A stretch of DNA of 64,000 nt from a virus. Each line of letters opens with the position of its first letter. Within the stretch, counting starts at the first letter, position 1. Positions 1-64,000 of the stretch are shown in pieces. Location: IMG/VR virus record IMGVR_UViG_3300021599_002910, positions 1-64,000 of that record; one strand, given 5' to 3'. A program made the translations under genes and the position numbers. The notes beneath the pieces were generated by a model. It saw only the letters and a program-made list of their open reading frames with translations. It was not told where the DNA came from and did not search any database.

Positions 1-2
1 CA

Positions 3-740
3 ACCCAAGTTTCAGTTCAAGACAAAGTTCGTAACTACCAAGGTCAAAACCGTTTCATCCTCAACATGAAAGACGCTCTCAAGAAGTGGGGAGGTTTAAC
101 CCCAAAGCAACTCGAAGCCACCGAGAAGGCTCTTAACTCTGAAGTTAAGGTTATCAACAAGGAAGAGCTTCCTGAGGATGTGAAGCGTATCGTTGACTAC
201 AAGGGCGAGAACCCTTTCGTAAAGGACATCGCCTCCAAATTTCAGAAGTGGGGTACACTTACCTCAAAGCAAATCTCAGCCGCTGTGGCTCAGATTCAGA
301 AGGAAGAAGATAAGGAGAAGACCATTCGTATGAACTGGCCTACCGAAGGTGAGACCATTAAACTTGGTCGTAAAAAGGGTATGGAACTCAAAGAGACCTA
401 CGGTCTTCAGTTTAACCCCATCCTTATCGACATCACTCGTGTGAAGGCGGTGTCACCAAAGGCGGTACAGTTCACAGGTAAGTTGACTATCAAGCGTGGT
501 AAGGTTTGTACATGTTGCATGAAGACTCTCACAGATGAGTTCTCTATGTTGACTGGTCTCGGTAAGATTTGTGCGGGTCATATGGGTGTGGAATATATCA
601 AGGACGCTTCAGAAGCAGAAAGATTCCGTCAAGATTATCTTCGTCGGGTGGAAGAAATTGGTGAATTGACTTTTTGGGTTCCTAAATCCCAAATCAAAAA
701 GTGGGATGGTGAGACTGAAGCAATCCTTCGAGCAATGTAA
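3..740 (+). CDS. Zinc-finger protein with duplicated KWGxLTxKQ motif, 5' end outside window
   Basis: The reading frame is open from base 3 with no stop, so the gene almost certainly begins upstream; the first Met in the window is at 66. A motif occurs twice: NRFILNMKDALKKWGGLTPK near the edge, and again about 55 residues later ending KWGTLTSKQ. This motif is seen in many phage and replication-associated proteins as a small helical module. The C-terminal part has CTCC and, about 22 residues later, CAGH, a likely C-x2-C/C-x2-H zinc site. Function is unknown; a DNA-binding or DNA-processing role is an inference. A strong terminator follows directly. Confidence 0.75.
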   Translation, partial: TQVSVQDKVRNYQGQNRFILNMKDALKKWGGLTPKQLEATEKALNSEVKVINKEELPEDVKRIVDYKGENPFVKDIASKFQKWGTLTSKQISAAVAQIQKEEDKEKTIRMNWPTEGETIKLGRKKGMELKETYGLQFNPILIDITRVKAVSPKAVQFTGKLTIKRGKVCTCCMKTLTDEFSMLTGLGKICAGHMGVEYIKDASEAERFRQDYLRRVEEIGELTFWVPKSQIKKWDGETEAILRAM

Positions 741-746
741 TAAGAA

Positions 747-772
747 CCCCTCCAATAAGGAGGGGTTTTTTT
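747..772 (+). terminator. Rho-independent terminator
   Basis: CCCCTCC/GGAGGGG stem with AATAA loop followed by a T run, directly after the zinc-finger gene stop. Confidence 0.9.
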
Positions 773-811
773 ATTTGGTTTATTTGAAATAATTTTTTAT
801 AATTTTAAACT

Positions 812-970
812 ATGACAAAACAAGAAGTAAAAGATGCGATTTTTTCTTTAGACTACGTCTCAGGGCAATTGAAAGTTTATGGTGAGAAAAACGATTATGA
901 CCACGAGCTTTTACTAAGACACCTCAAAGACGTTGTTAATAAAATCGAATCAGACAAACCATCCAATTAA
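812..970 (+). CDS. Small hypothetical protein (52 aa)
   Basis: ATG at 812 to TAA at 968-970 encodes a 52-residue charged, helical protein beginning MTKQEVKDAIFSLDYVSGQL. It lies alone between two terminators. I do not recognise it. The 5' leader is A/T-rich with no Shine-Dalgarno, as for most genes here. Confidence 0.6.
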   Translation: MTKQEVKDAIFSLDYVSGQLKVYGEKNDYDHELLLRHLKDVVNKIESDKPSN

Positions 971-977
971 TTTCAAA

Positions 978-1002
978 CCTCTCCAATCAGGAGGGGTTTT
1001 TT
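978..1002 (+). terminator. Rho-independent terminator
   Basis: CCTCTCC/GGAGGGG stem (one T-G pair) with AATCA loop and a T run, after the 52-residue gene. Confidence 0.85.
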
Positions 1003-1013
1003 ATTTTGTTTTG

Positions 1014-1020
1014 TATTTAT
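1014..1020 (+). promoter_or_regulatory. TATTTAT late-type promoter element
   Basis: TATTTAT ends 4 bases before the ATG at 1025. It is the first of about 40 copies in this window placed at discrete distances before start codons, always in the orientation of the gene. If it is a -10/-7 element, transcription would start at or next to the ATG. It heads the five-gene tagged operon 1025-2537. Confidence 0.6.
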
Positions 1021-1024
1021 AATC

Positions 1025-1240
1025 ATGAGAGAACTCATCAAAAAAATATTAAGGGAGGCAATTGTTTTGACATCAGACACACCTGATTGGGTGGAGAAGT
1101 TTCATGAACTTTCAAAAGAGGAGAGAATTCAATTTATTAAGGACTACAAAGTTCGTATCGAACGTATACTTCCAAAGATTATAGAATTTTTTAAAGTTAA
1201 GTTTGGGGATGAGTTGGTGAAGATTGCCACTCGAATATGA
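1025..1240 (+). CDS. Short tagged cargo protein (form D tag)
   Basis: 71 residues starting MRELIKKILREAI. This is an amphipathic helix ending in LRE|A, matching the form D tags at 50103-51173 (minus strand) and 62624. The rest, WVEKFHELSKEERIQFIKDY and a hydrophobic tail, is not recognised. It is the first gene of an operon of small tagged proteins. Head packaging is inferred from the tag only. Confidence 0.6.
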   Translation: MRELIKKILREAIVLTSDTPDWVEKFHELSKEERIQFIKDYKVRIERILPKIIEFFKVKFGDELVKIATRI

Positions 1241-1270
1241 GGTTTTTGAAATGACCTGGACAAAAGTATG

Positions 1271-1585
1271 ATGAAAAGATATATTATTACAGAACAACAA
1301 AACGATAGGATAAAAGAAATTATCAAACAGGTTGCTGAGACTTTCACAAACAACTCTGTTATGAAAACTGAGGTTGCGATTGAAGAAGGTAAAGCAATGA
1401 TGGGTGGAACCTATTATATTCTTCATCCAATATTTTATGTTACCGAAAGAACTATGGGTCCTGATTTTCATTTTTTTAAACACCAACTTGCACAGTTCGT
1501 TGAGGATATGGTTGGAGTTCCCGTTCATTCAGCCACCGCAACAATAAGAAATATTAACCATGAAGTACGTAATAACAGAAAATAG
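1271..1585 (+). CDS. Tagged small protein (form B)
   Basis: The N-terminus MKRYIITEQQNDRIKEIIKQ is a form B tag. Two ATGs occur in tandem (1268 and 1271); the second gives the family-standard start. The 104-residue body is unrecognised. It overlaps the start of the next gene (1560) by 26 bases, implying translational coupling. Confidence 0.6.
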   Translation: MKRYIITEQQNDRIKEIIKQVAETFTNNSVMKTEVAIEEGKAMMGGTYYILHPIFYVTERTMGPDFHFFKHQLAQFVEDMVGVPVHSATATIRNINHEVRNNRK

Positions 1586-1913
1586 GTTAAAAAATTTGAT
1601 ATTATCTTATCTTGATTCAATCGATTGGTGGGAGTGGGATATTGGTGATGGTGAGTTTAATCTTGCAGACGGACAGTATAATACAAGCAAAATTCTTTAC
1701 AGAATTCAATATTCAAGTATGCATCCACACAGAGAGTTTGAAGTGATTTACCTTAGTGATGGATTAGTTACTCAATTAACTAAACTTTTTTCAATTCCTA
1801 ATCTCGACGCCATCAAAACCATAATAAATTGGTTCAATGAGAGATATGATAAATCCCTCACAATGGATAATTTTGAGTGGATGCATGAAGAAGACCAAAA
1901 TGAAGACGAGTAA
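1560..1913 (+). CDS. Tagged small acidic protein, WF family (form B)
   Basis: 117 residues beginning MKYVITENRLKNLILSYLDS. The middle is acidic (WWEWDIGDGEF). The C-terminus IINWFNERYDKSLTMDNFEW carries the W-F-(N/E)-E-(R/K)-(F/Y) motif shared by several small tagged proteins here (1915, 30947, 43175, 43549, 49661). I treat these as one paralogous family of unknown function. Confidence 0.7.
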   Translation: MKYVITENRLKNLILSYLDSIDWWEWDIGDGEFNLADGQYNTSKILYRIQYSSMHPHREFEVIYLSDGLVTQLTKLFSIPNLDAIKTIINWFNERYDKSLTMDNFEWMHEEDQNEDE

Positions 1914-1914
1914 T

Positions 1915-2223
1915 ATGAAATACATTATTTCTGAAAATAGGTTGAATCAGTTTATTATCGACTACCTTAACAATTTGATTGAAAGGAAGGTTGTTAACCG
2001 ACTTCATCCTTATATTGTAGTATCTCACCAAATTGGGGATGGTGAAGACGATTGGGAGGACATTATGGAATTTGACCACACAGATGGAAGATTATGGGTT
2101 AACCGCCACTTCCAAAAAAATATGACCGATATGTTTGCTTTGAGTGAAGAAAAAATGAAACTCTTAATTAAACTATGGTTCGAAAATAAATTCAATGTTA
2201 AGGTGGAATTCGTAGAGCCATGA
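1915..2223 (+). CDS. Tagged small protein, WF family (form B)
   Basis: The start at 1915 is chosen because it gives the form B tag MKYIISENRLNQFIIDYLNN and lies 1 base after the previous stop. 102 residues; the C-terminus LWFENKFNVKVEFVEP matches the WF-family ending. The middle contains GDGEDDWEDIMEFD. It overlaps the next gene by 4 bases (ATGA). Same family as 1560; function unknown. Confidence 0.7.
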   Translation: MKYIISENRLNQFIIDYLNNLIERKVVNRLHPYIVVSHQIGDGEDDWEDIMEFDHTDGRLWVNRHFQKNMTDMFALSEEKMKLLIKLWFENKFNVKVEFVEP

Positions 2224-2537
2224 AATACATCATCACAGAAAATAGATTAAACAAGTTCCTTGGAATTGTTGGAGAATCTAAAATAAATGACAAGATTTTT
2301 TTATTTCTTGACAGTTACCTTGAGGACTATTCTCCTGAGGAAACTAACAACCTAGTCTTGTTCGGAAAAGGTAAGGAAAACAAGATGGCATATGAGAAAG
2401 GTGACCAAATTTTATTCGTTACTGACCAACTTTTCGAACTCGTAAAAATCATGTTTAACCTATCCAAAACAGGAACAAAAGAGGTTTTCAAGGATTACTT
2501 GGGTAACATGGGTTACAGGGTCAAAAGGTTCATGTAA
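2220..2537 (+). CDS. Tagged small protein (form B)
   Basis: 105 residues, tag MKYIITENRLNKFLGIVGES. The body has the same layout as its two upstream neighbours (acidic middle, short basic C-terminus GYRVKRFM) but lacks a clear WF motif, so it may be a diverged member. Last gene of the 1025-2537 operon. Confidence 0.65.
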   Translation: MKYIITENRLNKFLGIVGESKINDKIFLFLDSYLEDYSPEETNNLVLFGKGKENKMAYEKGDQILFVTDQLFELVKIMFNLSKTGTKEVFKDYLGNMGYRVKRFM

Positions 2538-2586
2538 GACGATTTTCGGATTTTCAAAGATATTTATAAGAGAATATAAATCCCAT

Positions 2587-2624
2587 CCCATCTCAACTTA
2601 GTTGTAGGTGAAGATGGGTTTTTT
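2587..2624 (+). terminator. Rho-independent terminator overlapping a TATTTAT element
   Basis: CCCATCT/AGATGGG stem with a 18-base loop and T run. A TATTTAT element (2624-2630) begins at the end of the T run, 21 bases before the ATG at 2652. Another TATTTAT sits at 2561-2567. Confidence 0.75.
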
Positions 2625-2651
2625 ATTTATAAACCGTTAAATAAAACGAAA

Positions 2652-3062
2652 ATGAAGAAACAATTTTTGTTATTTTTTGCTCTCGTATGTTCGCTAGTAA
2701 CATTTGCACATGTGAACGCTCCGTTAGCAGGAAATGTTGGTTGGGATTCCAAAGCATGGGGTCAGAAAGTTAACTTTCATAAAAAGAATTTGAATGTATC
2801 TTTCCAGTTCATGCAAGACAAGGCGTCTTTTGTAAGAATGCCTGTTTTAGTTGGATACCGTAAGCACCTTAAGAAGAACCTTTATGTTGGTCTTGACGGG
2901 GGTGTTACTTTGTTCGATGGACAAAAAGGGCAATTTACTTATGTCCCTACCATTGGATACAAGATAAACAAGAAGTGGTGCTTAGAACAATCAATTCTAA
3001 GAACTGTAAAAGATGGTAAGCATTCCAACCTTGTAGGTTTGGGTCTGAACTATCATTTATAG
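2652..3062 (+). CDS. Secreted outer-membrane beta-barrel-like protein
   Basis: 136 residues with a clear signal peptide (MKKQFLLFFALVCSLVTFAH). Alternating beta-strand segments follow (VRMPVLVGYRKHLKKNLYVG, NLVGLGLNYHL), with a C-terminal hydrophobic/aromatic strand typical of outer-membrane barrels. A phage-encoded envelope protein could alter receptors or exclude other phages; that role is an inference. The TATTTAT element is 21 bases upstream, the spacing seen for untagged genes here. Confidence 0.6.
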   Translation: MKKQFLLFFALVCSLVTFAHVNAPLAGNVGWDSKAWGQKVNFHKKNLNVSFQFMQDKASFVRMPVLVGYRKHLKKNLYVGLDGGVTLFDGQKGQFTYVPTIGYKINKKWCLEQSILRTVKDGKHSNLVGLGLNYHL

Positions 3063-3092
3063 TCTAAACAAAATTAAACCTTTTAAAAAACT

Positions 3093-3200
3093 ATGGAACA
3101 ATTAGAATTTTTATGGCATTGGCACTTTTTATTAGGTGTCGTTGTCGGAGTTGTGGTGGGACCACATATTCTAAAGCTTGTTTCTAAAATCAAGAAATAA
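3093..3200 (+). CDS. Single-pass membrane micro-protein (35 aa)
   Basis: ATG 3093 to TAA 3198-3200. One hydrophobic segment (HFLLGVVVGVVVGPHILKLV) follows an acidic/aromatic N-terminus, with a basic C-terminus SKIKK. It sits between the barrel-like protein and a terminator, probably co-transcribed with it. Function unknown. Confidence 0.6.
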   Translation: MEQLEFLWHWHFLLGVVVGVVVGPHILKLVSKIKK

Positions 3201-3207
3201 GTAAAGG

Positions 3208-3231
3208 CCCCCGAGAAATCGGGGGTTTTTT
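3208..3231 (+). terminator. Rho-independent terminator
   Basis: CCCCCGA/TCGGGGG stem with GAAA tetraloop and T run. Confidence 0.92.
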
Positions 3232-3254
3232 TATGTCCAAAGTATTTATAAAAC

Positions 3255-4820
3255 ATGGAACTACGCTCCCTCATTTGGAAAGTATTAAAAGAACAAGTTG
3301 ACCAAAATGTTCTCAATCTCAAAAACAAATATGTAGGTGAGGGAAAGCCCATTTCAGAAGATGACTTCAATAAAATAGTTGAAGTTACGGGTAACAAATT
3401 TTATTTATTGAGTTGGCTCACAAAGAAGGTGGGAACTGGTATTATCAAAGCCGAGGATGTATACAAGTATAAAGAATACTTCGACCTATACGAGAAAAAT
3501 AAGAAAAAGTTTGAATACAAGGACATTCACCTGTATAGGACCGCCGAAGATGTTAAGAAATTTTTGCAAGAGATTGTTAAACTTAGAGAAGGAAATATTG
3601 TCTATGATGAAATACAGGGTAAAGATAACTTTGTTTCACAAAATGATATCGAGAAGTTGGAATCCTCAGGTGGAATAAAATACTTGGGGATATATGACAA
3701 TGGCGACTACAAGTATCAGGTATTCGAAGTTTTTGGTGTAAACAAAGATGTTTGGAAGTTATATAGAGACATTCTAGGAAGATGCAAAGGAAGAGACAAA
3801 GGTGCTAAAATTGATATATGTACCATAGGTCAATATAGTTACTTCAAAAATTATCTGACTGACCCAAAGGGTTCAAGTTATTTTTTACTTTTTAATTTGG
3901 ATGATAGGAGGTCTCCTTATCAATTACATCATGAGTCAGGTCAGTTTATGGACAAAAATGACTATGAAACGCATAAGATAAAACAAATAGATTTTTTCAA
4001 ATTTGTTGGTGATAGGGTTCCAAAATATAGTATCGAAGCTGAAAATTTTCCAAGCCAATTTGAAATCCCCGTTAAAGATAAAGGTTTCGAAGACGACAAT
4101 GGTAGAAAGCAGGGTGTGTGGAAATACTTTTACGGTGGAGGACAACTTGCGGGAATTAAGACTTATAAAAATGGTGAAGAAGAAGGGCCTTTTGTTCAAT
4201 ACTATTCCGACGGAAAAATTGAGAAAAAGGGAACCACTTTAAGTGGAGGTTTAGTAGGTGAATATGAAGAGAATTTCAAAAACGGAAAAATTTACAGAAA
4301 AGGCACATATAATAATAACGGAAAACGAATAGGTATATGGATGATGGGTGATTGGGACGGAGTTTATAAGAATATGAATTATTCAGATATGACTCAAACG
4401 GGCTATACTGGTACAGGTAAAATTAGATATGTTTCCAACATGAGAGACGAACGGGATTCTTACCCATATGGTAAAACTATTTTTTTCGGAAGAACAGGAA
4501 AAGTTGAAGCCATGGGTAAAATCGGAGCTACTAAGTCTTACTTAGGTAAATGGACTTATTATTTTCCAAATGGAGCTATTCGCTCCCAAGGTAGTTTTCG
4601 AGGGGGTTACCGAAGTGGTCTTTGGACTGACGTGGTCAAATCGAAAGATGGAAACATGTATATTTTCGAGGCTGATTTCTCATTAGGGACGCCATCAGAC
4701 AAAGTAAACGTTTATGATATCAATGGTGAGTTTTTGAAAAAAGTAAGTCCAAAAAAAATTAATCCACCTTATTGGGAAAATACTTATTTAAGTACAGAAA
4801 AATTTAAAGCAATAACATGA
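3255..4820 (+). CDS. Tagged large protein with MORN-like repeats (form D)
   Basis: 521 residues. The N-terminus MELRSLIWKVLKEQVDQ is a tag ending LKE|Q. Residues about 270-490 hold MORN-like units (GVWKYFYGGGQLAGIKTYKN, GKWTYYFPNGAIRSQGSF, GLWTDVV), a fold used for membrane or protein contacts. The N-terminal half (about 20-260) is unrecognised. TATTTAT lies 5 bases before the ATG. It overlaps the next gene by 4 bases (ATGA). One of the largest candidate cargo proteins. Confidence 0.75.
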   Translation: MELRSLIWKVLKEQVDQNVLNLKNKYVGEGKPISEDDFNKIVEVTGNKFYLLSWLTKKVGTGIIKAEDVYKYKEYFDLYEKNKKKFEYKDIHLYRTAEDVKKFLQEIVKLREGNIVYDEIQGKDNFVSQNDIEKLESSGGIKYLGIYDNGDYKYQVFEVFGVNKDVWKLYRDILGRCKGRDKGAKIDICTIGQYSYFKNYLTDPKGSSYFLLFNLDDRRSPYQLHHESGQFMDKNDYETHKIKQIDFFKFVGDRVPKYSIEAENFPSQFEIPVKDKGFEDDNGRKQGVWKYFYGGGQLAGIKTYKNGEEEGPFVQYYSDGKIEKKGTTLSGGLVGEYEENFKNGKIYRKGTYNNNGKRIGIWMMGDWDGVYKNMNYSDMTQTGYTGTGKIRYVSNMRDERDSYPYGKTIFFGRTGKVEAMGKIGATKSYLGKWTYYFPNGAIRSQGSFRGGYRSGLWTDVVKSKDGNMYIFEADFSLGTPSDKVNVYDINGEFLKKVSPKKINPPYWENTYLSTEKFKAIT

Positions 4821-5137
4821 AAAAAATCACATTAATTCTGCTCGGTGTATTTGCCACACTTACACTAGCAGCTCAACCGCCTATGAGACCACAAGGCCAA
4901 AGACCTCTTCCTAATCAATTTAGAGACTTTATAGACCATCGACAAAGATGGGAAATGGAAAGACCTCAGATTGAAAAGAAAGACGGTAAAGTCATTATAA
5001 CAATGTCTGAAGAACAATTCAAAAGAATGCAACAAATGAGAGCGGCTCAAAGAATTAGAATGGCTCAACATAAACCACAACCTGTGTGTTCCAAATGTCA
5101 AAGACATCATGGTAAACCACACAGAAGAAAAGTTTAA
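4817..5137 (+). CDS. Small secreted Met/Gln/Arg-rich protein
   Basis: 106 residues with a signal peptide (MKKITLILLGVFATLTLAAQ). A low-complexity Pro/Arg/Gln region and a helical Met/Arg stretch (EEQFKRMQQMRAAQRIRMAQ) follow. The C-terminus has CSKCQRHH, a possible metal-binding knuckle. Translationally coupled to the MORN protein. A periplasmic metal-binding or chaperone-like role is only a guess. Confidence 0.55.
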   Translation: MKKITLILLGVFATLTLAAQPPMRPQGQRPLPNQFRDFIDHRQRWEMERPQIEKKDGKVIITMSEEQFKRMQQMRAAQRIRMAQHKPQPVCSKCQRHHGKPHRRKV

Positions 5138-5143
5138 TAAATC

Positions 5144-5215
5144 ATGAAACAAATCTGTAATTTCATCACGAAAATAACTTTTGGTAAAGTATGTTTCGGA
5201 TGGTGTAAAAAGTAA
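5144..5215 (+). CDS. Micro-protein (23 aa), Cys/aromatic-rich
   Basis: ATG 5144 to TAA 5213-5215 encodes 23 residues ending KVCFGWCKK, with three cysteines and a basic tail. It starts 6 bases after the previous stop and ends just before a terminator, so it looks like the last gene of the operon. Too short for a family call. Confidence 0.45.
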   Translation: MKQICNFITKITFGKVCFGWCKK

Positions 5216-5220
5216 AAGAG

Positions 5221-5244
5221 CCCCTCATTAGAGGGGTTTTTTTT
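5221..5244 (+). terminator. Rho-independent terminator
   Basis: CCCCTC/GAGGGG stem with ATTA loop and eight T's. Confidence 0.9.
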
Positions 5245-5259
5245 GTCACAAAATTTTCC

Positions 5260-5267
5260 TATATTTG
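5260..5267 (+). promoter_or_regulatory. Host-type -7 element TATATTTG
   Basis: TATATTTG fits the Bacteroidota -7 box TAnnTTTG, 16 bases before the ATG at 5284. No good TTTG is seen at the standard -33 distance (that region is the T run of the terminator), so the promoter is only moderately supported. Confidence 0.45.
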
Positions 5268-5283
5268 TGAAAATATAAATAAT

Positions 5284-5499
5284 ATGAAAATAGATTTTGA
5301 CTCACCGAAAACAACTTCCAAAACTGTTTGGTTTAATGGAGAAACTGATGATGAAAGAAAATTCACAATCGTTGCCACTTGGGATGAGTGGGATGATTGG
5401 ACTGCGGACTCATCTGAAATTATGTGGGACGATGAAGCTGGTAATGAAGATGAGTGTCAAGAAATAATCCATGAGTTCCTTTCACAAATGAATTCATAA
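5284..5499 (+). CDS. Small acidic protein (71 aa)
   Basis: Very acidic and Trp-rich (TWDEWDDWTADSSEIMWDDE), with no tag. It follows a host-type promoter element and so may be an early gene. Its charge suggests a nucleic-acid-mimic or inhibitor protein, but this is only an inference. Confidence 0.6.
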   Translation: MKIDFDSPKTTSKTVWFNGETDDERKFTIVATWDEWDDWTADSSEIMWDDEAGNEDECQEIIHEFLSQMNS

Positions 5500-5559
5500 T
5501 ATCGGAATACTTTACTTGTTCAGGGTTTCAGGTTATAATCCCATAATAAATTAATCATT

Positions 5560-5898
5560 ATGAGTATTATCGCAATTATCGGGTGGGTTCTTTCAGTTGT
5601 CACCTCTCTTTTTTTAGGTAAAGGAGCAATTGAAAAAATCGTTGGAACCCAAGAAATGGTTGGAAATTTTGCTTACATGAAACTCGAAAAGTATAGAGTT
5701 ATTACAGGCGTAGGTGAACTTATTGGAGCAATCCTCCTTTCAGTTCCAATGACATCTGTTATCGGTGCTTTTATTATTTGTTGTTTCATGAGTGCGGCTG
5801 TTGTTTTACACTTATCTTTGATGGGTGGAAACAAAACAGAAATGCCAGCTCTTGTTGGCTTAGCTGCAGTTATAAGTTATCTCCTTAGACTTTTCTAA
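5560..5898 (+). CDS. DoxX-like four-helix membrane protein
   Basis: 112 residues with four predicted membrane segments. The pattern (LFLGKGAIEKIVGTQEMVGN, then RVITGVGELIGAILLSVP) resembles the DoxX/DoxX-like family of small integral membrane proteins linked to redox functions in bacteria. It carries no tag. Its role in a phage is unknown. Confidence 0.6.
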   Translation: MSIIAIIGWVLSVVTSLFLGKGAIEKIVGTQEMVGNFAYMKLEKYRVITGVGELIGAILLSVPMTSVIGAFIICCFMSAAVVLHLSLMGGNKTEMPALVGLAAVISYLLRLF

Positions 5899-5918
5899 AA
5901 CGAAACGTAAAATTCAAA

Positions 5919-5943
5919 CCCCTCCTTAGTGAGGGGTTTTTTT
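5919..5943 (+). terminator. Rho-independent terminator
   Basis: CCCCTC/GAGGGG stem with CTTAGT loop and T run. Confidence 0.9.
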
Positions 5944-5965
5944 GTTAATAAAGGTATTTATTTTT

Positions 5966-6637
5966 ATGAAGTATATCATAACCAAATCACAGTTGGCGAA
6001 GTTACAAGAACAAAAGGCTTGGTATAAACCGAGCACTTGGTTTGATGATGAAGAAGAGAAACCAAAGGTTACCGATTGTAGTCCTGAAATAATTGAAGCT
6101 GAAGATTGGAAAGAACTTTATTCTGAATTGGTTGAAAAGGGAATGATAAAACAGGGAGAAAAACTTCTGATAGTTTGGGGACCTGAACAAAGAATGTATT
6201 ACACACAAGACGGTAAAACCGCAATCAAAACTGTTATTGTATCAACTGGTGCGAATGGTTTTAACAATCGTCCTGATAATAAGGAAACACCAACAGGTTT
6301 GTTACAAGTAAAAGGAAAAGTTGAGGCAAAACCATATGAGGTGATTGTGGCTAAAACTCCAACAGGTAAAATTTTGGGTCCTGACAAAGACTCGATGAGA
6401 GTGGATGAGAAGGGACAAAGACACGTGGCTGAGGTTCTCACAGGTATTTTGGAACTCGATGGGTTAGAGCCATGTAACAAAAACGCATTTTCAAGGAACA
6501 TATATTTCCACGGAACAAACAAAGAGAAAAACTTAGGAACTCCTCGTTCCAACGGTTGTATTAGAGTTTCAAACAATGCAATTCAATGGATGTTGAACTC
6601 AATTCCTTCAGGCACCAAGGTATACATAAAACCGTAA
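5966..6637 (+). CDS. Tagged L,D-transpeptidase (YkuD fold)
   Basis: 223 residues from ATG 5966, chosen because it gives the form B tag MKYIITKSQLAKLQEQ with TATTTAT 4 bases upstream. The C-terminal half has the YkuD signature: NIYFHGT, then TPRSNGCIRVSN with the catalytic Cys in SNGCIR. It also has the substrate-loop region NRPDNKETPTGLLQV. Enzymes of this family form or exchange peptidoglycan cross-links in the periplasm. Carried behind a tag, it could remodel or reseal the wall after DNA entry; that is inferred. Confidence 0.85.
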   Translation: MKYIITKSQLAKLQEQKAWYKPSTWFDDEEEKPKVTDCSPEIIEAEDWKELYSELVEKGMIKQGEKLLIVWGPEQRMYYTQDGKTAIKTVIVSTGANGFNNRPDNKETPTGLLQVKGKVEAKPYEVIVAKTPTGKILGPDKDSMRVDEKGQRHVAEVLTGILELDGLEPCNKNAFSRNIYFHGTNKEKNLGTPRSNGCIRVSNNAIQWMLNSIPSGTKVYIKP

Positions 6638-6674
6638 TTTTCCTTTATAAATTTTATTTTTTATTATTCTTCTC

Positions 6675-7007
6675 ATGAGTAACAAAATCATTGAGCAAGA
6701 AAACAAAATGATTGCCGAGATTCTCGACAATTTCGATTTCCGTAAATGTGAAATCGCTATGAAGACTCTTCGATGGACTTGGGCTTTTGATTCAAATACA
6801 CCCACAATCGAAATGTTGAAATCATCTGCTGTCGGTAGGCTGAGAGATGCTATGGAATTGGCAAAAAAAGGGAAATGTTCGAAAGCAACTTACTTTTCTT
6901 CGAGTGGTGGACTCAAGGGAAATGCTTGGGTAAATAGGTATGGACATATCGAGGCAGTTAGATTAGAATTCGTATTAACAGATTGGGATTCAGATGGAGA
7001 TGTTTAA
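6675..7007 (+). CDS. Hypothetical protein (110 aa)
   Basis: An alpha/beta protein with a Gly-rich stretch (TYFSSSGGLKGNAWVNRYGH) and acidic ends (DWDSDGDV), with no tag. It overlaps the next gene by 14 bases. Not recognised. Confidence 0.65.
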   Translation: MSNKIIEQENKMIAEILDNFDFRKCEIAMKTLRWTWAFDSNTPTIEMLKSSAVGRLRDAMELAKKGKCSKATYFSSSGGLKGNAWVNRYGHIEAVRLEFVLTDWDSDGDV

Positions 7008-7314
7008 AAAAGGTGATAAATTCATTCACTTCACAAAATATGGTGGAATCAACAAAGGAGAGGTTCAAGGACTTCATTCCACAACGGTATGGGACTTCGA
7101 TAATTTATGTAGATATGAATCAATTTCCATCTTTACAACCGAAGGTGTAAGATTAAATTTAGATGGAACGGATGGTCGAATTTACAAAATTGATTCTGAA
7201 ATGGTCAAAGACCAAGCAAGACAGTTTGAAAAAATGATGAAAAAAGCTTCAGATAAAAAGAATAGACCATCCAAAGAAACAATTCACCACTTAGATGAAG
7301 ACAAAAAAACCTAG
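6994..7314 (+). CDS. Hypothetical protein (106 aa)
   Basis: The N-terminal part looks beta-rich (KGDKFIHFTKYGGINKGEVQ), like a small SH3-type or KOW-type barrel; the C-terminal part is a charged helix. It overlaps both neighbours, so it belongs to the transcription unit leading into the glycosyltransferases. No family call. Confidence 0.65.
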   Translation: MEMFKKGDKFIHFTKYGGINKGEVQGLHSTTVWDFDNLCRYESISIFTTEGVRLNLDGTDGRIYKIDSEMVKDQARQFEKMMKKASDKKNRPSKETIHHLDEDKKT

Positions 7315-8542
7315 TGCGATAGTTTACGGTTGGGTTTCCACAGGGAAATTCATTTTAGAATCTGATATTTACTTCGAGGAAAGACTTTATGATGAAGTCA
7401 CCATTTATGCATTACCCTATACCAATGATGTGGCGGGGGATTATACGAAATATCAACCTGATGTTATCCTGTCCTTTATAGATGAAATCGAAGTTCCTCA
7501 TTATTTCTTAAAACAAAAACATGTTCATTACGAATTCTTACCTCAGGATAACGTTTTAGCAAACATAGTTGTTTGTCAAACGGTATTCAAAAATACTGAC
7601 TATCAAAGACCGAGATTCTCAATTTTTACACCAACATATAAAACAGGAGAGAGAATAAGGAGAACTTATGAAAGTTTGAAGAATCAAACATTCACAAATT
7701 GGGAATGGGTTGTTGTTGATGATTCGCCAGATGACGAGACTTGGAACTTGTTGAAGGAATTTTCGAACATTGATTACAGAGTAAAGATACACAAAATATA
7801 TCCCACTTCAGGGGGTAATGTAGGGTTAGCTAAAAACAGGGCGGCTATGTTGTGTGATGGAGATTGGCTTTGTGAATTGGACCACGATGATGCACTCATA
7901 AGTGATTGTTTGGAGGTTTGTAATGACGCAATCGAAAAATACCCTGATGCTGGTTTCTTGTATACTGATGTATGTGAGTTATACGATGATGGTGAAATGA
8001 AGTCTTATGACCATGATTGGTCAGGTAATTGGTATGCTAGACCTGATAACTTTTTTGACTTCGGTTATGCAGGACACTCGTGGGTTTATGCTGATGGACA
8101 AAAGTATCTGGCACATTGGTATCCAGATATCAATCCATTGACAATCCGTTTCAACATCTCAATGCCCGACCACATAAGAATGTGGGAAAGAAAGCTCTAT
8201 CATGAACTCGGTGGTCACAACAAACTAACCCCGGTAGCCGATGACTTTGAAATGATTGTCAGAACATTCTTACATACAAGGTTTATTCACGTGAAAAGAA
8301 TGTTATACTTACAATACAACAATCGTAATAGCACTGTTGATAACAATGCTTATGATATAAACAGAAGGGCGAGATTAATCAGAGACCACTACGACAAAAG
8401 GATTCATGATAGAATCAAAGAGCTTGGTTTCGATGATTGGTATTGGAATGAAGAGAGAGGACACTCCCACAAATTTCAAAACCACGTTCCAATAAAAAAA
8501 TACTTCGACGAAGAAGGAGTAATGAACTACACTTATGAATAA
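7295..8542 (+). CDS. Family 2 (GT-A) glycosyltransferase
   Basis: 415 residues. A unique N-terminal segment of about 105 residues is followed by a GT-A domain: FSIFTPTYKTGERIRRTYES, VVVDDSPDD (nucleotide-sugar binding), GLAKNRAAM, and ELDHDDAL near residue 195 as the metal-binding DxD. The rest reads ...GGHNKLTPVADDFEMIVR, typical of GT2 enzymes with a VADD/ED base region. It probably transfers a sugar to a phage- or host-surface glycan. It overlaps the next gene by 8 bases. Confidence 0.85.
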   Translation: MKTKKPSAIVYGWVSTGKFILESDIYFEERLYDEVTIYALPYTNDVAGDYTKYQPDVILSFIDEIEVPHYFLKQKHVHYEFLPQDNVLANIVVCQTVFKNTDYQRPRFSIFTPTYKTGERIRRTYESLKNQTFTNWEWVVVDDSPDDETWNLLKEFSNIDYRVKIHKIYPTSGGNVGLAKNRAAMLCDGDWLCELDHDDALISDCLEVCNDAIEKYPDAGFLYTDVCELYDDGEMKSYDHDWSGNWYARPDNFFDFGYAGHSWVYADGQKYLAHWYPDINPLTIRFNISMPDHIRMWERKLYHELGGHNKLTPVADDFEMIVRTFLHTRFIHVKRMLYLQYNNRNSTVDNNAYDINRRARLIRDHYDKRIHDRIKELGFDDWYWNEERGHSHKFQNHVPIKKYFDEEGVMNYTYE

Positions 8543-9689
8543 GAAAGCAAAAATTGTATTGAACTCGATGGTTGGAAATGAATCCAAAACCATCATGAGA
8601 ATGTTAGAATCAGTGGCACCTTATATTGATTACTATGTAATCCAATGTAATGGAAACGATGACACAGAGTCCAAAATTAATGTTTTTTTTCAAACCAAAA
8701 ACATTCCAGGTTTCACTTATAAAATCGATTGGAATTTTCCTGGTTGGAATAGAGACCATACCCTACAAAAATGTCTTTCATCAGAACATGGTTGTGACTG
8801 GGTTTTGAGGATGGATGCGGATGAGACCCTTCATGTTGATTCAGATTTCGATTGGTCAATTTTAGAAAACACACAAATACAAAGTTACAATATTGCAGCA
8901 CAAGCCGGCGATACAAATTATTTCAGAACTTGGTTTTGGAATGCTAAATTACCTTGGTTTTTTGCACACGACAAAAGACACGAAACAATTCATCTTCCTG
9001 AAATTGGTGAAGATTTTCAAAGAATTAACATGCCCTATGGGCTCAGACACATCGTTTCACAAGATGGTGATACTTGGGCGGCACCAAGAAAGTTTTTAAG
9101 AGATGCACTCGAACTGGAAATTGATAAAGTTGTAGGAAACAAGGTTCATGAAGATTACTATCACCTTTGGTATATTGCTAAGAGTTATGCTGATTGTTAT
9201 GGGAACTCGAGCGAATTACCTTTCGGAAGAAAACACTCAGAAGAATATGCTAGAAGGTCTTTGTGGTATTATGAAAGATTCATGGAATTGACACATGTTT
9301 GGGGTGTTGAGAAAAAACCAAAATATGAAGATGAGATGGCTTACTTTGGTTTGATTGTTATGGGATGGTCTTATGATTTCTTGGGTGAACATGCGAAAGC
9401 CGAGGAGGTTTTCAAGTTAGCGAGCGAGTTTAGTAAAGATAGAAATGAAAACTTACTTTATCTTGCATTCCATTATGATTCATTAGGTAAAACTCAAGAA
9501 GCAATTCAGGTAATCGACAAGATGATGGAACCTGAAAGAAAAAACCCTTTCCCTGTCAAATCCTTTTTAATTGAAAGTAGGGCTTATACCAACACAGGGA
9601 ATTTTCTTGTTGAATACAAAGAGAGATTGACAAGAAAAACTGAGGAACATGTTATTGATTCTGAAAGTTTCAATTTTGATTTCAAATGA
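8535..9689 (+). CDS. Glycosyltransferase (GT2-like) with C-terminal helical repeats
   Basis: 384 residues. The N-terminal GT-A-like domain has VLNSMVGNESKTIMRMLESV, YYVIQCNGNDDTE and WVLRMDADETL, where DAD is the likely metal site. The C-terminal third (YFGLIVMGWSYDFLGEHAKA, LLYLAFHYDSLGKTQEAIQV) is TPR-like. This domain order is known for glycosyltransferases acting on protein or glycan acceptors. Start and stop overlap both neighbours, giving one operon with glf. Confidence 0.8.
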   Translation: MNKKAKIVLNSMVGNESKTIMRMLESVAPYIDYYVIQCNGNDDTESKINVFFQTKNIPGFTYKIDWNFPGWNRDHTLQKCLSSEHGCDWVLRMDADETLHVDSDFDWSILENTQIQSYNIAAQAGDTNYFRTWFWNAKLPWFFAHDKRHETIHLPEIGEDFQRINMPYGLRHIVSQDGDTWAAPRKFLRDALELEIDKVVGNKVHEDYYHLWYIAKSYADCYGNSSELPFGRKHSEEYARRSLWYYERFMELTHVWGVEKKPKYEDEMAYFGLIVMGWSYDFLGEHAKAEEVFKLASEFSKDRNENLLYLAFHYDSLGKTQEAIQVIDKMMEPERKNPFPVKSFLIESRAYTNTGNFLVEYKERLTRKTEEHVIDSESFNFDFK

Positions 9690-10792
9690 TTTTATTGAAT
9701 TTTCCAAAATATGATTATTTGATAGTAGGGGCGGGACCATTCGGTTCCGTTTGTGCTTACGAACTAACTAAGAAAGGAAAAAAATGTTTGGTAATTGATA
9801 AAAGACCTGTAATAGGTGGAAACTGTTATACTGAAAACGTGGACGGTATTCACGTTCACAAATATGGTGCACATATTTTCCATACCAACGACAAACATAT
9901 TTGGGATTACGTGAATCAATTTGCCGAGTTTAGACAATACACACATAATGTAATTGCGAACTACAAGGGCGAAATGTTTACATTACCATTCAACATGTGG
10001 ACATTCAATCAACTTTGGAAAGTCAACGAACCTGAAAGAGCGAAACAAATTATTGAGGAGATTAAATATAAGGGAAAGATAACCAATCTCGAAGAACAGG
10101 CAATGTCAATGGTGGGTGATGAAATTTATCAGAAACTCATCAAGGGATATACTGAAAAACAATGGAACAAAAACTGTCAGGAACTACCCCCGTCAATTAT
10201 CAAAAGATTACCTTTAAGGTTTACTTGGGATAGTAATTACTTCAATGACAAATATACAGGGATGCCAATTGGAGGTTATACTCAAATATTTGAAAAGATG
10301 TTACAGAAATGTGATGTTGAATTAGGGGTAGACTACTTCGAATCGAAGTTATATCATGATTCGCTAGCTCAAAAGGTAATCTACACAGGTCCCATAGATA
10401 GATTTTTTGACTACCTTTATGGAAATTTAGAATATAGAAGTTTGGAATGGGAAACAAAACGTTTGGAAAAAGATAATTTTCAAGGGGTTCCCGTGGTTAA
10501 CTATACTGACCGAGAAACACCATACACAAGAATATTAGAACATAAGTGGTTTGACCCACAAAATCAAAAAGGAACAATTATTAGTTATGAATTCCCTGCA
10601 GATTATAATGGTGAGAATGAACCTTACTATCCAATAAGAGACGATAGAAATACCCTAATTTACGAAAAGTATAAAGAATTGACGAATGATTTACCAAATT
10701 ATTATTTTGGTGGTAGATTAGCAACATACGTTTATTACGACATGCACCAAATAATTGCACAAGCGTTAAATTTGGTTAAGCAACTTGACTAA
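9686..10792 (+). CDS. glf: UDP-galactopyranose mutase
   Basis: 368 residues. The N-terminal FAD-binding motif is YLIVGAGPFGSVCAYELTKK, followed by VIDKRPVIGGNCYTE, HKYGAHIFHT and the conserved GYTEKQW-type segment (KGYTEKQWNKN). The C-terminal part has FGGRLATYVYYDMHQIIAQA, the family's second FAD site. The flavoenzyme converts UDP-Galp to UDP-Galf in the cytosol. With two glycosyltransferases directly upstream, the operon looks like a galactofuranose-containing glycan pathway. The start overlaps the preceding stop (ATGA). Confidence 0.95.
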   Translation: MILLNFPKYDYLIVGAGPFGSVCAYELTKKGKKCLVIDKRPVIGGNCYTENVDGIHVHKYGAHIFHTNDKHIWDYVNQFAEFRQYTHNVIANYKGEMFTLPFNMWTFNQLWKVNEPERAKQIIEEIKYKGKITNLEEQAMSMVGDEIYQKLIKGYTEKQWNKNCQELPPSIIKRLPLRFTWDSNYFNDKYTGMPIGGYTQIFEKMLQKCDVELGVDYFESKLYHDSLAQKVIYTGPIDRFFDYLYGNLEYRSLEWETKRLEKDNFQGVPVVNYTDRETPYTRILEHKWFDPQNQKGTIISYEFPADYNGENEPYYPIRDDRNTLIYEKYKELTNDLPNYYFGGRLATYVYYDMHQIIAQALNLVKQLD

Positions 10793-10833
10793 GATGTCTT
10801 TATACACTATACTTCTGAACTAAATACAAATTT

Positions 10834-11262
10834 ATGAATATTAAACAAGCATTGAAATACAAGAACAAACTTGTAAAAAAAATCGGAGACGCGTTTCAAA
10901 AAGTGTATACATACAATACTGTTACCGATGGTCAGAACAGACCGTATGATGTTAACGATGCGCTTATGGAATATTTCAAATTGTCTTCAGAGTTGGTAAG
11001 TCTAAAAGAAAAAATACACCTTGCCAACCAACCAATATATGGTAAGATTTTTTTGATGTCCGAACTCAAGTCTCAGGCTCAAAAACTAGCCGCTCTAAGT
11101 TGTGAAGAGGGTAAAAGTAAAAACCGATACAGCGATGAGACTGAATATAAGACAAGTGTCATCAATATTATCTCAAGGGATAATATGATAAAAAATATCG
11201 AGGACCAAATCGAAATGTTACAGGATGAGTTAGATGCTCACAACGCAACAACTCAGATATAA
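10834..11262 (+). CDS. DIP1984-like coiled-coil protein
   Basis: 142 residues, mostly helical. A N-terminal KQALKYKNKLVKKIGDAFQK, a middle LKEKIHLANQPI, and a C-terminal long helix (NMIKNIEDQIEMLQDELDA) recall the DIP1984/septicolysin-like helical family. The resemblance is by pattern only. About 220 bases of non-coding sequence follow. Confidence 0.55.
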   Translation: MNIKQALKYKNKLVKKIGDAFQKVYTYNTVTDGQNRPYDVNDALMEYFKLSSELVSLKEKIHLANQPIYGKIFLMSELKSQAQKLAALSCEEGKSKNRYSDETEYKTSVINIISRDNMIKNIEDQIEMLQDELDAHNATTQI

Positions 11263-11484
11263 GTTATAAGGTCGGGTGGGATTGTGATAAAATCAGAGAG
11301 ATAGTTGGCTTCATGTCAACCAGCAACAATTATAGTATGTGATATCCGATGAAGATTTTGTTTAATCAAGATTCAAATCTCAAGTATTCAAAAACAGACC
11401 AACCCTCATCCAATCAAAATTCATATAACTTTTTGATTTTTGAACTTTCTCCCTGACCTTTCCCTTTCATGGATATTTATTTAC

Positions 11485-11886
11485 ATGAAAGTTTGTCTCA
11501 AAAACATATCAAAATCAAATTTATCGGATTCAATTGATGTAATTAAGGATTTTTGTCAGTTATTACAAGATGAATTGAAATTAAAAAAAGACGTTCATAT
11601 TCATTTTGAAAATGAGAGAAATGAAAATATGACAACAGGTGTTAGAATGCCCGAAAGTGAGATTTTTGTTCTTTGTAAAGGTAGACTTTTAATTGATATT
11701 TTAAGGACGTTAGCCCATGAATGGGTTCACGAATATCAACATCAGTCAATGGGTGTTCCTGAGGATGAACCTATACAAGATATTGGAGGTCCTGAAGAAA
11801 ATATGGCGAGTGTTCTATCATCCGTCTTTTTGAAAAAGTTTCAAAAACAATTTCCTCAACATATAAAAAAAATATTCGGAGAGTGA
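11485..11886 (+). CDS. HExxH metallopeptidase-like protein
   Basis: 133 residues from ATG 11485, which has TATTTAT 4 bases upstream (the frame is open a little further 5'). HEWVHEYQHQ near residue 78 is a zincin active site, and the downstream Glu-rich PEENMASVLSS may supply the third ligand. The short N-terminus is not a clear tag (MKVCLKNISKSNLSDSIDVI). It overlaps the next gene by 4 bases (GTGA). Substrate unknown. Confidence 0.65.
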   Translation: MKVCLKNISKSNLSDSIDVIKDFCQLLQDELKLKKDVHIHFENERNENMTTGVRMPESEIFVLCKGRLLIDILRTLAHEWVHEYQHQSMGVPEDEPIQDIGGPEENMASVLSSVFLKKFQKQFPQHIKKIFGE

Positions 11887-12500
11887 TTTTACGTGAACAA
11901 ATATTAAGAATTAAAAGACTCATAAATGAGTTATCACCTGATTCTTCAGGTGTTCAGGAATTTCTTGATGACGTGAAAAAACATCCTGAGCTCCTCAAAC
12001 ATTTGAAATTTAACAAATTCAAAGACTTAGAAGATTACGTCTATGATGCTGGCATTTCAGATTTTGATGACCTAAGAAATGAGGTCAACTATTTTATGGA
12101 GAGAAGGAAAAGATACTTGAAGTCAGAAATGGACGAAATAGAAAGAGTAGTTCAAGATTTGAATAGAGACGAAAATATCGATATATCTGTCGAAGATGTT
12201 TATCGTGCATTAGACAACGCCATCGAAGTTAAAATACCCGACGAGGTTTGGAACAATCTTGAAAATACGGAATGTAATCAAATCAAAAAAGGTGAGATGA
12301 AAAAAGTAATGGCTCTTGCAAAAAAGTATAACAAACAAGACCCACGAGAGTTGAAAAAAGCCCTTCAAAGTGGTGACTACAAAAGACCACTAATACTCAA
12401 ATTTGGTGACAGATTCCATTTAGTTGCTGGTAACACAAGACTTTGCACTGCAGCTGCGATGGGAATCAAACCACAAGTTCTCATAGGAGAGATATTTTAA
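11883..12500 (+). CDS. ParB-like (ParB/Srx-type) protein with tag-like N-terminus
   Basis: 205 residues with a GTG start overlapping the upstream stop. The N-terminus ILREQILRIKRLINELS resembles the form C/D tags. The C-terminal region RPLILKFGDRFHLVAGNTRL continues into a small helix and recalls the ParB N-terminal fold (a GNTRL/GxHR-type box). Comparable C-termini occur at 33046 and 33647. ParB-like folds bind CTP or ATP; the actual activity here is unknown. Confidence 0.6.
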   Translation: MILREQILRIKRLINELSPDSSGVQEFLDDVKKHPELLKHLKFNKFKDLEDYVYDAGISDFDDLRNEVNYFMERRKRYLKSEMDEIERVVQDLNRDENIDISVEDVYRALDNAIEVKIPDEVWNNLENTECNQIKKGEMKKVMALAKKYNKQDPRELKKALQSGDYKRPLILKFGDRFHLVAGNTRLCTAAAMGIKPQVLIGEIF

Positions 12501-12511
12501 TAGACAATATA

Positions 12512-12546
12512 TTTGAAGATACAAAATATTTTACTATTTTTGTATC
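12512..12546 (+). promoter_or_regulatory. Host-type promoter overlapped by an inverted repeat (likely SOS-type operator)
   Basis: TTTG (12512-12515), a 19-base spacer and TATTTTTG (12535-12542) match the Bacteroidota housekeeping promoter. A 9-bp inverted repeat, GATACAAAA (12518-12526) and TTTTGTATC (12538-12546), covers the spacer and -7 box and ends exactly at the GTG start (12547). A repressor bound here would block the promoter of the umuD/umuC operon. The repressor is unknown. Confidence 0.7.
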
Positions 12547-12864
12547 GTGAATACAACTGCGAAAGAGTTAAATATTAAGTCAAGAACAACAGGATTTGCA
12601 TCTCCCGCCGAATCTTATGTAGACAAACGTTTAGACCTCAATGATTTAATCATTCAGAACACGTATACGACCTTTTATTTCCGTTATATGGGTCCAAACA
12701 CACTTGGAGTCAAGACAGGAAATATCCTCGTCATAGACCGTTCTATTGACCCTACAGAAGGTGAGTTAGTTGTCCTCACAGAGAAAGACCATTTTAAAAT
12801 TAGAAAATACGAAGGACAAGAGAATGTTTGGGGGAGAGTCTCTTGGATTTTAAACAAGTTATAA
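12547..12864 (+). CDS. umuD: UmuD-like protein lacking the catalytic Ser-Lys pair
   Basis: 105 residues. TGFASPAESYVDKRLDLNDL matches UmuD just after its self-cleavage point, and GNILVIDRSIDPTEGELVVL matches the peptidase fold. The nucleophile box GDSM is replaced by GPNT, and the general-base Lys region reads FKIRKY. Only about 15 residues precede the TGF site. It therefore looks like a ready-made UmuD' partner for the polymerase 13799-15007 rather than a self-cleaving protein, as known for phage P1 HumD. The start codon is GTG with practically no leader. Confidence 0.8.
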   Translation: MNTTAKELNIKSRTTGFASPAESYVDKRLDLNDLIIQNTYTTFYFRYMGPNTLGVKTGNILVIDRSIDPTEGELVVLTEKDHFKIRKYEGQENVWGRVSWILNKL

Positions 12865-12865
12865 G

Positions 12866-13435
12866 ATGAAGAATTTAATTATCATTGCACATCCTGACAA
12901 ACAGAGTTTTTGTTACAACGGAATACAAAAAACAATTGCAGATACCTTAGAATCTAATAAAGAAGATTTCTATATTGTAGACCTCTATGCGGAAAACAAG
13001 ACATTTGATTTTGGTAAAGATAAAGTTAGGGAATATAAAGACTTAATTACATGGACAGATAGAATATATTTCATATCTCCTGTTTGGTGGTTTAGGACAA
13101 CACCAATGTTAGAGGCGTTCTTTGACCAAATATTCACACCAGGGTTTGCATACAAGTTCATACCAGTCACAAAAAAATACGGATATCCAAAACCTTTGTT
13201 GAAGGATAAAAAGGTTCGAACTTATTTGACTCATGGTGCACCATCATTACCCGTCCTTACTTTATATCTAAACTCAGTTAAACTAAGATTAGTAATGGGG
13301 GTTTATTCATTTGTTTTTGGTTGGTTCAGAACAAAGACACGTCAGTTTTGGAGTGTTCCATTCGTGAGTCAAAATGAGAGATTGGTCTATCTCGATAAAG
13401 TAAAATCAGATGTAAGAGGAGATTTAAAAAAATGA
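12866..13435 (+). CDS. Flavodoxin-fold NAD(P)H oxidoreductase
   Basis: 189 residues. NLIIIAHPDKQSFCYNGIQK (FMN phosphate loop), FISPVWWFRTTPMLEAFFDQ and IFTPGFAYKF are hallmarks of the Flavodoxin_2 family (MdaB/KefF/NQO-like quinone reductases). It lies 1 base after the umuD-like gene and overlaps the thioesterase gene by 4 bases, so it is in the SOS-type operon. A role in dealing with oxidative stress is inferred. Confidence 0.85.
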   Translation: MKNLIIIAHPDKQSFCYNGIQKTIADTLESNKEDFYIVDLYAENKTFDFGKDKVREYKDLITWTDRIYFISPVWWFRTTPMLEAFFDQIFTPGFAYKFIPVTKKYGYPKPLLKDKKVRTYLTHGAPSLPVLTLYLNSVKLRLVMGVYSFVFGWFRTKTRQFWSVPFVSQNERLVYLDKVKSDVRGDLKK

Positions 13436-13812
13436 AATATAGAACAAGAAAGTTAATTAAACCGAGTGATTTGAATGCTAGGGGAACATTATTTGGAGGA
13501 CAAGTTTTAAAGTGGATTGACGAAGAGGCTGCAATATTTGCTGTCTGTCAATTAGGAGAAAGAAACATTGTAACCAAAGCGATGAGTGAAATAAATTTTG
13601 TTTCAACCGCAGTGGTAGGTGATATAGTGGAATTTGGTATGGAACTGATTAATGTTGGAAATACCTCAATTACAATTGCGTGTGATGTTAGAAACAAAAT
13701 GACAAAACAATCTGTAATCAAAATTGACAAAATTGTTTTTGTTAATTTAGATGAGAATGGAAAACCAAAACCACACGGAAAACCTAAAATAGATAAAAAT
13801 GCAGTCCAATAA
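13432..13812 (+). CDS. Acyl-CoA thioesterase (hotdog fold, YciA-like)
   Basis: 126 residues. The signature [20 protein letters not shown] is the YciA/cytosolic acyl-CoA hydrolase motif, with the catalytic Asp in WIDE. It hydrolyses acyl-CoA thioesters in the cytosol in known relatives. It overlaps its upstream neighbour by 4 bases and umuC by 14 bases. Why a thioesterase is in a mutasome operon is unclear. Confidence 0.85.
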
Positions 13813-15007
13813 AAAAATCGGTATTGTAGATTGTAACAATTTTTACGTTAGTTGTGAAAGAGTTTTCAATCCAATCTCCATTGGGAGACCTACAGTTGTT
13901 TTATCTAACAACGATGGTTGTGTTATTGCCCGCTCTCAAGAAGCCAAAGCCCTTGGAATCAAAATGGGTGAACCTTTCTTTATGAAAAAAGACTTCATGG
14001 AAGAACATAGATTCTGTGTTTATTCATCAAACTATAACTTGTATGGAGATATGTCAGACAGAGTCATGACAACCATAAAGAAGTATGCTAAAGAAGTTGA
14101 GGTCTATTCTATTGATGAGTGTTTTGTGGATTTTTCTAATATACCCGATGATGAACTTTTAGATAGATTACATCTTATTCGTAATGAGGTTAAAAGACTT
14201 ACAGGAGTTCCTGTTTCAATAGGTGTCGGTCCAAATAAGACATTAGCCAAACTTACATCACATATAGCCAAACAACAACAATCATACGATGGTGTTTGTT
14301 CATATTGGAGTTTGCATGATTTTAGGGAATCACTTTACACAATATCTGTAGATGAGGTTTGGGGTATTGGTAGACAGTGGAATAAAAAATTAAAAAACTT
14401 AGGAGTTGAGAGTGTTGGTCAATTTGTTATGATGTCTGATAGTATTGTCAGAAAAATGATGAATGTAAATGGACTTAGAACAAAGTGTGAACTTCTTGGT
14501 ATGTATTGTCATCCTGTAAAACCATTACCAAAGTTAAAAAAGAACATAGCATCAACAAGGTCATTCGGACAAGACGTAAATGATTTTAATCAATTATCTG
14601 AGGCCATGTATACATATATTAAAAACGGGGTGAAAAAACTTATTGATAATGAAATATCACCAAACCGAGCAACCATATTTTTAAGTGGAAATGTTCATAA
14701 AGGTGAAAAACATTACTCGAGTAAACAGATTACATTTCAAAAACAAACAAGAGATGTGGATGAAATATGGAGCCAGGTATATCCACACTTAAAGAAAATT
14801 TATAACTCAAGTAAGAATTATAAAAAATGTGGAATTATATTTAATGAACTTATGCCCGAGAATATAGAACAACCCACTTTATTTACAACTTCAATACAGT
14901 TAGTTCAGGCACCCATAAACAAAAAAAAAGAGTGGGAGATGAGACAAGATTTCATGTCCCAAAAGTATACCACATCTTGGGATGAAATACCCAAAGTTTT
15001 CGTATGA
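13799..15007 (+). CDS. umuC: Y-family DNA polymerase V subunit UmuC
   Basis: 402 residues, near the E. coli length (422). Motifs: [19 protein letters not shown] (first metal Asp), [20 protein letters not shown], and [13 protein letters not shown] near residue 105 (catalytic Asp-Glu). Then comes [20 protein letters not shown] with the helix-hairpin-helix part. It performs error-prone translesion synthesis together with a UmuD' partner, here the upstream UmuD-like protein. It overlaps the following sulfotransferase start by 4 bases. Confidence 0.95.
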
Positions 15008-15588
15008 ACATATCAGAAATTAATAAATCATTTGTTTGGTTACAAGCTAGAACAGGTTCGGTTCATTGTGTAAAAGTTTTGAAAAACTACGGATTTTCAA
15101 CTTACAAAAAAACGCCTGATGGTTTGAAAGTAATCCCGTTAAACAATAACCATTCCTTCGATTATCCAAGCGGACACAAAGATTATATTTTTTTATCTAC
15201 GGCTCGAAATCCATTTTCAAGAATTTTATCTTTTTATAAATTTAATCACAAAAATCCGAATATTTGGAGTCCTGAAAGTTTTCAGAACTATTTTTATATG
15301 AACTTTCCTAAAACAACATTGAGATGTATAATTTGGCCATTTAAGGAAAGGACTCCGGATTATTTTATCAGAATCGAAAATCTTTATGATGATTACAATA
15401 AAATACCTTTCATAGCAAATTCCGATTTCGATAAATTAGTTCAAATTAGAAATTTATGTTCTATTAAAGATAATGATACCGATGTCATAAATGACGTTGA
15501 CAAATATTTCACTCAGGAAATCAAAGATATTATTTTTTCCTGTTCTCAAGACTACTGTAGTATGTTAAACTATGATTATCCATTCTGA
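15004..15588 (+). CDS. Sulfotransferase-like protein
   Basis: 194 residues. The N-terminal [20 protein letters not shown] resembles the 5'-phosphosulfate loop (PKTGT type). [19 protein letters not shown] is the 3'-phosphate-binding region (RNPxxRxxSxY). Known relatives transfer sulfate from PAPS to glycans or other acceptors. It is followed 2 bases later by a paralog, and further paralogs are at 47354 and 52564. Confidence 0.7.
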
Positions 15589-15590
15589 CA

Positions 15591-16208
15591 ATGAGAACAA
15601 CTAAATTGTTAAATATATCTGAGGAAATGAAATCATTTCTTTGGACACCACCCAAAACAGGTTCACACCATGCGGTAACAGTATTCAGTTGTCTACCTTT
15701 CACTTTCATGGAGTGCAGTTCAGATAGGTCTGAAGTTAAGAGGAAATCCAATTTTCCAGGTCATTTCCACAACACGGATTTGTTTGACGGTCACGAAAAC
15801 TACTCTCTCATTTGCACGGCTAGAAACCCACTCACAAGATTGGTCTCAGCCTACAAATTCCAAAACCAAGTTAAGGAAATCAGTCCAAAAGGATTCAAGG
15901 AATTTTTTTCGAATTACATCAGGAGCACATCATTTGATTATTTTCTTTCAGGGACTGTCGAAGTTCCTAGAGTTCCTGATTTTTATGTCAGAACCGAGAG
16001 TTTATATGAAGATTACGTAAAAATTCCATTCATATCAGATAGTAATCTTTCCAAATCAGGTTTATTGAAAGAGCTTTGTGGAAAACTCAAAAATGAGTCC
16101 CACAGGGAGTTGGATTTAAAAGAATGTTATACAGATGATATGATTGAATACTTATACGAAAAAAATCGTTGGTATTTTGATAAATTGGGTTATGAACCAA
16201 AAATATGA
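15591..16208 (+). CDS. Sulfotransferase-like protein (paralog)
   Basis: 205 residues. FLWTPPKTGSHHAVTVFSCL gives the 5'-PSB loop (PKTGS) and LICTARNPLTRLVSAYKFQN gives the 3'-PB element. PDFYVRTESLYEDYVKIPFI is shared with the paralogs at 15004, 47354 and 52564. It overlaps the next small gene by 4 bases. Acceptor unknown; a phage or host surface glycan is plausible. Confidence 0.75.
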   Translation: MRTTKLLNISEEMKSFLWTPPKTGSHHAVTVFSCLPFTFMECSSDRSEVKRKSNFPGHFHNTDLFDGHENYSLICTARNPLTRLVSAYKFQNQVKEISPKGFKEFFSNYIRSTSFDYFLSGTVEVPRVPDFYVRTESLYEDYVKIPFISDSNLSKSGLLKELCGKLKNESHRELDLKECYTDDMIEYLYEKNRWYFDKLGYEPKI

Positions 16209-16390
16209 GTGATAAGAAACAAACAGGAATTTTTATTCCGATTAAGGTTGGTGATATAATTTACACGGGTAGATTTAGAAATAGAAGAACCACGGTCAAG
16301 ACAATCGGTGTTGATGAATTTGGTATGCCAACAATCAATGGAAAGCGGGTTTGTAATTTCAAAATTACGAATAAGGAGAAAAAAGATTAG
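16205..16390 (+). CDS. Small basic hypothetical protein (61 aa)
   Basis: KVGDIIYTGRFRNRRTTVKT and the following strands suggest a small beta barrel with a basic C-terminus. It is the last gene of the umuC-sulfotransferase unit and is convergent with the minus-strand gene ending at 16387 (4-base overlap of stops). Confidence 0.65.
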   Translation: MSDKKQTGIFIPIKVGDIIYTGRFRNRRTTVKTIGVDEFGMPTINGKRVCNFKITNKEKKD

Positions 16391-17136
16391 ATTTTTTTGT
16401 GATAAATCGATGCAACAAAGTAATCGATATCTCCACCTGATTTTTTGAATTCCTCCTCAGGATTTATTTTTACAAAATCGTTTTTGGATTTACCAGTATC
16501 ACTTGAACTATCCTTATACCAAACATTCGAATATTTTGGTAAAACTTTCGACCATATTCTGAATGAACCTGTGAACAACACCGAACTACTCATAAGGTAA
16601 TCACAGTTCTCAAGTATCGAAAGATACATTTTAAGACCATAACCCATCCCGATTAATTTTCTCTCGGCTGCAGATGTTTGAACAGTTAATGAATTACCTT
16701 TCATATTCGCCTCATCTGTCGAAATTTTACCTACAAAAATTTGAAACATTGGGTCAAAAAAATAAAACTCTTTCTCACTCCCGTTTTTATTGATAAAATA
16801 ACTCAAACCTAATCCTGCTGATTTGAGATTGAATATTTTTTTTGCTAAGTAGTAAGCGAAACCCGTTAATGAGTCGTATCGAGTAAGTTCTCTTGGCTTG
16901 GTTTGTTGCCTTAATCCGAAGTAATTGTATAAGTCGAGGAGTTTGTAATCGGTGATTTTTGTAGGCTGATAACCCAATTTATCAATGTAATATTTTTTTG
17001 CTAATTTGGAAAATTCTTTGAACTTCAATTTCTCACTCATCATCTTTAAAAAATCCTCTAATGGTTGAGTTTCGAAATGGCCTCTAGACCTGTGAAGTTC
17101 ATTTATTTCTATATCTTTTTTTTCGTAAATTAACAT
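16387..17136 (-). CDS. GNAT-like acetyltransferase domain protein (tentative)
   Basis: 249 residues. The C-terminal part has SAAERKLIGMGYGLKMYLSI followed by SSSVLFTGSFRIWSKVLPKY. This pattern looks like the acetyl-CoA loop and last strands of GNAT folds. The N-terminal part is helical and unrecognised. It is in an operon behind 17145-17420. No tag. Confidence 0.45.
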   Translation of the reverse strand: MLIYEKKDIEINELHRSRGHFETQPLEDFLKMMSEKLKFKEFSKLAKKYYIDKLGYQPTKITDYKLLDLYNYFGLRQQTKPRELTRYDSLTGFAYYLAKKIFNLKSAGLGLSYFINKNGSEKEFYFFDPMFQIFVGKISTDEANMKGNSLTVQTSAAERKLIGMGYGLKMYLSILENCDYLMSSSVLFTGSFRIWSKVLPKYSNVWYKDSSSDTGKSKNDFVKINPEEEFKKSGGDIDYFVASIYHKKI

Positions 17137-17144
17137 ATCAATAC

Positions 17145-17420
17145 TTATTCGTCACACTTTTTTGCCGTAGAACCGACCATCACATCAATTCCCGTAAAAT
17201 TTTTTATAGATTCTTTGACACCGTTTCTCATTCTCTTTGCAACAAATTCAGGTTTTGTTTGAATTGATTGGACAAAGTCGATGTTCAGAATAATGTATAC
17301 CCAAATATTATCGTGCTCATCAAGTTCCTTATCAATGAAGAAACCACATATCCCTTCAACATCCCATTGATTGAGGAAGTTTTCGAGAACCGAAACAATT
17401 TTATCATGTTTGTTTTCCAT
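17145..17420 (-). CDS. Small hypothetical protein (91 aa)
   Basis: Start ATG at 17420, chosen because TATTTAT in the gene's orientation lies 5 bases upstream (plus-strand ATAAATA 17426-17432). The start MENKHDKIVSVLENFLNQWD is helical; the middle is beta-rich with an acidic EHDNIWVYIILNIDF. Layout resembles the small proteins at 20731 and 21045. Function unknown. Confidence 0.65.
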   Translation of the reverse strand: MENKHDKIVSVLENFLNQWDVEGICGFFIDKELDEHDNIWVYIILNIDFVQSIQTKPEFVAKRMRNGVKESIKNFTGIDVMVGSTAKKCDE

Positions 17421-17484
17421 TATTAATAAATATAACAAAGAAATATTCAAAACAATTGTTTGGACCTCAGATATTTATTTTTGG

Positions 17485-18822
17485 ATGAATCTGCAAGAAA
17501 ACATACGAAGAATCAGAGTTCTCATGGGGGAAGCGGTCGAAGACGAAAGTTTCGAAATATCCTATGACGTTGACCCTAAAATTAAGGATTTACAAAATTT
17601 CTTAACATCAAAGAAATATTACATTGGAAAGTTTGGTCCGAACAAGGATGGTGTTGACGGGAAGTATGGTCCATTCACAAAGGCGGCACACGAGGCATTT
17701 AAAGCTGGAATGAAACCAGAGGTTTTCAACAATCGAAGAGAACAAATTGCGCAGAAATATATTGGTGATGTAAAAGATGAGACACTCAGTAAAGAGTTCA
17801 ATTTTCACTTGATTCCTGATGGGAAAAATAATTACCGTTCTGCACAGATACCTGTAACACTTAATGGTAAAGATTATTTGTCAGAGCTTATCGACAAATA
17901 CCGAATAAAAACTATCATCAGATTCAACGGAGACGGTCGTGATTCAAGACATTACTCGACACACCCGATGACAACAATACAATCAGAAAAGAATTTAGCA
18001 GAATCAAAAGGGGTTAAATTCTTTAAACTTTCATCTACTAAAGACCAAGATAAAGTTAATTCATTACTTAGCCAAGGTAATGTTCTCATACACTGTGCTC
18101 ACGGTGCCGATAGAACAGGTGGAAATGTTGGAGGTTACCTTTACCAAAACGGTTGGGGTGACACTAAAAAAATATGGGATTATACAACTAACTACAATGG
18201 TTGGAACCGAATGCTAATGTCTAATCCAAAACTTTTTGTCATGACAGGGTTTTTACCACAAGCACAAAAATTCGGTGTGAAGGATTTAGAACAAGCCATA
18301 GACTTAGCCAATAACAAAAAGACGATAACTAAAGGTAAGAATACTATTTCTCAAGGTAAAAATATCATTATTGGGGATTCACAAGTCCCATATGTTGATA
18401 TGAATACAACTAAAGCGTCGAGGTTGACCAAATCAGGTGGAATTGATGGTCTTTGGGAAGGTGGAAAAACTGTTTCATGGTTGACAGACGCAGTTTCACA
18501 ATATCCCAAGAGTAATGACGTTTCCAATGTAATTATAGTAATTGGGACTAATGGGGGATTTGGTAAATTTACCAAGGATGATATACCCAGATTGTTTAGC
18601 GTTCTGAAATCAAAGTTTCCAAACGCTAACTTTTACGTCGTTCAAGGTTCTTGGGGATGGGGTGGATTGAAAAACATAACAGAAAAAGAAGTGAGAAATT
18701 ACTATAAACAATTTAAACAACAGGGGGCAACCTTGATTGAACCACCGATAGGTAAAATTGAGCCACATTCGAATCATCCTATTTATCAATCTATTGGTTC
18801 GAGTATTGATGGTATGTTATAA
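17485..18822 (+). CDS. Tagged three-domain protein: PG-binding, Cys-phosphatase, SGNH hydrolase
   Basis: 445 residues. The tag is form C (MNLQENIRRIRVLMGEAVED), with TATTTAT 6 bases upstream. Residues about 30-75 are a peptidoglycan-binding-1-like module (GKFGPNKDGVDGKYGPFTKA). Near residue 204, HCAHGADRTGGNVGGYLY has the C-x5-R phosphatase signature. From about residue 295, NIIIGDSQVPYVD, VIVIGTNGG and a late HSNHP resemble blocks of an SGNH/GDSL hydrolase. This domain order is unusual. An enzyme acting on lipids, polyphosphates or wall esters is possible. Confidence 0.75.
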   Translation: MNLQENIRRIRVLMGEAVEDESFEISYDVDPKIKDLQNFLTSKKYYIGKFGPNKDGVDGKYGPFTKAAHEAFKAGMKPEVFNNRREQIAQKYIGDVKDETLSKEFNFHLIPDGKNNYRSAQIPVTLNGKDYLSELIDKYRIKTIIRFNGDGRDSRHYSTHPMTTIQSEKNLAESKGVKFFKLSSTKDQDKVNSLLSQGNVLIHCAHGADRTGGNVGGYLYQNGWGDTKKIWDYTTNYNGWNRMLMSNPKLFVMTGFLPQAQKFGVKDLEQAIDLANNKKTITKGKNTISQGKNIIIGDSQVPYVDMNTTKASRLTKSGGIDGLWEGGKTVSWLTDAVSQYPKSNDVSNVIIVIGTNGGFGKFTKDDIPRLFSVLKSKFPNANFYVVQGSWGWGGLKNITEKEVRNYYKQFKQQGATLIEPPIGKIEPHSNHPIYQSIGSSIDGML

Positions 18823-18832
18823 ATAAAAAGGA

Positions 18833-19507
18833 ATGAAGATAAGATTAACTGAAGAAAAATTAGTCCAAATTATAACTGAAATTGTTGAACAAGTTAATCA
18901 ACAACCAACAAAGTTATTGGAGGTTCCTCATTTTTTGCAATCAGATGATAGCACCTGTGGACCCGCATCACTCAGGATGGTATTTGGTTACTACGGAAAA
19001 AACATGAGTGAAAAAGATATTGCGGAGATTTGTGACCATACCTATGAATTGGGGTGTAAAAGTGAAGATATGGCATGTGCTGCAGAGGCACTCGGATTTG
19101 ATGTTTATCTTAAAAATAATTCTACAATTGATGAAGTTATTAAGTTGGTTGATGCTAACGTCCCTGTAATTGTTGATTGGTTTTGTGGTGACCCACCTGA
19201 AGGTCACTCTTCAGTTGTTATAGGGTATAATGATGATAACTTATTCATACTTGACCCTTACTTAGAAGAAATGAGGGTTGTCAGTAAAACTGACTTCAGA
19301 AGATGTTGGTTTGACTTTTACGAAACGCCAATCAATCCACAAAACTTATACGTCGGACAAATAATTGTCATAAGACCTAAGTCGGGTCAAAAGATGGAAC
19401 AAACAGAAGGAGAACTGAAAGAGAGATGCTGGAAAGGATACACCCAAAAGGGTATGAAAACGATGTTTGGGAAAAGATACCCAAACTGTGTAAAAATAAA
19501 AAAATAA
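18833..19507 (+). CDS. Tagged C39-like cysteine peptidase
   Basis: 224 residues. The tag MKIRLTEEKLVQIITEIVEQ ends in VE|Q. The body has DDSTCGPASLRMVFGYYGK with the catalytic Cys near residue 42, GHSSVVIGY with His near 124, and LFILDPY with Asp, the peptidase C39-like triad. The C-terminus adds a basic CWKGYTQKGMKTMFGKRYPN segment. C39-like domains cleave after Gly-Gly-type sites or act on wall peptides. It shares an operon with 17485. Confidence 0.8.
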   Translation: MKIRLTEEKLVQIITEIVEQVNQQPTKLLEVPHFLQSDDSTCGPASLRMVFGYYGKNMSEKDIAEICDHTYELGCKSEDMACAAEALGFDVYLKNNSTIDEVIKLVDANVPVIVDWFCGDPPEGHSSVVIGYNDDNLFILDPYLEEMRVVSKTDFRRCWFDFYETPINPQNLYVGQIIVIRPKSGQKMEQTEGELKERCWKGYTQKGMKTMFGKRYPNCVKIKK

Positions 19508-19614
19508 TGGCACAGAAAAAGAAAAAACCGAGACCTATGAGAAGCAAACGCTCAGGGATTAAAACGATGAAAAGAATAAACAAGAACCATGAGGTTCTAA
19601 AAAACTTTAAATAA
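19507..19614 (+). CDS. Very basic micro-protein (35 aa)
   Basis: ATG 19507 overlaps the last base of the upstream TAA. About half the residues are Lys/Arg (MAQKKKKPRPMRSKRSGIKT). It could be a DNA-binding, head-packaged or ribosome-associated peptide. A second basic micro-protein is at 57303-57437. The function is not evident from the sequence. Confidence 0.5.
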   Translation: MAQKKKKPRPMRSKRSGIKTMKRINKNHEVLKNFK

Positions 19615-19615
19615 T

Positions 19616-19990
19616 ATGTGGCAAGCAAATGTAACAATTCAAAACAACACCGAATATAATTTAACCATAGACGGTGTGGGTCTTGGTAATACAACCATCG
19701 GAGCAAACTCAGAGACACAATGGTCATCTCAGGAAGTTCATAATACCAAATCATTATTGTTTTGGGTGGAACCAAACGTATGGTATATGCAAGGGAATCT
19801 TTCATTTGGTCCTGAGGCGGGAGTCTATGTCGATAGAGGATGGATGGCTGATGGAGTTCAAACACTTAAAATGACAGCAACTGCAAATGGCAAGTCGTGG
19901 ACCCAAACATCAAACGGCGGGGAAACACTATTAGCGTGGAATGAATTCGAAGATGGGGGTGATATAACTCTTACTTTCGAACATCAATAA
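19616..19990 (+). CDS. Beta-rich hypothetical protein (124 aa)
   Basis: WQANVTIQNNTEYNLTIDGV and the following alternating strands suggest a beta-sandwich, like small pore-forming aegerolysin or actinoporin-type and other carbohydrate/lipid-contact folds. The resemblance is too weak for a family call. No tag. It ends just before a terminator. Confidence 0.6.
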   Translation: MWQANVTIQNNTEYNLTIDGVGLGNTTIGANSETQWSSQEVHNTKSLLFWVEPNVWYMQGNLSFGPEAGVYVDRGWMADGVQTLKMTATANGKSWTQTSNGGETLLAWNEFEDGGDITLTFEHQ

Positions 19991-19996
19991 AATTAA

Positions 19997-20020
19997 CCCT
20001 CACAGAAATGTGGGGGTTTT
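19997..20020 (+). terminator. Rho-independent terminator
   Basis: CCCTCACA/TGTGGGGG stem with GAAA loop and T-rich tail. Confidence 0.88.
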
Positions 20021-20051
20021 CTTTTTCATATTCAATATTAGATTTGAACAT

Positions 20052-20348
20052 ATGAAAAACATTCCATTATTTAGAACCGTAAAACACACTTATTATGAAA
20101 GGTGTGATGTCCAAAAAGAACAATATACCATACAAGTTAAGAAGAAGTTTTTATTCTTTTGGGAAAGATGGTATACAATCAAAGAAATGGTTTGTGGATG
20201 GGGTGATTGTCACACCACAGCAATTGTATTCAAAACAGAATCGGAAGCAATATATGCAATCAAGAATTTGAAAAACGGTTATCTTGCCGATGGATGGACA
20301 GGAGAAGTCTCTACGGTATTAGATTTTAATAAGAAGTTAGAATATTAG
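20052..20348 (+). CDS. Hypothetical protein (98 aa)
   Basis: The ATG at 20052 is preferred over an in-frame upstream start in the terminator tail. MKNIPLFRTVKHTYYERCDV leads into a Trp/aromatic-rich core (FFWERWYTIKEMVCGWGDCH) and a C-terminal helix. It looks like a small alpha/beta fold of unknown function. The stop overlaps the convergent gene ending at 20345. Confidence 0.6.
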   Translation: MKNIPLFRTVKHTYYERCDVQKEQYTIQVKKKFLFFWERWYTIKEMVCGWGDCHTTAIVFKTESEAIYAIKNLKNGYLADGWTGEVSTVLDFNKKLEY

Positions 20349-20728
20349 TTTTTGGTGGGGTAAATGTCAATCTCATCAATATCACCACCCAAAGTCTCAC
20401 TAACCCAATCAGCAACGATATCAAGAACCTTGCTTTCTCTAATGGAGAATGTCTTTTTCAGTGCATCAACAATTCTGTGGTGGATGTGAAGACTACCAAC
20501 ACCATTGTGTGGAGGAGTATCTTCGTCGTCGTCCCAAGAATTACCTGGCCCAAACCAAAAATAGTTCATGAGTTCATTACCATCATTATCAAACATATTA
20601 ATCCTCCATGTATTACCGTCTTTTACATATGGATTAATTTCTTTTCTAAAGTCTTTGTTAGAGAACATTTCATTCAAGTATCTGTATATCAAAGAATGAA
20701 GTTGTGTTTGTGTTATAATATATCTCAT
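20345..20728 (-). CDS. Tagged small acidic protein (form B)
   Basis: 127 residues, tag MRYIITQTQLHSLIYRYLNE. The acidic body (FWFGPGNSWDDDEDTPPHN) ends in IVADWVSETLGGDIDEIDIY, a variant of the WF-family C-terminus. It is the third gene of a minus-strand operon after 21045 and 20731. Confidence 0.65.
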   Translation of the reverse strand: MRYIITQTQLHSLIYRYLNEMFSNKDFRKEINPYVKDGNTWRINMFDNDGNELMNYFWFGPGNSWDDDEDTPPHNGVGSLHIHHRIVDALKKTFSIRESKVLDIVADWVSETLGGDIDEIDIYPTKN

Positions 20729-20730
20729 GA

Positions 20731-21048
20731 TTATTTATTTACATAGGTTACAACGATTGTTATAGGGTGTTCTTCGTGTGGGGAAAAATAATCATTTGGT
20801 TGCAGTCCCGTGGTTTTGATTCCGAAGAAGTTATATATTTGGTCTCTAATTTCGCGTTTAAACATGTTGGCTTTATGTTGTTTTTGGTCCTTATGCTGCG
20901 GATTAACAATATACCTGTCGTCGATTTCCTCGAAGTAAAATATGATACTATACTTACCCATTTTACTGCCCTGAACATAAACATCATAGGGGGAATATAA
21001 TTCCTTAACAAATTTAACAATCCTATTTACTTCTTGTTCGACGGTCAT
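20731..21048 (-). CDS. Small hypothetical protein (105 aa) with tag-like N-terminus
   Basis: MTVEQEVNRIVKFVKELYSP is an amphipathic helix similar in size to the tags but lacking the common KEQ ending. The body is beta-rich (YVQGSKMGKYSIIFYFEEID) with a HKDQKQHKANMFKREI helix. It overlaps the upstream gene by 4 bases. Confidence 0.6.
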   Translation of the reverse strand: MTVEQEVNRIVKFVKELYSPYDVYVQGSKMGKYSIIFYFEEIDDRYIVNPQHKDQKQHKANMFKREIRDQIYNFFGIKTTGLQPNDYFSPHEEHPITIVVTYVNK

Positions 21049-21293
21049 TTATCCTCAACTTTTTTAAAATCAACGATTATGTCTCCCTTACCACTCGGAC
21101 CAAGCATTTTATATAAAGTCGCGGTCTCTTCCATAATCTCAATAGCATCTTTATGCTCAAGTGGTGGATTAAAATAATAAGTAATTCTATACCAATCCTC
21201 ATTCATATAAAAGTTAGAAACATCCACTCCAATAAGTGAATTATACTTCTTTACAATCAATTGTTCTAATATCTTCTGAAGTGCTTCTCCCAT
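21045..21293 (-). CDS. Small hypothetical protein (82 aa)
   Basis: Two in-frame ATGs (21299 and 21293) occur. The first overlaps the TATTTAT element itself; the second has the standard 4-base gap, so I take 21293 (MGEALQKILEQLIVKKYN). The body (YRITYYFNPPLEHKDAIEIM) resembles the small proteins 17145 and 20731. First gene of its operon. Confidence 0.6.
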   Translation of the reverse strand: MGEALQKILEQLIVKKYNSLIGVDVSNFYMNEDWYRITYYFNPPLEHKDAIEIMEETATLYKMLGPSGKGDIIVDFKKVEDK

Positions 21294-21315
21294 ATCCATA
21301 AATATAGTAAAAAAA

Positions 21316-21416
21316 GATTATCCAATTAATTCGTTCAGTTCATATCGGACACAAATACATTCCTCACCTTCGGTTCGGAAGTGTCCTCATTCACTTCACT
21401 CTTTAATTGTATAATC
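21316..21416. repeat. Long hairpin element, copy 1
   Basis: The outer stem is GATTATCCAATTAA (21316-21329) with TTTAATTGTATAATC (21402-21416). The middle stem is GGACAC (21347-21352) with GTGTCC (21381-21386). The apical part holds TTCCTCACC/GGTTCGGAA. The same architecture recurs at 22307-22400 with different stem bases but conserved pairing, and the two copies bracket the gene 21556-22308. It lies in the divergent gap between the 21045-21293 gene and the 21556 gene. Confidence 0.8.
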
Positions 21417-21555
21417 GAACTGTTAAGTAATCCTTGTTGATTCATACAAGATTAAAGATAACCCCCCACCTAATAAACCCCCCGCATAAGTGAGGGGGTA
21501 AAATAATTTTTTGTAAGAAGAAAAATATTTTTTATTTTAGCTCATAAAATAATTT
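21417..21555. other. Intergenic C-tract stretch
   Basis: Non-coding. It contains two CCCCCC tracts and an imperfect hairpin ending in GAGGGGG (around 21472-21501), then an A/T-rich leader with TTTTTTGT and T-rich segments before the ATG at 21556. I see no gene here. Confidence 0.5.
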
Positions 21556-22308
21556 ATGAGTCAAGGTTATTGTTACATTGGAAGAATGGTTGACCATCTT
21601 GGTAATTTTATAACGAATTATTATAAGTTAGGTCGGTCCATAGATTATAAATCCCGAGAAACCGCGTTAAATTCTACACACATGCCTGTGGACGTTGTGT
21701 TTATACGTATATTCCAAACTAATCACATGAGTTCCTTAGAAAAGGCCCTCCACGCATGTTTCGAAGAATATAGAGTTACTAAAGAATATAACGATAGAAA
21801 AAGTATTACCACTGAATGGTTTGATTGTGATGATGAGGATTTATTACACAAAAAAATTACTAAACTTACCAATTATTTTCCCGAAACACTTGAACTTGAT
21901 TTAACTGAATCAATTGTCTCAGATTCAGGGACCACTCAAACTCAAAAAATTGAGATTTTAGAAAATATCAAAAAAGTCAGGTCTTCAATCAAAATCTTTA
22001 TTGATAATACTGAATTTGTCGCGGATACAACTATTGATAGATATGTTCTTCTTGGTCAGTATCTCTCAACCAATTTCTCACCTGAAGTTTTACTTACCAA
22101 GTTACCCAATTACTTCAAAAAGACAAAAGATGAACTCCCTTCGTCTATGACTTCAGACCCAAAAAAAATGAACAGAAATAGCTTCATTCAGTTAGAAAAT
22201 GGTCTTTTCTTCATTACATGGGGAAATGTTAAACAAAGAACGGGCATGATTGATAACATCAAACAATCACTATCTATCCCTATCTCATATGAAGTTTATC
22301 AAGTTTAG
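21556..22308 (+). CDS. T5orf172/GIY-YIG-like DNA-binding protein
   Basis: 250 residues. CYIGRMVDHLGNFITNYYKL, GRSIDYKSRETALNSTHMPV, VFIRIFQTNHMSSLEKALHA and EWFDCDDEDL follow the T5orf172 (MUG113) pattern, a GIY-YIG-related domain found in phages. The C-terminal part is helical and unrecognised. Its stop lies inside the left arm of the second long hairpin. Homing or accessory-gene behaviour is plausible given the flanking repeats. Confidence 0.75.
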   Translation: MSQGYCYIGRMVDHLGNFITNYYKLGRSIDYKSRETALNSTHMPVDVVFIRIFQTNHMSSLEKALHACFEEYRVTKEYNDRKSITTEWFDCDDEDLLHKKITKLTNYFPETLELDLTESIVSDSGTTQTQKIEILENIKKVRSSIKIFIDNTEFVADTTIDRYVLLGQYLSTNFSPEVLLTKLPNYFKKTKDELPSSMTSDPKKMNRNSFIQLENGLFFITWGNVKQRTGMIDNIKQSLSIPISYEVYQV

Positions 22309-22400
22309 ATTATACAACAAGTTCATTCACTACGGACACAATACATCCCTCACCTAAAGGTTCGGGAGTGTCCTTCATTCACTCACTTGTTGTATAATCT
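22307..22400. repeat. Long hairpin element, copy 2, likely bidirectional terminator
   Basis: A perfect 16-bp outer stem, AGATTATACAACAAGT (22307-22322) with ACTTGTTGTATAATCT (22385-22400), encloses GGACAC (22334-22339) and GTGTCC (22368-22373), with an apical ACC-TAAA-GGT hairpin. It spans the stop codons of two convergent genes, so it can end transcription from both sides. Compare copy 1 at 21316-21416. Confidence 0.85.
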
Positions 22401-22858
22401 TATTTCGGCGAGAAAACTATAGTAACATCATAACCAATAGCATCAAGATATGACCTAAGGTTTTTGATTGTTATATTACCATATTCGTATCTCTTTTCGA
22501 TATCTGAAACAGCTTGTTTACTTATCTTCATTTTTTTACCAACTTCTTCCATACTCATCTTCTTCTGTTTTCTTAGACTAGCTAAATTACCGTGTTGTTT
22601 GTTATCTGACTTATATGGGGGGAACTGACTGATATAGTCAATCAATTCTTTATTAGGATTAAACCACTCTCCTCTGGTATGGTAATCGTTAAATTTAATA
22701 TGTAATTCTTTTTCGGTTTTATCATTTCCTTCACAAACCGCTAACACTTTTAACTCATATGGTGAAGATGTCTGTAAGTTACTTAGTCTATTTTTAATAT
22801 CTGTAGTGAAACCAATTTTAATGTGTTTGGTTTCTAAATTTTCTATAAAGTATATCAT
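22400..22858 (-). CDS. GIY-YIG (T5orf172-like) plus XRE-type HTH fusion
   Basis: 152 residues from ATG 22858. The N-terminal half, IYFIENLETKHIKIGFTTDI, RLSNLQTSSPYELKVLAVCE and HTRGEWFN, is a T5orf172/GIY-YIG-like domain. The C-terminal half, LASLRKQKKMSMEEVGKKMK followed by ISKQAVSDIEKR, is a lambda-repressor-type HTH. The fusion could be a self-regulated nuclease or a repressor. A 22-bp perfect palindrome lies 22 bases upstream of the start. Confidence 0.8.
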   Translation of the reverse strand: MIYFIENLETKHIKIGFTTDIKNRLSNLQTSSPYELKVLAVCEGNDKTEKELHIKFNDYHTRGEWFNPNKELIDYISQFPPYKSDNKQHGNLASLRKQKKMSMEEVGKKMKISKQAVSDIEKRYEYGNITIKNLRSYLDAIGYDVTIVFSPK

Positions 22859-22880
22859 AGTAATAAGTATCACCCATTTA

Positions 22881-22902
22881 AGTAAAGTTATAACTTTACT
22901 TT
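22881..22902. promoter_or_regulatory. 22-bp perfect palindrome, likely operator
   Basis: AAGTAAAGTTA (22881-22891) followed by its exact reverse complement (22892-22902). It stands directly upstream of the HTH fusion gene that starts at 22858, the usual place for an autoregulatory operator. Binding is inferred from symmetry and position. Confidence 0.7.
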
Positions 22903-23003
22903 TACATAAAAAAGTAAGACTACACAGTATATGAACTTGACTTTTCCCCCACCCATAAGTTCCCCCCACTCAGTGAGGGGACAGATGAGATGGTGATTAC
23001 ATA

Positions 23004-23077
23004 ATCGTCTAATGAAACGATATTATAGACAATCGTATATTCACACGATATAATGACATATCGTATAACGAAACGAT
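23004..23077. repeat. Array of three inverted repeats with 28-bp period
   Basis: ATCGT-N8-ACGAT occurs at 23004-23021, 23032-23049 and 23060-23077, exactly 28 bp apart. A degenerate fourth copy begins at ATCGT 23117-23121. The arms are perfect while spacers differ, as for protein-binding iterons or operators on a fixed helical spacing. Confidence 0.85.
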
Positions 23078-23378
23078 ATATGATAAGTTATAAACATGAT
23101 TACAATATACAACACTATCGTGATAAACTATAATCATATCTATAACTTTTTACCTCCACATTTTACCACCATATACTACTTGTCCATCGCTACAGGGAGA
23201 CAAAATGTCCCTCTCGTTGAAGGTTAATTAATACACATTAAAGGTTCACTACGTTCACTCCCCCCGTCTCATACTTAATCTTCCTTTTTTTGCTAAGAAA
23301 CATACATATTAAAAAACTGGTCTTCCTGATACCGTGAGAGGGGAAAAAGTGGTCTTTACACTATCTACATGACCATAA

Positions 23379-23446
23379 GTGGTGGGAAAATGTGGGAATG
23401 AGTGGTGGGGAAAAGTGGGGGAAAATGGGTCGAGGGGATTATCCCC
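23379..23446 (+). repeat. G-tract repeat, possible G-quadruplex
   Basis: GTGGTGGGAAAATGTGGG (from 23379) is nearly repeated as GTGGTGGGGAAAAGTGGGGG (from 23402). GGG (23427-23429) and GGGG (23434-23437) follow, and the last pairs with CCCC (23443-23446). Six runs of three or more G's within 55 bases are exceptional in this A/T-rich sequence. Confidence 0.6.
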
Positions 23447-23590
23447 TATGCAACGCTCCCCTGACATTATGACAAAATCAAAAAAAGTTATCCACATTTA
23501 CCCCCAACGAAAGAAAAGTTTTCCACACTGACATAGCGTCAGGACCAAAAGAAGTTTTCCACATTCTTTATTTTTATATGTTCCTAAACT

Positions 23591-23872
23591 ATGTTTAATG
23601 GGACCATGGACAAACTGTCATTTGATATCACACTGATTACCCCTGACCGAATATCGGTGGAGGTAAGTTTCAAGCTCGGGGACCTGAGGGAACACTTAGG
23701 GATTTTATATTTCGAGAAGGCAAAGACGGGGTTTGTAAGAAAACCTATCGGACTAAACGCATGGGCATGCGTGGATGCAAAAGTGGAGGGACTCTATACG
23801 AAAGACGAGTCCATTACCCCAACTCAGATAATAGAGAAGTGTAGGGAGTTAATAAGAGGGGCGGGGCTCTAA
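23591..23872 (+). CDS. Hypothetical protein (93 aa)
   Basis: ITLITPDRISVEVSFKLGDL and RKPIGLNAWACVDAKVEGLY suggest a compact alpha/beta fold. An internal start at 23606 (MDKLSFDITL) is possible. Codons use more G/C than most genes in the window. It follows the candidate origin directly. Not recognised. Confidence 0.6.
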   Translation: MFNGTMDKLSFDITLITPDRISVEVSFKLGDLREHLGILYFEKAKTGFVRKPIGLNAWACVDAKVEGLYTKDESITPTQIIEKCRELIRGAGL

Positions 23873-23952
23873 GGTTTCTTTTTTCCAAAGAGAATATCCC
23901 ACACACCAAGGATAATGTAGCCAACAAGAAGGGCTTTTAAAAATCGTCTCAT
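23869..23952 (-). CDS. Membrane micro-protein (27 aa)
   Basis: ATG at 23952, stop TAG at 23869-23871 (plus-strand CTA). MRRFLKALLVGYIILGVWDI is a single membrane helix with a basic N-terminus and a KKKP tail. Third gene of a minus-strand operon; its start abuts the stop of 23953-24084. The stop codon overlaps that of the convergent 93-residue gene. Confidence 0.5.
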   Translation of the reverse strand: MRRFLKALLVGYIILGVWDILFGKKKP

Positions 23953-24084
23953 TTAATCTTTTGTTTGTTTGATGAAAAATGCAACAAGGGCTCCCACGAA
24001 AAGGTAAGCCATAAAGTTCGGGATATGATTCCAACCCCAAACAAACAGAAACCCAAGAATAAGAAAATAAATAATTCTTAACAT
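23953..24084 (-). CDS. Two-helix membrane micro-protein (43 aa)
   Basis: ATG at 24084, TAA at 23953-23955. Two hydrophobic segments (RIIYFLILGFLFVWGW and FMAYLFVGALVAFFI) form a hairpin-like membrane protein. It overlaps the upstream metallopeptidase gene by 7 bases and abuts the downstream micro-gene. Such small proteins in phages often act on the host envelope; here this is inferred. Confidence 0.55.
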   Translation of the reverse strand: MLRIIYFLILGFLFVWGWNHIPNFMAYLFVGALVAFFIKQTKD

Positions 24085-24476
24085 AAGTTATTTTTTATAT
24101 CGGTCCAACATTTCGAAAACAATTTTTCATTCCCCCTCGCCTCAACTTCTTGTGGGTGTCTTCTATATCCAACTTCCCTTAATACCTTCGAATATCCACG
24201 AAGGTCCTGAAGAAAATGGGTATACTCATGAATGACAACCTTCACCACATCTCTCACCGACTGACACATATTTCTGTGGACGATGATGGTATTCTTTTTG
24301 GGGTCATACATCCCATAACAATTTTCCCCATGGGTCTGAGTCAGAACCCTAAACTTAAGTTTGGTCCTCTTCCTTTTTTTTCCCATGTTCTTCTCACACC
24401 ACATAATGGTCTCACCAACCACGTCCCTAATATATGGGGTGGTCATCGTGATGGTCGGGGTTTTAAGATATAACAT
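24078..24476 (-). CDS. HExxH metallopeptidase-like protein (SprT-like region)
   Basis: 132 residues from ATG 24476. VRDVVKVVIHEYTHFLQDLR carries the zincin HEYTH, and VLTQTHGENCYGMYDPKKNT precedes it like the beta-hairpin of small phage zincins. The C-terminal HPQEVEARGNE may give the third ligand. A host-type promoter sits immediately upstream (24481-24512). It carries no tag, unlike the HExxH proteins at 35915 and 50103-51173. Confidence 0.7.
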   Translation of the reverse strand: MLYLKTPTITMTTPYIRDVVGETIMWCEKNMGKKRKRTKLKFRVLTQTHGENCYGMYDPKKNTIIVHRNMCQSVRDVVKVVIHEYTHFLQDLRGYSKVLREVGYRRHPQEVEARGNEKLFSKCWTDIKNNLC

Positions 24477-24480
24477 AAGG

Positions 24481-24512
24481 CAAAGATACGACAATTATTT
24501 CATTCCACCAAA
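24481..24512 (-). promoter_or_regulatory. Host-type promoter for the 24476-23869 operon
   Basis: On the minus strand TTTG (plus CAAA 24509-24512), 20-base spacer, TATCTTTG (plus CAAAGATA 24481-24488), 4 bases before the ATG. This is a full match to the Bacteroidota consensus and implies an essentially leaderless message. Confidence 0.75.
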
Positions 24513-24651
24513 AGAAATCTTATCCATGGGGTATAAGCAAGCTACCTCTGATTCAGCTCCAAGGGTTATTCCCCAGCCCGTCCATACACTCCCGCTTCAG
24601 ACATAACAAAGGTCCGAAGTATTTATGATATAACCAAATTTATTTTTTTTA

Positions 24652-25146
24652 ATGCCTGTCGAACAACATAACTATGTAACCAAAGATGAAGTGGAAAGCT
24701 CCTATGAGTATAAGTTAATCAAAAGGATTCTTAAAAGGGAATACCCATGGATTATAGATATCAGGGTCCCAAGTGATGAGGAGATAAACCAATATAACCT
24801 CATCTTCCTCGACGTGTTCGTGGACCCCTTCATCCTACAAAAACAAACGGGGTGGCCAATGGTATCATACCTAAGATATTATTTGGATAAAAGACTTGGT
24901 CATCACCTCCCAAACACTTATGAAACCTCATACCTCGCCACAATGTTTAATGTGGATAGAGAACAGACACAAGATATACAAGCCGACGTGGAGAAGACAA
25001 TGAAATCTGTATCCACATCTAACGCAATCCCCGAAGACCTTAAGATACGTAAAGGTAGAAGCTTCGTGGTGGGGTCATGGATTATCCCCGAGATAAAAGA
25101 GATACCATCTGACGCAGTATTCACTGAACGAAATCGGACATTCTGA
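24652..25146 (+). CDS. Hypothetical protein (164 aa)
   Basis: An N-terminal segment SSYEYKLIKRILKREYPWII is followed by an alpha/beta region and a C-terminal VVGSWIIPEIKEIPSDAVFT. Codon use is G/C-richer than in the tagged genes, as in the 23591 gene. It is flanked by the candidate control region and the C-tract block. Not recognised. Confidence 0.65.
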   Translation: MPVEQHNYVTKDEVESSYEYKLIKRILKREYPWIIDIRVPSDEEINQYNLIFLDVFVDPFILQKQTGWPMVSYLRYYLDKRLGHHLPNTYETSYLATMFNVDREQTQDIQADVEKTMKSVSTSNAIPEDLKIRKGRSFVVGSWIIPEIKEIPSDAVFTERNRTF

Positions 25147-25161
25147 CAAAACCAAATTAAC

Positions 25162-25220
25162 TTTTCCACATCCTATCTGTTGATAAATGTATAGGGGGTG
25201 GGAATAACTATTTATCCACA
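25162..25220 (+). other. Two further DnaA-box-like sites
   Basis: TTTTCCACA (25162-25170) and TTATCCACA (25212-25220), same strand and form as those at 23488-23563, directly before the C-tract block. Together they mark both ends of the G/C-rich island 22.9-25.3 kb. Confidence 0.5.
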
Positions 25221-25223
25221 ACA

Positions 25224-25315
25224 CCCCCCTTCGGCATGGGGGCATACCCCCCTATGGGGGCCCCCCTCCCCCCGTATCCCCCCTTATGTAGGTCAAAATG
25301 TCAGTTTTGGGGGGG
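25224..25315. repeat. C/G-tract block
   Basis: Five C runs of six or more alternate with GGGGG runs, including CCCCCCTATGGGGGCCCCCC. The block is self-complementary and can fold into hairpins, an i-motif or a G-quadruplex. It is a sharp compositional break before the first cargo cassette. The open frame across it (25198-25380) is low-complexity and I do not regard it as a gene. Confidence 0.7.
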
Positions 25316-25393
25316 ATAATACCTTGAATAACGCAAAAAAAATTTTTGGGAAAAATTGTCCTTTTTCGGTATATTTATAATAAAATTATTTAT

Positions 25394-25777
25394 ATGTCAA
25401 AAGTTATAAAACTTACAGAACAAGATTTGGTTCGTTTGGCGAAAAGAGTAATTCAAGAACAATCAGAGACTTTAGAATCTTTTTTACAAATGGTAAAAAA
25501 AGATTTTTTAAAGAAAGGATTCAAACTTATTAAAAGCAATTATTCACTTTTATCAATGTACAAGAGACCTTACACGGTTGATTTTTATGATGAAGGAGGT
25601 CAAAAAAAATTGATTTTAAGTGACACGGGGACAAGTCCAGAATCTACAATAATTTATTTGAATAACTATAGTATGTTCGGACCTTTCGTTGTAGAATATT
25701 TTAAAGGTGGAAAAAAAATCAAAACAGAAAAATTGGATGGATATAAAATTGGGCAACTTCTCCAAAACTTTGGGTAA
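25394..25777 (+). CDS. Tagged cargo protein (form A)
   Basis: 127 residues from ATG 25394. The tag is MSKVIKLTEQDLVRLAKR followed by VIQEQ. TATTTAT elements lie 15 bases upstream (25372-25378) and directly abutting (25387-25393). The body, with FGPFVVEYFKGGKKIKTEKL, resembles the gene at 27211, so the two are paralogs of unknown function. First cassette of the 25.3-29.9 kb series. Confidence 0.75.
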   Translation: MSKVIKLTEQDLVRLAKRVIQEQSETLESFLQMVKKDFLKKGFKLIKSNYSLLSMYKRPYTVDFYDEGGQKKLILSDTGTSPESTIIYLNNYSMFGPFVVEYFKGGKKIKTEKLDGYKIGQLLQNFG

Positions 25778-25802
25778 TAAAGAAATTTAACTATAAACAT
25801 GA

Positions 25803-25830
25803 CCCTCTTCCGAAACGAAGGGGGTTTTTT
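25803..25830 (+). terminator. Cassette terminator 1
   Basis: CCCTCTTC/GAAGGGGG stem, CGAAAC loop, T run. Near-identical stems close the next six cassettes. Confidence 0.92.
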
Positions 25831-25841
25831 AATTTGAAATT

Positions 25842-25873
25842 TTTGGGAAAAAAAAGAACATTTCTTATTTTTG
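25842..25873 (+). promoter_or_regulatory. Host-type promoter TTTG-N20-TATTTTTG
   Basis: TTTG 25842-25845, 20-base spacer, TATTTTTG 25866-25873, 4 bases before the ATG at 25878. Full consensus match; contrasts with the TATTTAT promoters of the tagged cassettes on either side. Confidence 0.75.
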
Positions 25874-25877
25874 TGTT

Positions 25878-26129
25878 ATGGAAAATTTATGGATAAAATC
25901 ACATCAGTTTATTTTGGATTGTAATGTTGGGGACCATTATATGAATGGGAGTAATAAGGTCTCGGTTGTTAGAAGGTCACCGAAAAGAATATATTTTTCA
26001 AATGGGGAACTTATAACAATCAAAAAAAGTAAACATGGGTTTTATCATTTGTCGGGTAGGAATGTAAACCAAGTATTGAGAGATATTGAAGGTTATATTC
26101 TTTTTCTAAAACACGACCATTTGATTTAA
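25878..26129 (+). CDS. Untagged small protein (83 aa)
   Basis: The beta-rich core (DCNVGDHYMNGSNKVSVVRR, YFSNGELITIKKSKHGFYHL) suggests a small barrel. It has no tag and a host-type promoter, so it was probably an early gene placed within the cassette array. Unrecognised. Confidence 0.65.
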   Translation: MENLWIKSHQFILDCNVGDHYMNGSNKVSVVRRSPKRIYFSNGELITIKKSKHGFYHLSGRNVNQVLRDIEGYILFLKHDHLI

Positions 26130-26184
26130 TTTATCCTTCAACTGAGAAAAAAATTTTTGGGAGTATTTATTGGAAACATATTTT

Positions 26185-26481
26185 ATGAATAGAAGTTTCA
26201 GTAAAATAAGACATATTCAGGAATCAAATTTAATGTTGGAAAAAAGATTATTGAAGGAACAACCTGAAAGTAGATTTGGTATGCACAATCTTTCTGAACA
26301 ATCAACTCCTCAAACAATAAAATCAGACCCTAATGCGGTTAAATCAACTGAAGAACTAATAAAAAATATTAAATCAGGTTTTTGTATTCCCTCATATGAG
26401 TATGGTTCTAGAACAAGAATAGATTGTAAGGATAAAAGATATTATGAAATAAGATACTACAGACGATTCGGTCAAAGTTAA
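26185..26481 (+). CDS. Tagged cargo protein (form E)
   Basis: 98 residues from ATG 26185. The N-terminus MNRSFSKIRHIQESNLMLEK continues into RLLKEQPES, ending KE|Q; this form is shared only with 28143. TATTTAT is 14 bases upstream. The C-terminus (SRTRIDCKDKRYYEIRYYRR) is very basic. The body is unrecognised. Confidence 0.7.
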   Translation: MNRSFSKIRHIQESNLMLEKRLLKEQPESRFGMHNLSEQSTPQTIKSDPNAVKSTEELIKNIKSGFCIPSYEYGSRTRIDCKDKRYYEIRYYRRFGQS

Positions 26482-26493
26482 TCTGAAATAAGA

Positions 26494-26521
26494 CCCTCTT
26501 CAATTACGAAGGGGGTTTTTT
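26494..26521 (+). terminator. Cassette terminator 2
   Basis: CCCTCTTC/GAAGGGGG stem with AATTAC loop and T run. Confidence 0.92.
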
Positions 26522-26584
26522 CTTAAAAAAATTTTTTGGGAAAAAATTGTCCTTTTTGGGTCTATTTATAGTAAAATAAGTTAT

Positions 26585-27100
26585 ATGTCGAAAATTATAA
26601 AATTAACTGAATCCGACTTGTTGAATTTGGTTAAGAGAGTTATAAAAGAACAAGCACCTATGGCTCAAGTTCCTTTGTTAACTGTTCTTGCAACTCCAGC
26701 TTTGGTTAATGCTTCAAGCGACGGAACTGGTACAATTTATCTTTCACAAAGAGACAACAAAGGACAGAACATTCCAAACACAACTTACAAATACAGTGTA
26801 AAAGGGGTGTATGACCCAGGTTCATTTTTACCTAACGTGCCTTTTAATGTAATTTTGAGAAATGTTAGAAGAGACAGACAAGGAACATTACTGGGAGAAG
26901 CTCAACCATCAGGTAATGCTATGAAAAAAATCATGAAAGAATTAATTCCTACCGACGCTCTGACCTCCGATGGATGGATGAAATTTAGAGTACCTCAAGA
27001 CAAACTAAATGCGGGATTACAATCTTTGGCTGGTAATCAAGGAAAAAGTGCAACTATTGACGCGGGTAATGGTGTAAAAATTAAGCTCTCTTTAATTTAA
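26585..27100 (+). CDS. Tagged cargo protein (form A), beta-rich body
   Basis: 171 residues. The tag MSKIIKLTESDLLNLVKR is followed by VIKEQ, with TATTTAT 15 bases upstream. The body after a short hydrophobic linker (TVLATPALVNASSDGTG) is mostly beta (TIYLSQRDNKGQNIPNTTYK, VPFNVILRNVRRDRQGTLLG). Function unknown. Confidence 0.75.
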   Translation: MSKIIKLTESDLLNLVKRVIKEQAPMAQVPLLTVLATPALVNASSDGTGTIYLSQRDNKGQNIPNTTYKYSVKGVYDPGSFLPNVPFNVILRNVRRDRQGTLLGEAQPSGNAMKKIMKELIPTDALTSDGWMKFRVPQDKLNAGLQSLAGNQGKSATIDAGNGVKIKLSLI

Positions 27101-27121
27101 TTATATTTTTTTAAAACAAGA

Positions 27122-27149
27122 CCCTCTTCTGAAAAGAAGGGGGTTTTTT
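27122..27149 (+). terminator. Cassette terminator 3
   Basis: CCCTCTTCT/AGAAGGGGG stem with GAAA loop and T run. Confidence 0.92.
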
Positions 27150-27210
27150 ATTTTAAAATTTTTGGGAAAAAATTCTCCTTTTTTGGTATATTTATTGGAA
27201 AATAAATTCT

Positions 27211-27651
27211 ATGTCAAAGATTATAAGATTAACAGAAAACGATTTGATTCGTTTGGTTAATAAAGTTATTAAAGAACAAAATACAAAGACTGATGGTGAA
27301 AATGATATATATGGTGGTTTTTTAAATAAAATTAAAAATATACTTAGAGAAAAGGGATATAATAATGTAAAAAAACAGAAACTAAATATCTATACCGAGA
27401 ACCTTATTAGTATGGCAAAAGGAAACAACAAAGTTGAAAATTTTTCGGATGATGAAGGGGATTTTATACAATTGAGTAAAAATAATCACCCTAATTATGA
27501 ATTCAAAAAAATATATTTTAGTGGACTAAAAGACATTAATGGACCATACAAAGTTGAATATTATACAAGGGTTGGGGACGAGAAACCCAAATTAATTAAA
27601 ACTGAAAATATGAATAGGGGTCAAGTATTCAAATTGATACAAAGTTTGTAA
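27211..27651 (+). CDS. Tagged cargo protein (form A), paralog of 25394
   Basis: 146 residues. The tag MSKIIRLTENDLIRLVNK is followed by VIKEQ, with TATTTAT 15 bases upstream. The body has a N-terminal helix (LNKIKNILREKGYNNVKKQK) and ends INGPYKVEYYTRVGDEKPKL, paralleling the GPFVVEYFKGG segment of 25394. Function unknown. Confidence 0.75.
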   Translation: MSKIIRLTENDLIRLVNKVIKEQNTKTDGENDIYGGFLNKIKNILREKGYNNVKKQKLNIYTENLISMAKGNNKVENFSDDEGDFIQLSKNNHPNYEFKKIYFSGLKDINGPYKVEYYTRVGDEKPKLIKTENMNRGQVFKLIQSL

Positions 27652-27682
27652 GATACTAATAATCTTAATTTATAGAACAAAA

Positions 27683-27710
27683 CCCTCTTCAATTACGAAG
27701 GGGGTTTTTT
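27683..27710 (+). terminator. Cassette terminator 4
   Basis: CCCTCTTC/GAAGGGGG stem, AATTAC loop, T run. Confidence 0.92.
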
Positions 27711-27741
27711 CATTTTAAAATTTTTGGGATATTTATTTCAT

Positions 27742-28041
27742 ATGAAAAAGATAGTAAAACTCACAGAATCTGACTTAACAAGATTGGTTAATAAGATAGT
27801 AAAGGAACAAAGAAGAGAGGATGACCCTACTGAAGATTATTTTAAAGTAATTGATATGGTTGCAAATCACGCAATGGATGAGGAGGAGGATTTGGATGAG
27901 GTTGAAAGATGTATTAATGAAATTTATAAAATAATGCATGAGGCTTATCAAGACGACGATTTGACTGATGAACAAGCCGATGAGATTATTGATTATGCAA
28001 AGGAGGTTGTTAAAGAATTGGAATCAATGTTTGATGAATAA
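27742..28041 (+). CDS. Tagged acidic helical protein (form A)
   Basis: 99 residues from ATG 27742; TATTTAT is 5 bases upstream. The tag MKKIVKLTESDLTRLVNK is followed by IVKEQ. The body is highly acidic and helical (DEEEDLDEVERCINEIYKIM, DDDLTDEQADEIIDYAKEVV), like a small three-helix bundle. It could neutralise DNA- or RNA-binding host proteins; this is speculative. Confidence 0.75.
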   Translation: MKKIVKLTESDLTRLVNKIVKEQRREDDPTEDYFKVIDMVANHAMDEEEDLDEVERCINEIYKIMHEAYQDDDLTDEQADEIIDYAKEVVKELESMFDE

Positions 28042-28066
28042 CATCATTGTGAATTATAGAACAAGA

Positions 28067-28094
28067 CCCTCTTCAATTTCGAAGGGGGTTTTTT
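28067..28094 (+). terminator. Cassette terminator 5
   Basis: CCCTCTTC/GAAGGGGG stem, AATTTC loop, T run. Confidence 0.92.
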
Positions 28095-28142
28095 CATTTA
28101 AAAATTTTTGGGAAAATTTTGTATTTATTATAAAATCAAATT

Positions 28143-28649
28143 ATGAATAGAAGTTATAGTAAAATCAGACACATACAAGAAGCCAACATCAGATTGGAAA
28201 AGAGATTATTGAAAGAAGATGAATCTCAAGTTCTTGACGTGATTAATAATGAACTATCAACAGTTGGGGAAGAACCCGTATCGACTGAAGATATTGAATT
28301 TGCGTTGAACGATTGTCCACTTGAAACTCCTCCAACTGCGGATGAGAAACAAAAGACAATGCTTCAGAAAATCAAAGAACAAATCGATGGTCTGACTTCA
28401 GCCAAAGATGTTAAGGAGTTAATCAAAAAGGTTAAATCAATTTTCAAAAGAAAAACTCAAAGTGAACAAGTGGGAGAGATTGTAACAATTGGTGCAATGG
28501 CAATCCCTGTTGTTTTCATTCAGGTGTTTGCAGGTATTATCATTTTAATGTTGGTTGTTAAACTAATCAAATTGATTGGTGGCAACACAAGAACGAGTAA
28601 GGAATGTAGACAAGCATCAAGAAGAATGAGAAAATATGGTCCGCTCTAA
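28143..28649 (+). CDS. Tagged protein with membrane segment (form E)
   Basis: 168 residues. MNRSYSKIRHIQEANIRLEK is followed by RLLKEDES; TATTTAT is 14 bases upstream. An acidic helical middle leads to a long hydrophobic stretch (IVTIGAMAIPVVFIQVFAGI onward) and a basic C-terminus (CRQASRRMRKYGPL). A membrane-inserting cargo protein is plausible. Confidence 0.75.
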   Translation: MNRSYSKIRHIQEANIRLEKRLLKEDESQVLDVINNELSTVGEEPVSTEDIEFALNDCPLETPPTADEKQKTMLQKIKEQIDGLTSAKDVKELIKKVKSIFKRKTQSEQVGEIVTIGAMAIPVVFIQVFAGIIILMLVVKLIKLIGGNTRTSKECRQASRRMRKYGPL

Positions 28650-28672
28650 TAAAACATTTCAAAATAACAAGA

Positions 28673-28700
28673 CCCTCTTCAATTACGAAGGGGGTTTTTT
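28673..28700 (+). terminator. Cassette terminator 6
   Basis: CCCTCTTC/GAAGGGGG stem, AATTAC loop, T run. Confidence 0.92.
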
Positions 28701-28733
28701 ATTTCCGAATATATTTATAATAAAATTAAAATT

Positions 28734-29207
28734 ATGAAACACATTTTAAACAATATTTCTGAAGAAGAAAAAAACGCCATCCGTGAACAACATAAAGGTG
28801 GAATGAGAGTTTACAACGAGAAGTTCAAACAATTGGTTGAAACTAAACAAGGTGATGTAAAACCATATTTGACCGAATCAGCTGAAGCACAATCAATGAT
28901 TGATGCGGCAATACAAAAATTTGAAAGTGGTGCAAAACCTGACCCTAAAATACAGGAAAAAATCAAAAAATGTATCACATCAAAACAACTCACAAGTTTA
29001 ATGTTTTTAACTACAAGTGCTGGAGCTTATGCTCTTGGAATCGTTGCTATGTTAATTGCAAACCCTGTTGGATTGGTTGCTGGAGGTGTGTTGGCATTAT
29101 CTTCACTAATTGTAATCTTTTTAACAGGATTACCTGAAGACCAAGGTGGTTTAGGTTCTGACCCAGCGAAAGATGTAAAAGCATTGTTAAGTTGTATTGG
29201 GATTTAA
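28734..29207 (+). CDS. Tagged protein with hydrophobic hairpin
   Basis: 157 residues. The N-terminus MKHILNNISEEEKNAIREQH ends RE|Q and is another tag variant; TATTTAT is 15 bases upstream. The C-terminal half contains two membrane segments (LMFLTTSAGAYALGIVAMLI and PVGLVAGGVLALSSLIVIFL), a helical hairpin that could form a pore. Confidence 0.7.
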   Translation: MKHILNNISEEEKNAIREQHKGGMRVYNEKFKQLVETKQGDVKPYLTESAEAQSMIDAAIQKFESGAKPDPKIQEKIKKCITSKQLTSLMFLTTSAGAYALGIVAMLIANPVGLVAGGVLALSSLIVIFLTGLPEDQGGLGSDPAKDVKALLSCIGI

Positions 29208-29232
29208 AAAAAAAATAATTTCTATAACAAGA

Positions 29233-29260
29233 CCCTCTTCATTCACGAAGGGGGTTTTTT
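29233..29260 (+). terminator. Cassette terminator 7
   Basis: CCCTCTTC/GAAGGGGG stem, ATTCAC loop, T run. Confidence 0.92.
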
Positions 29261-29284
29261 ATTTCCCAAAGTATTTATTGTAAT

Positions 29285-29935
29285 ATGAAATACATTATCA
29301 CAGAATCTCAATTGAAGACCATCATGATGGAACAAGGTTATTCAACAGATTACGAAAGACGTGAATTAAAGAAGGTTGATAATCAAGTCGCAGCTCAGAA
29401 TAAATTGGGTAAGTTGGGTCCAAATTTGGATGCTGATGATTATGCTGATATTGTTTCAGGTTTGGTTGATGCTGTACCAGGAATTGGTAATCTAATATCA
29501 ATTGGTATTGATGTTACACATGCTCTCACATATGTTGTTAGGTATTTCTTTGCAAAGACAACTGAAGAAAAAATTGAAATGTCTTTATTGGCGGTTGTTA
29601 CATTTGCTTCGTCACTAATTCCTGTTGGAGGTAATGCCTCAAACATTGCTGCGAGAGTGGAAGTAAAATCTTTATTAAAAAAGACACCGTTTGAACTTCG
29701 TGTGATTATGAAAAACATGGGTATAATAAAATCTGCAGGTTTCAACTTAGCAAAAGAACCTTGGAAATATTCCTTCATGATTGCTCTTGTAAAAATATTC
29801 AAATCAAAAGCCGCAGATGCTCTCGCTATTGTCTCAAGCAAACTCGCAGCTTTATCAAATAAATCAAAAGAGTTGAAACCTTATATTGATGACTTCAATA
29901 CACAAATCAAAGATGTTCAAACAATGTTGGCATAG
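29285..29935 (+). CDS. Tagged protein with membrane-type helices (form B), paralog of 34224
   Basis: 216 residues. The tag MKYIITESQLKTIMMEQ ends ME|Q; TATTTAT is 6 bases upstream. The core, VDAVPGIGNLISIGIDVTHA and SLLAVVTFASSLIPVGGNAS, matches the layout of 34224 (PVIGPFISSMVGLGDAARHF, TLFSLIPLSGKLL). These Gly/Pro-rich hydrophobic modules recall the pre-toxin regions of polymorphic toxins; a membrane-active role is inferred. Confidence 0.75.
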   Translation: MKYIITESQLKTIMMEQGYSTDYERRELKKVDNQVAAQNKLGKLGPNLDADDYADIVSGLVDAVPGIGNLISIGIDVTHALTYVVRYFFAKTTEEKIEMSLLAVVTFASSLIPVGGNASNIAARVEVKSLLKKTPFELRVIMKNMGIIKSAGFNLAKEPWKYSFMIALVKIFKSKAADALAIVSSKLAALSNKSKELKPYIDDFNTQIKDVQTMLA

Positions 29936-29957
29936 TAAAAACAATTATACTTATTAA

Positions 29958-29986
29958 ACCCCTACTTCATACAGAGGGGTTTTTTA
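29958..29986 (+). terminator. Rho-independent terminator
   Basis: ACCCCT/AGGGGT stem and T run after the last cassette of the first array. Confidence 0.8.
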
Positions 29987-30195
29987 TTTGTGGGAATTGG
30001 AATTATATTTCCAATTCCTTTATAATATGTAAAATGGAAACCTTCTATTTTGTAAAATTGGAAATATGTTTCTAAAACAAGTATTCCACTACGTTCCATA
30101 GACAAGACCCCTCTTTTTTTATTTACCCCTTTATAGTCAAAAAAAAATTTTTGGAAATTTTTTGTAAAAGGTCTATGTTTGCAAAAAAATAGTAT
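29987..30195. promoter_or_regulatory. Control region with palindrome and host-type promoter
   Basis: A 10-bp inverted repeat GGAATTGGAA/TTCCAATTCC (29993-30002, 30009-30018) is followed by a half-site TTGGAAAT, then by TTTG (30150-30153), a 20-base spacer and TATGTTTG (30174-30181). This is a full host-type promoter 14 bases before the ATG at 30196. It drives the micro-gene chain 30196-31624, and the palindrome may be its operator. Confidence 0.7.
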
Positions 30196-30294
30196 ATGGA
30201 TTATTCATTGATAATTTTCTTTGGGGTTGCTATTCTCATATTTGGGGGGACAATACTTCATGAGTATTTGTTTGATAAAAAAGATGATAAATGA
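30196..30294 (+). CDS. Membrane micro-protein (32 aa)
   Basis: MDYSLIIFFGVAILIFGGTI forms one membrane helix with an acidic/basic tail. The stop overlaps the next ATG (ATGA at 30291). First gene of the micro-gene chain. It is similar in layout to 30490-30588. Confidence 0.55.
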   Translation: MDYSLIIFFGVAILIFGGTILHEYLFDKKDDK

Positions 30295-30488
30295 AATTTC
30301 CAAGAAATATCTTTCCTTATCTTTATGAGCTTCAGAGATTGGAGGAGTTAGGTCTCAAACAAGAAAGTTATGATTTCAGAAAAGACTTCAATGAACTTCT
30401 TTGGAAGGAATATAAAAAAAGGTTGGACCTCATTGAATGTAGGGCACTGAATTTAGGGGGAGATAAAAAAATTCATAAAATAGAATGA
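30291..30488 (+). CDS. Micro-protein with GGxxKIH C-terminus
   Basis: 65 residues, helical and charged (YLYELQRLEELGLKQESYDF). It ends in LNLGGDKKIHKIE, the first of several C-termini in this chain with a (L/M)GGxxxIH motif. Untagged. Its stop lies 1 base before the next start. Confidence 0.65.
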   Translation: MKFPRNIFPYLYELQRLEELGLKQESYDFRKDFNELLWKEYKKRLDLIECRALNLGGDKKIHKIE

Positions 30489-30489
30489 T

Positions 30490-30588
30490 ATGGATAGTGA
30501 AATATTTTATATGTTGATTGGGATTGCATGTCTTGTGGTTGTTGGGGGAATTGTTTATATTATATGGAAAATGAAAATTGAAAAGTAA
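30490..30588 (+). CDS. Membrane micro-protein (32 aa)
   Basis: MDSEIFYMLIGIACLVVVGG continues into a membrane helix and a KMKIEK tail. The ATG of the next gene (30588) overlaps its stop. Same layout as 30196-30294. Confidence 0.55.
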   Translation: MDSEIFYMLIGIACLVVVGGIVYIIWKMKIEK

Positions 30589-30779
30589 TGAGAGATGCGA
30601 AGACAAGATACGAGGAGTATTCGAAGGTCGAGGTTCTTGAGGCAAGGTATAATAAATCCATCAACGGAAAATATTATACCACTTTGAAAAACATGAGACG
30701 AGACATTGAAAGGGGTAAAATGGGAGGGAATAAACATATTCATAGGGTAAATGCAATTAACAATTCACAACAAGGGTAG
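30588..30779 (+). CDS. Basic micro-protein with GGxxxIH segment
   Basis: 63 residues (MRDAKTRYEEYSKVEVLEAR). Near the C-terminus is MGGNKHIHRVN, followed by 8 more residues that overlap the next gene's start. Its ATG overlaps the upstream stop (TAATG at 30586-30590). Confidence 0.6.
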   Translation: MRDAKTRYEEYSKVEVLEARYNKSINGKYYTTLKNMRRDIERGKMGGNKHIHRVNAINNSQQG

Positions 30780-30966
30780 ATTCCCCCATGCTTATGCTCT
30801 TAAAATTATTGGTGGAAGATATTCCGCCAAGGGTGAGGAGTATTATGAGGACCACGAGGAGGAACTTCAATTTGAATATACACAAATAATGGAATCAATT
30901 TCAAATAGGCTCGAACTTGGGTCAAATAATCAGATACATTCGAGATATGAAAGAAAAGATTTATAA
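30751..30966 (+). CDS. Micro-protein with LGSNNQIH segment
   Basis: 71 residues. The start ATG lies within the tail of the upstream gene. The body (YALKIIGGRYSAKGEEYYED) is charged; the C-terminus LELGSNNQIHSRYERKDL has a variant of the GGxxxIH motif and overlaps the next start (30947). Confidence 0.6.
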   Translation: MQLTIHNKGRFPHAYALKIIGGRYSAKGEEYYEDHEEELQFEYTQIMESISNRLELGSNNQIHSRYERKDL

Positions 30967-31255
30967 ATTTTTGGATGATTATGTTGGGGGAGGGACTACT
31001 TGTGAGATTATGTATAGTCCACTTAGGACGTGGACCGACACCTATGAGATAAAGTCGGATAGTGGTGTTTTGATATTATGGTTTCAAGTCAAAAGTGACC
31101 AAGTTAAAGTTTATAGGTCTGATTCTTTATGTAAAAAAATCGAAGGATATTTTCCTGTTGAAAACACGGAGTCATGGAAATATGTTAGAGATTGGTTTGG
31201 AGAAAGGAATAATATAAAGGTTTTATCTGACTTATTAAAATTAATTATAAAATGA
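30947..31255 (+). CDS. Small WF-family-like protein
   Basis: 102 residues from ATG 30947. SDSGVLILWFQVKSDQVKVY is beta-rich; WKYVRDWFGERNNIKVLSDL matches the WF-family C-terminus of the tagged genes at 1560, 43175 and 43549. It has no clear tag at the N-terminus (MKEKIYKFLDDYVGGG). It is in the host-promoter chain, which is unexpected for this family. Confidence 0.6.
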   Translation: MKEKIYKFLDDYVGGGTTCEIMYSPLRTWTDTYEIKSDSGVLILWFQVKSDQVKVYRSDSLCKKIEGYFPVENTESWKYVRDWFGERNNIKVLSDLLKLIIK

Positions 31256-31449
31256 CAATAGAGGAATTATTGACGAGGAAAATATCCAACGAAATTGATA
31301 TTGAGCTTATGAAAAGAGTAATGAAATCTACTAAGGTCTCAAAACAAGGTGTTCAAGGAATAATTGATAAATTGGTGAAGGAACAAAATTTAAAACTTGA
31401 AAGAGAGTTATTGGGAGGAAAAAATAAAATACATGGAACCGAAGATTAA
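31252..31449 (+). CDS. Micro-protein with LLGGKNKIH C-terminus
   Basis: 65 residues. MTIEELLTRKISNEIDIELM is helical; it ends ELLGGKNKIHGTED. It overlaps both neighbours (4 and 17 bases). Confidence 0.65.
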   Translation: MTIEELLTRKISNEIDIELMKRVMKSTKVSKQGVQGIIDKLVKEQNLKLERELLGGKNKIHGTED

Positions 31450-31624
31450 TAAATCATATAGTCTCCCCGAGGGATTTATGGACAAGTATGAACAGGAAGT
31501 TATAAAGCTTGGAAAAATGTCTGATGTTATGAAAGCCATGTATGTTAGGTTGGGGAGGGAGCAGTATGACAAATTATTTAGAGATTTGCAAAATATGAGT
31601 AATCGTGATGTTCACGAAATATAA
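31433..31624 (+). CDS. Micro-protein (63 aa), last of the chain
   Basis: The start at 31433 lies just after the motif-encoding DNA of the upstream gene. MEPKINKSYSLPEGFMDKYE leads into a helical body that ends LQNMSNRDVHEI, a weak variant of the terminal motif. Confidence 0.6.
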   Translation: MEPKINKSYSLPEGFMDKYEQEVIKLGKMSDVMKAMYVRLGREQYDKLFRDLQNMSNRDVHEI

Positions 31625-31651
31625 GACATGTGCGTGTAGTATTTATTATTG

Positions 31652-31945
31652 ATGAAAGTTCCCCCATCTTCATATCAGAAATTATTTGATTCCATCTTAA
31701 TTGATGAATTCCCCGAAATTGAAAACATTTGGGTCGGTAAAAATTGGGCATTGGGTATAATAACTGTTAAAGTTTATTTGAAACCTGCTGACAAGCAAAC
31801 AGGAATGATTTCTTGTCATCATCTTATGAGAAGACTTATGACAAGAATGACCGAACTTTCTCAGTACTTTGGTGGGGGTGGTGTTTGCAGCTTGGACATT
31901 TATTTTGAGGATGAGCTCCTTTGTCATGATGCATTTAAGATGTAG
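31652..31945 (+). CDS. Small hypothetical protein (97 aa)
   Basis: ATG 31652 with TATTTAT 5 bases upstream. MKVPPSSYQKLFDSILIDEF, IENIWVGKNWALGIITVKVY and LMRRLMTRMTELSQYFGG resemble the small proteins at 17145 and 39938 (helix, two strands, helix). Function unknown. Confidence 0.65.
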   Translation: MKVPPSSYQKLFDSILIDEFPEIENIWVGKNWALGIITVKVYLKPADKQTGMISCHHLMRRLMTRMTELSQYFGGGGVCSLDIYFEDELLCHDAFKM

Positions 31946-31986
31946 TATCTTTTTTTCTTATTTTAACCAGATATTCGCAAACGGAA

Positions 31987-32049
31987 ACCGACTCCGTCGG
32001 TATTTTCCCCCGTTTTTTCGGCCGACGGTCCCCGACCGACTTCGTCGGT
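31987..32049. repeat. Two identical GC-rich hairpins
   Basis: ACCGAC-TCC-GTCGGT (31987-32001) and ACCGAC-TTC-GTCGGT (32035-32049), with the related GCCGACGGTC between them. Non-coding, between the 31652 gene and the kinase-like gene. They may be a terminator pair or a small mobile repeat. Confidence 0.7.
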
Positions 32050-32121
32050 TCGGTCCTTGTCCCTTCATTGTGACCACCTCATTATCACCATCTAAACAAA
32101 TGGGTCGGTATATTTATTGTT

Positions 32122-33018
32122 ATGAATTTACACGAAAATATAAAAAGAATTAAGGAAGTGATGGGATTGCTGGTTGAACAAGCTGATGATAAATCGGTAG
32201 TCTTATTGGATGGAACTTCTTCTGCGGGTAAATCTTATTTGTTGAAACAAATGAATGCTGTTCCTTATTATGAATCCAAGGACCCAAATCAATGGGTTGT
32301 GATTGCTTCTGATGATTTTAGTGGGACGGGTGAAGAAGGGAGAGAAGGTGAGGAAAGAAGACTTAAATTGGACCATCCAAATATAAGACAGTGGGCAAAA
32401 GAAAGAGAAGATGCTGGAATTGTTTCGGGTATTTATCGTGAAAATGGTGATACTGTTCCTGAAAATCCATTCGAAAAGGAATATCTTAAGGGAACTGACG
32501 CAAGATTATGGTATGTCGCTCAAGAAATCAAAACAGGGCCTTGGAAAAAGATATTTGTGGATACTGTCGACAACCAATTGCAAAAATATTTACCGAATGT
32601 AACCTTCAAAGAAATTCTATTACATACCCCAATTTATCTATTGGTGGAAAATGTTTCTAAGAGAAATGAAATAGCAAAAACAGACCCCAACTTTAAATAC
32701 GACAGCCGAGATATTGAAATGGTTTTGGAACAATATTTGGGAAAGTATGAAGCCACGAAAGAAAGACCATCAGAAAAGACAGGAGACCCTTCCACAATTT
32801 TGACCAAGAAAGGGTTGGAAGGTTTGTTGTCGAAGTCGACCTCGAACAAAAAGTTTATTGATGAGTTTATTTCAAAACTCGGTATAGTAGATGACGGTCA
32901 GTATTATATTAAAGTGAAGGATAATTATTTATCACCTAACACACAACTAATAAATGTTGATTCTGAAAGAACTGTGTATTTGGACAAGTTCAAAGACATT
33001 GTTCAGACACCATCTTAA
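32122..33018 (+). CDS. Tagged P-loop kinase-like protein (zeta toxin/CPT type)
   Basis: 298 residues. The tag MNLHENIKRIKEVMGLLVEQ ends VE|Q; TATTTAT is 4 bases upstream. VVLLDGTSSAGKSYLLKQMN (about residues 27-46) is a Walker A loop of the kind found in zeta toxins and chloramphenicol phosphotransferase, and WVVIASDDFSG supplies the following Asp pair. A phosphoryl-transferring cargo enzyme is likely; the substrate is unknown. Confidence 0.75.
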   Translation: MNLHENIKRIKEVMGLLVEQADDKSVVLLDGTSSAGKSYLLKQMNAVPYYESKDPNQWVVIASDDFSGTGEEGREGEERRLKLDHPNIRQWAKEREDAGIVSGIYRENGDTVPENPFEKEYLKGTDARLWYVAQEIKTGPWKKIFVDTVDNQLQKYLPNVTFKEILLHTPIYLLVENVSKRNEIAKTDPNFKYDSRDIEMVLEQYLGKYEATKERPSEKTGDPSTILTKKGLEGLLSKSTSNKKFIDEFISKLGIVDDGQYYIKVKDNYLSPNTQLINVDSERTVYLDKFKDIVQTPS

Positions 33019-33033
33019 ACAAATTGGTCGTGA

Positions 33034-33040
33034 TATTTAT
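33034..33040 (+). promoter_or_regulatory. Cassette promoter of the GGTCGTGATATTTAT type
   Basis: TATTTAT at 33034-33040 is preceded by GGTCGTGA and, further up, CATCT. Near-identical blocks precede the genes at 33647, 34224 and 34879, with related ones before 32122 and 35915. The TATTTAT-to-ATG gap is 4-5 bases in all. The shared upstream block distinguishes this array from the one at 25-29 kb. Confidence 0.65.
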
Positions 33041-33045
33041 TGTTG

Positions 33046-33606
33046 ATGAATCTGAACGAGAATATATCACGAGTAAAAGAATTGATGGGTTTGGTATCTG
33101 AAGAATTTGATTGGGACTTTGTCAATAAAATTGTTACCCGAGAAAAATCTGAGGAGATTTATAATTTGCTTTTGAAAATGTTTCCTGAACAAAAGGAAAT
33201 AATCGACTATCAATATAATGATGAAATGGGGTTACCGTTTGCAGAATGGAGAAGAACAATTTACGAAATCAAAGATTGGGTTTTAACGGGACCGATACTT
33301 GTTGACCCAAATGAAATTAATTTAGAAGATGAATTTGTTATTGATAGACAACAAAAATTTGATGACTATGTTTCAGGTAAATCAGATAAATATTTCAGAG
33401 AAAACCCGTCAGACCCGAGGAAAGTCAATTTTGGTAAACTCCCACCAATAACGTTAAGAAAAAATGATAAGGGTTATGAAGTTGTTGACGGCGCTCATAG
33501 AGTTTTCTTGGCAAAAATGAAAAACAAGCCATTAAAAGCGTATGTTTGGGTCAATGAGCCAAATAATTCTCCATACGTTGATAATATCCAAAGACTTTTC
33601 AATTAG
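33046..33606 (+). CDS. Tagged ParB-like protein (form C)
   Basis: 186 residues. The tag MNLNENISRVKELMGLVSEE is followed by an acidic helical part. The C-terminal GYEVVDGAHRVFLAKMKNKP resembles the ParB-like GxHR box, shared with 33647 and 11883. TATTTAT is 5 bases upstream. It may bind or hydrolyse a nucleotide; the activity is unknown. Confidence 0.65.
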   Translation: MNLNENISRVKELMGLVSEEFDWDFVNKIVTREKSEEIYNLLLKMFPEQKEIIDYQYNDEMGLPFAEWRRTIYEIKDWVLTGPILVDPNEINLEDEFVIDRQQKFDDYVSGKSDKYFRENPSDPRKVNFGKLPPITLRKNDKGYEVVDGAHRVFLAKMKNKPLKAYVWVNEPNNSPYVDNIQRLFN

Positions 33607-33646
33607 TTGACCATCTCAGACAAGTGGGTCGTGATATTTATTGATG

Positions 33647-34186
33647 ATGAACTTGAACGAAAATATATCACGAGTAAAAGAATTGATGGGGATTATTGTT
33701 GAAACTCGTGAAGGTTATATGAATTATCTTAGAAATAAGAGTAAAGAAATTACGGGAATTGATTGGCCTGAATATGTTTTAAGAGATTGGTTGTATAGAA
33801 ACACAAAAGACATAAAAGATGAAAGTCCTGAAGAATATAAAGACCTTGTGAGAAGTTATCTCGTTAGTTTTGTTGAAGGGCACGGTAAAGGTCATTGGGA
33901 AAATAAAATATTGGATTTGTCGTTGGAATCATTCACAGAGTTTGTTCAGAAAGATTTGAGAAAAAAGATTGAAGGTTTCAGAAGAACTGACATTACCAAA
34001 GACACCGAAAGACACGATTTTCAACAATCTAATTTGGAAAAGGGTGGTTTGTCTTCTGAACCAATTATCGTGGTTGAAACAAAGGACGGAAAGTATGACT
34101 TATTGGAAGGTTGGCACAGAACAACCGCAGCACTCAAAAAATTCGGTAATTACAAGCAAAACGCTTGGGTGTATGTCCTTAAATAG
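33647..34186 (+). CDS. Tagged ParB-like protein (form C), paralog of 33046
   Basis: 179 residues from the ATG at 33647, 5 bases after TATTTAT (an ATG 3 bases earlier is the alternative). The tag MNLNENISRVKELMGIIVET is nearly identical to its neighbour's. SEPIIVVETKDGKYDLLEGW then HRTTAALKKFG gives the GxHR-type box. The DNA-level identity of tag and promoter with 33046 suggests cassette duplication. Confidence 0.65.
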   Translation: MNLNENISRVKELMGIIVETREGYMNYLRNKSKEITGIDWPEYVLRDWLYRNTKDIKDESPEEYKDLVRSYLVSFVEGHGKGHWENKILDLSLESFTEFVQKDLRKKIEGFRRTDITKDTERHDFQQSNLEKGGLSSEPIIVVETKDGKYDLLEGWHRTTAALKKFGNYKQNAWVYVLK

Positions 34187-34223
34187 ACCATCTCATATAA
34201 TTGGGTCGTGATATTTATTTGTT

Positions 34224-34838
34224 ATGAAGTACATCATAACTGAAAGACAATTAAAATTAATTTCAGAACAGAGCATGACGGGTTGGGGAAATTATGTTCC
34301 CCAAGGTCAACAAAAAAGCGTTGTAAAAGGTTGGGACAAAGCTTTGACGAGTCATGACATGAATGTTTTTTTGGGTATTGTTTCTGTTCTAATTCCTGTT
34401 ATTGGACCATTTATATCATCTATGGTTGGGCTTGGAGATGCTGCAAGACATTTCCAAGAAGGAAATAAGAAAGCTGCAACCATTATTACTCTATTTTCTT
34501 TAATCCCTTTATCGGGTAAACTTTTGGGTCTCATACCTGAACTAAATCAGGTTGGTGTTAGAGGGTCGGTTGCGTTGGCAGAAAAATTACTTTCCAAAAC
34601 AAGATTAACTCCAGTTGAGGTCCAAGTGGTGAAAAAGGTTGCAACAAATAAAAATGTCATCCAAGCAGAACTAAAAACTATCGAAGGTTTATTAAAATCC
34701 GTGGAACCATCAATAACCAAATACAAAGATAGATACATTCAAAAATTCGGTGAACAAAAATACAAGCAACTTCTTTCTAATTATATTTCTCAACAAATTA
34801 ATTCAGACCAATTTAATCAAACAATATCAAAAGTTTAA
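34224..34838 (+). CDS. Tagged protein with hydrophobic core (form B), paralog of 29285
   Basis: 204 residues. The tag MKYIITERQLKLISEQ ends SE|Q; TATTTAT is 5 bases upstream. GIVSVLIPVIGPFISSMVGL and TIITLFSLIPLSGKLLGLIP are the Gly/Pro-rich hydrophobic modules also found in 29285. Long helical C-terminus. Membrane activity is inferred. Confidence 0.7.
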   Translation: MKYIITERQLKLISEQSMTGWGNYVPQGQQKSVVKGWDKALTSHDMNVFLGIVSVLIPVIGPFISSMVGLGDAARHFQEGNKKAATIITLFSLIPLSGKLLGLIPELNQVGVRGSVALAEKLLSKTRLTPVEVQVVKKVATNKNVIQAELKTIEGLLKSVEPSITKYKDRYIQKFGEQKYKQLLSNYISQQINSDQFNQTISKV

Positions 34839-34878
34839 AATTAAATCTCAGACAATGGGGTCGTGATATTTATTGTTG

Positions 34879-35871
34879 ATGAAATATCTAATCACAGAAT
34901 CACAATACAATTTTTTATTGGAACAAACTTCCCCTTTTTATACAAAAGAAGGTTTGTTCAATCAAGGTGGACCCGTGTCATCACCTATGGGTTCAGTAGA
35001 AGCCTCGAGGGTTTTCCCTCGAATAAAAGACGGAAAGTATCCCCAAAAGATAGACCCGTCTGTTGTTAGTAAAGCGTTTGCCGAAAAGTCTAAGGTTGAA
35101 CGACTATTCACTAACAAAATACCAAGTGCATCCAAACAAGTTCAAGACCAAGTTGATTATCTCAGAAAAAATAAAATAATGGGAAATGAGAAATTTACCA
35201 TATTGGATGATTCTCAAGCCAGAATTTATCTATTCAATCCTGGATATGAACTTGTTAGAACATTTTTGGTTTTAACAGGTAAAGAGGACCAAAGCGACAA
35301 GTTTGTTGTTCAAGATTTTTATAAACAGGTTTGGAATAAATTTAAGGACAGTGTTGCAAATTTGAAAAAAGAAGGGATGGAAGGGTTTGTTAAGAGAATG
35401 GAGCAATGTTTTGCTCCTACAGAGGATAGATGGCCTGAACAAAGTACCCCTGCTGGAATATTCAGAAGAACTGCAGGAATCAAAGATACTTTGGAAGATG
35501 AGATTGCGAGACAATCAGACATTGCAACTTATGGAGAGAAATACATGTCATTTGAAACCTTTGATGGTAACGAAACTGTAACTGCATTTCATGGAACGAA
35601 AAAAAGACCAAGAATAGATGCTTTAACAACCGCGGACCTTTCCCCTCAGAGTTGTAAAAGAAGGAAAATGAGTAAGGGTTGTATTAATTTCAAGGAACCT
35701 GATATTTTTGAAATTGAAAAATTTATAAAGCCCCACCAAAAAAGTATTTGGTTACCCTCTGATGGTAAAAGTATAATTACGATAGGTTCCGGTGAACTTC
35801 AAATTCCACCTGATATGGAAAACCCTTCTTTTAAACAAAGGGTAAAAAATTCATTCGAACGTTTGATATAA
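34879..35871 (+). CDS. Tagged L,D-transpeptidase-like protein (form B)
   Basis: 330 residues from ATG 34879. The tag MKYLITESQYNFLLEQ ends LE|Q; TATTTAT is 5 bases upstream. In the C-terminal third, ETVTAFHGTKKRP and, 20 residues later, RKMSKGCINFKEPD carry the YkuD HGT...S-x-GC motif. The N-terminal 220 residues are unrecognised and much longer than in the other L,D-transpeptidase at 5966. Confidence 0.75.
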   Translation: MKYLITESQYNFLLEQTSPFYTKEGLFNQGGPVSSPMGSVEASRVFPRIKDGKYPQKIDPSVVSKAFAEKSKVERLFTNKIPSASKQVQDQVDYLRKNKIMGNEKFTILDDSQARIYLFNPGYELVRTFLVLTGKEDQSDKFVVQDFYKQVWNKFKDSVANLKKEGMEGFVKRMEQCFAPTEDRWPEQSTPAGIFRRTAGIKDTLEDEIARQSDIATYGEKYMSFETFDGNETVTAFHGTKKRPRIDALTTADLSPQSCKRRKMSKGCINFKEPDIFEIEKFIKPHQKSIWLPSDGKSIITIGSGELQIPPDMENPSFKQRVKNSFERLI

Positions 35872-35914
35872 CATCTCATTCCGCCATAATTTATTGTTGT
35901 AATATTTATAATTG

Positions 35915-36940
35915 ATGAATTTGAATGAAAATATATCACGAGTTAAAGAACTCATGGGTGGTGCAATATCCAATAATTTGGACGAACAAAAAAAACCAAC
36001 CCCATCTATACCACCTTTGAAATTTGGTCAACCCCGTTTACCAGCAAGTTCTACTTATGTAAACAATAATATTGCAGGACGTGCGGATTTTGCAAAAGAA
36101 AGAGACAACTGTATGAAGAGTTACAATACAACAACATTAAGTCAGGCGGTAAATTGGTGGAAAGATTGGTTGAGAAGTCCTGTCACTTTAAATAAATTTG
36201 CAAAAAATTGGAAAATTTCTACAAACGAAGCCTCTGAGATATTCAAAGATTATAACGAGGCTTTGTCTGATTTGCGATTTCAATATTATTCAGACCCGAG
36301 AAGTGATTCAATTGCCCACGTTAGACCAAATACAGTGATGGGTTATAGCCCTTTTGAAGGGATTATTTATATTAATTGTGCAAACAACACCGAAGACCCT
36401 CTCGGAATTTTAATTCATGAAATTCAACACATTCTTTATAATGTGAAACCATTCCACCCTAAACAAAAAATAGATGTTGATTTGAAAATTGATAGAAACA
36501 AAAAAGAATCTATATGGACAAGTTTGGGGTCCCTTTTCGGTTCAGAAACTGAAGCCCGTAAGTCAGAATTAACTAAAGCCGAGAAAGATAAATGGTATAA
36601 ATACGCGTATGATTTAAGAGCGCAGGGGATAAAAAAACCTGTCGACCTAATAAACAGTTACCTACGATTGTTGAGAAATAATAAAAAAGAATATATCTAT
36701 GAAGATACTGAAATCTTATCAAGATTATATGGGATAAGAAACATAATAGGGGTAAAACCTGGTCAAGATATCACGGTGGAAGACTTCGTAAAAATAGTTA
36801 ATACAGGTGATGTAAACGCGTTCTGGATAATGATGAGTATTATGAATTCAGGTCAAACTATTCAAAATGTTTTAAATAGATTTAATGCATACGCAAAAAA
36901 CAATCCGCCGAACAATCAAAATACAACTTATAACGTTTAA
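35915..36940 (+). CDS. Tagged HExxH metallopeptidase-like protein (form C)
   Basis: 341 residues. The tag MNLNENISRVKELMGGAISN has TATTTAT 5 bases upstream. IIYINCANNTEDPLGILIHE continues into IQH, the zincin HEIQH near residue 167. The C-terminal 130 residues are helical (LSRLYGIRNIIGVKPGQDIT). ELTKAEKD and RAQGIKKP recall phage-type peptidases of virion structural proteins. Substrate unknown. Confidence 0.75.
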   Translation: MNLNENISRVKELMGGAISNNLDEQKKPTPSIPPLKFGQPRLPASSTYVNNNIAGRADFAKERDNCMKSYNTTTLSQAVNWWKDWLRSPVTLNKFAKNWKISTNEASEIFKDYNEALSDLRFQYYSDPRSDSIAHVRPNTVMGYSPFEGIIYINCANNTEDPLGILIHEIQHILYNVKPFHPKQKIDVDLKIDRNKKESIWTSLGSLFGSETEARKSELTKAEKDKWYKYAYDLRAQGIKKPVDLINSYLRLLRNNKKEYIYEDTEILSRLYGIRNIIGVKPGQDITVEDFVKIVNTGDVNAFWIMMSIMNSGQTIQNVLNRFNAYAKNNPPNNQNTTYNV

Positions 36941-36962
36941 GTATTCAATAAAAAAAAAATTG

Positions 36963-36990
36963 AACCCTTCCATTGTGAGGGGTTTTTTAT
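36963..36990 (+). terminator. Rho-independent terminator
   Basis: AACCCTTC/GAGGGGTT stem and T run after the last cassette of the second array. Confidence 0.88.
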
Positions 36991-37032
36991 TTGTTATTCT
37001 AAAATATATTTTTTATAATTAAAAGAAAATAT

Positions 37033-37206
37033 ATGAATAACTTTTATAACTTTTGGGCAAAACGGATTATCAGTGATGGTCTTCGATTCATAAAAATAAT
37101 CATCGGGATTGGATTATCTGTTTCTTTTGGTGTATCTTTGAATCTTCCCATCGGAATTATGTTTTTCGGTTGGGTTTTAGTTGAGGCTTTACAAGAAAAA
37201 AAATAA
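37033..37206 (+). CDS. Small membrane protein (57 aa)
   Basis: MNNFYNFWAKRIISDGLRFI, then a hydrophobic stretch (IIIGIGLSVSFGVSLNLPIG) and a second one. First of four adjacent small membrane-protein genes (37033-37845). Function unknown. Confidence 0.55.
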   Translation: MNNFYNFWAKRIISDGLRFIKIIIGIGLSVSFGVSLNLPIGIMFFGWVLVEALQEKK

Positions 37207-37209
37207 TAT

Positions 37210-37314
37210 ATGATTGGTATAGGACTTACAAAACTTTTTGTAATCTTGATTGTTACCTACTTGGTCATCATAACAATCGAAGATGTTAACAATTCAATTA
37301 AAAACTATAAATAA
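37210..37314 (+). CDS. Membrane micro-protein (34 aa)
   Basis: A single membrane helix (LTKLFVILIVTYLVIITI) followed by an Asp/Asn/Lys tail. Its stop overlaps the next ATG (TAATG at 37312-37316). Confidence 0.5.
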   Translation: MIGIGLTKLFVILIVTYLVIITIEDVNNSIKNYK

Positions 37315-37487
37315 TGAATAAATTTTCAGTCTCTGAACTCGGAATCCTAATTCTGTGTGTTGTGTGTATTTTTGTCTCTGAGTATATCTATCTCACTAAC
37401 GGAGACCAACTTAAAGCAATTTTCATCGGACTATGGCCTCCAACTATGTTGGGATTATTAAATTTCATCAATTCAAAAAGAAAATAA
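37314..37487 (+). CDS. Small two-helix membrane protein (57 aa)
   Basis: VSELGILILCVVCIFVSEYI and IFIGLWPPTMLGLLNFI are two hydrophobic helices, with a basic NSKRK end. The next gene starts 1 base after its stop. Confidence 0.55.
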   Translation: MNKFSVSELGILILCVVCIFVSEYIYLTNGDQLKAIFIGLWPPTMLGLLNFINSKRK

Positions 37488-37488
37488 A

Positions 37489-37845
37489 ATGGAAAACTTA
37501 GACATTGTAATTCTTTCGACTATTGTAACTACTTTATTTGCAATTTTCATTGGTCTTACAATCAAAGAACTTAATAGAGCAGAAATGGGGATAACCCCAT
37601 CACAAGAGTCAGGACCAAGAGCAAACCTAACAAAGTTTATGGGTAAACTTTTTGACTCCCCTCCGTTAACGAAAGAACAGGCCGATAAAAAATTAGACGT
37701 GTATGAAACCGTTTATAGGACTATTGCGGACATGGAATCTGATGGAGTGTATTTTCCTGATGAGGTAAAAAAAGAGCTCATAAAGAAACGAGAAGAGCTT
37801 TATTGTGAATATTCTAGCCTTCCATCCGTAAAATCTTACGAGTAG
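37489..37845 (+). CDS. Membrane-anchored small protein (118 aa)
   Basis: One N-terminal membrane helix (IVILSTIVTTLFAIFIGLTI) and a charged cytoplasmic-type helical domain (KKLDVYETVYRTIADMESDG). Last of the four small membrane genes. Unrecognised. Confidence 0.6.
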   Translation: MENLDIVILSTIVTTLFAIFIGLTIKELNRAEMGITPSQESGPRANLTKFMGKLFDSPPLTKEQADKKLDVYETVYRTIADMESDGVYFPDEVKKELIKKREELYCEYSSLPSVKSYE

Positions 37846-37891
37846 ATTTGAAAATTCTAAATTTTATAATATTATTGAAAATAAAAACACT

Positions 37892-38206
37892 ATGAGCACA
37901 ATACCCAAAGCGTTAGTCCATGTTAATACATCATTTGCTGTAGAGCCAACCGAAGAACAACTTTTGGAATTTTACAAAGATTATGGTTTCGAAACAATCG
38001 ATGATATTTTAGAAGGTCACGGTGGTGGAGACTGGGATGAAGTAATCCGTGAATGGTTCGTTAATACTTATTATGGTCAAGATTATAGAGAATTATGTGA
38101 GAAGAAAAATATTTTAAGATATGAATCCGATAATCAAGAAGACGAGGTAGAGATTCTTGATAATGAAGAGTGGGATGAACTAAAATCAAACGATTTAATT
38201 TTTTAA
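37892..38206 (+). CDS. Acidic hypothetical protein (104 aa)
   Basis: Strongly acidic with helical parts (EPTEEQLLEFYKDYGFETID) and DWDEVIREWFVNTYYGQDYR. Followed after 2 bases by another acidic gene, which suggests an operon of small acidic proteins. Unrecognised. Confidence 0.65.
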   Translation: MSTIPKALVHVNTSFAVEPTEEQLLEFYKDYGFETIDDILEGHGGGDWDEVIREWFVNTYYGQDYRELCEKKNILRYESDNQEDEVEILDNEEWDELKSNDLIF

Positions 38207-38208
38207 TT

Positions 38209-38799
38209 ATGGCAGAATATTCAAAAAAATGGAAAACCTCCTTTGAGAAAAAATTCTCAAAAGCTCTGAATCAAATTAGAGAACTCGAGACCGAGTATAA
38301 AGAAATGGTTGAATCCAATCCTGATGAGTGGGACCTAAACTATCTATTCGTGGATAATGGAACACTTGAATATGACAATGGGGCAAACCTTACTGTCTAT
38401 CACTACGATGGGGCAGAGGAAGGTTCAAAAGAATATATTGAAATTGGAATGGACGGTTCCAAAGCTTCAAGTTATTCATTCAAGTTTTATTCTCTAAAAG
38501 AACTCATTGAATTTAGAAACAAACTAACAGAGGCAATTGATAACTTCAAAAGAGTTCCTGAGGAAACAAAAGAAATTATCACTGACGACTGTGAGGATGA
38601 AGAAGGTTGGGAGGATAACGAAGAAGAAGAATATACAATTCAAGCTTCAAGAACATGTGTTCAAACTTGGACTCATACTGTGATGGCTAGGTCATCTTGT
38701 GAAGCATATAGAAAAGTTCAAGAAGACCTCGATGGTTCAACTCATGATGAAAATGATGACTATGACAATTACGGTAACATTGATTATGAAGTAATTTAA
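38209..38799 (+). CDS. Acidic protein with DpnD/PcfM-like C-terminus (tentative)
   Basis: 196 residues. A coiled-coil N-terminus (FEKKFSKALNQIRELETEYK), a beta-rich middle, an acidic run, and IQASRTCVQTWTHTVMARSS followed by CEAYRKVQ. The last part resembles the small DpnD/PcfM-type repeat (strand plus A.S..EA helix). No tag. Confidence 0.5.
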   Translation: MAEYSKKWKTSFEKKFSKALNQIRELETEYKEMVESNPDEWDLNYLFVDNGTLEYDNGANLTVYHYDGAEEGSKEYIEIGMDGSKASSYSFKFYSLKELIEFRNKLTEAIDNFKRVPEETKEIITDDCEDEEGWEDNEEEEYTIQASRTCVQTWTHTVMARSSCEAYRKVQEDLDGSTHDENDDYDNYGNIDYEVI

Positions 38800-38804
38800 A
38801 ACGT

Positions 38805-39104
38805 ATGAAAAATAAAGAATCCAATAGTCTCATCACCACACCTTCAGTAGATATGATGCAGAAATACCATAACATGGAAGATGTTATAAACGATTGCATC
38901 AGAGATTTGAATCTAAAAAAGATGGCATCTTTGACCAATATGGACGGGAAGAAAAATAGAGGTTTCATTAGACTTATCGTTAATTTCATTTCACGATTTC
39001 TTCCCTCAAGTAAATCTTTCAAAGAGGAAGCTAAACAATTGGATGAATGTATTAGAAAAAAATTTCCCGAGTTTGTCGATGACATGACAAAGTCAAAAGT
39101 CTGA
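38805..39104 (+). CDS. Hypothetical protein (99 aa)
   Basis: Helical, basic (LIVNFISRFLPSSKSFKEEA, KQLDECIRKKFPEFVDDM). It lies 5 bases after the acidic 38209 gene and before the tagged gene at 39118, whose TATTTAT (39107-39113) begins 2 bases past its stop. Confidence 0.6.
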   Translation: MKNKESNSLITTPSVDMMQKYHNMEDVINDCIRDLNLKKMASLTNMDGKKNRGFIRLIVNFISRFLPSSKSFKEEAKQLDECIRKKFPEFVDDMTKSKV

Positions 39105-39117
39105 TATATTTATCTAC

Positions 39118-39513
39118 ATGGCAAAAAAACTAACTGAATCAGATTTAAATAGAATTGTAAAGAAAGTTTTACAAGAACAAGAAACAAACGAAGGTCCGTT
39201 CGACGCATTGGGTGATTTTTATAGAGGTGTTAAGGGTGTTAAAAGAGGATATGGAATGGATTATTTTCAGAACTTGTCAAGACTCGATAGACTGATTAAG
39301 AAATTAAAAAAATTAGATGAGCCGAATGTCAAAGTTATGACTGAGTTGGCATCCCTTAAAAATAAGGTATCTGGTCTGAACATGCCACAACCAAGAAAAC
39401 AAGCTCTCATGAATTTAATTGATAACTCAATTTATCATTTCAATTCTTACAACAAAATAAATGACCAAATAATTTCTCAAATTAGGACATTAAATTTGGA
39501 TAGTTGGAAGTAG
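39118..39513 (+). CDS. Tagged helical protein (form A)
   Basis: 131 residues. The tag MAKKLTESDLNRIVKKVLQE ends QE|Q; TATTTAT is 4 bases upstream. The body is helical (RGYGMDYFQNLSRLDRLIKK) and mildly basic. Unrecognised. Confidence 0.75.
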   Translation: MAKKLTESDLNRIVKKVLQEQETNEGPFDALGDFYRGVKGVKRGYGMDYFQNLSRLDRLIKKLKKLDEPNVKVMTELASLKNKVSGLNMPQPRKQALMNLIDNSIYHFNSYNKINDQIISQIRTLNLDSWK

Positions 39514-39534
39514 TCAAACATAATTTTAAGAACC

Positions 39535-39561
39535 CCCCTCCTAAGTGAGGGGATTTTTTTT
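39535..39561 (+). terminator. Rho-independent terminator
   Basis: CCCCTC/GAGGGG stem with CTAAGT loop, an A and then a T run. Confidence 0.85.
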
Positions 39562-39595
39562 TATTTCAAATAGTATTTATAATAAAATAATTTAT

Positions 39596-39883
39596 ATGTC
39601 AAAAATAGTAAGATTGACCGAATCTGATTTGATAAGATTGGTTAAAAGAGTTTTAAAAGAACATGAACTTGATTCGTTGGATATGGGAACTGAAATGCCT
39701 AAAAGACACTTCATGAAAATGAAACCTGAAAACAGGGGTATTTTAGGTCACAGAGACAGTTGGTTTGATGAAGACGATAGACCTGTTGACCCTGAAGAAT
39801 TTGATTATGATGAAGAAATTGAGTTTGGACCAGATGACTTTGAAATGTATAAGAACATTACCCAAACAAAAAAAAGATTTTAA
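39596..39883 (+). CDS. Tagged acidic protein (form A)
   Basis: 95 residues from ATG 39596. The tag MSKIVRLTESDLIRLVKR is followed by VLKEH; TATTTAT is 15 bases upstream. The C-terminal half is strongly acidic (DEDDRPVDPEEFDYDEEIEF) and ends in a short basic tail. Unrecognised. Confidence 0.75.
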   Translation: MSKIVRLTESDLIRLVKRVLKEHELDSLDMGTEMPKRHFMKMKPENRGILGHRDSWFDEDDRPVDPEEFDYDEEIEFGPDDFEMYKNITQTKKRF

Positions 39884-39889
39884 CACAAA

Positions 39890-39916
39890 CCCCTCTCACA
39901 AGGAGGGGTTTTTTAT
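39890..39916 (+). terminator. Rho-independent terminator
   Basis: CCCCTC/GAGGGG stem with TCACAAG loop and T run. Confidence 0.88.
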
Positions 39917-39937
39917 TTTTATTTCTATTTATTCTAT

Positions 39938-40264
39938 ATGGTGGATAAACAATTTTTGGAAAAATACATTAACAAACCAATAACAAAGTTATTGAACTCA
40001 TCTGTCATTATGAGTATCTATCCAATGATTGACCATATTGAAGTTTATGAGATTGGGGATATCAATAGATTGATATTAAGGATTTATGTAAATGATTCAG
40101 AGATGACAAAAGATAATATGTACCAGAGGGAATTAGACCCCCATTATTTGGTTGATTATCATACGATGAAGTATCTTCCTTATTTTGATATCCCACGAAA
40201 TTACAGGGTCGGATTCGTTGTAGTGGGAACTGACGGGAATGTTATCAACAGTAGTTTAGACTAA
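39938..40264 (+). CDS. Small hypothetical protein (108 aa)
   Basis: TATTTAT is 5 bases upstream. MVDKQFLEKYINKPITKLLN begins with an amphipathic helix lacking the KEQ end. The body (IDHIEVYEIGDINRLILRIY) is alpha/beta and similar in layout to 31652 and 17145. Unrecognised. Confidence 0.65.
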   Translation: MVDKQFLEKYINKPITKLLNSSVIMSIYPMIDHIEVYEIGDINRLILRIYVNDSEMTKDNMYQRELDPHYLVDYHTMKYLPYFDIPRNYRVGFVVVGTDGNVINSSLD

Positions 40265-40275
40265 TATTTATTTTT

Positions 40276-40740
40276 ATGAATCTTTACGAGGACATAACAA
40301 GAATTAAAGAAATCATGGGTGTTGATTCAGAAGTGGAGAACTTTTCTCCATCAGAATTTGCATGTTATGTGAAGAATTCAGGAATCAGGTTTCCTGAAAT
40401 AGCAATTGCCCAAGCAATATTAGAAACAGGTCATTTCGAAAGTGAAATATTCAAAGCCAATAATAATTGTTTTGGTATGAAATACGCCAAAATTAGACCG
40501 AAGACGGCTACTGGTGAATATAGGGGTCACGCAAGATATGACAATTGGAAACAATCTGTTGAAGATTACAAGTTATGGCAGGATTTTAGAAAAATTGAAA
40601 GTATAGGTGGTGAGGAAGATTATTATAAATTATTAGATAGAGTTTATTGTCCTAAACCACAATGTAAGGCTGGCACTTATTCTGTCAAAGTAAAATCTTT
40701 GATTTCACAGGCTAAAGATTTTATGAATTCATGTAATTAA
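40276..40740 (+). CDS. Tagged glucosaminidase-like hydrolase (form C)
   Basis: 154 residues. The tag MNLYEDITRIKEIMGVDSEV has TATTTAT 4 bases upstream. The body, IAIAQAILETGHFESEIFKA, NNCFGMKYAKIRP, YDNWKQSVEDYKLW, is the FlgJ/Lyz-2-type glucosaminidase fold with the catalytic Glu in LETGHF near residue 50. It cleaves peptidoglycan glycan strands. It is a lone, small domain behind a tag. Confidence 0.85.
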   Translation: MNLYEDITRIKEIMGVDSEVENFSPSEFACYVKNSGIRFPEIAIAQAILETGHFESEIFKANNNCFGMKYAKIRPKTATGEYRGHARYDNWKQSVEDYKLWQDFRKIESIGGEEDYYKLLDRVYCPKPQCKAGTYSVKVKSLISQAKDFMNSCN

Positions 40741-40790
40741 TCAAAATTGATTTTTTTATATTATATTTATAGATATAAAATCAATTTACT

Positions 40791-41612
40791 ATGAGAAAGC
40801 TTATTCTGATTTTTGAAATGGTATTATTGATGCCATTGTTCGTATTCTCTCAAACATCATCTTGGAGAACATCTCCGCCATCACAATCAAGTACACAGTC
40901 AACTTCGAGAACTTCGACAACATCATCGAATACAACAAGTAATTGGAGAAACTCTACTCCAACTGAATTCAATAAACCAAGGTCTAACCAGCCTGTTGTG
41001 GTTCGTGACCCATGGTTTGATGGATGGGGATGGAATAGATGGAATATGTGGGGAGCACCGACATTTGGGTGGAATAGTTTTTCACCTATGTGGTATTTTA
41101 ATGATTGGGGTTATAGACAACCAGCAAGAATTTATTACTACAACGACGGAAGGCGTGACACAATTAGAGGAAAAAAACCAATCATGAGTTTTGGTCTTCA
41201 CCATACCACAAATAATCAGATGGGTGCGTTTTTTACAATAGGTAATAAAGGTTATTTCGTTTTTGATTTCAACACAACATATCGAAGAGACCGTTCAACA
41301 TATTTTCCGTATGGGACCATTAATTTAGTAGATTTCCCTCTCATCTCAGATTTAGTCAAACAAAATAGTTTTTATATCGGAGCAGGAAAGAGGATTAATA
41401 GATTTGGAGTTCATGCTATGGTTGGACTTGCAAATGAAAGAATACTCTATAGAGGAAAAGATGATGTTGGGGAAATAACTTTTCCCAAATCGAAAGACAA
41501 CTTTGTCACATTCAAATTTGGTGGTATGAAGGATTTTAAAAACTTCACTCTGAAATTAGATTATGACCCCGTGGTAAAATACGGACAGTTCGGAGCGGGT
41601 ATTAATTTTTAG
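40791..41612 (+). CDS. Secreted outer-membrane-like protein with Ser/Thr-rich region
   Basis: 273 residues. A signal peptide (MRKLILIFEMVLLMPLFVFS) is followed by a Ser/Thr-rich stretch, an aromatic Trp/Gly-rich segment (DPWFDGWGWNRWNMWG) and a predicted beta-barrel half (FYIGAGKRINRFGVHAMVGL, KLDYDPVVKYGQFGAGINF). TATTTAT lies 20 bases upstream. Probably targeted to the host envelope. Confidence 0.65.
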   Translation: MRKLILIFEMVLLMPLFVFSQTSSWRTSPPSQSSTQSTSRTSTTSSNTTSNWRNSTPTEFNKPRSNQPVVVRDPWFDGWGWNRWNMWGAPTFGWNSFSPMWYFNDWGYRQPARIYYYNDGRRDTIRGKKPIMSFGLHHTTNNQMGAFFTIGNKGYFVFDFNTTYRRDRSTYFPYGTINLVDFPLISDLVKQNSFYIGAGKRINRFGVHAMVGLANERILYRGKDDVGEITFPKSKDNFVTFKFGGMKDFKNFTLKLDYDPVVKYGQFGAGINF

Positions 41613-41629
41613 TTGAATATTTATAATTA

Positions 41630-41980
41630 ATGTCCAAAAAATTTATCATATCCGAAACCCAATACAATTTTTTAATCGAAGACTATCAAATAAGATTAAG
41701 GAGACGATTATCTAAAGATAATATCGAACCCTTCATTCGTAATGCAGAATTAGATTTTCCAACATTGTGTGATGATTTCGGAGATGAGTTCGATTATGCA
41801 GATAATGTAATTAGAATAGCGATAGATGATTTCCTGACCAAAGATGAAGATTTTGTCGATTCCTTAGGGGATGATTATGATGATGTTTATAGTTATGTTA
41901 CTGATGTTGTTAAAGATTGGTTTGGTGAATATCTATTCGAAATTTATCGTATGACCTGTCCAGAAGAGGACTACAATTAA
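41630..41980 (+). CDS. Tagged small acidic protein (form B)
   Basis: 116 residues. MSKKFIISETQYNFLIEDYQ is the tag (IE|D); TATTTAT is 5 bases upstream. The body is acidic and helical; VVKDWFGEYLFEIYRM near the end is a WF-family-like element. Unrecognised otherwise. Confidence 0.7.
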   Translation: MSKKFIISETQYNFLIEDYQIRLRRRLSKDNIEPFIRNAELDFPTLCDDFGDEFDYADNVIRIAIDDFLTKDEDFVDSLGDDYDDVYSYVTDVVKDWFGEYLFEIYRMTCPEEDYN

Positions 41981-41993
41981 TATTTATTTTTTC

Positions 41994-42311
41994 ATGGATA
42001 GAGATTTTGTCATATCAATAATTAAATTTTTAAATCGAATTGGTGCAACTGTCAATATTGAACTGGAAAGACGATATATGAACAGGCAAGGCAATCAAGT
42101 GGTTTGTATGAAAGTTGAAGTTAAATTAAAGGGTAAGACCAATTATTTACAATATCACTGTTATACTATTAAAAATGGTAAAATTACTTACGATGAGGGA
42201 AATGAGGTTGTGCCTATAAAAAATGGTATATTAGCTTATTTGGGTAATAATAAAGATGTTGATAACTATTTTGACAATTTGGCAAGAACTGAAGCAAAAA
42301 AATATTTTTAG
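41994..42311 (+). CDS. Small hypothetical protein (105 aa)
   Basis: TATTTAT is 6 bases upstream. MDRDFVISIIKFLNRIGATV starts with a helix without KEQ; strands follow (VVCMKVEVKLKGKTNYLQYH). Basic overall. Not recognised. Confidence 0.6.
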   Translation: MDRDFVISIIKFLNRIGATVNIELERRYMNRQGNQVVCMKVEVKLKGKTNYLQYHCYTIKNGKITYDEGNEVVPIKNGILAYLGNNKDVDNYFDNLARTEAKKYF

Positions 42312-42331
42312 AATAAGAAATTGTAATTGTA

Positions 42332-42362
42332 ATCCCTTCATAAATCTTGAGGGGATTTTTTA
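42332..42362 (+). terminator. Rho-independent terminator
   Basis: ATCCCTTCA/TGAGGGGAT stem with TAAATCT loop and T run. Confidence 0.85.
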
Positions 42363-42421
42363 TTTAAATGATTGTCCTTCGTCAATACAAAAATATTTAT
42401 TGGTAAGTAAATTACCAAAAT

Positions 42422-42673
42422 ATGAAAAAATTTTTCTCACAGTTGTTTAACGACAACAACTCAATCAATGAAAAAAGTGTCGTTGGATTTTTAGCTTTTG
42501 TAATGATGACAGGGTTTGCGATTGCAGACATCGTAACTGGTTCTTTAGGAAAAGACCTTGTTATCAATGAATTCATCTTCAATGCATTTTTATGGTTGGT
42601 TCTCGGTTCTTTCGGAATCGGTTCAATCGACAAATGGATTAACAAGGGCAAACCTGACGTTACTGAAGAGTAA
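42422..42673 (+). CDS. Holin-like two-helix membrane protein
   Basis: 83 residues. Two membrane helices (SVVGFLAFVMMTGFAIADIV and FIFNAFLWLVLGSFGIGSID) with short charged ends, as in small phage holins. TATTTAT is 21 bases upstream, the spacing of untagged genes. A holin role is inferred from size and topology. Confidence 0.6.
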   Translation: MKKFFSQLFNDNNSINEKSVVGFLAFVMMTGFAIADIVTGSLGKDLVINEFIFNAFLWLVLGSFGIGSIDKWINKGKPDVTEE

Positions 42674-42681
42674 ACTAACTA

Positions 42682-42709
42682 ATCCCCACTCACAAGGTGG
42701 GGATTTTTA
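42682..42709 (+). terminator. Rho-independent terminator
   Basis: ATCCCCAC/GTGGGGAT stem with TCACAAG loop and T run. Confidence 0.88.
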
Positions 42710-42742
42710 TTTATTTGAGATATTTATTATCAAAATAATAAT

Positions 42743-43099
42743 ATGTCGAAGAAAATAGTAAGATTAACAGAATCTGACATGATAAGATTAGTAAAAAAGG
42801 TAATTAAAGAACAAGATGAGTATAGATTAGATGAGCCACATTATCAGTTCGATAAAAAAAATGGGCTTGTTTTGATGGTGGGTGCAAGTTCAAAACAAGT
42901 TAGAAAAATATTAACAAACTTACCAAGCACTTTGACATACTTATCCCTGAGGGATTGTGATTTCGCTGATTTTGATGGTATTGATTTATGTTCATTTGAT
43001 GAATTAAAGAATGTGAACTTAATAGACACTGAAAACAATTTTGAGGAACAAGGTTATGAGTGTTTGAATATGTGGGATGAAAGAGGTCAATATAATTAA
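42743..43099 (+). CDS. Tagged protein (form A) with LRR-like segment
   Basis: 118 residues. The tag MSKKIVRLTESDMIRLVKK is followed by VIKEQ; TATTTAT is 15 bases upstream. LTNLPSTLTYLSLRDCDFAD and LKNVNLIDTENNF look like one or two leucine-rich-type repeat units. Function unknown. Confidence 0.7.
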   Translation: MSKKIVRLTESDMIRLVKKVIKEQDEYRLDEPHYQFDKKNGLVLMVGASSKQVRKILTNLPSTLTYLSLRDCDFADFDGIDLCSFDELKNVNLIDTENNFEEQGYECLNMWDERGQYN

Positions 43100-43122
43100 T
43101 GATTAATTAAGATAAATTAGGT

Positions 43123-43157
43123 CCCCACTCACAAGGTGGGGATTTTAGTTTTTTTTA
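43123..43157 (+). terminator. Rho-independent terminator
   Basis: TCCCCAC/GTGGGGA stem, same loop sequence TCACAAG as the terminator at 42682. Confidence 0.8.
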
Positions 43158-43174
43158 ATGGATATTTATAAATT

Positions 43175-43549
43175 ATGAAATACACTATTTCTGAATCAAG
43201 ACTCAAACAAACAATCATCAATTACTTAGATGAATTGTTTCCACTCGAGGACATCAATTGGCATCATCCGTATGAATATGATGATGAGACGGGTGAAGAA
43301 TTTGAATCTGATACTTTAATAGAATATTATCGAGGTGATTTTGATGCGGGTGATGACATATGTTTTAGATATTATTTCTGTGAGTATTTCACACAAGGAA
43401 GTAATGCACGTGACATATGTCCAACAGTTTCACTTGAAACCCAATATGAAAGGATACTAGATGGATATTTCGGAGATACTTGGAGAGCACCATTCAAGAT
43501 ATGGTTCAAAGAAAGATTCGAATTACCTGTAAAAAAAATTGATTTTTAA
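43175..43549 (+). CDS. Tagged small acidic protein, WF family (form B)
   Basis: 124 residues. The tag MKYTISESRLKQTIINYLDE has TATTTAT 5 bases upstream. The acidic middle (EYDDETGEEFESD) leads to a WF C-terminus (PFKIWFKERFELPVKKIDF). It overlaps the next gene by 1 base (TAATG). Same family as 1560 and 1915. Confidence 0.75.
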   Translation: MKYTISESRLKQTIINYLDELFPLEDINWHHPYEYDDETGEEFESDTLIEYYRGDFDAGDDICFRYYFCEYFTQGSNARDICPTVSLETQYERILDGYFGDTWRAPFKIWFKERFELPVKKIDF

Positions 43550-43881
43550 TGGATTATACAATATCAAAAGATAGATTGGTAAGACTAATTAAAACTATGA
43601 TTAATTTAGTTAGACCAAATTTTAGTGACGAAAATGCTAAGGTTGCCACCTATAGTGATGGGGATGATACATACATCAGATATTATAACAAGGACAAAAA
43701 ATCATATCACAATGGTCAACCTGAAACTTTTGCCCGTTATTATGTTTGGAAAAAAGAATTGGTATTGGACCAAGATTTATTTATAACGTTGGAGGATTAT
43801 TTCGGAAGTGAGGGAATGACATTCATTATCGATTGGTTTAATGATGAATTTAAACAAGATGCAGAAAGCGTTACTTTTTAA
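43549..43881 (+). CDS. Tagged small protein, WF family (form B)
   Basis: 110 residues. MDYTISKDRLVRLIKTMINL is a diverged tag. The C-terminus FIIDWFNDEFKQDAESVTF carries the WF motif. Translationally coupled to 43175, with which it is homologous. Confidence 0.7.
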   Translation: MDYTISKDRLVRLIKTMINLVRPNFSDENAKVATYSDGDDTYIRYYNKDKKSYHNGQPETFARYYVWKKELVLDQDLFITLEDYFGSEGMTFIIDWFNDEFKQDAESVTF

Positions 43882-43892
43882 AAAAAAACAAA

Positions 43893-44294
43893 ATGGGTTG
43901 GAATAGTGAATATAAACAGGAAGAAATAGTTGCAGACTATACAAAGCCATTGAAAAAGATATGGGATTCACTGATGCCCACGTCATATCCATATGTTCTT
44001 GAATTTGAAACTCATAAGGTAGTTGAAGTTAAACAAGTTAGGAGTATAGGACCATATTCCATGGTTGAAAATTTTATAGACTATGATTGTTCTCTGACGA
44101 TTGATAACCAACCATTAATTGATTTAGGATGGGATGGCGGAAACATAAGTGCAGAAATGACAAAGAAAGCATACGGTGAACTTTATTTCCACGAACTAAG
44201 GGCAAAAATGACCGAGTTGATGAAATATGCCGGATTGAAATTTAGTAGTTTTGATGCCGGTGGAACCTTAAATGCAAAAGCCAAAGAAATTTAG
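43893..44294 (+). CDS. Hypothetical protein (133 aa)
   Basis: Untagged N-terminus MGWNSEYKQEEIVADYTKPL; helical with a central beta part (PYVLEFETHKVVEVKQVRSI). Its TAG overlaps the GTG start of the next gene. Unrecognised. Confidence 0.6.
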   Translation: MGWNSEYKQEEIVADYTKPLKKIWDSLMPTSYPYVLEFETHKVVEVKQVRSIGPYSMVENFIDYDCSLTIDNQPLIDLGWDGGNISAEMTKKAYGELYFHELRAKMTELMKYAGLKFSSFDAGGTLNAKAKEI

Positions 44295-44584
44295 TGAATA
44301 CTTTCGATGACATATTGAAACAAAGAGAAAAAATCGCAAAAATGATTCAAACTATCACAGATGGTGAAATTATAGATTTTGATTTTATAGTTGACCATTT
44401 AACCATGGGTGGTAGACCAAGTATGGTTACAATTATGTTAGGAGTTCCAGGTAAAGTAAAAAAACAATATGATGGGGACATGGATTCACTTTTAAATAAA
44501 CATGAAGACAACATAAGACAGGTTATTTCCTCTTTCGGGTTTCCTGAATTATTCACGAGGTCTATAAGATGGATGATTTTATGA
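44294..44584 (+). CDS. Small hypothetical protein (96 aa)
   Basis: GTG start at 44294 overlapping the upstream stop. NTFDDILKQREKIAKMIQTI is an amphipathic helix followed by an alpha/beta body (VTIMLGVPGKVKKQYDGDMD). Similar size and layout to 17145, 20731 and 39938. Unrecognised. Confidence 0.6.
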   Translation: MNTFDDILKQREKIAKMIQTITDGEIIDFDFIVDHLTMGGRPSMVTIMLGVPGKVKKQYDGDMDSLLNKHEDNIRQVISSFGFPELFTRSIRWMIL

Positions 44585-44597
44585 GTATTTATTTAAT

Positions 44598-45464
44598 ATG
44601 AAGAAGTTAAGGTTATCTGAGTCAGAACTTGTATCTTTGATTCATTCAATTATGGAAGAAAACAATACCGTCGATTTCAATTATGTGGACGATTTAGATT
44701 ATTATGATGCTCTTTTCATAATGTTCAGAAATTGGGTAAACACAAATCTTCCTGACTCAGAAAAAGATGCACCAATATCATATCTATTAGAAAAATATGG
44801 AAAGAAATTTATCCAAGAACTAATTGGTGATGACCCCATGTTTTCCAATGACAATTTTGAAATAAGTAGATGGAGTATACCTCGTATTGTTCAATCAATC
44901 GTAAAAAAGGGTTTATACAAATTACCATCGAAAAGAAAATATGAAAAATTTACCGAAAGATTCAAAAGACCCATCAAGTATTTCATTGATGAATTGAATC
45001 TACCTCCATGGGCAAACATCGAATTAATAGAAAATTCTCCTTATAAAGTTAACTTCAAAGTGGTCTTAGATTTTCCTGAAATGGTTAAAAGTGAAGAGAC
45101 TCGAAGTGTTTATCCTAGCAACCTCGAGAGAGAGTTTACAAAATTTGCCGAGAGTTTTTTGGGTGTGGAATTCGGAAATCCAAACCATGGTCATTTAGAT
45201 ATTGATAGATTGGGAACAGAATACAAAAACTTGGATTCTTGGGTCAAAACCGTTCTGAATAAAGAAATTAAAACAAAAATTCGTTCACTTCCTTACGGTA
45301 AATATGTTCACTCGATGAAGTTTGAACCTAAAGAAACTATGAGTAGTTTGAAAATTGTGTTCAAATCAACAGCACCTTGGAATGCCAGTAAAAGTGATTT
45401 CAAACAACAAGTCACCAAGTTGTTGAATGATTCAGGTTATAAAAAAATTAGAGTAGAATACTAA
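44598..45464 (+). CDS. Tagged protein (form A variant), 288 aa
   Basis: The tag MKKLRLSESELVSLIHSIME ends ME|E; TATTTAT is 5 bases upstream. The body has a helical first half (FMFRN/WVNTN region) and a beta-rich C-terminal half (VNFKVVLDFPEMVKSEETRS, KYVHSMKFEPKETMSSLKIV). It may share this C-terminal layout with 45986. Function unknown. Confidence 0.7.
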   Translation: MKKLRLSESELVSLIHSIMEENNTVDFNYVDDLDYYDALFIMFRNWVNTNLPDSEKDAPISYLLEKYGKKFIQELIGDDPMFSNDNFEISRWSIPRIVQSIVKKGLYKLPSKRKYEKFTERFKRPIKYFIDELNLPPWANIELIENSPYKVNFKVVLDFPEMVKSEETRSVYPSNLEREFTKFAESFLGVEFGNPNHGHLDIDRLGTEYKNLDSWVKTVLNKEIKTKIRSLPYGKYVHSMKFEPKETMSSLKIVFKSTAPWNASKSDFKQQVTKLLNDSGYKKIRVEY

Positions 45465-45468
45465 AAAT

Positions 45469-45921
45469 ATGAAATACATAATTACTGAGGCACAATATAA
45501 AAAATTGATTTCCGAACAAGGAACAACCACAACATATGGTGACCAAATCAAATCAACAACACAATCCACAACTAGCCCAAGATATGAATATGGTCAACAA
45601 ATAAAGTTGGGTGGTTCATCTGCAACTACGGCAACTCAATCCACCACATCCTCACCGTCACAACCTAAATTAGAACCTGTTAATATTAAATTTTTTTATG
45701 ATACAGATGAAAAAAAATTCGCAGGTAATTATCCGGTAAGAAGTGCCGTTCAAACTACAAACAAACTCATTGAACTTGATTTGGGTTCTTTCAAAGTTTA
45801 TACCGATTGTAATAGAATTTTAAAAAAAGATTCTTCCTTCGATTACGAAAAAACTAAGCTATATTCTAAAGAATTGGCAATTAAGGTTGGTGAAACATTC
45901 AACTGTAAGTTTCCGAATTAA
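45469..45921 (+). CDS. Tagged protein with Thr/Ser-rich linker (form B)
   Basis: 150 residues. The tag MKYIITEAQYKKLISEQ ends SE|Q. Then a Thr/Ser/Gln-rich linker of about 50 residues (TTTTYGDQIKSTTQSTTSPR) and a compact C-terminal domain (YDTDEKKFAGNYPVRSAVQT, KVGETFNCKF) with two cysteines. It lies 4 bases after 44598. Unrecognised. Confidence 0.7.
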   Translation: MKYIITEAQYKKLISEQGTTTTYGDQIKSTTQSTTSPRYEYGQQIKLGGSSATTATQSTTSSPSQPKLEPVNIKFFYDTDEKKFAGNYPVRSAVQTTNKLIELDLGSFKVYTDCNRILKKDSSFDYEKTKLYSKELAIKVGETFNCKFPN

Positions 45922-45945
45922 TCTTAAACCCCTTTCGGTTATTTA

Positions 45946-45980
45946 ACCATAATTTATTTGTGGGGGATTATGGTATTTAT
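45946..45980 (+). promoter_or_regulatory. Inverted repeat overlapping a TATTTAT promoter
   Basis: ACCATAAT (45946-45953) and ATTATGGT (45967-45974) form an 8-bp inverted repeat whose right arm shares its last T with TATTTAT (45974-45980), 5 bases before the ATG at 45986. It may be an operator or a short transcription terminator for the unit before it. Confidence 0.55.
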
Positions 45981-45985
45981 ATTCT

Positions 45986-46981
45986 ATGAAGTATAAAATT
46001 TCAAATAGACTTTTTGAACAATTTGATAAAGTTCTCGAACCAAAAGTTATAAAATTATTTAAGTTTCTCAACGAGGAAAAGAAAAAACACAAGACACGTG
46101 CTAAACTTTTGGATGTAATCAAAAATGTTTCTCAATACATGGGTCTACCGGAAGGACATGAATTATACCTCCTCGAACTTTATCTTCTTAATTACAGAAA
46201 AGACGGCGATTATAAAAATCTTACGAAAGAAAATTTTGTTGACCCAAGAAAAATGAAAGGAAAGTGGACTTCAAACACAAAAGCCAATTCATATACCATA
46301 GCCCAACTCCCCTTCAAAGGTACGAATCTTGAGGGTTTTTGGTCTTTCGATGACAACAGAACTCCTTATTATATTGTAAAATCATATGGGTGGTATCCGA
46401 TTTATATTTACAAAAATGATAGATGGTATGAGGTTGCTGAACATTATTCGTCTTCAACAGGTAGACAAATGAGTAATTCGAATCCAGTTGCATGGAATGA
46501 AAATTTGGATGGAAAAGTTTTTTTACTTACAAAAGAAGAAATGAAAACGTTGCAAAGAGATGGGACCCATGATGATATTATTCGAAACAAAAAAAAATCA
46601 CTCAAATCTAAGGAATCAGAATTTCAGAATAAAAGAATGTCCTCAGCCAAACAATATTCGTGGGCGTGGGATGAAGAAATGCAAAATACCCCTTTTATCG
46701 CAAAATTCAAAATCAATTCAATTGATGATTCATCCGATAAGTTAAAAGTAATTGTTGACATATACGATGTATTGGATTTGGTTGGTGGAAAAGGTCAGAA
46801 GACCACAAAAAATTATCTTAAAGGGGAAATGGGAGATGTAACAATTCAAGATGTGGAGAAAGTCGTAAAAACAAAATTGAATGGTCAGTTAAGGTCTTTC
46901 ATAGGTCCAAGGTATACATATAATAAGGAGTTACCTCAATCTTCCCTTATAGAATACGAATTTAATCATTTGAAAAAATAA
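45986..46981 (+). CDS. Tagged large protein (form B variant), 331 aa
   Basis: MKYKISNRLFEQFDKVLEPK is a tag variant; TATTTAT is 5 bases upstream. The middle has beta/aromatic-rich GFWSFDDNRTPYYIVKSYGW, then a helical stretch (KSLKSKESEFQNKRMSSAKQ) and a C-terminal alpha/beta domain. Unrecognised. Confidence 0.65.
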   Translation: MKYKISNRLFEQFDKVLEPKVIKLFKFLNEEKKKHKTRAKLLDVIKNVSQYMGLPEGHELYLLELYLLNYRKDGDYKNLTKENFVDPRKMKGKWTSNTKANSYTIAQLPFKGTNLEGFWSFDDNRTPYYIVKSYGWYPIYIYKNDRWYEVAEHYSSSTGRQMSNSNPVAWNENLDGKVFLLTKEEMKTLQRDGTHDDIIRNKKKSLKSKESEFQNKRMSSAKQYSWAWDEEMQNTPFIAKFKINSIDDSSDKLKVIVDIYDVLDLVGGKGQKTTKNYLKGEMGDVTIQDVEKVVKTKLNGQLRSFIGPRYTYNKELPQSSLIEYEFNHLKK

Positions 46982-47003
46982 ATTTATTTTTTATTTTTAT
47001 TGT

Positions 47004-47348
47004 ATGATAGGACAAAATTTTGAAAAGTTTTTTTCAATTGGTCCAATTACAATAGGACCTACAATTATCTCTCTATCCACAGACGGTAATGTCTTGGGAA
47101 AAATTCAATTGCTCTCCACTCGTAAAGACATATTCCTTTCAAACAAAATGTCCACAGTTTTAATAAGAGAATTCAATAATTGTGTGAGTGAAGATTTATT
47201 CAATGCATTGCAATATCTATCAATTGATAAAGTGAAATTTGATTTTTTTATGAATCAATTGTTCATTCTCGAATGGGAAAGTAATCATGAATTTAATAAA
47301 CCAGATATTTCAATTTTGAAAAAAAGAGCCTATATTTTCCCAAAGTAA
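47004..47348 (+). CDS. Hypothetical protein (114 aa)
   Basis: FEKFFSIGPITIGPTIISLS is an N-terminal beta-rich Gly/Pro/Ile segment; the rest is helical (CVSEDLFNALQYLSIDKVKF). Untagged. The sulfotransferase-like gene follows 5 bases later. Confidence 0.55.
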   Translation: MIGQNFEKFFSIGPITIGPTIISLSTDGNVLGKIQLLSTRKDIFLSNKMSTVLIREFNNCVSEDLFNALQYLSIDKVKFDFFMNQLFILEWESNHEFNKPDISILKKRAYIFPK

Positions 47349-47353
47349 ATCAA

Positions 47354-47986
47354 TTGCTAAACGATAAAAAATATTGGATTAACATTTCTGAAGAACATGG
47401 ATATTTCTTTTGGTCTCCAGCAAAAACAGGCTCAGTCCATGCAAATGTAATTTTTTCCTGTTTGAATTTTGTATCTTATTTATCAAATTACGATAGGAAA
47501 ATAAATCACGATTATTCAGAATTTCCTGTTCATCACCACAATTTAAATCTTTTTGAAAATCATCAGAATTATAAATTGATTTGTACTGCTCGTAATCCCT
47601 TAAATCGAATTTTTTCATCTTTTCTTTACACCTATAGACAAAGAGAAAAATTGATTACAAAAAGTGAGTTTTATAAATTTTATATCACGAACATCGACGA
47701 TACAGAAAGTTTATGGTTTTCGGGAATGGATTTTACAGAGAGAAAACCTGATTACTTTATAAGGCTCGAACACTTGTTTTCCGACTACATGAAGATTTCG
47801 TTTATATCCGAAAGTAAATTTGCTAAATCAGGATTTTTAGAAGAGCTTTGTAGAAAAAAGAAAAATCCAACCAAAATTGAAAATTATAACATTGAAGATT
47901 TTTTTACAACGGATATGGTTAGTGATGTTTATCAGAGGTTTCAAAAATACTTTGATGAGTTAGATTATAAACCTATTTTGAAGTAA
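47354..47986 (+). CDS. Sulfotransferase-like protein
   Basis: 210 residues from a TTG at 47354, 5 bases after the upstream stop. YFFWSPAKTGSVHANVIFSC is the 5'-PSB loop, LICTARNPLNRIFSSFLYTY the 3'-PB region, and KPDYFIRLEHLFSDYMKISF matches the 15591 protein. A paralog of 15004 and 15591, separated from them by about 30 kb. Confidence 0.75.
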   Translation: MLNDKKYWINISEEHGYFFWSPAKTGSVHANVIFSCLNFVSYLSNYDRKINHDYSEFPVHHHNLNLFENHQNYKLICTARNPLNRIFSSFLYTYRQREKLITKSEFYKFYITNIDDTESLWFSGMDFTERKPDYFIRLEHLFSDYMKISFISESKFAKSGFLEELCRKKKNPTKIENYNIEDFFTTDMVSDVYQRFQKYFDELDYKPILK

Positions 47987-48027
47987 AACTTGTCAATCTC
48001 CAAACAATTTTTTAAATTTTATATATT

Positions 48028-48459
48028 ATGACAAAAGTAAAAATTTCAACCCAAAAAGGGGACATGGTTGCCAGATTGTATGATGACGCAACACCAATTA
48101 CCGTAAAAAACTTTATAGATTTAATCGAAAAGAAGTTTTATGATGGTCTAAATTTTCATAGAGTTATTCCAGGATTTGTTATCCAAGGAGGATGTCCGAA
48201 AGGGGATGGAACTGGTGGACCTGGATATTCAATCCACTGTGAAGTCTCGGCTCCAAATCAATTTCATGACAAAGGTGTTTTATCTATGGCACATGCAGGT
48301 AGAAACACAGGAGGTTCTCAATTCTTCATATGTCATAATAGACAAAATACCCAACATCTTGATAGAAACCACACTTGTTTCGGAAAAGTTGTTGAGGGAC
48401 TCGATATTGTCGACCAAATCCAACCAGGAGACAAAATAAATTCAATTTCAATAATCTAA
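48028..48459 (+). CDS. Cyclophilin-type peptidyl-prolyl isomerase
   Basis: 143 residues. The catalytic core is NFHRVIPGFVIQGGCPKGDG, with GGPGYSIHCE, GVLSMAHAGRNTGGSQFFIC and NHTCFGKVVEGLDIVDQI. All main active-site elements are present. Accelerates X-Pro isomerisation in the cytosol; no signal peptide or tag. In a phage it may help virion assembly. Confidence 0.93.
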   Translation: MTKVKISTQKGDMVARLYDDATPITVKNFIDLIEKKFYDGLNFHRVIPGFVIQGGCPKGDGTGGPGYSIHCEVSAPNQFHDKGVLSMAHAGRNTGGSQFFICHNRQNTQHLDRNHTCFGKVVEGLDIVDQIQPGDKINSISII

Positions 48460-48461
48460 TA

Positions 48462-48872
48462 ATGAGAAAATTTTTCATAACACTAATTTTGGTTTTGTCT
48501 ACCTTCATTTTGACTGCACAAACCTATTACAAAGCAACTCTCACCGAGATGTATACATATGATAATACAAATAAGGAATGGGTCTTATATTCCAAAAATT
48601 CAGATGTAAGTATAACAGTTGTTGTGGAACCCCAATTTATTTCTTTTCAAGCAAAAAAACCTTCGATTTTCAAAGTATATGAAAACACCAAGGAAGAGAT
48701 GAATACTAAAAGTCTTTCGGGATACAGATACACTGCAAAAGATTTGAGAGAAGACCAAATGGTTAAGGTAGATGTTTTAGTCCACAAGGAAACGAAAACC
48801 GCTGTCATTTCAATTATAAATGTCTCAGAGGGATATAATCTAAGATATTTTCTAACTGAAGTAATCGATTAA
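48462..48872 (+). CDS. Secreted small protein (136 aa)
   Basis: A signal peptide (MRKFFITLILVLSTFILTAQ) followed by a beta-rich domain (TYDNTNKEWVLYSKNSDVSI, VDVLVHKETKTAVISIINVS). It starts 2 bases after the cyclophilin stop. Function unknown; probably periplasmic. Confidence 0.65.
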   Translation: MRKFFITLILVLSTFILTAQTYYKATLTEMYTYDNTNKEWVLYSKNSDVSITVVVEPQFISFQAKKPSIFKVYENTKEEMNTKSLSGYRYTAKDLREDQMVKVDVLVHKETKTAVISIINVSEGYNLRYFLTEVID

Positions 48873-48877
48873 AAATT

Positions 48878-48900
48878 ACCCTCTGAAAAGAGGGTTTTTT
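48878..48900 (+). terminator. Rho-independent terminator
   Basis: ACCCTCT/AGAGGGT stem with GAAA loop and T run. Confidence 0.9.
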
Positions 48901-48915
48901 ATTATATTTATAAAC

Positions 48916-49632
48916 ATGGGAAAAAAGAAATTTTTAATATCGGAGCAAGACCTTACAGACTTGATTCTTAAATCATTGATAGGTTCAAAAGACAGTAAAG
49001 GGATTTTAGATACGTTTCTCTCGACAACAAAACCAAATCAAACTGATACGTCATCTTCCCCTTCATCAAATATAGACACCAAAACAAATTTGAACGTGCC
49101 TACAGGTGAATTCCCTGTGATGAATTTAAATAATCCTGCAGAATATGAAACTTATAAAAGTATTGCAGATAAATTTATTTCAACAAGGAAACACAACCTT
49201 TTGGGAATAACAGGTTCAATGTTAGCCGACGGAGCAAAAAATGCTCAAACCAAATACGGAAGATACGTTCCCGTGGAATTGGCACTTTCTCAATTAGCGG
49301 CAGAAGGAGGGTTCGATAAAAATCCATCCTCAAGACCAATCCGAACAAAAAATCCATTCAATGTAGGGAACGTTAATAGCGGTAAAAACATTTTTCATAA
49401 CACAGTTCAATCAGGAATTCAAGCATATTTTGATTTGATTGCAAGAAGTTATTTGACAGATACAACCTCAGGTGCTGATTTGATTAAAAATTTTGTAAAC
49501 AAGAGGGGTCTTAGATACGCTACAGGTGGTAAATATGAGGCGTTAGTTGGGCAGATTGCAAATCAAGTAAAAAATATTGCATCCCCGATTTATGCAACAT
49601 TGAGTAAAAAGATTTCAACTGATTTGACTTAA
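48916..49632 (+). CDS. Tagged glucosaminidase-like wall hydrolase
   Basis: 238 residues. The tag variant MGKKKFLISEQDLTDLILKS has TATTTAT 4 bases upstream. A Ser/Thr/Asn linker leads to VPVELALSQLAAEGGFDKNP (catalytic Glu near residue 129), NPFNVGNVNSGKNIFHN and GIQAYFDLIARSYL, the glucosaminidase/lysozyme-like pattern. It is related in fold to 40276 but larger. Confidence 0.75.
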   Translation: MGKKKFLISEQDLTDLILKSLIGSKDSKGILDTFLSTTKPNQTDTSSSPSSNIDTKTNLNVPTGEFPVMNLNNPAEYETYKSIADKFISTRKHNLLGITGSMLADGAKNAQTKYGRYVPVELALSQLAAEGGFDKNPSSRPIRTKNPFNVGNVNSGKNIFHNTVQSGIQAYFDLIARSYLTDTTSGADLIKNFVNKRGLRYATGGKYEALVGQIANQVKNIASPIYATLSKKISTDLT

Positions 49633-49660
49633 TCTACAAAAATTTATTACATTTAATTTG

Positions 49661-50119
49661 ATGTCGGATGTCAACGTTAAACTTAAGAGAATAATTCTCA
49701 AAAAACTTGAACAAGACTTAGGTAATAAAGTAGTAGTTCCGAATGGAATGAATTTATGGATTGTTGACCCCGATAATCAGGATTGGTTTTTCAATGTTAC
49801 CTCGGCGGGTTCTTTAGAATTCAATCAAAAATTTTTTACGTTATATTCTAACCTTTTTTCTATCGACATGAAAATTCTATCGAAAATATTGAAGGAATGG
49901 TTTGAAATAAAATTCGGTATCAGAATTCACAGTTCAATGAGAAGAACCTCAAACCTTTCTTATATTGTTGAAATTATTCTCGAATCCAACGAGAAAAAAA
50001 AGGGAACTTGGAATTTGGGTAATAGATTCGGTTTCAGTTATGATGTCGTAAAAAGGTTCTTAAACCTTCAGAAAAATAATAAATTTGTCGTTGTCGAAAA
50101 TTTTATTTTTTCTGAGTGA
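49661..50119 (+). CDS. Small WF-family-like protein (152 aa)
   Basis: ATG 49661. The N-terminus MSDVNVKLKRIILKKLEQDL is a tag-like amphipathic helix (LE|Q). LSKILKEWFEIKFGIRIHSS carries the WF motif mid-protein, followed by 60 extra residues. The stop overlaps the convergent metallopeptidase gene by 17 bases. Confidence 0.65.
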   Translation: MSDVNVKLKRIILKKLEQDLGNKVVVPNGMNLWIVDPDNQDWFFNVTSAGSLEFNQKFFTLYSNLFSIDMKILSKILKEWFEIKFGIRIHSSMRRTSNLSYIVEIILESNEKKKGTWNLGNRFGFSYDVVKRFLNLQKNNKFVVVENFIFSE

Positions 50120-51173
50120 TGGCGTAAAGTTTGGATATTTTACGAATCATTTTGTCTCCAATATAATTGAAGAATTTCTCATAATACTTTACAAAGTCTT
50201 TGGGATTTTCGAATCTCGAAACTCTCGATACAAACTTATCAAAAACTTTCTTTTTTTCATCTTGAAAACCCAAAAGTTCCTCTAAAAAATTAGTCTTAAT
50301 CATTTCTGCAAAACTTATTATTTTCTTTTGGGAAATTACAGAATAAAGAAGTTTGTATATACTTTCTAACTTTTCCTCAGGTGTCATCAACTTGGGTTTT
50401 TCACCAACTTTCCTTAGTAATTTGTTCAGACCTTTCTCATCTTTCAGTATTCTATTTTCAAAGTCCTGAATATTAAAGTCTTTAATTCTTTTCAAATTCT
50501 TGTAGGTATCATTACTTCTCAAAAACTCTAAGAAGTCTTTCTGCGAAATTTGACCTGTTTGTATTGCTGCAGATATTTCACTAGGTCTGACCAAATTTTC
50601 ATTTGCGGAGGAAAAATATATATCATGAACAAAAATATCTAAGGGTTCAAAATTGAAACCTAAATTTATAGATGATTGATATTCTGCCCTCTGAATGGGG
50701 TTGTCATAAAGTTTTTTGAAGTGGTCGTAGGCATGTTTGAACTCGTGTGAAAGATTTTCAATAATCTCGTTTTTATTTTTTTCAAAATATACTGGTAATT
50801 CTTCGTAATTGAAATCAGTCGGAACCAACATCACGATTACTAAATCCACGGTTTTATTCTTGATTGGTTCAAGTCTCATATCCTCGGTTTTTCTTGATTG
50901 ACTACGGATTGCCATAGACATTATTTCGGGTGTTTTGATTTTTGGGTGCTCATCAACCCCGAGTTTCACTTTTAGTGTTGTAAACCTGAAGTCTGCAATT
51001 TGATAATCAACTCTGAAATTCATTGAGACACCTTGACCATATTCAAAATCTTTTGAATCTAATCTCTTAACCCAATTCAAGATTCTTTGGTAGGCATTTT
51101 TACTCACCTCAACAATGTTGTGAGGAACCCCGAGTGCTTCCCTTAAAACCTTCTTTATTTCTGTTCTTTGCAT
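50103..51173 (-). CDS. Tagged HExxH metallopeptidase-like protein (form D)
   Basis: 356 residues from ATG 51173. The tag MQRTEIKKVLREALGVPHN ends RE|A; TATTTAT on the minus strand lies 14 bases upstream (plus ATAAATA 51188-51194). The zincin IIENLSHEFKHAYDHFKKLY has HEFKH near residue 143. The C-terminal 190 residues are helical. One of four HExxH proteins in the window. Confidence 0.75.
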   Translation of the reverse strand: MQRTEIKKVLREALGVPHNIVEVSKNAYQRILNWVKRLDSKDFEYGQGVSMNFRVDYQIADFRFTTLKVKLGVDEHPKIKTPEIMSMAIRSQSRKTEDMRLEPIKNKTVDLVIVMLVPTDFNYEELPVYFEKNKNEIIENLSHEFKHAYDHFKKLYDNPIQRAEYQSSINLGFNFEPLDIFVHDIYFSSANENLVRPSEISAAIQTGQISQKDFLEFLRSNDTYKNLKRIKDFNIQDFENRILKDEKGLNKLLRKVGEKPKLMTPEEKLESIYKLLYSVISQKKIISFAEMIKTNFLEELLGFQDEKKKVFDKFVSRVSRFENPKDFVKYYEKFFNYIGDKMIRKISKLYAITQKK

Positions 51174-51209
51174 GATTATTCTATATAATAAATACAATAG
51201 TTATTATTA

Positions 51210-51422
51210 ATGGCTTTTCTGAGATTTTTCATAAAATATGTTGCATCCAAACTATCCATTCCTTTTTGGATGGTAGGTCATGTTCATTTGACTATGAACG
51301 TATATGATGATTTGATAGAAATATTCATGTCATTTGGATTAAATTTCATAGTTTTTATGGCTTTTTGGTTCGAATGGATGGACTCTAAGTCCAAGGATAA
51401 TAACTCCAAAGTAAAACAATGA
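51210..51422 (+). CDS. Small membrane protein (70 aa)
   Basis: Starts MAFLRFFIKYVASKLSIPFW; two hydrophobic stretches (FIVFMAFWFEWMD near the C-terminus) and a basic tail. Its stop overlaps the TATTTAT region of the next gene. Unrecognised. Confidence 0.5.
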   Translation: MAFLRFFIKYVASKLSIPFWMVGHVHLTMNVYDDLIEIFMSFGLNFIVFMAFWFEWMDSKSKDNNSKVKQ

Positions 51423-51446
51423 TATTTATAAAGAAAACATTTTAAA

Positions 51447-51812
51447 ATGGCAACAATTTTTTCAAGAAACGAATCAGATAAATTCATCAAGCAAGTTGGT
51501 GAGGACTTCATCCATAATCCTTCAGGTGAAACTGAAGACATCACTCTCGAAATTCTGAATGTGTCAACAGACAAATCATTCAACGTTTTTTCAGATGTTG
51601 AATGCTCAAACCTTGTAGGAGACTTCAAAGTAATCTTCAGAGCTAATGACGGTGTTTATTTGAATTTAGCAAATGTTACAGGAGTTGAACTATATGGGGA
51701 TATTGATTATGCTAATCATATCGTTGTCTCATCGGACGGAGAAGAAAAACTTCTTGATTGGTCTGAATTAAATTCAGATACTGTAATTAACACAATATTG
51801 AGAGTCATCTAA
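51447..51812 (+). CDS. Hypothetical protein (121 aa)
   Basis: TATTTAT is 17 bases upstream. MATIFSRNESDKFIKQVGED is not a tag. The body is beta-rich (ITLEILNVSTDKSFNVFSDV, GVYLNLANVTGVELYGDIDY). It could be a small structural or assembly protein. Followed 5 bases later by a tagged gene. Confidence 0.6.
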   Translation: MATIFSRNESDKFIKQVGEDFIHNPSGETEDITLEILNVSTDKSFNVFSDVECSNLVGDFKVIFRANDGVYLNLANVTGVELYGDIDYANHIVVSSDGEEKLLDWSELNSDTVINTILRVI

Positions 51813-51817
51813 TATTG

Positions 51818-52102
51818 ATGAAAAAAATACTCATCACCAAAGAACAATACAACCGTTTATTTGAGACTGGTTCCAACAGTGCTGCTATGGATTTAGACAT
51901 ATATGTTCAACCAGTAAATTACAATACTGACAACGGTAACTCGAGTGTTGAAGATTCAATTGAGGATTCAATAGATAAACTCAAAGAACTCAATTCCTTG
52001 TTCAAAGGTGGAAAAAAGACCAAGTCTTCAACAAAAAACAATTTTTTCAAAATATTGGATAAGGTCAACCAGGTATACGATGAAACAAAAACCAGTAGTT
52101 AA
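51818..52102 (+). CDS. Tagged small acidic protein (94 aa)
   Basis: MKKILITKEQYNRLFETGSN is a tag variant (FE|T). The body is acidic, Ser/Asp-rich, with a helix (EDSIDKLKELNSLFKGGKKT) and a basic end. No domain recognised. Confidence 0.6.
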   Translation: MKKILITKEQYNRLFETGSNSAAMDLDIYVQPVNYNTDNGNSSVEDSIEDSIDKLKELNSLFKGGKKTKSSTKNNFFKILDKVNQVYDETKTSS

Positions 52103-52146
52103 TTTACTTAGAGTGAAAAAAAACTACCTTTAAAAAAAAATGAACT

Positions 52147-52338
52147 ATGAATTTAAGTAACGACCAAAAAGCTCAACTTTATAACCAATATTTGTTTCAA
52201 TATGAAAGAATTCAAGAACAGATTAGACAAATCAAAGCTCAAAACTTTGAGGTTTCCCCTTCAGACGAACAAAAAATAAGATTATTGGAGGTTGAGGCAA
52301 AAAAAATATTTAATAATACAAAAAACTTATATAGATAA
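52147..52338 (+). CDS. Small helical protein (63 aa)
   Basis: NLSNDQKAQLYNQYLFQYER and IRQIKAQNFEVSPSDEQKIR form a two-helix coiled coil. Untagged. Unrecognised. Confidence 0.6.
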   Translation: MNLSNDQKAQLYNQYLFQYERIQEQIRQIKAQNFEVSPSDEQKIRLLEVEAKKIFNNTKNLYR

Positions 52339-52348
52339 TTCGTTTTAC

Positions 52349-52564
52349 ATGTCTTTTTTCAGATTAATTCAAAAAATTCGTTCATTTTTTGTAGAAACAC
52401 CAAATAGAAAACTAACTTGGTGTAGAAATGATTATGAATTAGGAAAAAAATGGTCAAAGGGTCAACCACACCCTTTCATCAAAAACAAATCCTTATGGGA
52501 TTATTGTTACGACCCTTATGATTCTGTTTATACTTTGAATAATTTGAATAATTTCATAAAATAA
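52349..52564 (+). CDS. Small hypothetical protein (71 aa)
   Basis: ATG 52349. MSFFRLIQKIRSFFVETPNR is followed by a Trp/Tyr-rich segment (LWDYCYDPYDSVYTLNNLNN). Its stop overlaps the ATG of the next sulfotransferase-like gene (TAATG), which suggests a functional pair. Unrecognised. Confidence 0.55.
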   Translation: MSFFRLIQKIRSFFVETPNRKLTWCRNDYELGKKWSKGQPHPFIKNKSLWDYCYDPYDSVYTLNNLNNFIK

Positions 52565-53271
52565 TGAATATTTCACCCGAGCATCAGGTTGTATGGTTAG
52601 CACACGAAAGATGTGCAACTAGAATCACCAAAAAAATTTTCGAAGACTACAATTTTTTCAGATATTCTCAAAAAGACAAAGAGGAATACTTGGATTTTAA
52701 GTATTATGAGCATTCATTTTCAAATTTCATTCCTGAAAAATTTCAAAATTTAAAAAAAATCATAAGTTGTAGAAATCCCTATGATATGTTCTTTTCATTC
52801 TTTGTTAACTCGTATAATTCAGAAGCGCTAACCAAGAAAAAAACTAACGTAAGGAAAAATTTCAATAATTGGATTCAGAAGTCTCTCCTGAACCATGGAT
52901 TTTACGTTTTCATGACCCCAAAATATGGAAGTGACCAGCTGTTCTTTAATAAGTGGAAATTCAACAATGAAGAAACGGTTGATTACACTCTAAGAGCTGA
53001 AAATTTATATCAAGATTTGCTCAAACTACCATTCATCAAGTCAAAAAATGAAATTGATAGACAAAAAATGCAAGAATTGTTAAATGACAACCCTTTTTTA
53101 AATAAAAGGTATTTTATCTTCAATGATTTGTATGATACAAAAAGTGCGAAGTTAGTTTACCACTTTTACAAACCATATTTTTACAAATTCGATTACGACC
53201 CATTTTCATTTACGAAGGATACTTTATCTAATGATGAGAAAATACAATTTTTACACGGTGTGATTGATTAG
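52564..53271 (+). CDS. Sulfotransferase-like protein, divergent
   Basis: 235 residues. VVWLAHERCATRITKKIFED is a diverged 5'-PSB loop (the Lys-Thr-Gly of the paralogs reads ERCATR). KIISCRNPYDMFFSFFVNSY keeps the RNPxxxxxSF 3'-PB element and TLRAENLYQDLLKLPFIKSK keeps the shared C-terminal block. Fourth member of the family in the window; activity is less certain than for the others. Confidence 0.65.
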   Translation: MNISPEHQVVWLAHERCATRITKKIFEDYNFFRYSQKDKEEYLDFKYYEHSFSNFIPEKFQNLKKIISCRNPYDMFFSFFVNSYNSEALTKKKTNVRKNFNNWIQKSLLNHGFYVFMTPKYGSDQLFFNKWKFNNEETVDYTLRAENLYQDLLKLPFIKSKNEIDRQKMQELLNDNPFLNKRYFIFNDLYDTKSAKLVYHFYKPYFYKFDYDPFSFTKDTLSNDEKIQFLHGVID

Positions 53272-53305
53272 TCGGAGATTTTGAAAGAAACTTATATTTA
53301 TAGAC

Positions 53306-53803
53306 ATGAGTAAAAGATTTTATTTAACCGAATCTGAAAAAGAAGAAATCAGGAAATTTTATAATATTTCTGAAGACGAGAAAAAAGATGATAGAAAGTT
53401 TTGTCACGCTGGTAACACTAAATCGTTAGAAGAAATTATGGGCGATGATGAAGATGATGATTATATTGAGGGAGTAAGATTAAGAAAGAACGGTGTTAGG
53501 GGATTAGTTGATAAGTTAGAATTGCTCAAAACCTTGAGACTTCATCCGAAGGTTACGGATGGTGGAGAACATTTAGCACACCAAATAATGACTCATCTTA
53601 AAGGATTCAAACCCTACAATTATTTTGATGAAACAAAGAAAGAGTGTTGTAAGGCCATGGACAAAATCATAGAACTCTACAAGGAGAACGAACACGGTGA
53701 AGAATTAGTTAAGGATATTGAAAAAGTATATGCAATGCAACATCTCTCACCAAGAGCGAAAGAATTTTTAAAACACGGAATCGGAATGATTAAAGGTCAG
53801 TAA
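53306..53803 (+). CDS. Tagged helical protein
   Basis: 165 residues. MSKRFYLTESEKEEIRKFYN is a tag variant without the usual KEQ end; TATTTAT is 4 bases upstream. Acidic stretch GDDEDDDYIE; Cys/His pairs (KFCHAGN, ECCKAM) and helical C-terminus (AMQHLSPRAKEFLKHGIGMI). Unrecognised. Confidence 0.65.
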   Translation: MSKRFYLTESEKEEIRKFYNISEDEKKDDRKFCHAGNTKSLEEIMGDDEDDDYIEGVRLRKNGVRGLVDKLELLKTLRLHPKVTDGGEHLAHQIMTHLKGFKPYNYFDETKKECCKAMDKIIELYKENEHGEELVKDIEKVYAMQHLSPRAKEFLKHGIGMIKGQ

Positions 53804-53833
53804 TTGTTTTTACAAAATATATTTTATAAAATT

Positions 53834-53856
53834 GTCCCATAAAGGGACTTTTTTTT
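53834..53856 (+). terminator. Rho-independent terminator
   Basis: GTCCC/GGGAC stem with ATAAA loop and an 8-T run immediately before the next gene's ATG. Confidence 0.85.
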
Positions 53857-53857
53857 T

Positions 53858-54244
53858 ATGTCAACTCAATCTCATATCGATAAGGTTAATCTACAACCAA
53901 TGGTAATTCCCTACCCAACCCATGTAGGTGCCCCAAAGATTGAACCCCAAGACTTAACATCCTTTAAAAAACACGGTCTCAATAAGGTCGACCGAGTGGT
54001 TAAGAGACGATATGAAGAGCTCATTAAAGAAGCACAGGACCTCCAAAATTCGATGATTATCCAACAAGAGGTCTACGAGTCAAACTATAGATTTGAACCG
54101 ATTATTGGGGAGATATATCACTTATATGAGAATCCTGATGGGTCCAAGACTTTGTCACTTATTGGTCCAAACGAATGGAATAAAAAACATCTTTATTCTG
54201 TGGTTTTAAATTCTGACATGACATGGACAAGATTGGAAAAATAA
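53858..54244 (+). CDS. DUF2452-like protein
   Basis: 128 residues. FEPIIGEIYHLYENPDGSKT and LSLIGPNEWNKKHLYSVVLN match the DUF2452 pattern (GeiYyLYe...LSLIaPxEW), a small family found in bacteria, phages and eukaryotes with no assigned biochemical role. Codons are somewhat G/C-richer. It overlaps the next gene by 22 bases. Confidence 0.75.
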   Translation: MSTQSHIDKVNLQPMVIPYPTHVGAPKIEPQDLTSFKKHGLNKVDRVVKRRYEELIKEAQDLQNSMIIQQEVYESNYRFEPIIGEIYHLYENPDGSKTLSLIGPNEWNKKHLYSVVLNSDMTWTRLEK

Positions 54245-54504
54245 AACGACTTGTTGAGTCTTCGTTGAACACCTCCTTCGGAGGGGATATTTTAATCAAA
54301 GAAATACAAATCGTCCCCACCCAAAAATATGATGACAAATCAAATAAATGGATTCCCGATTCTCATGCTGTTTTTCTAACCATCAAAGACAATCGGAGAG
54401 ATGAACCCGACTCTCACATTGGTTTCTTGGACGACCCTTGTAATGAAGTAACAAAAATTATAGAGGATATTTTAGGTTTCGATTCTTGTGTGGCGGTTTG
54501 CTAA
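54223..54504 (+). CDS. Small hypothetical protein (93 aa)
   Basis: MDKIGKIKRLVESSLNTSFG is a short tag-like helix (VE|S). The alpha/beta body (ILIKEIQIVPTQKYDDKSNK, AVFLTIKDNRRDEPDSHIGF) resembles 17145 and 20731 in layout. Translationally coupled to the DUF2452-like gene. Confidence 0.6.
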   Translation: MDKIGKIKRLVESSLNTSFGGDILIKEIQIVPTQKYDDKSNKWIPDSHAVFLTIKDNRRDEPDSHIGFLDDPCNEVTKIIEDILGFDSCVAVC

Positions 54505-54513
54505 AATCCCTAG

Positions 54514-54538
54514 AACTAGTATTACTAGTTTTTTTTCT
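54514..54538 (+). terminator. Rho-independent terminator
   Basis: AACTAGT/ACTAGTT perfect stem with an ATT loop, followed by a long T run. A second hairpin, TTATTATTC/GAATAATAA, follows at 54565-54587. Confidence 0.85.
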
Positions 54539-54636
54539 TTTTTTTTTATTTTTATTAATTCTTATTATTATTCTGAAAGAATAATAATTATTTCCCTCAT
54601 CACTAAAAGTCATTTTTGGTGGATATTTATTTCATA

Positions 54637-55581
54637 ATGAAAAAAAGTATCAAATTAACTGAGACGGATTTAGAGAATATTATCTTACGAATTCTTAAAG
54701 AACAAACAGGACCAGGAATAACTTCATTTGGGCTAGATAATTCACGTGAAAACGCAAGAGTCAGTAAACAAAATGAAAATATCAGTTTAGAGAAGAAATA
54801 CCCGTGTATTCCCGAGGACGTAAGACCATTTGCAGAATACGTAGTTCAAAACAAACAAAAATTGATGAGTGAACTTGGGGTTGATGCTAATACACTGCTT
54901 TTCATGGCCAAAGCCGCAATCGGAATTATTGGAAGGGAAACTTTATTCCGTACTTATAGTGAATGGAGTGATGACGCGGCAGAATTTTTACATTCGATAG
55001 GGTTTGGATTTCTCCCAAAATCCGCTGTGGGTGGGTTAAATTTGGTGAATAAAATTTCAGGTAAACCTCAGAAACAAATGAGTTTGGGTTCAGCACAATT
55101 TACCGAAAAAACTTGGAATGATTATGGTTTAGATAAAAAAGTTGGTTCCTATTCAGATTCTTTCAGTTCTTTGAAACAAGGAATAGGGACATTACACAGA
55201 ATCAATGATGATTACAAAAGAGCCTTAAAAGTAGGTAATGGAACAGGTCCATCCGTTAATCCGATTGCAGTTAGAACTAAGGGTATCAAGGGAATTGATG
55301 GGACAGGTAACAACGCAATGGATTTAGCAATAGTTGCACACAACATGCCAGGTCTAATCACTAGATGGTGTGAAACAAAAGACCCGAATTATGCTGCACC
55401 GTGTGACAAAACGTTATATCAACCCTTTCCACAATCTAAACCTGAACTGAAAATTATGGTTTTACAAAACAAACCAATTGCCAATTATTTTCCAAACAAA
55501 GGTTCGGGTCAACAAACAAGTATTGGTTACTTGGAAAAAGTAGTAAGATACATGAATAGTTTTGGTTGTTTGAAGTTTTAA
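54637..55581 (+). CDS. Tagged lytic-transglycosylase-like protein (form A)
   Basis: 314 residues from ATG 54637. The tag MKKSIKLTETDLENIILR is followed by ILKEQ; TATTTAT is 6 bases upstream. AAIGIIGRETLFRTYSEWSD has the catalytic-type Glu near residue 101, and QMSLGSAQFTEKTWNDYGLD matches the SxGxxQ block of SLT/lysozyme folds. Two late cysteines flank DPNYAAPCDKTLYQPF. A paralog with a changed active site is at 57768-58952. Confidence 0.75.
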   Translation: MKKSIKLTETDLENIILRILKEQTGPGITSFGLDNSRENARVSKQNENISLEKKYPCIPEDVRPFAEYVVQNKQKLMSELGVDANTLLFMAKAAIGIIGRETLFRTYSEWSDDAAEFLHSIGFGFLPKSAVGGLNLVNKISGKPQKQMSLGSAQFTEKTWNDYGLDKKVGSYSDSFSSLKQGIGTLHRINDDYKRALKVGNGTGPSVNPIAVRTKGIKGIDGTGNNAMDLAIVAHNMPGLITRWCETKDPNYAAPCDKTLYQPFPQSKPELKIMVLQNKPIANYFPNKGSGQQTSIGYLEKVVRYMNSFGCLKF

Positions 55582-55626
55582 ATAAAACTGATGGTAGAAT
55601 AGAAATAAAAACATATTTATTAAAGT

Positions 55627-56676
55627 ATGAAAAATTTAAGAAATAAAATGAGAGTCATTCTCGAACAATACGAATCTTACACTGATTTCGTTAAAGCCGC
55701 TCAAACAAAACTTAAGGAATTAGGATACAACTTAGGGAAATCTGGTCCAAATAGGGATGGAGTTGATGGGATTATAGGAAAATTGACAAAAATTGCAATA
55801 AAGGATTTCCAATTAAAAAATGGAGGTAACGGTAAGGGGGTATTAGGTCCTTATACGTCAAAAAAATTAGGAATACCATATTTTGAGGGAAATCAAGAAG
55901 GAACTGTTCCTAGTGATAGTGGGTTGACCAAACGTTGTGGTAGATATGTATTATACCCCACCGTTAAAGATACTTTGAACGATGTTTGTAAAGGAAAGGA
56001 AAATGTTGCAAAAAAAGGTCCAATAGGATGCTCTCAATATGTTGCAAGTCAGACGGGTGTAAGACAGGGTAATGCGTGGCATGCATACAGATTGTCTAAT
56101 TCATTTCCAAACAAAGGAGATGGGTTTAGTAAAATATTCAAAGGAGGTAATCTCAATGAAATGGCTGACATTTTTTCACAAATCAACCAAAATTCGAAAG
56201 GCTTAAGTGAAAATCAAATTAATTCATCAGGTCAATTCGGTAGAATTAAGTCCTTAATTTCACAAGCTGTTCCATCTCAGTCTTCTTTTAGCGACTTAGA
56301 TTTGGGAGATGTTGTTGGAATTTATTATCCTGGTTCATCACACACAGGAGAAGCTTTCTTTTATGGGGCAACGGGATTAACATCAAAAGGAGAAAGAGCA
56401 ACCAATGGTCCTTTCTTTGGTGTTTTGGAAGGTGGAAAAATAAGAGCTTGGCAGCCAAGTGATATGGGAAAAAAATTGAAATTTGTTCCAGGTGATACTT
56501 TAACAAAGAAGGGAGAACGTTTTGGTTTCAACACTCACTTAGGTTTTGTTGGGGGAAAAACACCATCAGGAGAACCAATCATTTATCACTACGTGACCGA
56601 CACATTAAAAGCAACACCTTTATCCCAAATGGGAGGTGAATTTAACATAGTTTGGGCAAGACCAGCAAAAGCGTAA
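55627..56676 (+). CDS. Tagged wall hydrolase: PG-binding plus CHAP/NlpC-like domain
   Basis: 349 residues. The N-terminus MKNLRNKMRVILEQYESYTD ends LE|Q; TATTTAT is 6 bases upstream. Residues about 15-75 are PG_binding_1-like (GKSGPNRDGVDGIIGKLTKI). KKGPIGCSQYVASQTGVRQG (catalytic Cys), LDLGDVVGIYYPGSSHTGEA and NTHLGFVGGKTPSGEPIIYH form a CHAP/NlpC-P60-like amidase or endopeptidase. Either the endolysin or cargo. Followed 1 base later by the spanin-like gene. Confidence 0.75.
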   Translation: MKNLRNKMRVILEQYESYTDFVKAAQTKLKELGYNLGKSGPNRDGVDGIIGKLTKIAIKDFQLKNGGNGKGVLGPYTSKKLGIPYFEGNQEGTVPSDSGLTKRCGRYVLYPTVKDTLNDVCKGKENVAKKGPIGCSQYVASQTGVRQGNAWHAYRLSNSFPNKGDGFSKIFKGGNLNEMADIFSQINQNSKGLSENQINSSGQFGRIKSLISQAVPSQSSFSDLDLGDVVGIYYPGSSHTGEAFFYGATGLTSKGERATNGPFFGVLEGGKIRAWQPSDMGKKLKFVPGDTLTKKGERFGFNTHLGFVGGKTPSGEPIIYHYVTDTLKATPLSQMGGEFNIVWARPAKA

Positions 56677-56677
56677 A

Positions 56678-56983
56678 ATGGAAACACAATCATTATATAC
56701 AGTATTAATTACGGTTGTAACCGTATTAGGTTCAGCAAGTGCATGGAGATTCTATGAGAAAAGAGCCATGAGGAAAGAAAGAGATGAAGAATTTATTCGT
56801 CATGATTGTAAAGATAGAATTGCAAAGTTAGAAGTTTTGTTGGAAAATTCCTCCAAGGAAAAAGATGAGATGAGAGCAACAATCTTAAAATTGACAGAAC
56901 AAGTTTCAGCACTTGCAGTGAAAGTTGATTATCTACAGAAAGAAAATTCAGAACTCATTCTAAGATTGAATAAGGGAATTTAA
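56678..56983 (+). CDS. Spanin-like membrane coiled-coil protein
   Basis: 101 residues. An N-terminal membrane helix (YTVLITVVTVLGSASAWRFY) is followed by a basic stretch and a long coiled coil (LTEQVSALAVKVDYLQKENS). Such proteins are usual beside phage endolysin genes (holin- or inner-spanin-like). It lies 1 base after the CHAP-like protein, consistent with a lysis cassette. Convergent with the next gene (4-base stop overlap). Confidence 0.65.
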   Translation: METQSLYTVLITVVTVLGSASAWRFYEKRAMRKERDEEFIRHDCKDRIAKLEVLLENSSKEKDEMRATILKLTEQVSALAVKVDYLQKENSELILRLNKGI

Positions 56984-57267
56984 ACGTCCCATCTAACATA
57001 TGTTTTAATGTGTTGGTCGGGAAAAAAATAGACCAATGCGTCTTGTATCAATACATCAGCTAACTTTCTATCCATAACTTCCTCGGATATTGTTTCACCT
57101 AAAACAATTACCGCTTCGATTAGAAGACTATTCTGTGTGACAGATTCAGATATTGTGTGAATCTTTATTTTTGTTCCCTTACCATAGACTTGTTCTACAG
57201 ATTCTTTCTGATAGTCGTTCAAATAAGATTCAATGAGGCGAAAGAGTCTCTGTTTTTTATCTGGCAT
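56980..57267 (-). CDS. Small hypothetical protein (95 aa)
   Basis: MPDKKQRLFRLIESYLNDYQ is a tag-like helix; the body is alpha/beta (KIKIHTISESVTQNSLLIEA, LADVLIQDALVYFFPDQHIK), resembling the 17145 group. No perfect TATTTAT is seen; TATTTTTAT is close upstream. Confidence 0.6.
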   Translation of the reverse strand: MPDKKQRLFRLIESYLNDYQKESVEQVYGKGTKIKIHTISESVTQNSLLIEAVIVLGETISEEVMDRKLADVLIQDALVYFFPDQHIKTYVRWDV

Positions 57268-57302
57268 GATAAAAATATAATAACGTATTATTGAAATTAA
57301 AG

Positions 57303-57437
57303 TCAGCGTCCTTGACCTCTATATGCTTTTGGTCTTGGATTGTGTTTGTTGTAAGATTTTTTTGCTGCTCCAGTTTTTCTCTTACCAAAAGTTACTTTTC
57401 TTGATTCAGCTCTCGCTCCACCTTTTGCTTTTGCCAT
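57303..57437 (-). CDS. Very basic small protein (44 aa)
   Basis: ATG at 57437, TGA at 57303-57305. MAKAKGGARAESRKVTFGKR, then KTGAAKKSYNKHNPRPKAY and a GQGR end; about a third Lys/Arg. TATTTAT in the gene's orientation is 16 bases upstream (plus 57454-57460), divergent to the promoter of the 57478 gene. It may bind DNA in the head or the cell; unproven. Confidence 0.6.
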   Translation of the reverse strand: MAKAKGGARAESRKVTFGKRKTGAAKKSYNKHNPRPKAYRGQGR

Positions 57438-57477
57438 GTCTTTGATTTTACAAATAAATAGACGTATATTTATGAAT

Positions 57478-57771
57478 ATGCGTATCTCAGAAGAAGAAAG
57501 AAAACAAATTTTATCGAAATATATTGATGATACCTCGGATGAGTTACTGACTCACTTGAAAAGACATTTTCCTGTCACAGAAGTTGAGACTACATTCGGT
57601 GGGAAATTCAAATTTATCAAAGTGGATGATAAATCAAAACCACTTTTGTCCAATAAAAAATATTTGGTGTCAGTAATTTATAATTCAATTGTTAACGATT
57701 GGGTTGCTTTAGGTGAGAAAAAAATTAGGAGAACAATCAAGAAATATTTGGATGGAGTAATGAATTCTTAA
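57478..57771 (+). CDS. Tagged small protein (97 aa)
   Basis: Two in-frame ATGs; the first (57472) overlaps TATTTAT, the second (57478) has the standard 4-base gap and is chosen, giving MRISEEERKQILSKYIDDTS. This tag recalls 28734 (ISEEEKNAI). The body ends with a basic helix (KKIRRTIKKYLDGVMNS). Convergent with the next gene. Confidence 0.65.
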   Translation: MRISEEERKQILSKYIDDTSDELLTHLKRHFPVTEVETTFGGKFKFIKVDDKSKPLLSNKKYLVSVIYNSIVNDWVALGEKKIRRTIKKYLDGVMNS

Positions 57772-58952
57772 GAAAATTTAGGATAGGAAACGTTAGTTCT
57801 AATTGCATCGTCCACACACTTGAATTGATTTATACGGTCGTTAGTTCTACTAATTAAACGCAAATTGTCCATTATCCCTTCTTCTTGACCCGATATTGTT
57901 CCATGAGTTCCTGTTAGGTAAGGTAAATAGTTGGGAATTTGTTGTCCGCGATTTACAGTCAATTTACCTGGAAAAACATCCAAATTTTTATTTTTACCAT
58001 AATAAATTTGGTTCCACTTATGTTTTCTGAAAGATTGCCAAGCTGAATCAGAACTGAATGGTTCATAAGTACTATTTGAACAAGGCGCCATGAAATCGGG
58101 TCTGTTAGTTGCACAATATTTTACTAAAATTTTTTCATCTGGATAAGTGTGAGATGCTATTGCCACATCCCATAAATGATTTCCTGTCCCAATATTACCT
58201 ACCCACCCATAAATACCCTTAGTTTTTGCAATTTGATTTACTGAGGGTTGACTACTCAACCCATTTTTTTCTGCTTGTCTGTATTTTGACAACATGTTGT
58301 ATATCACTGCAAGACCTGACCCAATAACAGTTTCCATACCCTTACCATATTTTTTTTCAACACCCGTTTTGGCAAATGTTGATGGCATGAATTCCGCAGG
58401 ACCAAAAGATGGCTCATCAACACCAAATTTTTTAGCAAGCCATTCAGTCCCTTTTGCTGCTGTCCCACTACCAACAATATTTTTTAGAATTCCGTCTACT
58501 GTGTTATAAACATCCCAAGGGTTTATGTATTTTGCAATAGGCTTAATATCATAGAGTTTGTCCGTTTTACCAAAATCAGACTGCCAACCCATAATTGCGA
58601 TGGCAATTTTGGTTAAATAACTCAGTGTTTTTTCATCGACTCCTAAATCTTTCATTAAGTCTTTTTTCTTTGCTGTAACGAATAAAACGAAATATCTCAT
58701 TTGATTGTTTGGTAAGCATTCCATATTAGGTATTTTACTCACCATATTTTCATAATTTGAAAAATCCGTTAGTTTTTTGAACTTAGATTCTTTTTCAAAT
58801 TGTCTGCCTTTCCCTAAATAATCCGAGGGTGCTGTAGATGGGTCAACACCATATCTCGGTTTGATGATTTGTGAAGTGACTTTTTGTTCGTTCATTATTT
58901 TATTAATGATATTAACTAAGTCTGATTCTTTCAATTTGACAATTCTTCCCAT
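57768..58952 (-). CDS. Tagged lytic-transglycosylase-like paralog with changed active site (form A)
   Basis: 394 residues. The tag MGRIVKLKESDLVNIINK is followed by IMNEQ; TATTTAT on the minus strand is 5 bases upstream (plus 58958-58964). KIAIAIMGWQSDFGKTDKLY aligns with AAIGIIGRETLF of 54637, with Gln in place of the Glu. EPSFGPAEFMPSTFAKTGVE aligns with the SLGSAQF block. Probably binds wall glycans without cleaving them, or uses another residue. Confidence 0.7.
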   Translation of the reverse strand: MGRIVKLKESDLVNIINKIMNEQKVTSQIIKPRYGVDPSTAPSDYLGKGRQFEKESKFKKLTDFSNYENMVSKIPNMECLPNNQMRYFVLFVTAKKKDLMKDLGVDEKTLSYLTKIAIAIMGWQSDFGKTDKLYDIKPIAKYINPWDVYNTVDGILKNIVGSGTAAKGTEWLAKKFGVDEPSFGPAEFMPSTFAKTGVEKKYGKGMETVIGSGLAVIYNMLSKYRQAEKNGLSSQPSVNQIAKTKGIYGWVGNIGTGNHLWDVAIASHTYPDEKILVKYCATNRPDFMAPCSNSTYEPFSSDSAWQSFRKHKWNQIYYGKNKNLDVFPGKLTVNRGQQIPNYLPYLTGTHGTISGQEEGIMDNLRLISRTNDRINQFKCVDDAIRTNVSYPKFS

Positions 58953-59008
58953 AAAAAATAAATATCATAAATGTTCGTAGTTCAACTTTTATTCGTAATT
59001 TTGTTTTT

Positions 59009-59698
59009 ATGATAAAATATTTAATTCTTTCTTCGGTTTTGGTACTATCTATGTTTTTCGGTAAAAATGTATGTGAAACCAAAAAACAAACCAATGTAAC
59101 CTATCTCTCAGGCATCGACATTTCCAAATATCAAGGTAATATAGATTGGAGTTCAATTGATACAACTAAAGTAAAATTCGTCTTCATAAAGTCATCTGAA
59201 GGTAGTAGTCATAAAGACCGAATGTTCAGAAAAAATCTGAACGGAGCCCTTTCAAGAAAGATAAGGACAAGTGCATATCACAGATTCTCTATTTCAAGCT
59301 CTGGCACCCAACAATTTAAAAACTACAGTGAAATTGTACCAGTTTTAAAAGGGATGTTGCCTCCCTCTATTGATTTATTAAATCTCAGTGTGTGTCCTGA
59401 AGAAAGAAAAGTTCATGTTATTCGAGAATTGAAGGTTTTCACTGATTTGTTAAAAAAGAGATATGGTAAAAGTCCTATATTCTACTTGAATGGAAAAATA
59501 CAATATGATTTCATAAAAGATAATTTTAACGACAATACTTTTTGGTTATTAAAACATGGAAACTCTGAACCATACATTTTTCAAAACCAAGAAAATCAAT
59601 TTTGGCAACACTCAACTACAGGAAGGATTAAGGGAATTAATGGAAACGTTGATATGAATTATTTTAAAGGTACTGTTCAAGATTTACAGAATCTATAA
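59009..59698 (+). CDS. Secreted GH25 lysozyme (muramidase)
   Basis: 229 residues. A signal-peptide-like N-terminus (IKYLILSSVLVLSMFFGKNV) then YLSGIDISKYQGNIDWSSID, KFVFIKSSEGSSHKDRMFRK, RTSAYHRFSI and WQHSTTGRIKGINGNVDMNY, the GH25 catalytic barrel with its DxD/E pattern (the ExE loop reads SEGSS). It cleaves the muramic acid link of peptidoglycan. Preceded by TAATTTTG (58996-59003), a host-type -7, 5 bases from the ATG. Confidence 0.85.
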   Translation: MIKYLILSSVLVLSMFFGKNVCETKKQTNVTYLSGIDISKYQGNIDWSSIDTTKVKFVFIKSSEGSSHKDRMFRKNLNGALSRKIRTSAYHRFSISSSGTQQFKNYSEIVPVLKGMLPPSIDLLNLSVCPEERKVHVIRELKVFTDLLKKRYGKSPIFYLNGKIQYDFIKDNFNDNTFWLLKHGNSEPYIFQNQENQFWQHSTTGRIKGINGNVDMNYFKGTVQDLQNL

Positions 59699-60331
59699 TT
59701 TGAACTTGAGCCCTGTTAATTTTTCTATCACAGATAAAGTTACTTCATTATTTTTGATTCCATCAGGTTTTGACTTATCGTTTTCGAACAGGTAAGACTT
59801 CCAAACGTTCTGCTTTTTAATGTAAATGACCTTCCAGCATTGTTTAGGAACCGAAACCTTTCCAATTTTTTGAATTTCACCGATATTACCACACCACACC
59901 TTTATTGAATCCTGAGTTTTTGCCTCGTCACGAACCAAGGTTTCAAGAGATTTCCAATCTCCAGCATTAAGGCTGTGATATTGTGCGGACATGTTGGAAA
60001 AATAAAAACATTCATCTTGGACTTGTTGAGTTTGACATAAATTGTCCGCAGCTGGCATCATATGACCCCTGTCAAAACCACTACCAACATAATCTTTGGA
60101 AATGTCAGTATCAACAACTAACTTTGGGTCAGGTTTGAAATTATCCTTCCTTTTGAGTGGTGTCGGGCAATCAACCATTTTTTTTGTAACCCACCATTCA
60201 ACAAGAACCGGATATTTTTTAGATTTAGAAAATACTGTAGTATAGTTTGTGTGTTTTATTCTTACAGTGTCTTGAGCGTTTGAGAAAATAAAACTCAAAC
60301 AAAGAATCGGAAATAATATCAAATTTTTCAT
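59693..60331 (-). CDS. Secreted DNA/RNA non-specific endonuclease (NUC1 family)
   Basis: 212 residues from ATG 60331, which has TATTTAT in the gene's orientation 4 bases upstream (plus 60336-60342). The signal peptide is KNLILFPILCLSFIFSNAQ. DYVGSGFDRGHMMPAADNLC holds the DRGH catalytic motif, and CFYFSNMSAQYHSLNAGDWK the metal-binding Asn region. It degrades DNA and RNA in the periplasm or outside. The last codons overlap those of the convergent GH25 gene. Confidence 0.88.
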   Translation of the reverse strand: MKNLILFPILCLSFIFSNAQDTVRIKHTNYTTVFSKSKKYPVLVEWWVTKKMVDCPTPLKRKDNFKPDPKLVVDTDISKDYVGSGFDRGHMMPAADNLCQTQQVQDECFYFSNMSAQYHSLNAGDWKSLETLVRDEAKTQDSIKVWCGNIGEIQKIGKVSVPKQCWKVIYIKKQNVWKSYLFENDKSKPDGIKNNEVTLSVIEKLTGLKFKL

Positions 60332-60476
60332 AAAAATAAATATCAAAAATTTGACCGATTGAAAAAGATTCTTTAATTTTGTAATGAGTTTGAAACTTAT
60401 AGGCGATGAAAGACACTCGGTATTCAAATTCAAAAAAAAAGTTCTTACAAATGTTGGTGGTCTAATAAAGATTTAT

Positions 60477-60484
60477 TATTTTTG
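60477..60484 (+). promoter_or_regulatory. Host-type -7 box before the tRNA-like gene
   Basis: TATTTTTG at 60477-60484, 10 bases before the tRNA-like sequence, with a GTTG (60453-60456) 20 bases upstream as a weak -33 box. Confidence 0.55.
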
Positions 60485-60494
60485 TAAGACAATT

Positions 60495-60583
60495 GGTTGA
60501 GGTAGCTCAGTAACTCTTCGGGGTTTAAGGTAGAGCAGCGGTATGAAAGCCGTGTGCCAGTGGTTCGACTCCACTCCCAACCA
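60495..60583 (+). tRNA. Aberrant tRNA-like gene (Phe-type GAA anticodon region)
   Basis: A TΨC arm AGTGG-TTCGACT-CCACT and an acceptor strand CCCAACC-A are clear. The 5' acceptor strand GGTTGAGG pairs with it if one A bulges out. The D stem is GCTC/GAGC, but the D loop is about 24 bases and contains an AACTC-TTCG-GGGTT hairpin. The anticodon stem GCGGT/GCCGT closes a loop of only six bases, ATGAAA. No CCA is encoded. It may be a degraded, reshaped or decoy tRNA. Confidence 0.6.
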
Positions 60584-60620
60584 CGAAATTTTCAGATTTT
60601 ATCTGAATCTTTTGAAAAGA

Positions 60621-60652
60621 TTTGGAATTTAATTTTATCTTTCTTATCTTTG
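60621..60652 (+). promoter_or_regulatory. Host-type promoter TTTG-N20-TATCTTTG
   Basis: TTTG 60621-60624, 20-base spacer, TATCTTTG 60645-60652. Full Bacteroidota consensus; transcription would start near 60658-60661. Confidence 0.75.
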
Positions 60653-60657
60653 TAAAA

Positions 60658-60968
60658 CAAATGGACAGCGGAATGGTTTTTCATGTGGTGGTTCCCCATA
60701 CTCACCCGACCTATTTTCTTCTCCGCTCTATAAATTAGAAAAAAAAGGTTTATCAAAACACGGGAGGTTTACGAAGAAAGGTCATTCTAGTTTCATCCTT
60801 AATAAACTAACAACCACGTCTTTTTTTGAATGTTTTGAGACATGTATCCAAAACAGGAGTTGTCCACTCCCACGGGTTTATTGGTCTTTAGCCCCTCAGT
60901 TCAAAAAAAATCCGACCAAAATTTTCTCGACGGAGAATCGAGGGGACACGACGGTGTCCCCTTTTTTT
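60658..60968 (+). ncRNA. Candidate structured non-coding RNA, about 310 nt
   Basis: It runs from a consensus promoter to a strong terminator with no convincing gene; the only start-proximal frame (60661) gives 24 residues. Visible pairings: AGCGGA (60667-60672) with TCCGCT (60722-60727), GGAGT/ACTCC (60856-60870), TTCTC-GACG-GAGAA (60924-60937), and the terminal GGGGACAC-GACG-GTGTCCCC. I do not recognise an RNase P, tmRNA or 6S pattern. An untranslated regulatory RNA is the best reading. Confidence 0.5.
60924..60968 (+). terminator. Double hairpin terminator, both loops GACG
   Basis: TTCTC-GACG-GAGAA is followed by GGGGACAC (60942-60949), GACG and GTGTCCCC (60954-60961), then seven T's. The shared GACG loop is notable. 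Confidence 0.9.
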
Positions 60969-60991
60969 ATACTCTTGTTCTATTTATTTAC

Positions 60992-61558
60992 ATGGCGTGT
61001 AACTATTACGAAATTACCAATTTTAACAGTGTTGAGGATGGGTATTACAGATGGACAGGATGTACAGGTGGAATCATCAGTGTCAATTCATTAAGTCCGT
61101 TAGATAGGGTCTTAGTTTGTGCTGAAGATTTGATTCAGGAAGATTATGGTGCACCACTCACAATTATTAATACAGGACTTTGTCCTTCATCAACACCTAC
61201 GCCCACGATGACATCATCAATGACACCTACTCCGACAGTTACACCAACACAACATAGCCCAACCCCGACAGCCACAAACACCCCGACACCAACACTCACC
61301 CCAACACCCATATTCATGGAAAGGTTAATCACGGGTGGTTGGTATCAAGATGTTTGTAATTCTATTCATTTTGGAACTCCAAGTAATGTTACAATTTATT
61401 CATACAAACCATTTACAGAACTTAGACAAGGAGACCAAGTTTTCGGAAATAAAGAACTAACAATCCCCCCGATAGGTGCGGAATTTACAATCACAGATGG
61501 GGCCACATTCATTCAAGTGGTAGGAACGAACATTGTGAATTGGGGACAATGTTATTAA
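60992..61558 (+). CDS. Virion-type protein with Pro/Thr-repeat linker
   Basis: 188 residues from ATG 60992, which has TATTTAT 4 bases upstream (an upstream in-frame start lies in the RNA region and is rejected). An N-terminal domain with Trp/Cys (YYRWTGCTGGIISVNSLSPL), a linker of repeated PTPT units (STPTPTMTSSMTPTPTVTPT), and a C-terminal beta domain (GGWYQDVCNSIHFGTPSNVT). Such linkers are common in phage tail or head-decoration proteins. Confidence 0.7.
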   Translation: MACNYYEITNFNSVEDGYYRWTGCTGGIISVNSLSPLDRVLVCAEDLIQEDYGAPLTIINTGLCPSSTPTPTMTSSMTPTPTVTPTQHSPTPTATNTPTPTLTPTPIFMERLITGGWYQDVCNSIHFGTPSNVTIYSYKPFTELRQGDQVFGNKELTIPPIGAEFTITDGATFIQVVGTNIVNWGQCY

Positions 61559-61592
61559 AAATAATTTTAGTTTGATAGAATATTTATAAAGG

Positions 61593-62600
61593 ATGGCAAC
61601 ACCCTACGCATACAATCCAAGTCAAATAGTAATCCCTGGAACAACTCAATCAGGAGATTTCGCTATCGGAACTCCAACATCAGGATATACAAACTCTCCA
61701 CAATTTTGGAATGGACCTGATGAAGATTTGGGATACATCATTGCTCAACCAGTACCAGCAGGTAACCAACCAAATCCAGTTGGTATACCCGCCTATTTGG
61801 GGTTTTTTAGAACTGATGGTAAAACTGAAAATAAATTCATTGAATTGGCGAGTAGTGTTGCTGGTCAGACCTTTACAGGGTCTACCCAAGCTCTGAATTG
61901 GATTAGTGCCAACGGATACTATACAACATTCACAGGTTCAGGTATAGTGACATCTGACTTACAACTTTATTTGACTGCTGGTAATGTAGCCTCATATCCT
62001 GGTTCAGGGATAAATTGGTATGATTTATCTCCAAACGCTTATACCGCAACACTAACAAATGGGGTTGGATATTCTGCGATAAATGGAGGAACTTTAACTT
62101 TTGCGGGAACTCAATATGTTGATACAAATAACTTCCTCAACGCTGAAACTTTTAGCGTTTCTGTTTGGTATAAAACATCACAAGGTGGGATACAAATGAT
62201 TATTTCCAAAGAAACTAATGGTGGATACCCATGGAATTACAGAATTTGGCTAAATGGTGGTCAAATTATAGGGGACATTAGGCAGAGTAGTGGAATAAGT
62301 CAATCAATAAACTCACCACTTTCTTCATACAACAATGGTAATTGGTATAATGTAGTTTTTACTAGAAATAGTTCAACTATGAAATTGTATGTGAATGGTG
62401 TGGAAATCAGTAGTGTTGCAAATACTTTAGTTGGTTCAATTACTAATAACCAAACTGCTTGGATTGGAAAATCTGCATATTTGGGTGGAAGTTATCAATT
62501 CACAGGTAATGTGTCTGAGGTTATGATATACTACGATGTTTTGACAGCCTCAGAAGTAGTACAAAATTTTGACGCAACCAAAACAAGATTTGGTTTCTAA
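61593..62600 (+). CDS. Phage surface protein with LamG-type C-terminal domain
   Basis: 335 residues; TATTTAT is 5 bases upstream. An N-terminal beta region (MATPYAYNPSQIVIPGTTQS, GYIIAQPVPAGNQPNPVGIP) is followed from about residue 120 by a concanavalin/LamG-like jelly roll: LNAETFSVSVWYKTSQGGIQ, YRIWLNGGQIIGDIRQSSGI, NWYNVVFTRNSSTMKLYVNG, YQFTGNVSEVMIYYDVLTAS. These domains bind glycans. Likely a tail or head-surface adhesin. Confidence 0.8.
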   Translation: MATPYAYNPSQIVIPGTTQSGDFAIGTPTSGYTNSPQFWNGPDEDLGYIIAQPVPAGNQPNPVGIPAYLGFFRTDGKTENKFIELASSVAGQTFTGSTQALNWISANGYYTTFTGSGIVTSDLQLYLTAGNVASYPGSGINWYDLSPNAYTATLTNGVGYSAINGGTLTFAGTQYVDTNNFLNAETFSVSVWYKTSQGGIQMIISKETNGGYPWNYRIWLNGGQIIGDIRQSSGISQSINSPLSSYNNGNWYNVVFTRNSSTMKLYVNGVEISSVANTLVGSITNNQTAWIGKSAYLGGSYQFTGNVSEVMIYYDVLTASEVVQNFDATKTRFGF

Positions 62601-62623
62601 TTTTATTTACTATTTATTCATAT

Positions 62624-63991
62624 ATGAGAGATTTGATTAAAAAATTACTAAGGGAAGAAGTTGACAGGAAAGAACTCGAAACAAAAATCCGAAGATGGGT
62701 TGGTGATACAGATGACCCCGAGGTAGGTAATAGATTGAAGAATATTCAAGCAAAGTTACAACTCAAAATACCAATTGAAGATGACGAGTATGTTTTTTTC
62801 GAAGATTTTTTGAAAAATGAAATACAGAGGAGAAAAACTTCTACAAATACAATGTCTGGAAAAATGATGAGGACAAAGCAGAATTTTTTCAATCCACCAA
62901 AAGACCAACAAAACAAAATTACAGAATTAGGAAGAAAGGCTTATTTAGATTTAATACAAACAAATCTCTCAGTTTTCTTTAACCAAGCTTTTAATCCCAA
63001 ATTTAATATGAGAATAGGAAAGCCAGGGAAAGGATGGTTCAAACAAAATCTAATTTTATTAAATCGTTTCGAAAAAGATGTTGAACCTTGGAAAAATAAT
63101 TTTGTAAAATGGGTAGAAGGCCCTGCTATGACCATCGGTGAGAAAATAACCGAACTAAAAAATAAGTTGGAAAATGAAAATTGGTTTGGACTCATCGAAG
63201 AGGATGATTGGAGTATTCTGAACCATGTAGATACAAACTACACATTTTGGGCGGACGAAATAACAAAAAGACAAGAAGGTGGAGACTTACCTATGGGTTC
63301 GGACATTAAAGTTATCGAATTATATTTCACCCCAAAAAGACTCGAATCTGCTCTACCTAAAAAATGGCAACCTATTTTGGATAGAATGATGAAAGAAAAA
63401 AATGTCGACATAAAGTCAATCAGTATGGCTCATGTGGATTTATTGGAAAAATTTCATGAAGAAAAAGAGAAAGATTTTCAGGATATGAAAAGAAAACTGA
63501 AATTTACTACAACACTTGGTGAGACGGCTGAAAAAAACTTTGTTGATTTAATCCAAAATGCTCCAACTAAAGTTACTGAAATAAAGAAATATTCTACATG
63601 GGGTAATGTAATTGATATGGTATTTGGTGTTGATATGACAGCAAAATTTATTGACGGATTCAGATTAGTTCAAGTTAAAAATGGAGAAGGTAAAGCCAAA
63701 AGTGCTTTTGTTAAGAGTCTGAAAATCCCTTATCTCTCTGTATTTCCAGGAAGACTTCCTGAGCCAGGTGTTAGAAGAAGAAAAAACCCTTATGAATTTT
63801 TATATTTTTCCGAACAAAATAACAAAGAATCCAAAAGTTTCAATCAGAATTATCTAAGAACAGACAAAGAAGTTGATTTACCTTTGTCGGATGAAGAAAA
63901 AAAAGCTAAGTATTCAGAAAAAGAAATAAGGGCTTTGGAAAAAGTTTTAGGAAAAACTTTACCCGACGATTATTTTGCTATGAACAAATAA
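62624..63991 (+). CDS. Tagged PD-(D/E)xK-like nuclease protein (form D)
   Basis: 455 residues. The tag MRDLIKKLLREEVDRKELET ends RE|E; TATTTAT is 6 bases upstream. In the C-terminal third, TTLGETAEKNFVDLIQNAPT, then VFGVDMTAKFIDGFRLVQVK shows a Glu helix, an Asp and a Q-V-K strand typical of restriction-endonuclease folds. The N-terminal 300 residues are helical and unrecognised. If ejected with the genome it could attack host DNA or protect phage DNA. Confidence 0.65.
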   Translation: MRDLIKKLLREEVDRKELETKIRRWVGDTDDPEVGNRLKNIQAKLQLKIPIEDDEYVFFEDFLKNEIQRRKTSTNTMSGKMMRTKQNFFNPPKDQQNKITELGRKAYLDLIQTNLSVFFNQAFNPKFNMRIGKPGKGWFKQNLILLNRFEKDVEPWKNNFVKWVEGPAMTIGEKITELKNKLENENWFGLIEEDDWSILNHVDTNYTFWADEITKRQEGGDLPMGSDIKVIELYFTPKRLESALPKKWQPILDRMMKEKNVDIKSISMAHVDLLEKFHEEKEKDFQDMKRKLKFTTTLGETAEKNFVDLIQNAPTKVTEIKKYSTWGNVIDMVFGVDMTAKFIDGFRLVQVKNGEGKAKSAFVKSLKIPYLSVFPGRLPEPGVRRRKNPYEFLYFSEQNNKESKSFNQNYLRTDKEVDLPLSDEEKKAKYSEKEIRALEKVLGKTLPDDYFAMNK

Positions 63992-64000
63992 TCTTTATTT

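Follow-up and report, generated by a model that had tools for sequence, protein, structure and literature searches.

The 64-kb stretch analysed here (hereafter, the window) comes from a record that matched part of a 321-kb phage genome with 99.3-100% sequence identity. In this window, 43 genes begin with one of several short shared peptides (tags), 32 of which were recognised by profile and 11 added by eye, the latter without support from the profile search. A preliminary description of this DNA had spoken of more than 30 tagged proteins and listed 35 N-termini. Each of these coordinates holds an ORF whose start is as described, and the strand needed one correction, since only 57768 had been marked as minus and 20345-20728 is minus too. 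The tagged genes and repeated units are listed below (found by profile unless stated; the slash follows the Glu of the candidate site).

1025..1240 (+), tag G, MRELIKKILRE/A, body unknown, by eye; shortened here by an indel, as the twin 321-kb record encodes 142 aa
1271..1585 (+), tag B, body unknown
1560..1913 (+), tag B subgroup, no hydrophobic-x-Glu site
1915..2223 (+), tag B subgroup, doubtful site
2220..2537 (+), tag B, body unknown
3255..4820 (+), tag G, VLKE/Q, MORN-repeat body, by eye
5966..6637 (+), tag B, LQE/Q, L,D-transpeptidase (YkuD) body
17485..18822 (+), tag C, weak hits below cut-off (peptidoglycan-binding, dual-specificity phosphatase)
18833..19507 (+), tag A, C39-like cysteine peptidase body
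20345..20728 (-), tag B subgroup
25394..25777 (+), tag A, IQE/Q
25779..29284 (+), a 76-nt intergenic repeat present seven times, with a terminator hairpin and in some copies continuing into TATTTAT (family D1)
26185..26481 (+), tag D, LKE/Q
26585..27100 (+), tag A, IKE/Q
27211..27651 (+), tag A, IKE/Q
27742..28041 (+), tag A, VKE/Q, very acidic body
28143..28649 (+), tag D, LKE/D, hydrophobic segment in body
28734..29207 (+), tag E (ISEEEKNAIRE/Q), hydrophobic segment in body, by eye
29285..29935 (+), tag B, MME/Q, other phages have this body behind tag C
32122..33018 (+), tag C, LVE/Q, P-loop ATPase/kinase-like body (weak matches)
33009..35958 (+), TATTTAT joined to a tag start in repeated units (families D5 and D7)
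33046..33606 (+), tag C, VSE/E
33647..34186 (+), tag C, IVE/T, sulfiredoxin/ParB-like fold suggested
34224..34838 (+), tag B, ISE/Q, hydrophobic segment in body
34879..35871 (+), tag B, LLE/Q, weak YkuD match
35915..36940 (+), tag C, HExxH motif in body
39118..39513 (+), tag A, LQE/Q, similar tag on a relative in phage contig L056
39596..39883 (+), tag A, LKE/H
40276..40740 (+), tag C, glucosaminidase body
41630..41980 (+), tag B, LIE/D
42743..43099 (+), tag A, IKE/Q
43175..43549 (+), tag B subgroup
43549..43881 (+), tag B-like, no site, by eye
44598..45464 (+), tag A ending IMEE, other phages have the same body with tag B
45469..45921 (+), tag B, ISE/Q
45986..46981 (+), tag-like, LFE/Q, relative (L275) with a different N-terminus, by eye
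48916..49632 (+), tag-like, MGKKKFLISE/Q, by eye
50103..51173 (-), tag G, VLRE/ALGVP, HExxH motif, related body behind tag B in L251, by eye
51818..52102 (+), tag B, LFE/T
53306..53803 (+), tag E-like, ISE/D, by eye
54637..55581 (+), tag A, LKE/Q
55627..56676 (+), tag G, ILE/Q, peptidoglycan-binding domain, by eye
57478..57771 (+), tag E-like, no site, by eye
57768..58952 (-), tag A, MNE/Q
62624..63991 (+), tag G, LRE/E, by eye

The peptidoglycan enzymes in this list might alternatively serve in lysis or in the tail, and a Foldseek search with an HExxH payload found nothing below E 0.001. With the seed-tag profiles the 137-kb record yielded 33 tagged ORFs, all but one inside the window. For each profile the accepted matches outscored all 5,919 shuffled decoys, and 8 further B-profile matches that started past residue 6 of the candidate peptide were left out. 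Iterated profiles raised the number to 38 in the 321-kb genome and identified 33 in a second jumbo phage of 322 kb used for comparison; as iteration made profile D drift into A, only totals and no tag-type counts were taken from them.

A hydrophobic-x-Glu motif was present at residues 9-30 in 40 of the 43 window genes. The preliminary description had most tags ending in this motif, usually before Gln. The first part holds, with [LIVM]xE at residues 9-30 in 34 of its 35 N-termini (1560 being the exception), and the second is barely true, as Gln follows [LIVM]xE in just over half of them (20/35). When residues 12-26 were considered, 61 of 71 tagged proteins carried the motif, and among 558 untagged proteins (90 aa or longer) 28% did so (shuffled control: mean 36%, maximum 56%), a comparison that is partly circular because the profiles span the site. 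Gln came next in 38% of the tagged versus 2% of the untagged proteins. The Asp and Lys controls were inside the shuffled range or not significant (Lys: 48% tagged vs 34% untagged, shuffled maximum 58%). A non-circular test relied on untagged genes preceded by the TATTTAT element described below, in which [LI]xE[AQS] occurred in 25/134 vs 21/450 (p = 1.3e-6), again with non-significant Asp and Lys controls. The corresponding figures in three smaller relatives were 21/89 vs 22/310, and [LIVM]xEQ was not enriched in them (7/89 vs 15/310, p = 0.2). When tags were picked by their first residues only, 16 of 21 had the site in the window phage (at most 10 after shuffling), but the second phage, with 9 of 20, was not beyond its shuffles (at most 10). 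For a sibling tag in other phages, picked on residues 1-15 only, 88% of 92 proteins had the site, compared with 30% after shuffling. The 10 of 71 tagged proteins without a site at residues 12-26 mostly belonged to the tag-B subgroup (among them 1560 and, in the second phage, several MKYLITESKL... proteins), which has no site at residues 10-30.

The preliminary description had proposed searching for a gp21-like prohead protease and for the same sites in the capsid and scaffold proteins, and counterparts of all three were found. A protease of the S77 family, over Pfam's cut-off, is encoded in the same record, and in the alignment it keeps His85 and Ser140 of T4 gp21 as invariant residues, which we take to be the catalytic ones. 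In the capsid protein, the T4 gp23 site E65/A66 was invariant in 6 out of 6 aligned sequences, T4 included. The scaffold contains a tag-like segment with LSEQ, a candidate site read from the sequence. Its residues 37-52, containing LSE48-Q, scored 7.2 bits with the tag-A profile, a value reached by none of 1,000 shuffles; among 8 other head-cluster proteins tested, only the already known tagged one did likewise. A conserved tagged protein of the head cluster matched 9 named-phage records over part of its length.

We then compared the bodies that follow the tags. As the preliminary description had stated, these are mostly unrelated: the 37 tagged bodies of the window phage fell into 34 BLAST clusters. 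The tag-B subgroup, however, is accompanied by a recurring body in other phages. From the two genomes plus 170 loci found by tag patterns we collected 627 distinct tagged proteins, of which 625 had comparable bodies that formed 228 clusters, the largest consisting of proteins without the site (158 out of 625 bodies). Junction distances taken from BLAST starts alone were blurred, and the line-up of the Glu residues was used instead. In 17 body families with dissimilar starts, the Glu lined up exactly in the best pair in 7 (null mean 0.42, maximum 3). Since 2 of these 7 joined a single tag type, whose start had diverged or lengthened, families were recounted with different types only. Under these strict rules 11 body families joined different tag types; the best pair showed exact Glu alignment in 4 (null mean 0.28, maximum 2) and lacked it in 7, and a Glu within two residues was found in 5, which does not exceed the largest null value. 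Some homologous bodies that follow different tags share the exact residue past the Glu at which they begin. This bears on the possibility that the tags are uncleaved docking helices that take late proteins to an assembly or envelope location (tail, baseplate or lysis site), the Glu being merely part of the helix. The tag-B subgroup without a site and the several peptidoglycan enzymes among the bodies would suit such helices, as would the model of 50103-51173, in which a separate short helix (residues 3-13) is predicted that appears fit for docking; however, the enrichment of the Glu site beyond its Asp and Lys controls, the bodies that share their starting residue past the Glu and the T4 site in the capsid protein all speak against it, and we consider docking improbable.

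The tagged genes also share their upstream DNA. TATTTAT lies just upstream of 34 of the 43 window genes, and the enrichment was evident for the 38 and 33 tagged genes of the two genomes (28/38 vs 69/358, p = 1.7e-11; 26/33 vs 71/318, p = 1.6e-10). The element is common to tagged genes and virion-cluster genes, and sigma-70-like promoters were not enriched in the 25-45 kb region (101 vs 91.7). We infer that TATTTAT is a late promoter and that the tagged genes are late genes. Units comprising terminator, TATTTAT and tag start are repeated at the DNA level with up to 90% identity, as would be expected if the shared start were a leader acting in DNA or mRNA (as promoter or translation start) and copied along with genes by recombination, its peptide being devoid of any role. 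Against this, synonymous codons within the tags agreed about as codon usage predicts (0.57 vs 0.46 expected in 7 A tags, 0.41 vs 0.50 in 6 B tags and 0.55 vs 0.48 in 5 C tags). Codons that are near random while the peptide is kept indicate selection on the peptide, and the same tags occur in many other phage contigs, which makes a mere leader very unlikely. It is just as hard to believe that the tags are ordinary N-termini of a few diverged true protein families without module exchange, since tag and body go together across phages in the tag-B subgroup but the 34 and 228 body clusters, and the 11 families that join different tag types, contradict it.

The motif search across related genomes proposed in the preliminary description was fruitful: each of 15 records of at least 280 kb had 3-18 tag-A matches (E up to 1). 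The S77 protease was over cut-off in 29 of 49 tag contigs, in all 15 tag records of at least 280 kb (some of them near-duplicates) and in 14 of 15 records with the sibling tag. This co-occurrence was given little weight because random large contigs carry S77 too (over cut-off in 3/11 and at E 0.001 in 6/11; among the 5 that reach 140 kb, 2 and 4, respectively); two more random scans had only one contig above 100 kb among those listed. Among named phages, a tblastn search with two tags returned nothing at E 10, the queries being so short that they could hardly score, two window payloads had no match, and Flavobacterium phage immuto (terminase 25% identical) showed no tag A-D profile match in the 148 kb examined.

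Altogether, these results make it likely that the tags represent a much enlarged set of capsid-targeting propeptides like those of the T4 internal proteins, and they support the earlier reading of a protein payload that would be packaged in the head and ejected. According to this proposal, the genes would be expressed late, from behind the shared TATTTAT element, and the tag, a short stretch with an amphipathic helix, would bind the acidic scaffold core during prohead formation. The S77 protease would then cut after the Glu of hydrophobic-x-Glu and free the body inside the head, a step suggested by the protease itself, the conserved capsid-protein site and the exchange of tags at the junction. 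By analogy with T4, the bodies (peptidoglycan enzymes, a peptidase and many unknowns) would be ejected with the DNA and could act in the host at once. As many of the genes are separately started and terminated cassettes, bodies and tags would be exchangeable. More tentatively, with the odds somewhat against it, large T4-like phages may use a general modular cargo-loading code in which several short tags coexist in one genome on dozens of separately started and terminated effector cassettes, are swapped between bodies at the protease site and recur in many uncultured jumbo phages; the head would then be a programmable protein-delivery device with a cargo readable from sequence, and the type of tag might govern a protein's copy number or its position within the core. 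If the propeptide explanation is true, head-delivered proteins of uncultured phages could be recognised from sequence alone via the tag, and scattered hypothetical jumbo-phage genes could be brought together into one well-delimited class coding for injected proteins, with candidate roles in anti-defence, at the envelope and in host takeover. The virion's choice of protein cargo would become a testable question.

The window phage and the bS21-encoding Bacteroidetes lake phages, as partly consulted in Chen et al. 2022 (PMC9723584), probably form one group. In the 321-kb phage the S21 gene lies within the head cluster, flanked by the portal and protease genes and oriented opposite to them, and the lake phages have the same placement and a genome of about 321 kb; the terms propeptide, capsid targeting and internal protein were absent in a whole-text term search of that article. 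Other jumbo phages, SPN3US and phiKZ, have protease-cleaved head cargo according to the excerpts consulted (PMC5694885; PMC13282480). The same portion of PMC5694885 gives SPN3US several propeptides of more than 100 residues and only one of T4 length, in contrast to window tags of about 10-25 residues. Long propeptides (>100 residues) of the phiKZ/SPN3US type were not found in the window, where candidate sites lie at residues 9-30. The closest parallel is T4, for which the consulted sections of PMC9026906 and PMC12373910 provide a precedent for each step of the proposed scheme, and in which a Glu-to-Asp change at position 10 blocks cleavage (PMC9026906, same sections). T4 combines gp21 with proteins (IPI, IPII, IPIII and Alt) that carry, as in the window phage, a short shared N-terminal leader on non-homologous bodies; in the T4 record, IPII and IPIII share their first 10 residues. 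The leader ends at hydrophobic-x-Glu, as do the window tags except for a tag-B subgroup, and both phages have an S77 protease and a capsid protein of the gp23 type that shares the cut site. By inspection, the letters of the tags differ from those of the T4 leaders. Unlike T4, the window phage has several tag families in one genome, an upstream element and a terminator for each cassette, and several enzyme bodies; and while T4 has a handful of internal proteins and related phages at least ten (PMC12373910, in the part consulted), 43 tagged genes lie here in 64 kb.

The preliminary description reported that many unrelated proteins of the window begin with one of a few short peptides (tags), most of them ending in hydrophobic-x-Glu. 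The observation was real, and all 35 N-termini listed were found in the sequence. Profiles built from four seed groups were run with the highest score among 5,919 shuffled decoys as threshold, and 33 tagged ORFs of the 137-kb virus record, 32 of them within the window, exceeded it; eight B-profile matches beginning past residue 6 of the candidate peptide were left out of the count. Eleven genes added by eye brought the window to 43 tagged genes, of which 40 presented [LIVM]xE ending at residues 9-30 (Gln next in 22) and 34 carried TATTTAT, the upstream element, at most 30 nt upstream. The window corresponded to bases 1-64000 of a record 137,034 bases long, and 136,488 of these bases were matched by G013 at 99.3-100% identity (counting BLAST pieces of 800 bases or more). 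Because it is near-identical to part of G013 (321,283 bases; window on the minus strand, ~242.8-178.5 kb), the record represents part of a jumbo phage genome. The two differed by indels of tens to hundreds of bases (window 1226-1227, 2710-2711 and 39864-39866; record 104388-104931), three of them in or adjoining the tagged region, reflecting either population variation or assembly differences. Iterated profiles identified 38 tagged genes in G013 and 33 in G008 (a second, 322-kb phage). Three smaller relatives had only 2, 2 and 1, and bases 1-148000 of the 160410 of Flavobacterium phage immuto had none.

The Glu motif was then compared with several controls. In G013 and G008, [LIVM]xE occurred at residues 12-26 of 61 out of 71 tagged proteins versus 28% of the 558 untagged proteins with 90 aa or more (shuffled mean 36%, maximum 56%), a test that is partly circular because the profiles cover the site. 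With Gln following, the rates were 38% and 2%, and residues 41-55 of the same tagged proteins gave 18%, or 0% with Gln. Replacing Glu by Asp (11%) or Lys (48%) did not exceed the shuffled maximum in tagged proteins. Three further sets avoided this circularity. The first comprised genes of at least 80 aa picked by the upstream element alone, excluding profile-tagged ones. Here, [LI]xE[AQS] at residues 8-30 was found in 25/134 genes with the element versus 21/450 in the jumbo phages (p 1.3e-6) and in 21/89 versus 22/310 in the three smaller relatives (p 4e-5); exchanging Glu for Asp or Lys gave no significant difference. [LIVM]xEQ was enriched in such genes of the jumbo phages (13/134 versus 7/450) and not in those of the smaller relatives (7/89 versus 15/310, p 0.2). 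In the second set, genes picked by their first residues alone, the motif appeared in 16/21 in G013 (shuffled maximum 10) and in an unconvincing 9/20 in G008 (shuffled maximum 10). The third set was that of a sibling tag, described below.

The protein parts behind the tags (bodies) were clustered from 170 loci fetched by tag patterns plus G013 and G008, where profiles detected 909 tagged ORFs representing 627 distinct proteins. The 625 long enough for comparison formed 228 clusters, including 165 singletons; 17 clusters had more than one tag type, the largest ones being chained via shared domains. The largest cluster (158/625 bodies) was a tag-B subgroup of tandem small paralogues in jumbo phages (window 1560-2537, 20345-20728 and 43175-43881; also fetched loci L168, L188 and L165) that kept the tag and mostly lacked the cleavage motif. 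Strict exchange rules, requiring body identity of 35% or more across 50 residues and a dissimilar 12-residue start, yielded 139 pairs from 17 body families. When each family was represented by its best pair, Glu was aligned exactly in 7 and at most two residues off in 9, compared with null means of 0.42 (maximum 3) and 2.62 (maximum 6) over 500 trials in which one site was moved 5-12 residues. Two of the seven exact families paired tags of one type. Restricting the analysis to different tag types left 28 pairs in 11 families. Glu coincided exactly for the best pair in 4 families (null mean 0.28, maximum 2) and for any pair in 6; the within-two-residues count of 5 for best pairs was not beyond chance, since the null maximum was also 5 (mean 1.40). 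For example, a body starting GLHDT followed LLE when the tag was of type B and LLTE when it was of type C, one starting VRVPR followed LLME and ELNE, and window gene 50103-51173 read VLRE|ALGVP at the position of VINE|ALGVP in a tag-B protein from another phage. In a 642-kb uncultured phage (L443, LR756502.1, 125-592), a conserved head-cluster protein that is tagged elsewhere had its body behind a different, longer N-terminus, with MKE shortly before the body.

The tags had been proposed to be cut by a gp21-like prohead protease acting at the same site in scaffold and capsid proteins, and each of these components was located. The head cluster of the record encoded a terminase, a T4-type portal (PF07230), one S77 protease and an acidic scaffold-like protein. 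His85 and Ser140 of T4 gp21, which we take to be the catalytic residues, were invariant in the alignment with this protease. In the scaffold, residues 37-52, with LSE48-Q, scored 7.2 bits by the tag-A profile, reached by 0/1,000 shuffles; of eight other head-cluster proteins, only the already-tagged one beat shuffles. The G008 scaffold presented LVKESLNEQ at the corresponding place. The record ended where the capsid gene begins, and this gene was taken from G013 (phrog_138 major head protein, E 7e-65). In an alignment of six sequences, T4 gp23 among them, the columns of gp23 E65 and A66 were invariant, reading HLINE|A; the gp23 propeptide has 65 residues, according to an excerpt of PMC5694885. 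The cluster also contained:

L317:13711-13896 (G013:C1:108711-108896), opposite strand, ribosomal protein S21 (PF01165)

The same arrangement is described, in the available part of PMC9723584, for bS21-encoding Bacteroidetes lake phages of 293-331 kb. Protease relatives were encoded by at least 597 viral-contig stretches, out of 600 listed, and the 80 retained were 82-92% identical.

Tagged genes also shared their surroundings. Between 25 and 46 kb of the window, direct repeats comprised an intergenic terminator hairpin (seven copies of a 76-nt unit) and the upstream element plus tag start (a 125-nt and an 81-nt unit, four copies each, up to 90% identical), and also spanned the tag itself. Terminator-like sites numbered 32 in 20 kb (expected 9.8, sd 3.2). 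Codon agreement for the same residue, observed and expected, was 0.57/0.46 in seven A tags, 0.41/0.50 in six B tags and 0.55/0.48 in five C tags; being close to random, it indicates that the peptide is what is kept, though the units look duplicated. The upstream element preceded 28/38 tagged versus 69/358 untagged genes in G013 (p 1.7e-11) and 26/33 versus 71/318 in G008 (p 1.6e-10), with a start picker favouring element-bearing starts in both classes alike. In relatives it preceded genes of the virion clusters, among them those of the protease and a core protein, and it would represent a late promoter.

In the search of related genomes, 15 records of at least 280 kb, some near-duplicates, had 3-18 tag-A matches each (E up to 1), and the three smaller relatives had 1-3; two large control contigs had none and a third had three (E 0.002-0.01). 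Tags B and C behaved similarly on 18 records. In a 484-kb uncultured phage, whose terminase is 28% identical to that of the record, inspection by eye showed several genes round the terminase starting with comparable helices that end in the motif (sibling tag). A pattern for this sibling tag, built on its residues 1-15, matched at least 120 stretches. Among the loci listed, 88% of its 92 distinct proteins had [LIVM]xE at residues 18-30 (shuffled 30%, maximum 40%), and Lys or Asp for Glu did not rise above the shuffled range. One short contig (L488, 2455-4897) carried the pattern seven times within 2.5 kb. An S77 protease exceeded the cut-off in 29/49 tag-B/C contigs of at least 100 kb and in 3/11 random contigs. 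At 140 kb or more, it did so in 14/15 sibling-tag (p 0.03) and 26/36 tag-B/C contigs (p 0.17) against five random contigs, a control too small to weigh (two over the cut-off, four at E 0.001).

A Pfam scan of 35 tagged window proteins gave nothing credible for most; the matches included:

gene 5966, L,D-transpeptidase, over cut-off
gene 18833, C39-like peptidase, over cut-off
gene 40276, glucosaminidase, over cut-off
gene 55627, peptidoglycan-binding domain, over cut-off
gene 3255, MORN repeats, over cut-off
gene 17485, phosphatase, weaker match
gene 32122, P-loop kinase, weaker match

HExxH was present in 35915-36940 and 50103-51173 and invariant across nine aligned sequences of the latter family, whose predicted model (pLDDT 84.7) had no counterpart among solved folds below E 0.001. 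As modelled (pLDDT 84.4), the body of 33647-34186 is similar to the sulfiredoxin/ParB fold, with a top match at E 0.009 (probability 1.0) and no match below E 0.001. The bodies of 28143, 28734 and 34224 had a strong hydrophobic segment. Two untagged neighbours encoded a DNA/RNA non-specific endonuclease (59693-60331, minus), under the same upstream element and with an N-terminus resembling, by eye, a secretion signal, and a GH25 lysozyme (59009-59698, plus).

Altogether, capsid targeting is most likely the right explanation of the tags, being supported computationally by the shared leaders, the site enrichment, the protease, the capsid-protein site, tag exchange and the upstream element. From these we infer that the tagged proteins would bind the core, be cleaved, be ejected and act in the host. 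Among the papers covered by our literature search, none contained the tag letters used, none joined capsid targeting with metagenomes, and nothing closer came up. As far as the accessible text of PMC12373910 goes (similarly PMC3012670), T4 Ip1-3 have the leader alone in common and block different restriction enzymes, and PMC12373910 reports at least ten such internal proteins in phages related to T4; this kind of system is therefore known. The tagged genes most likely constitute a variant of it that, compared with that of T4, is much enlarged and built of cassettes.
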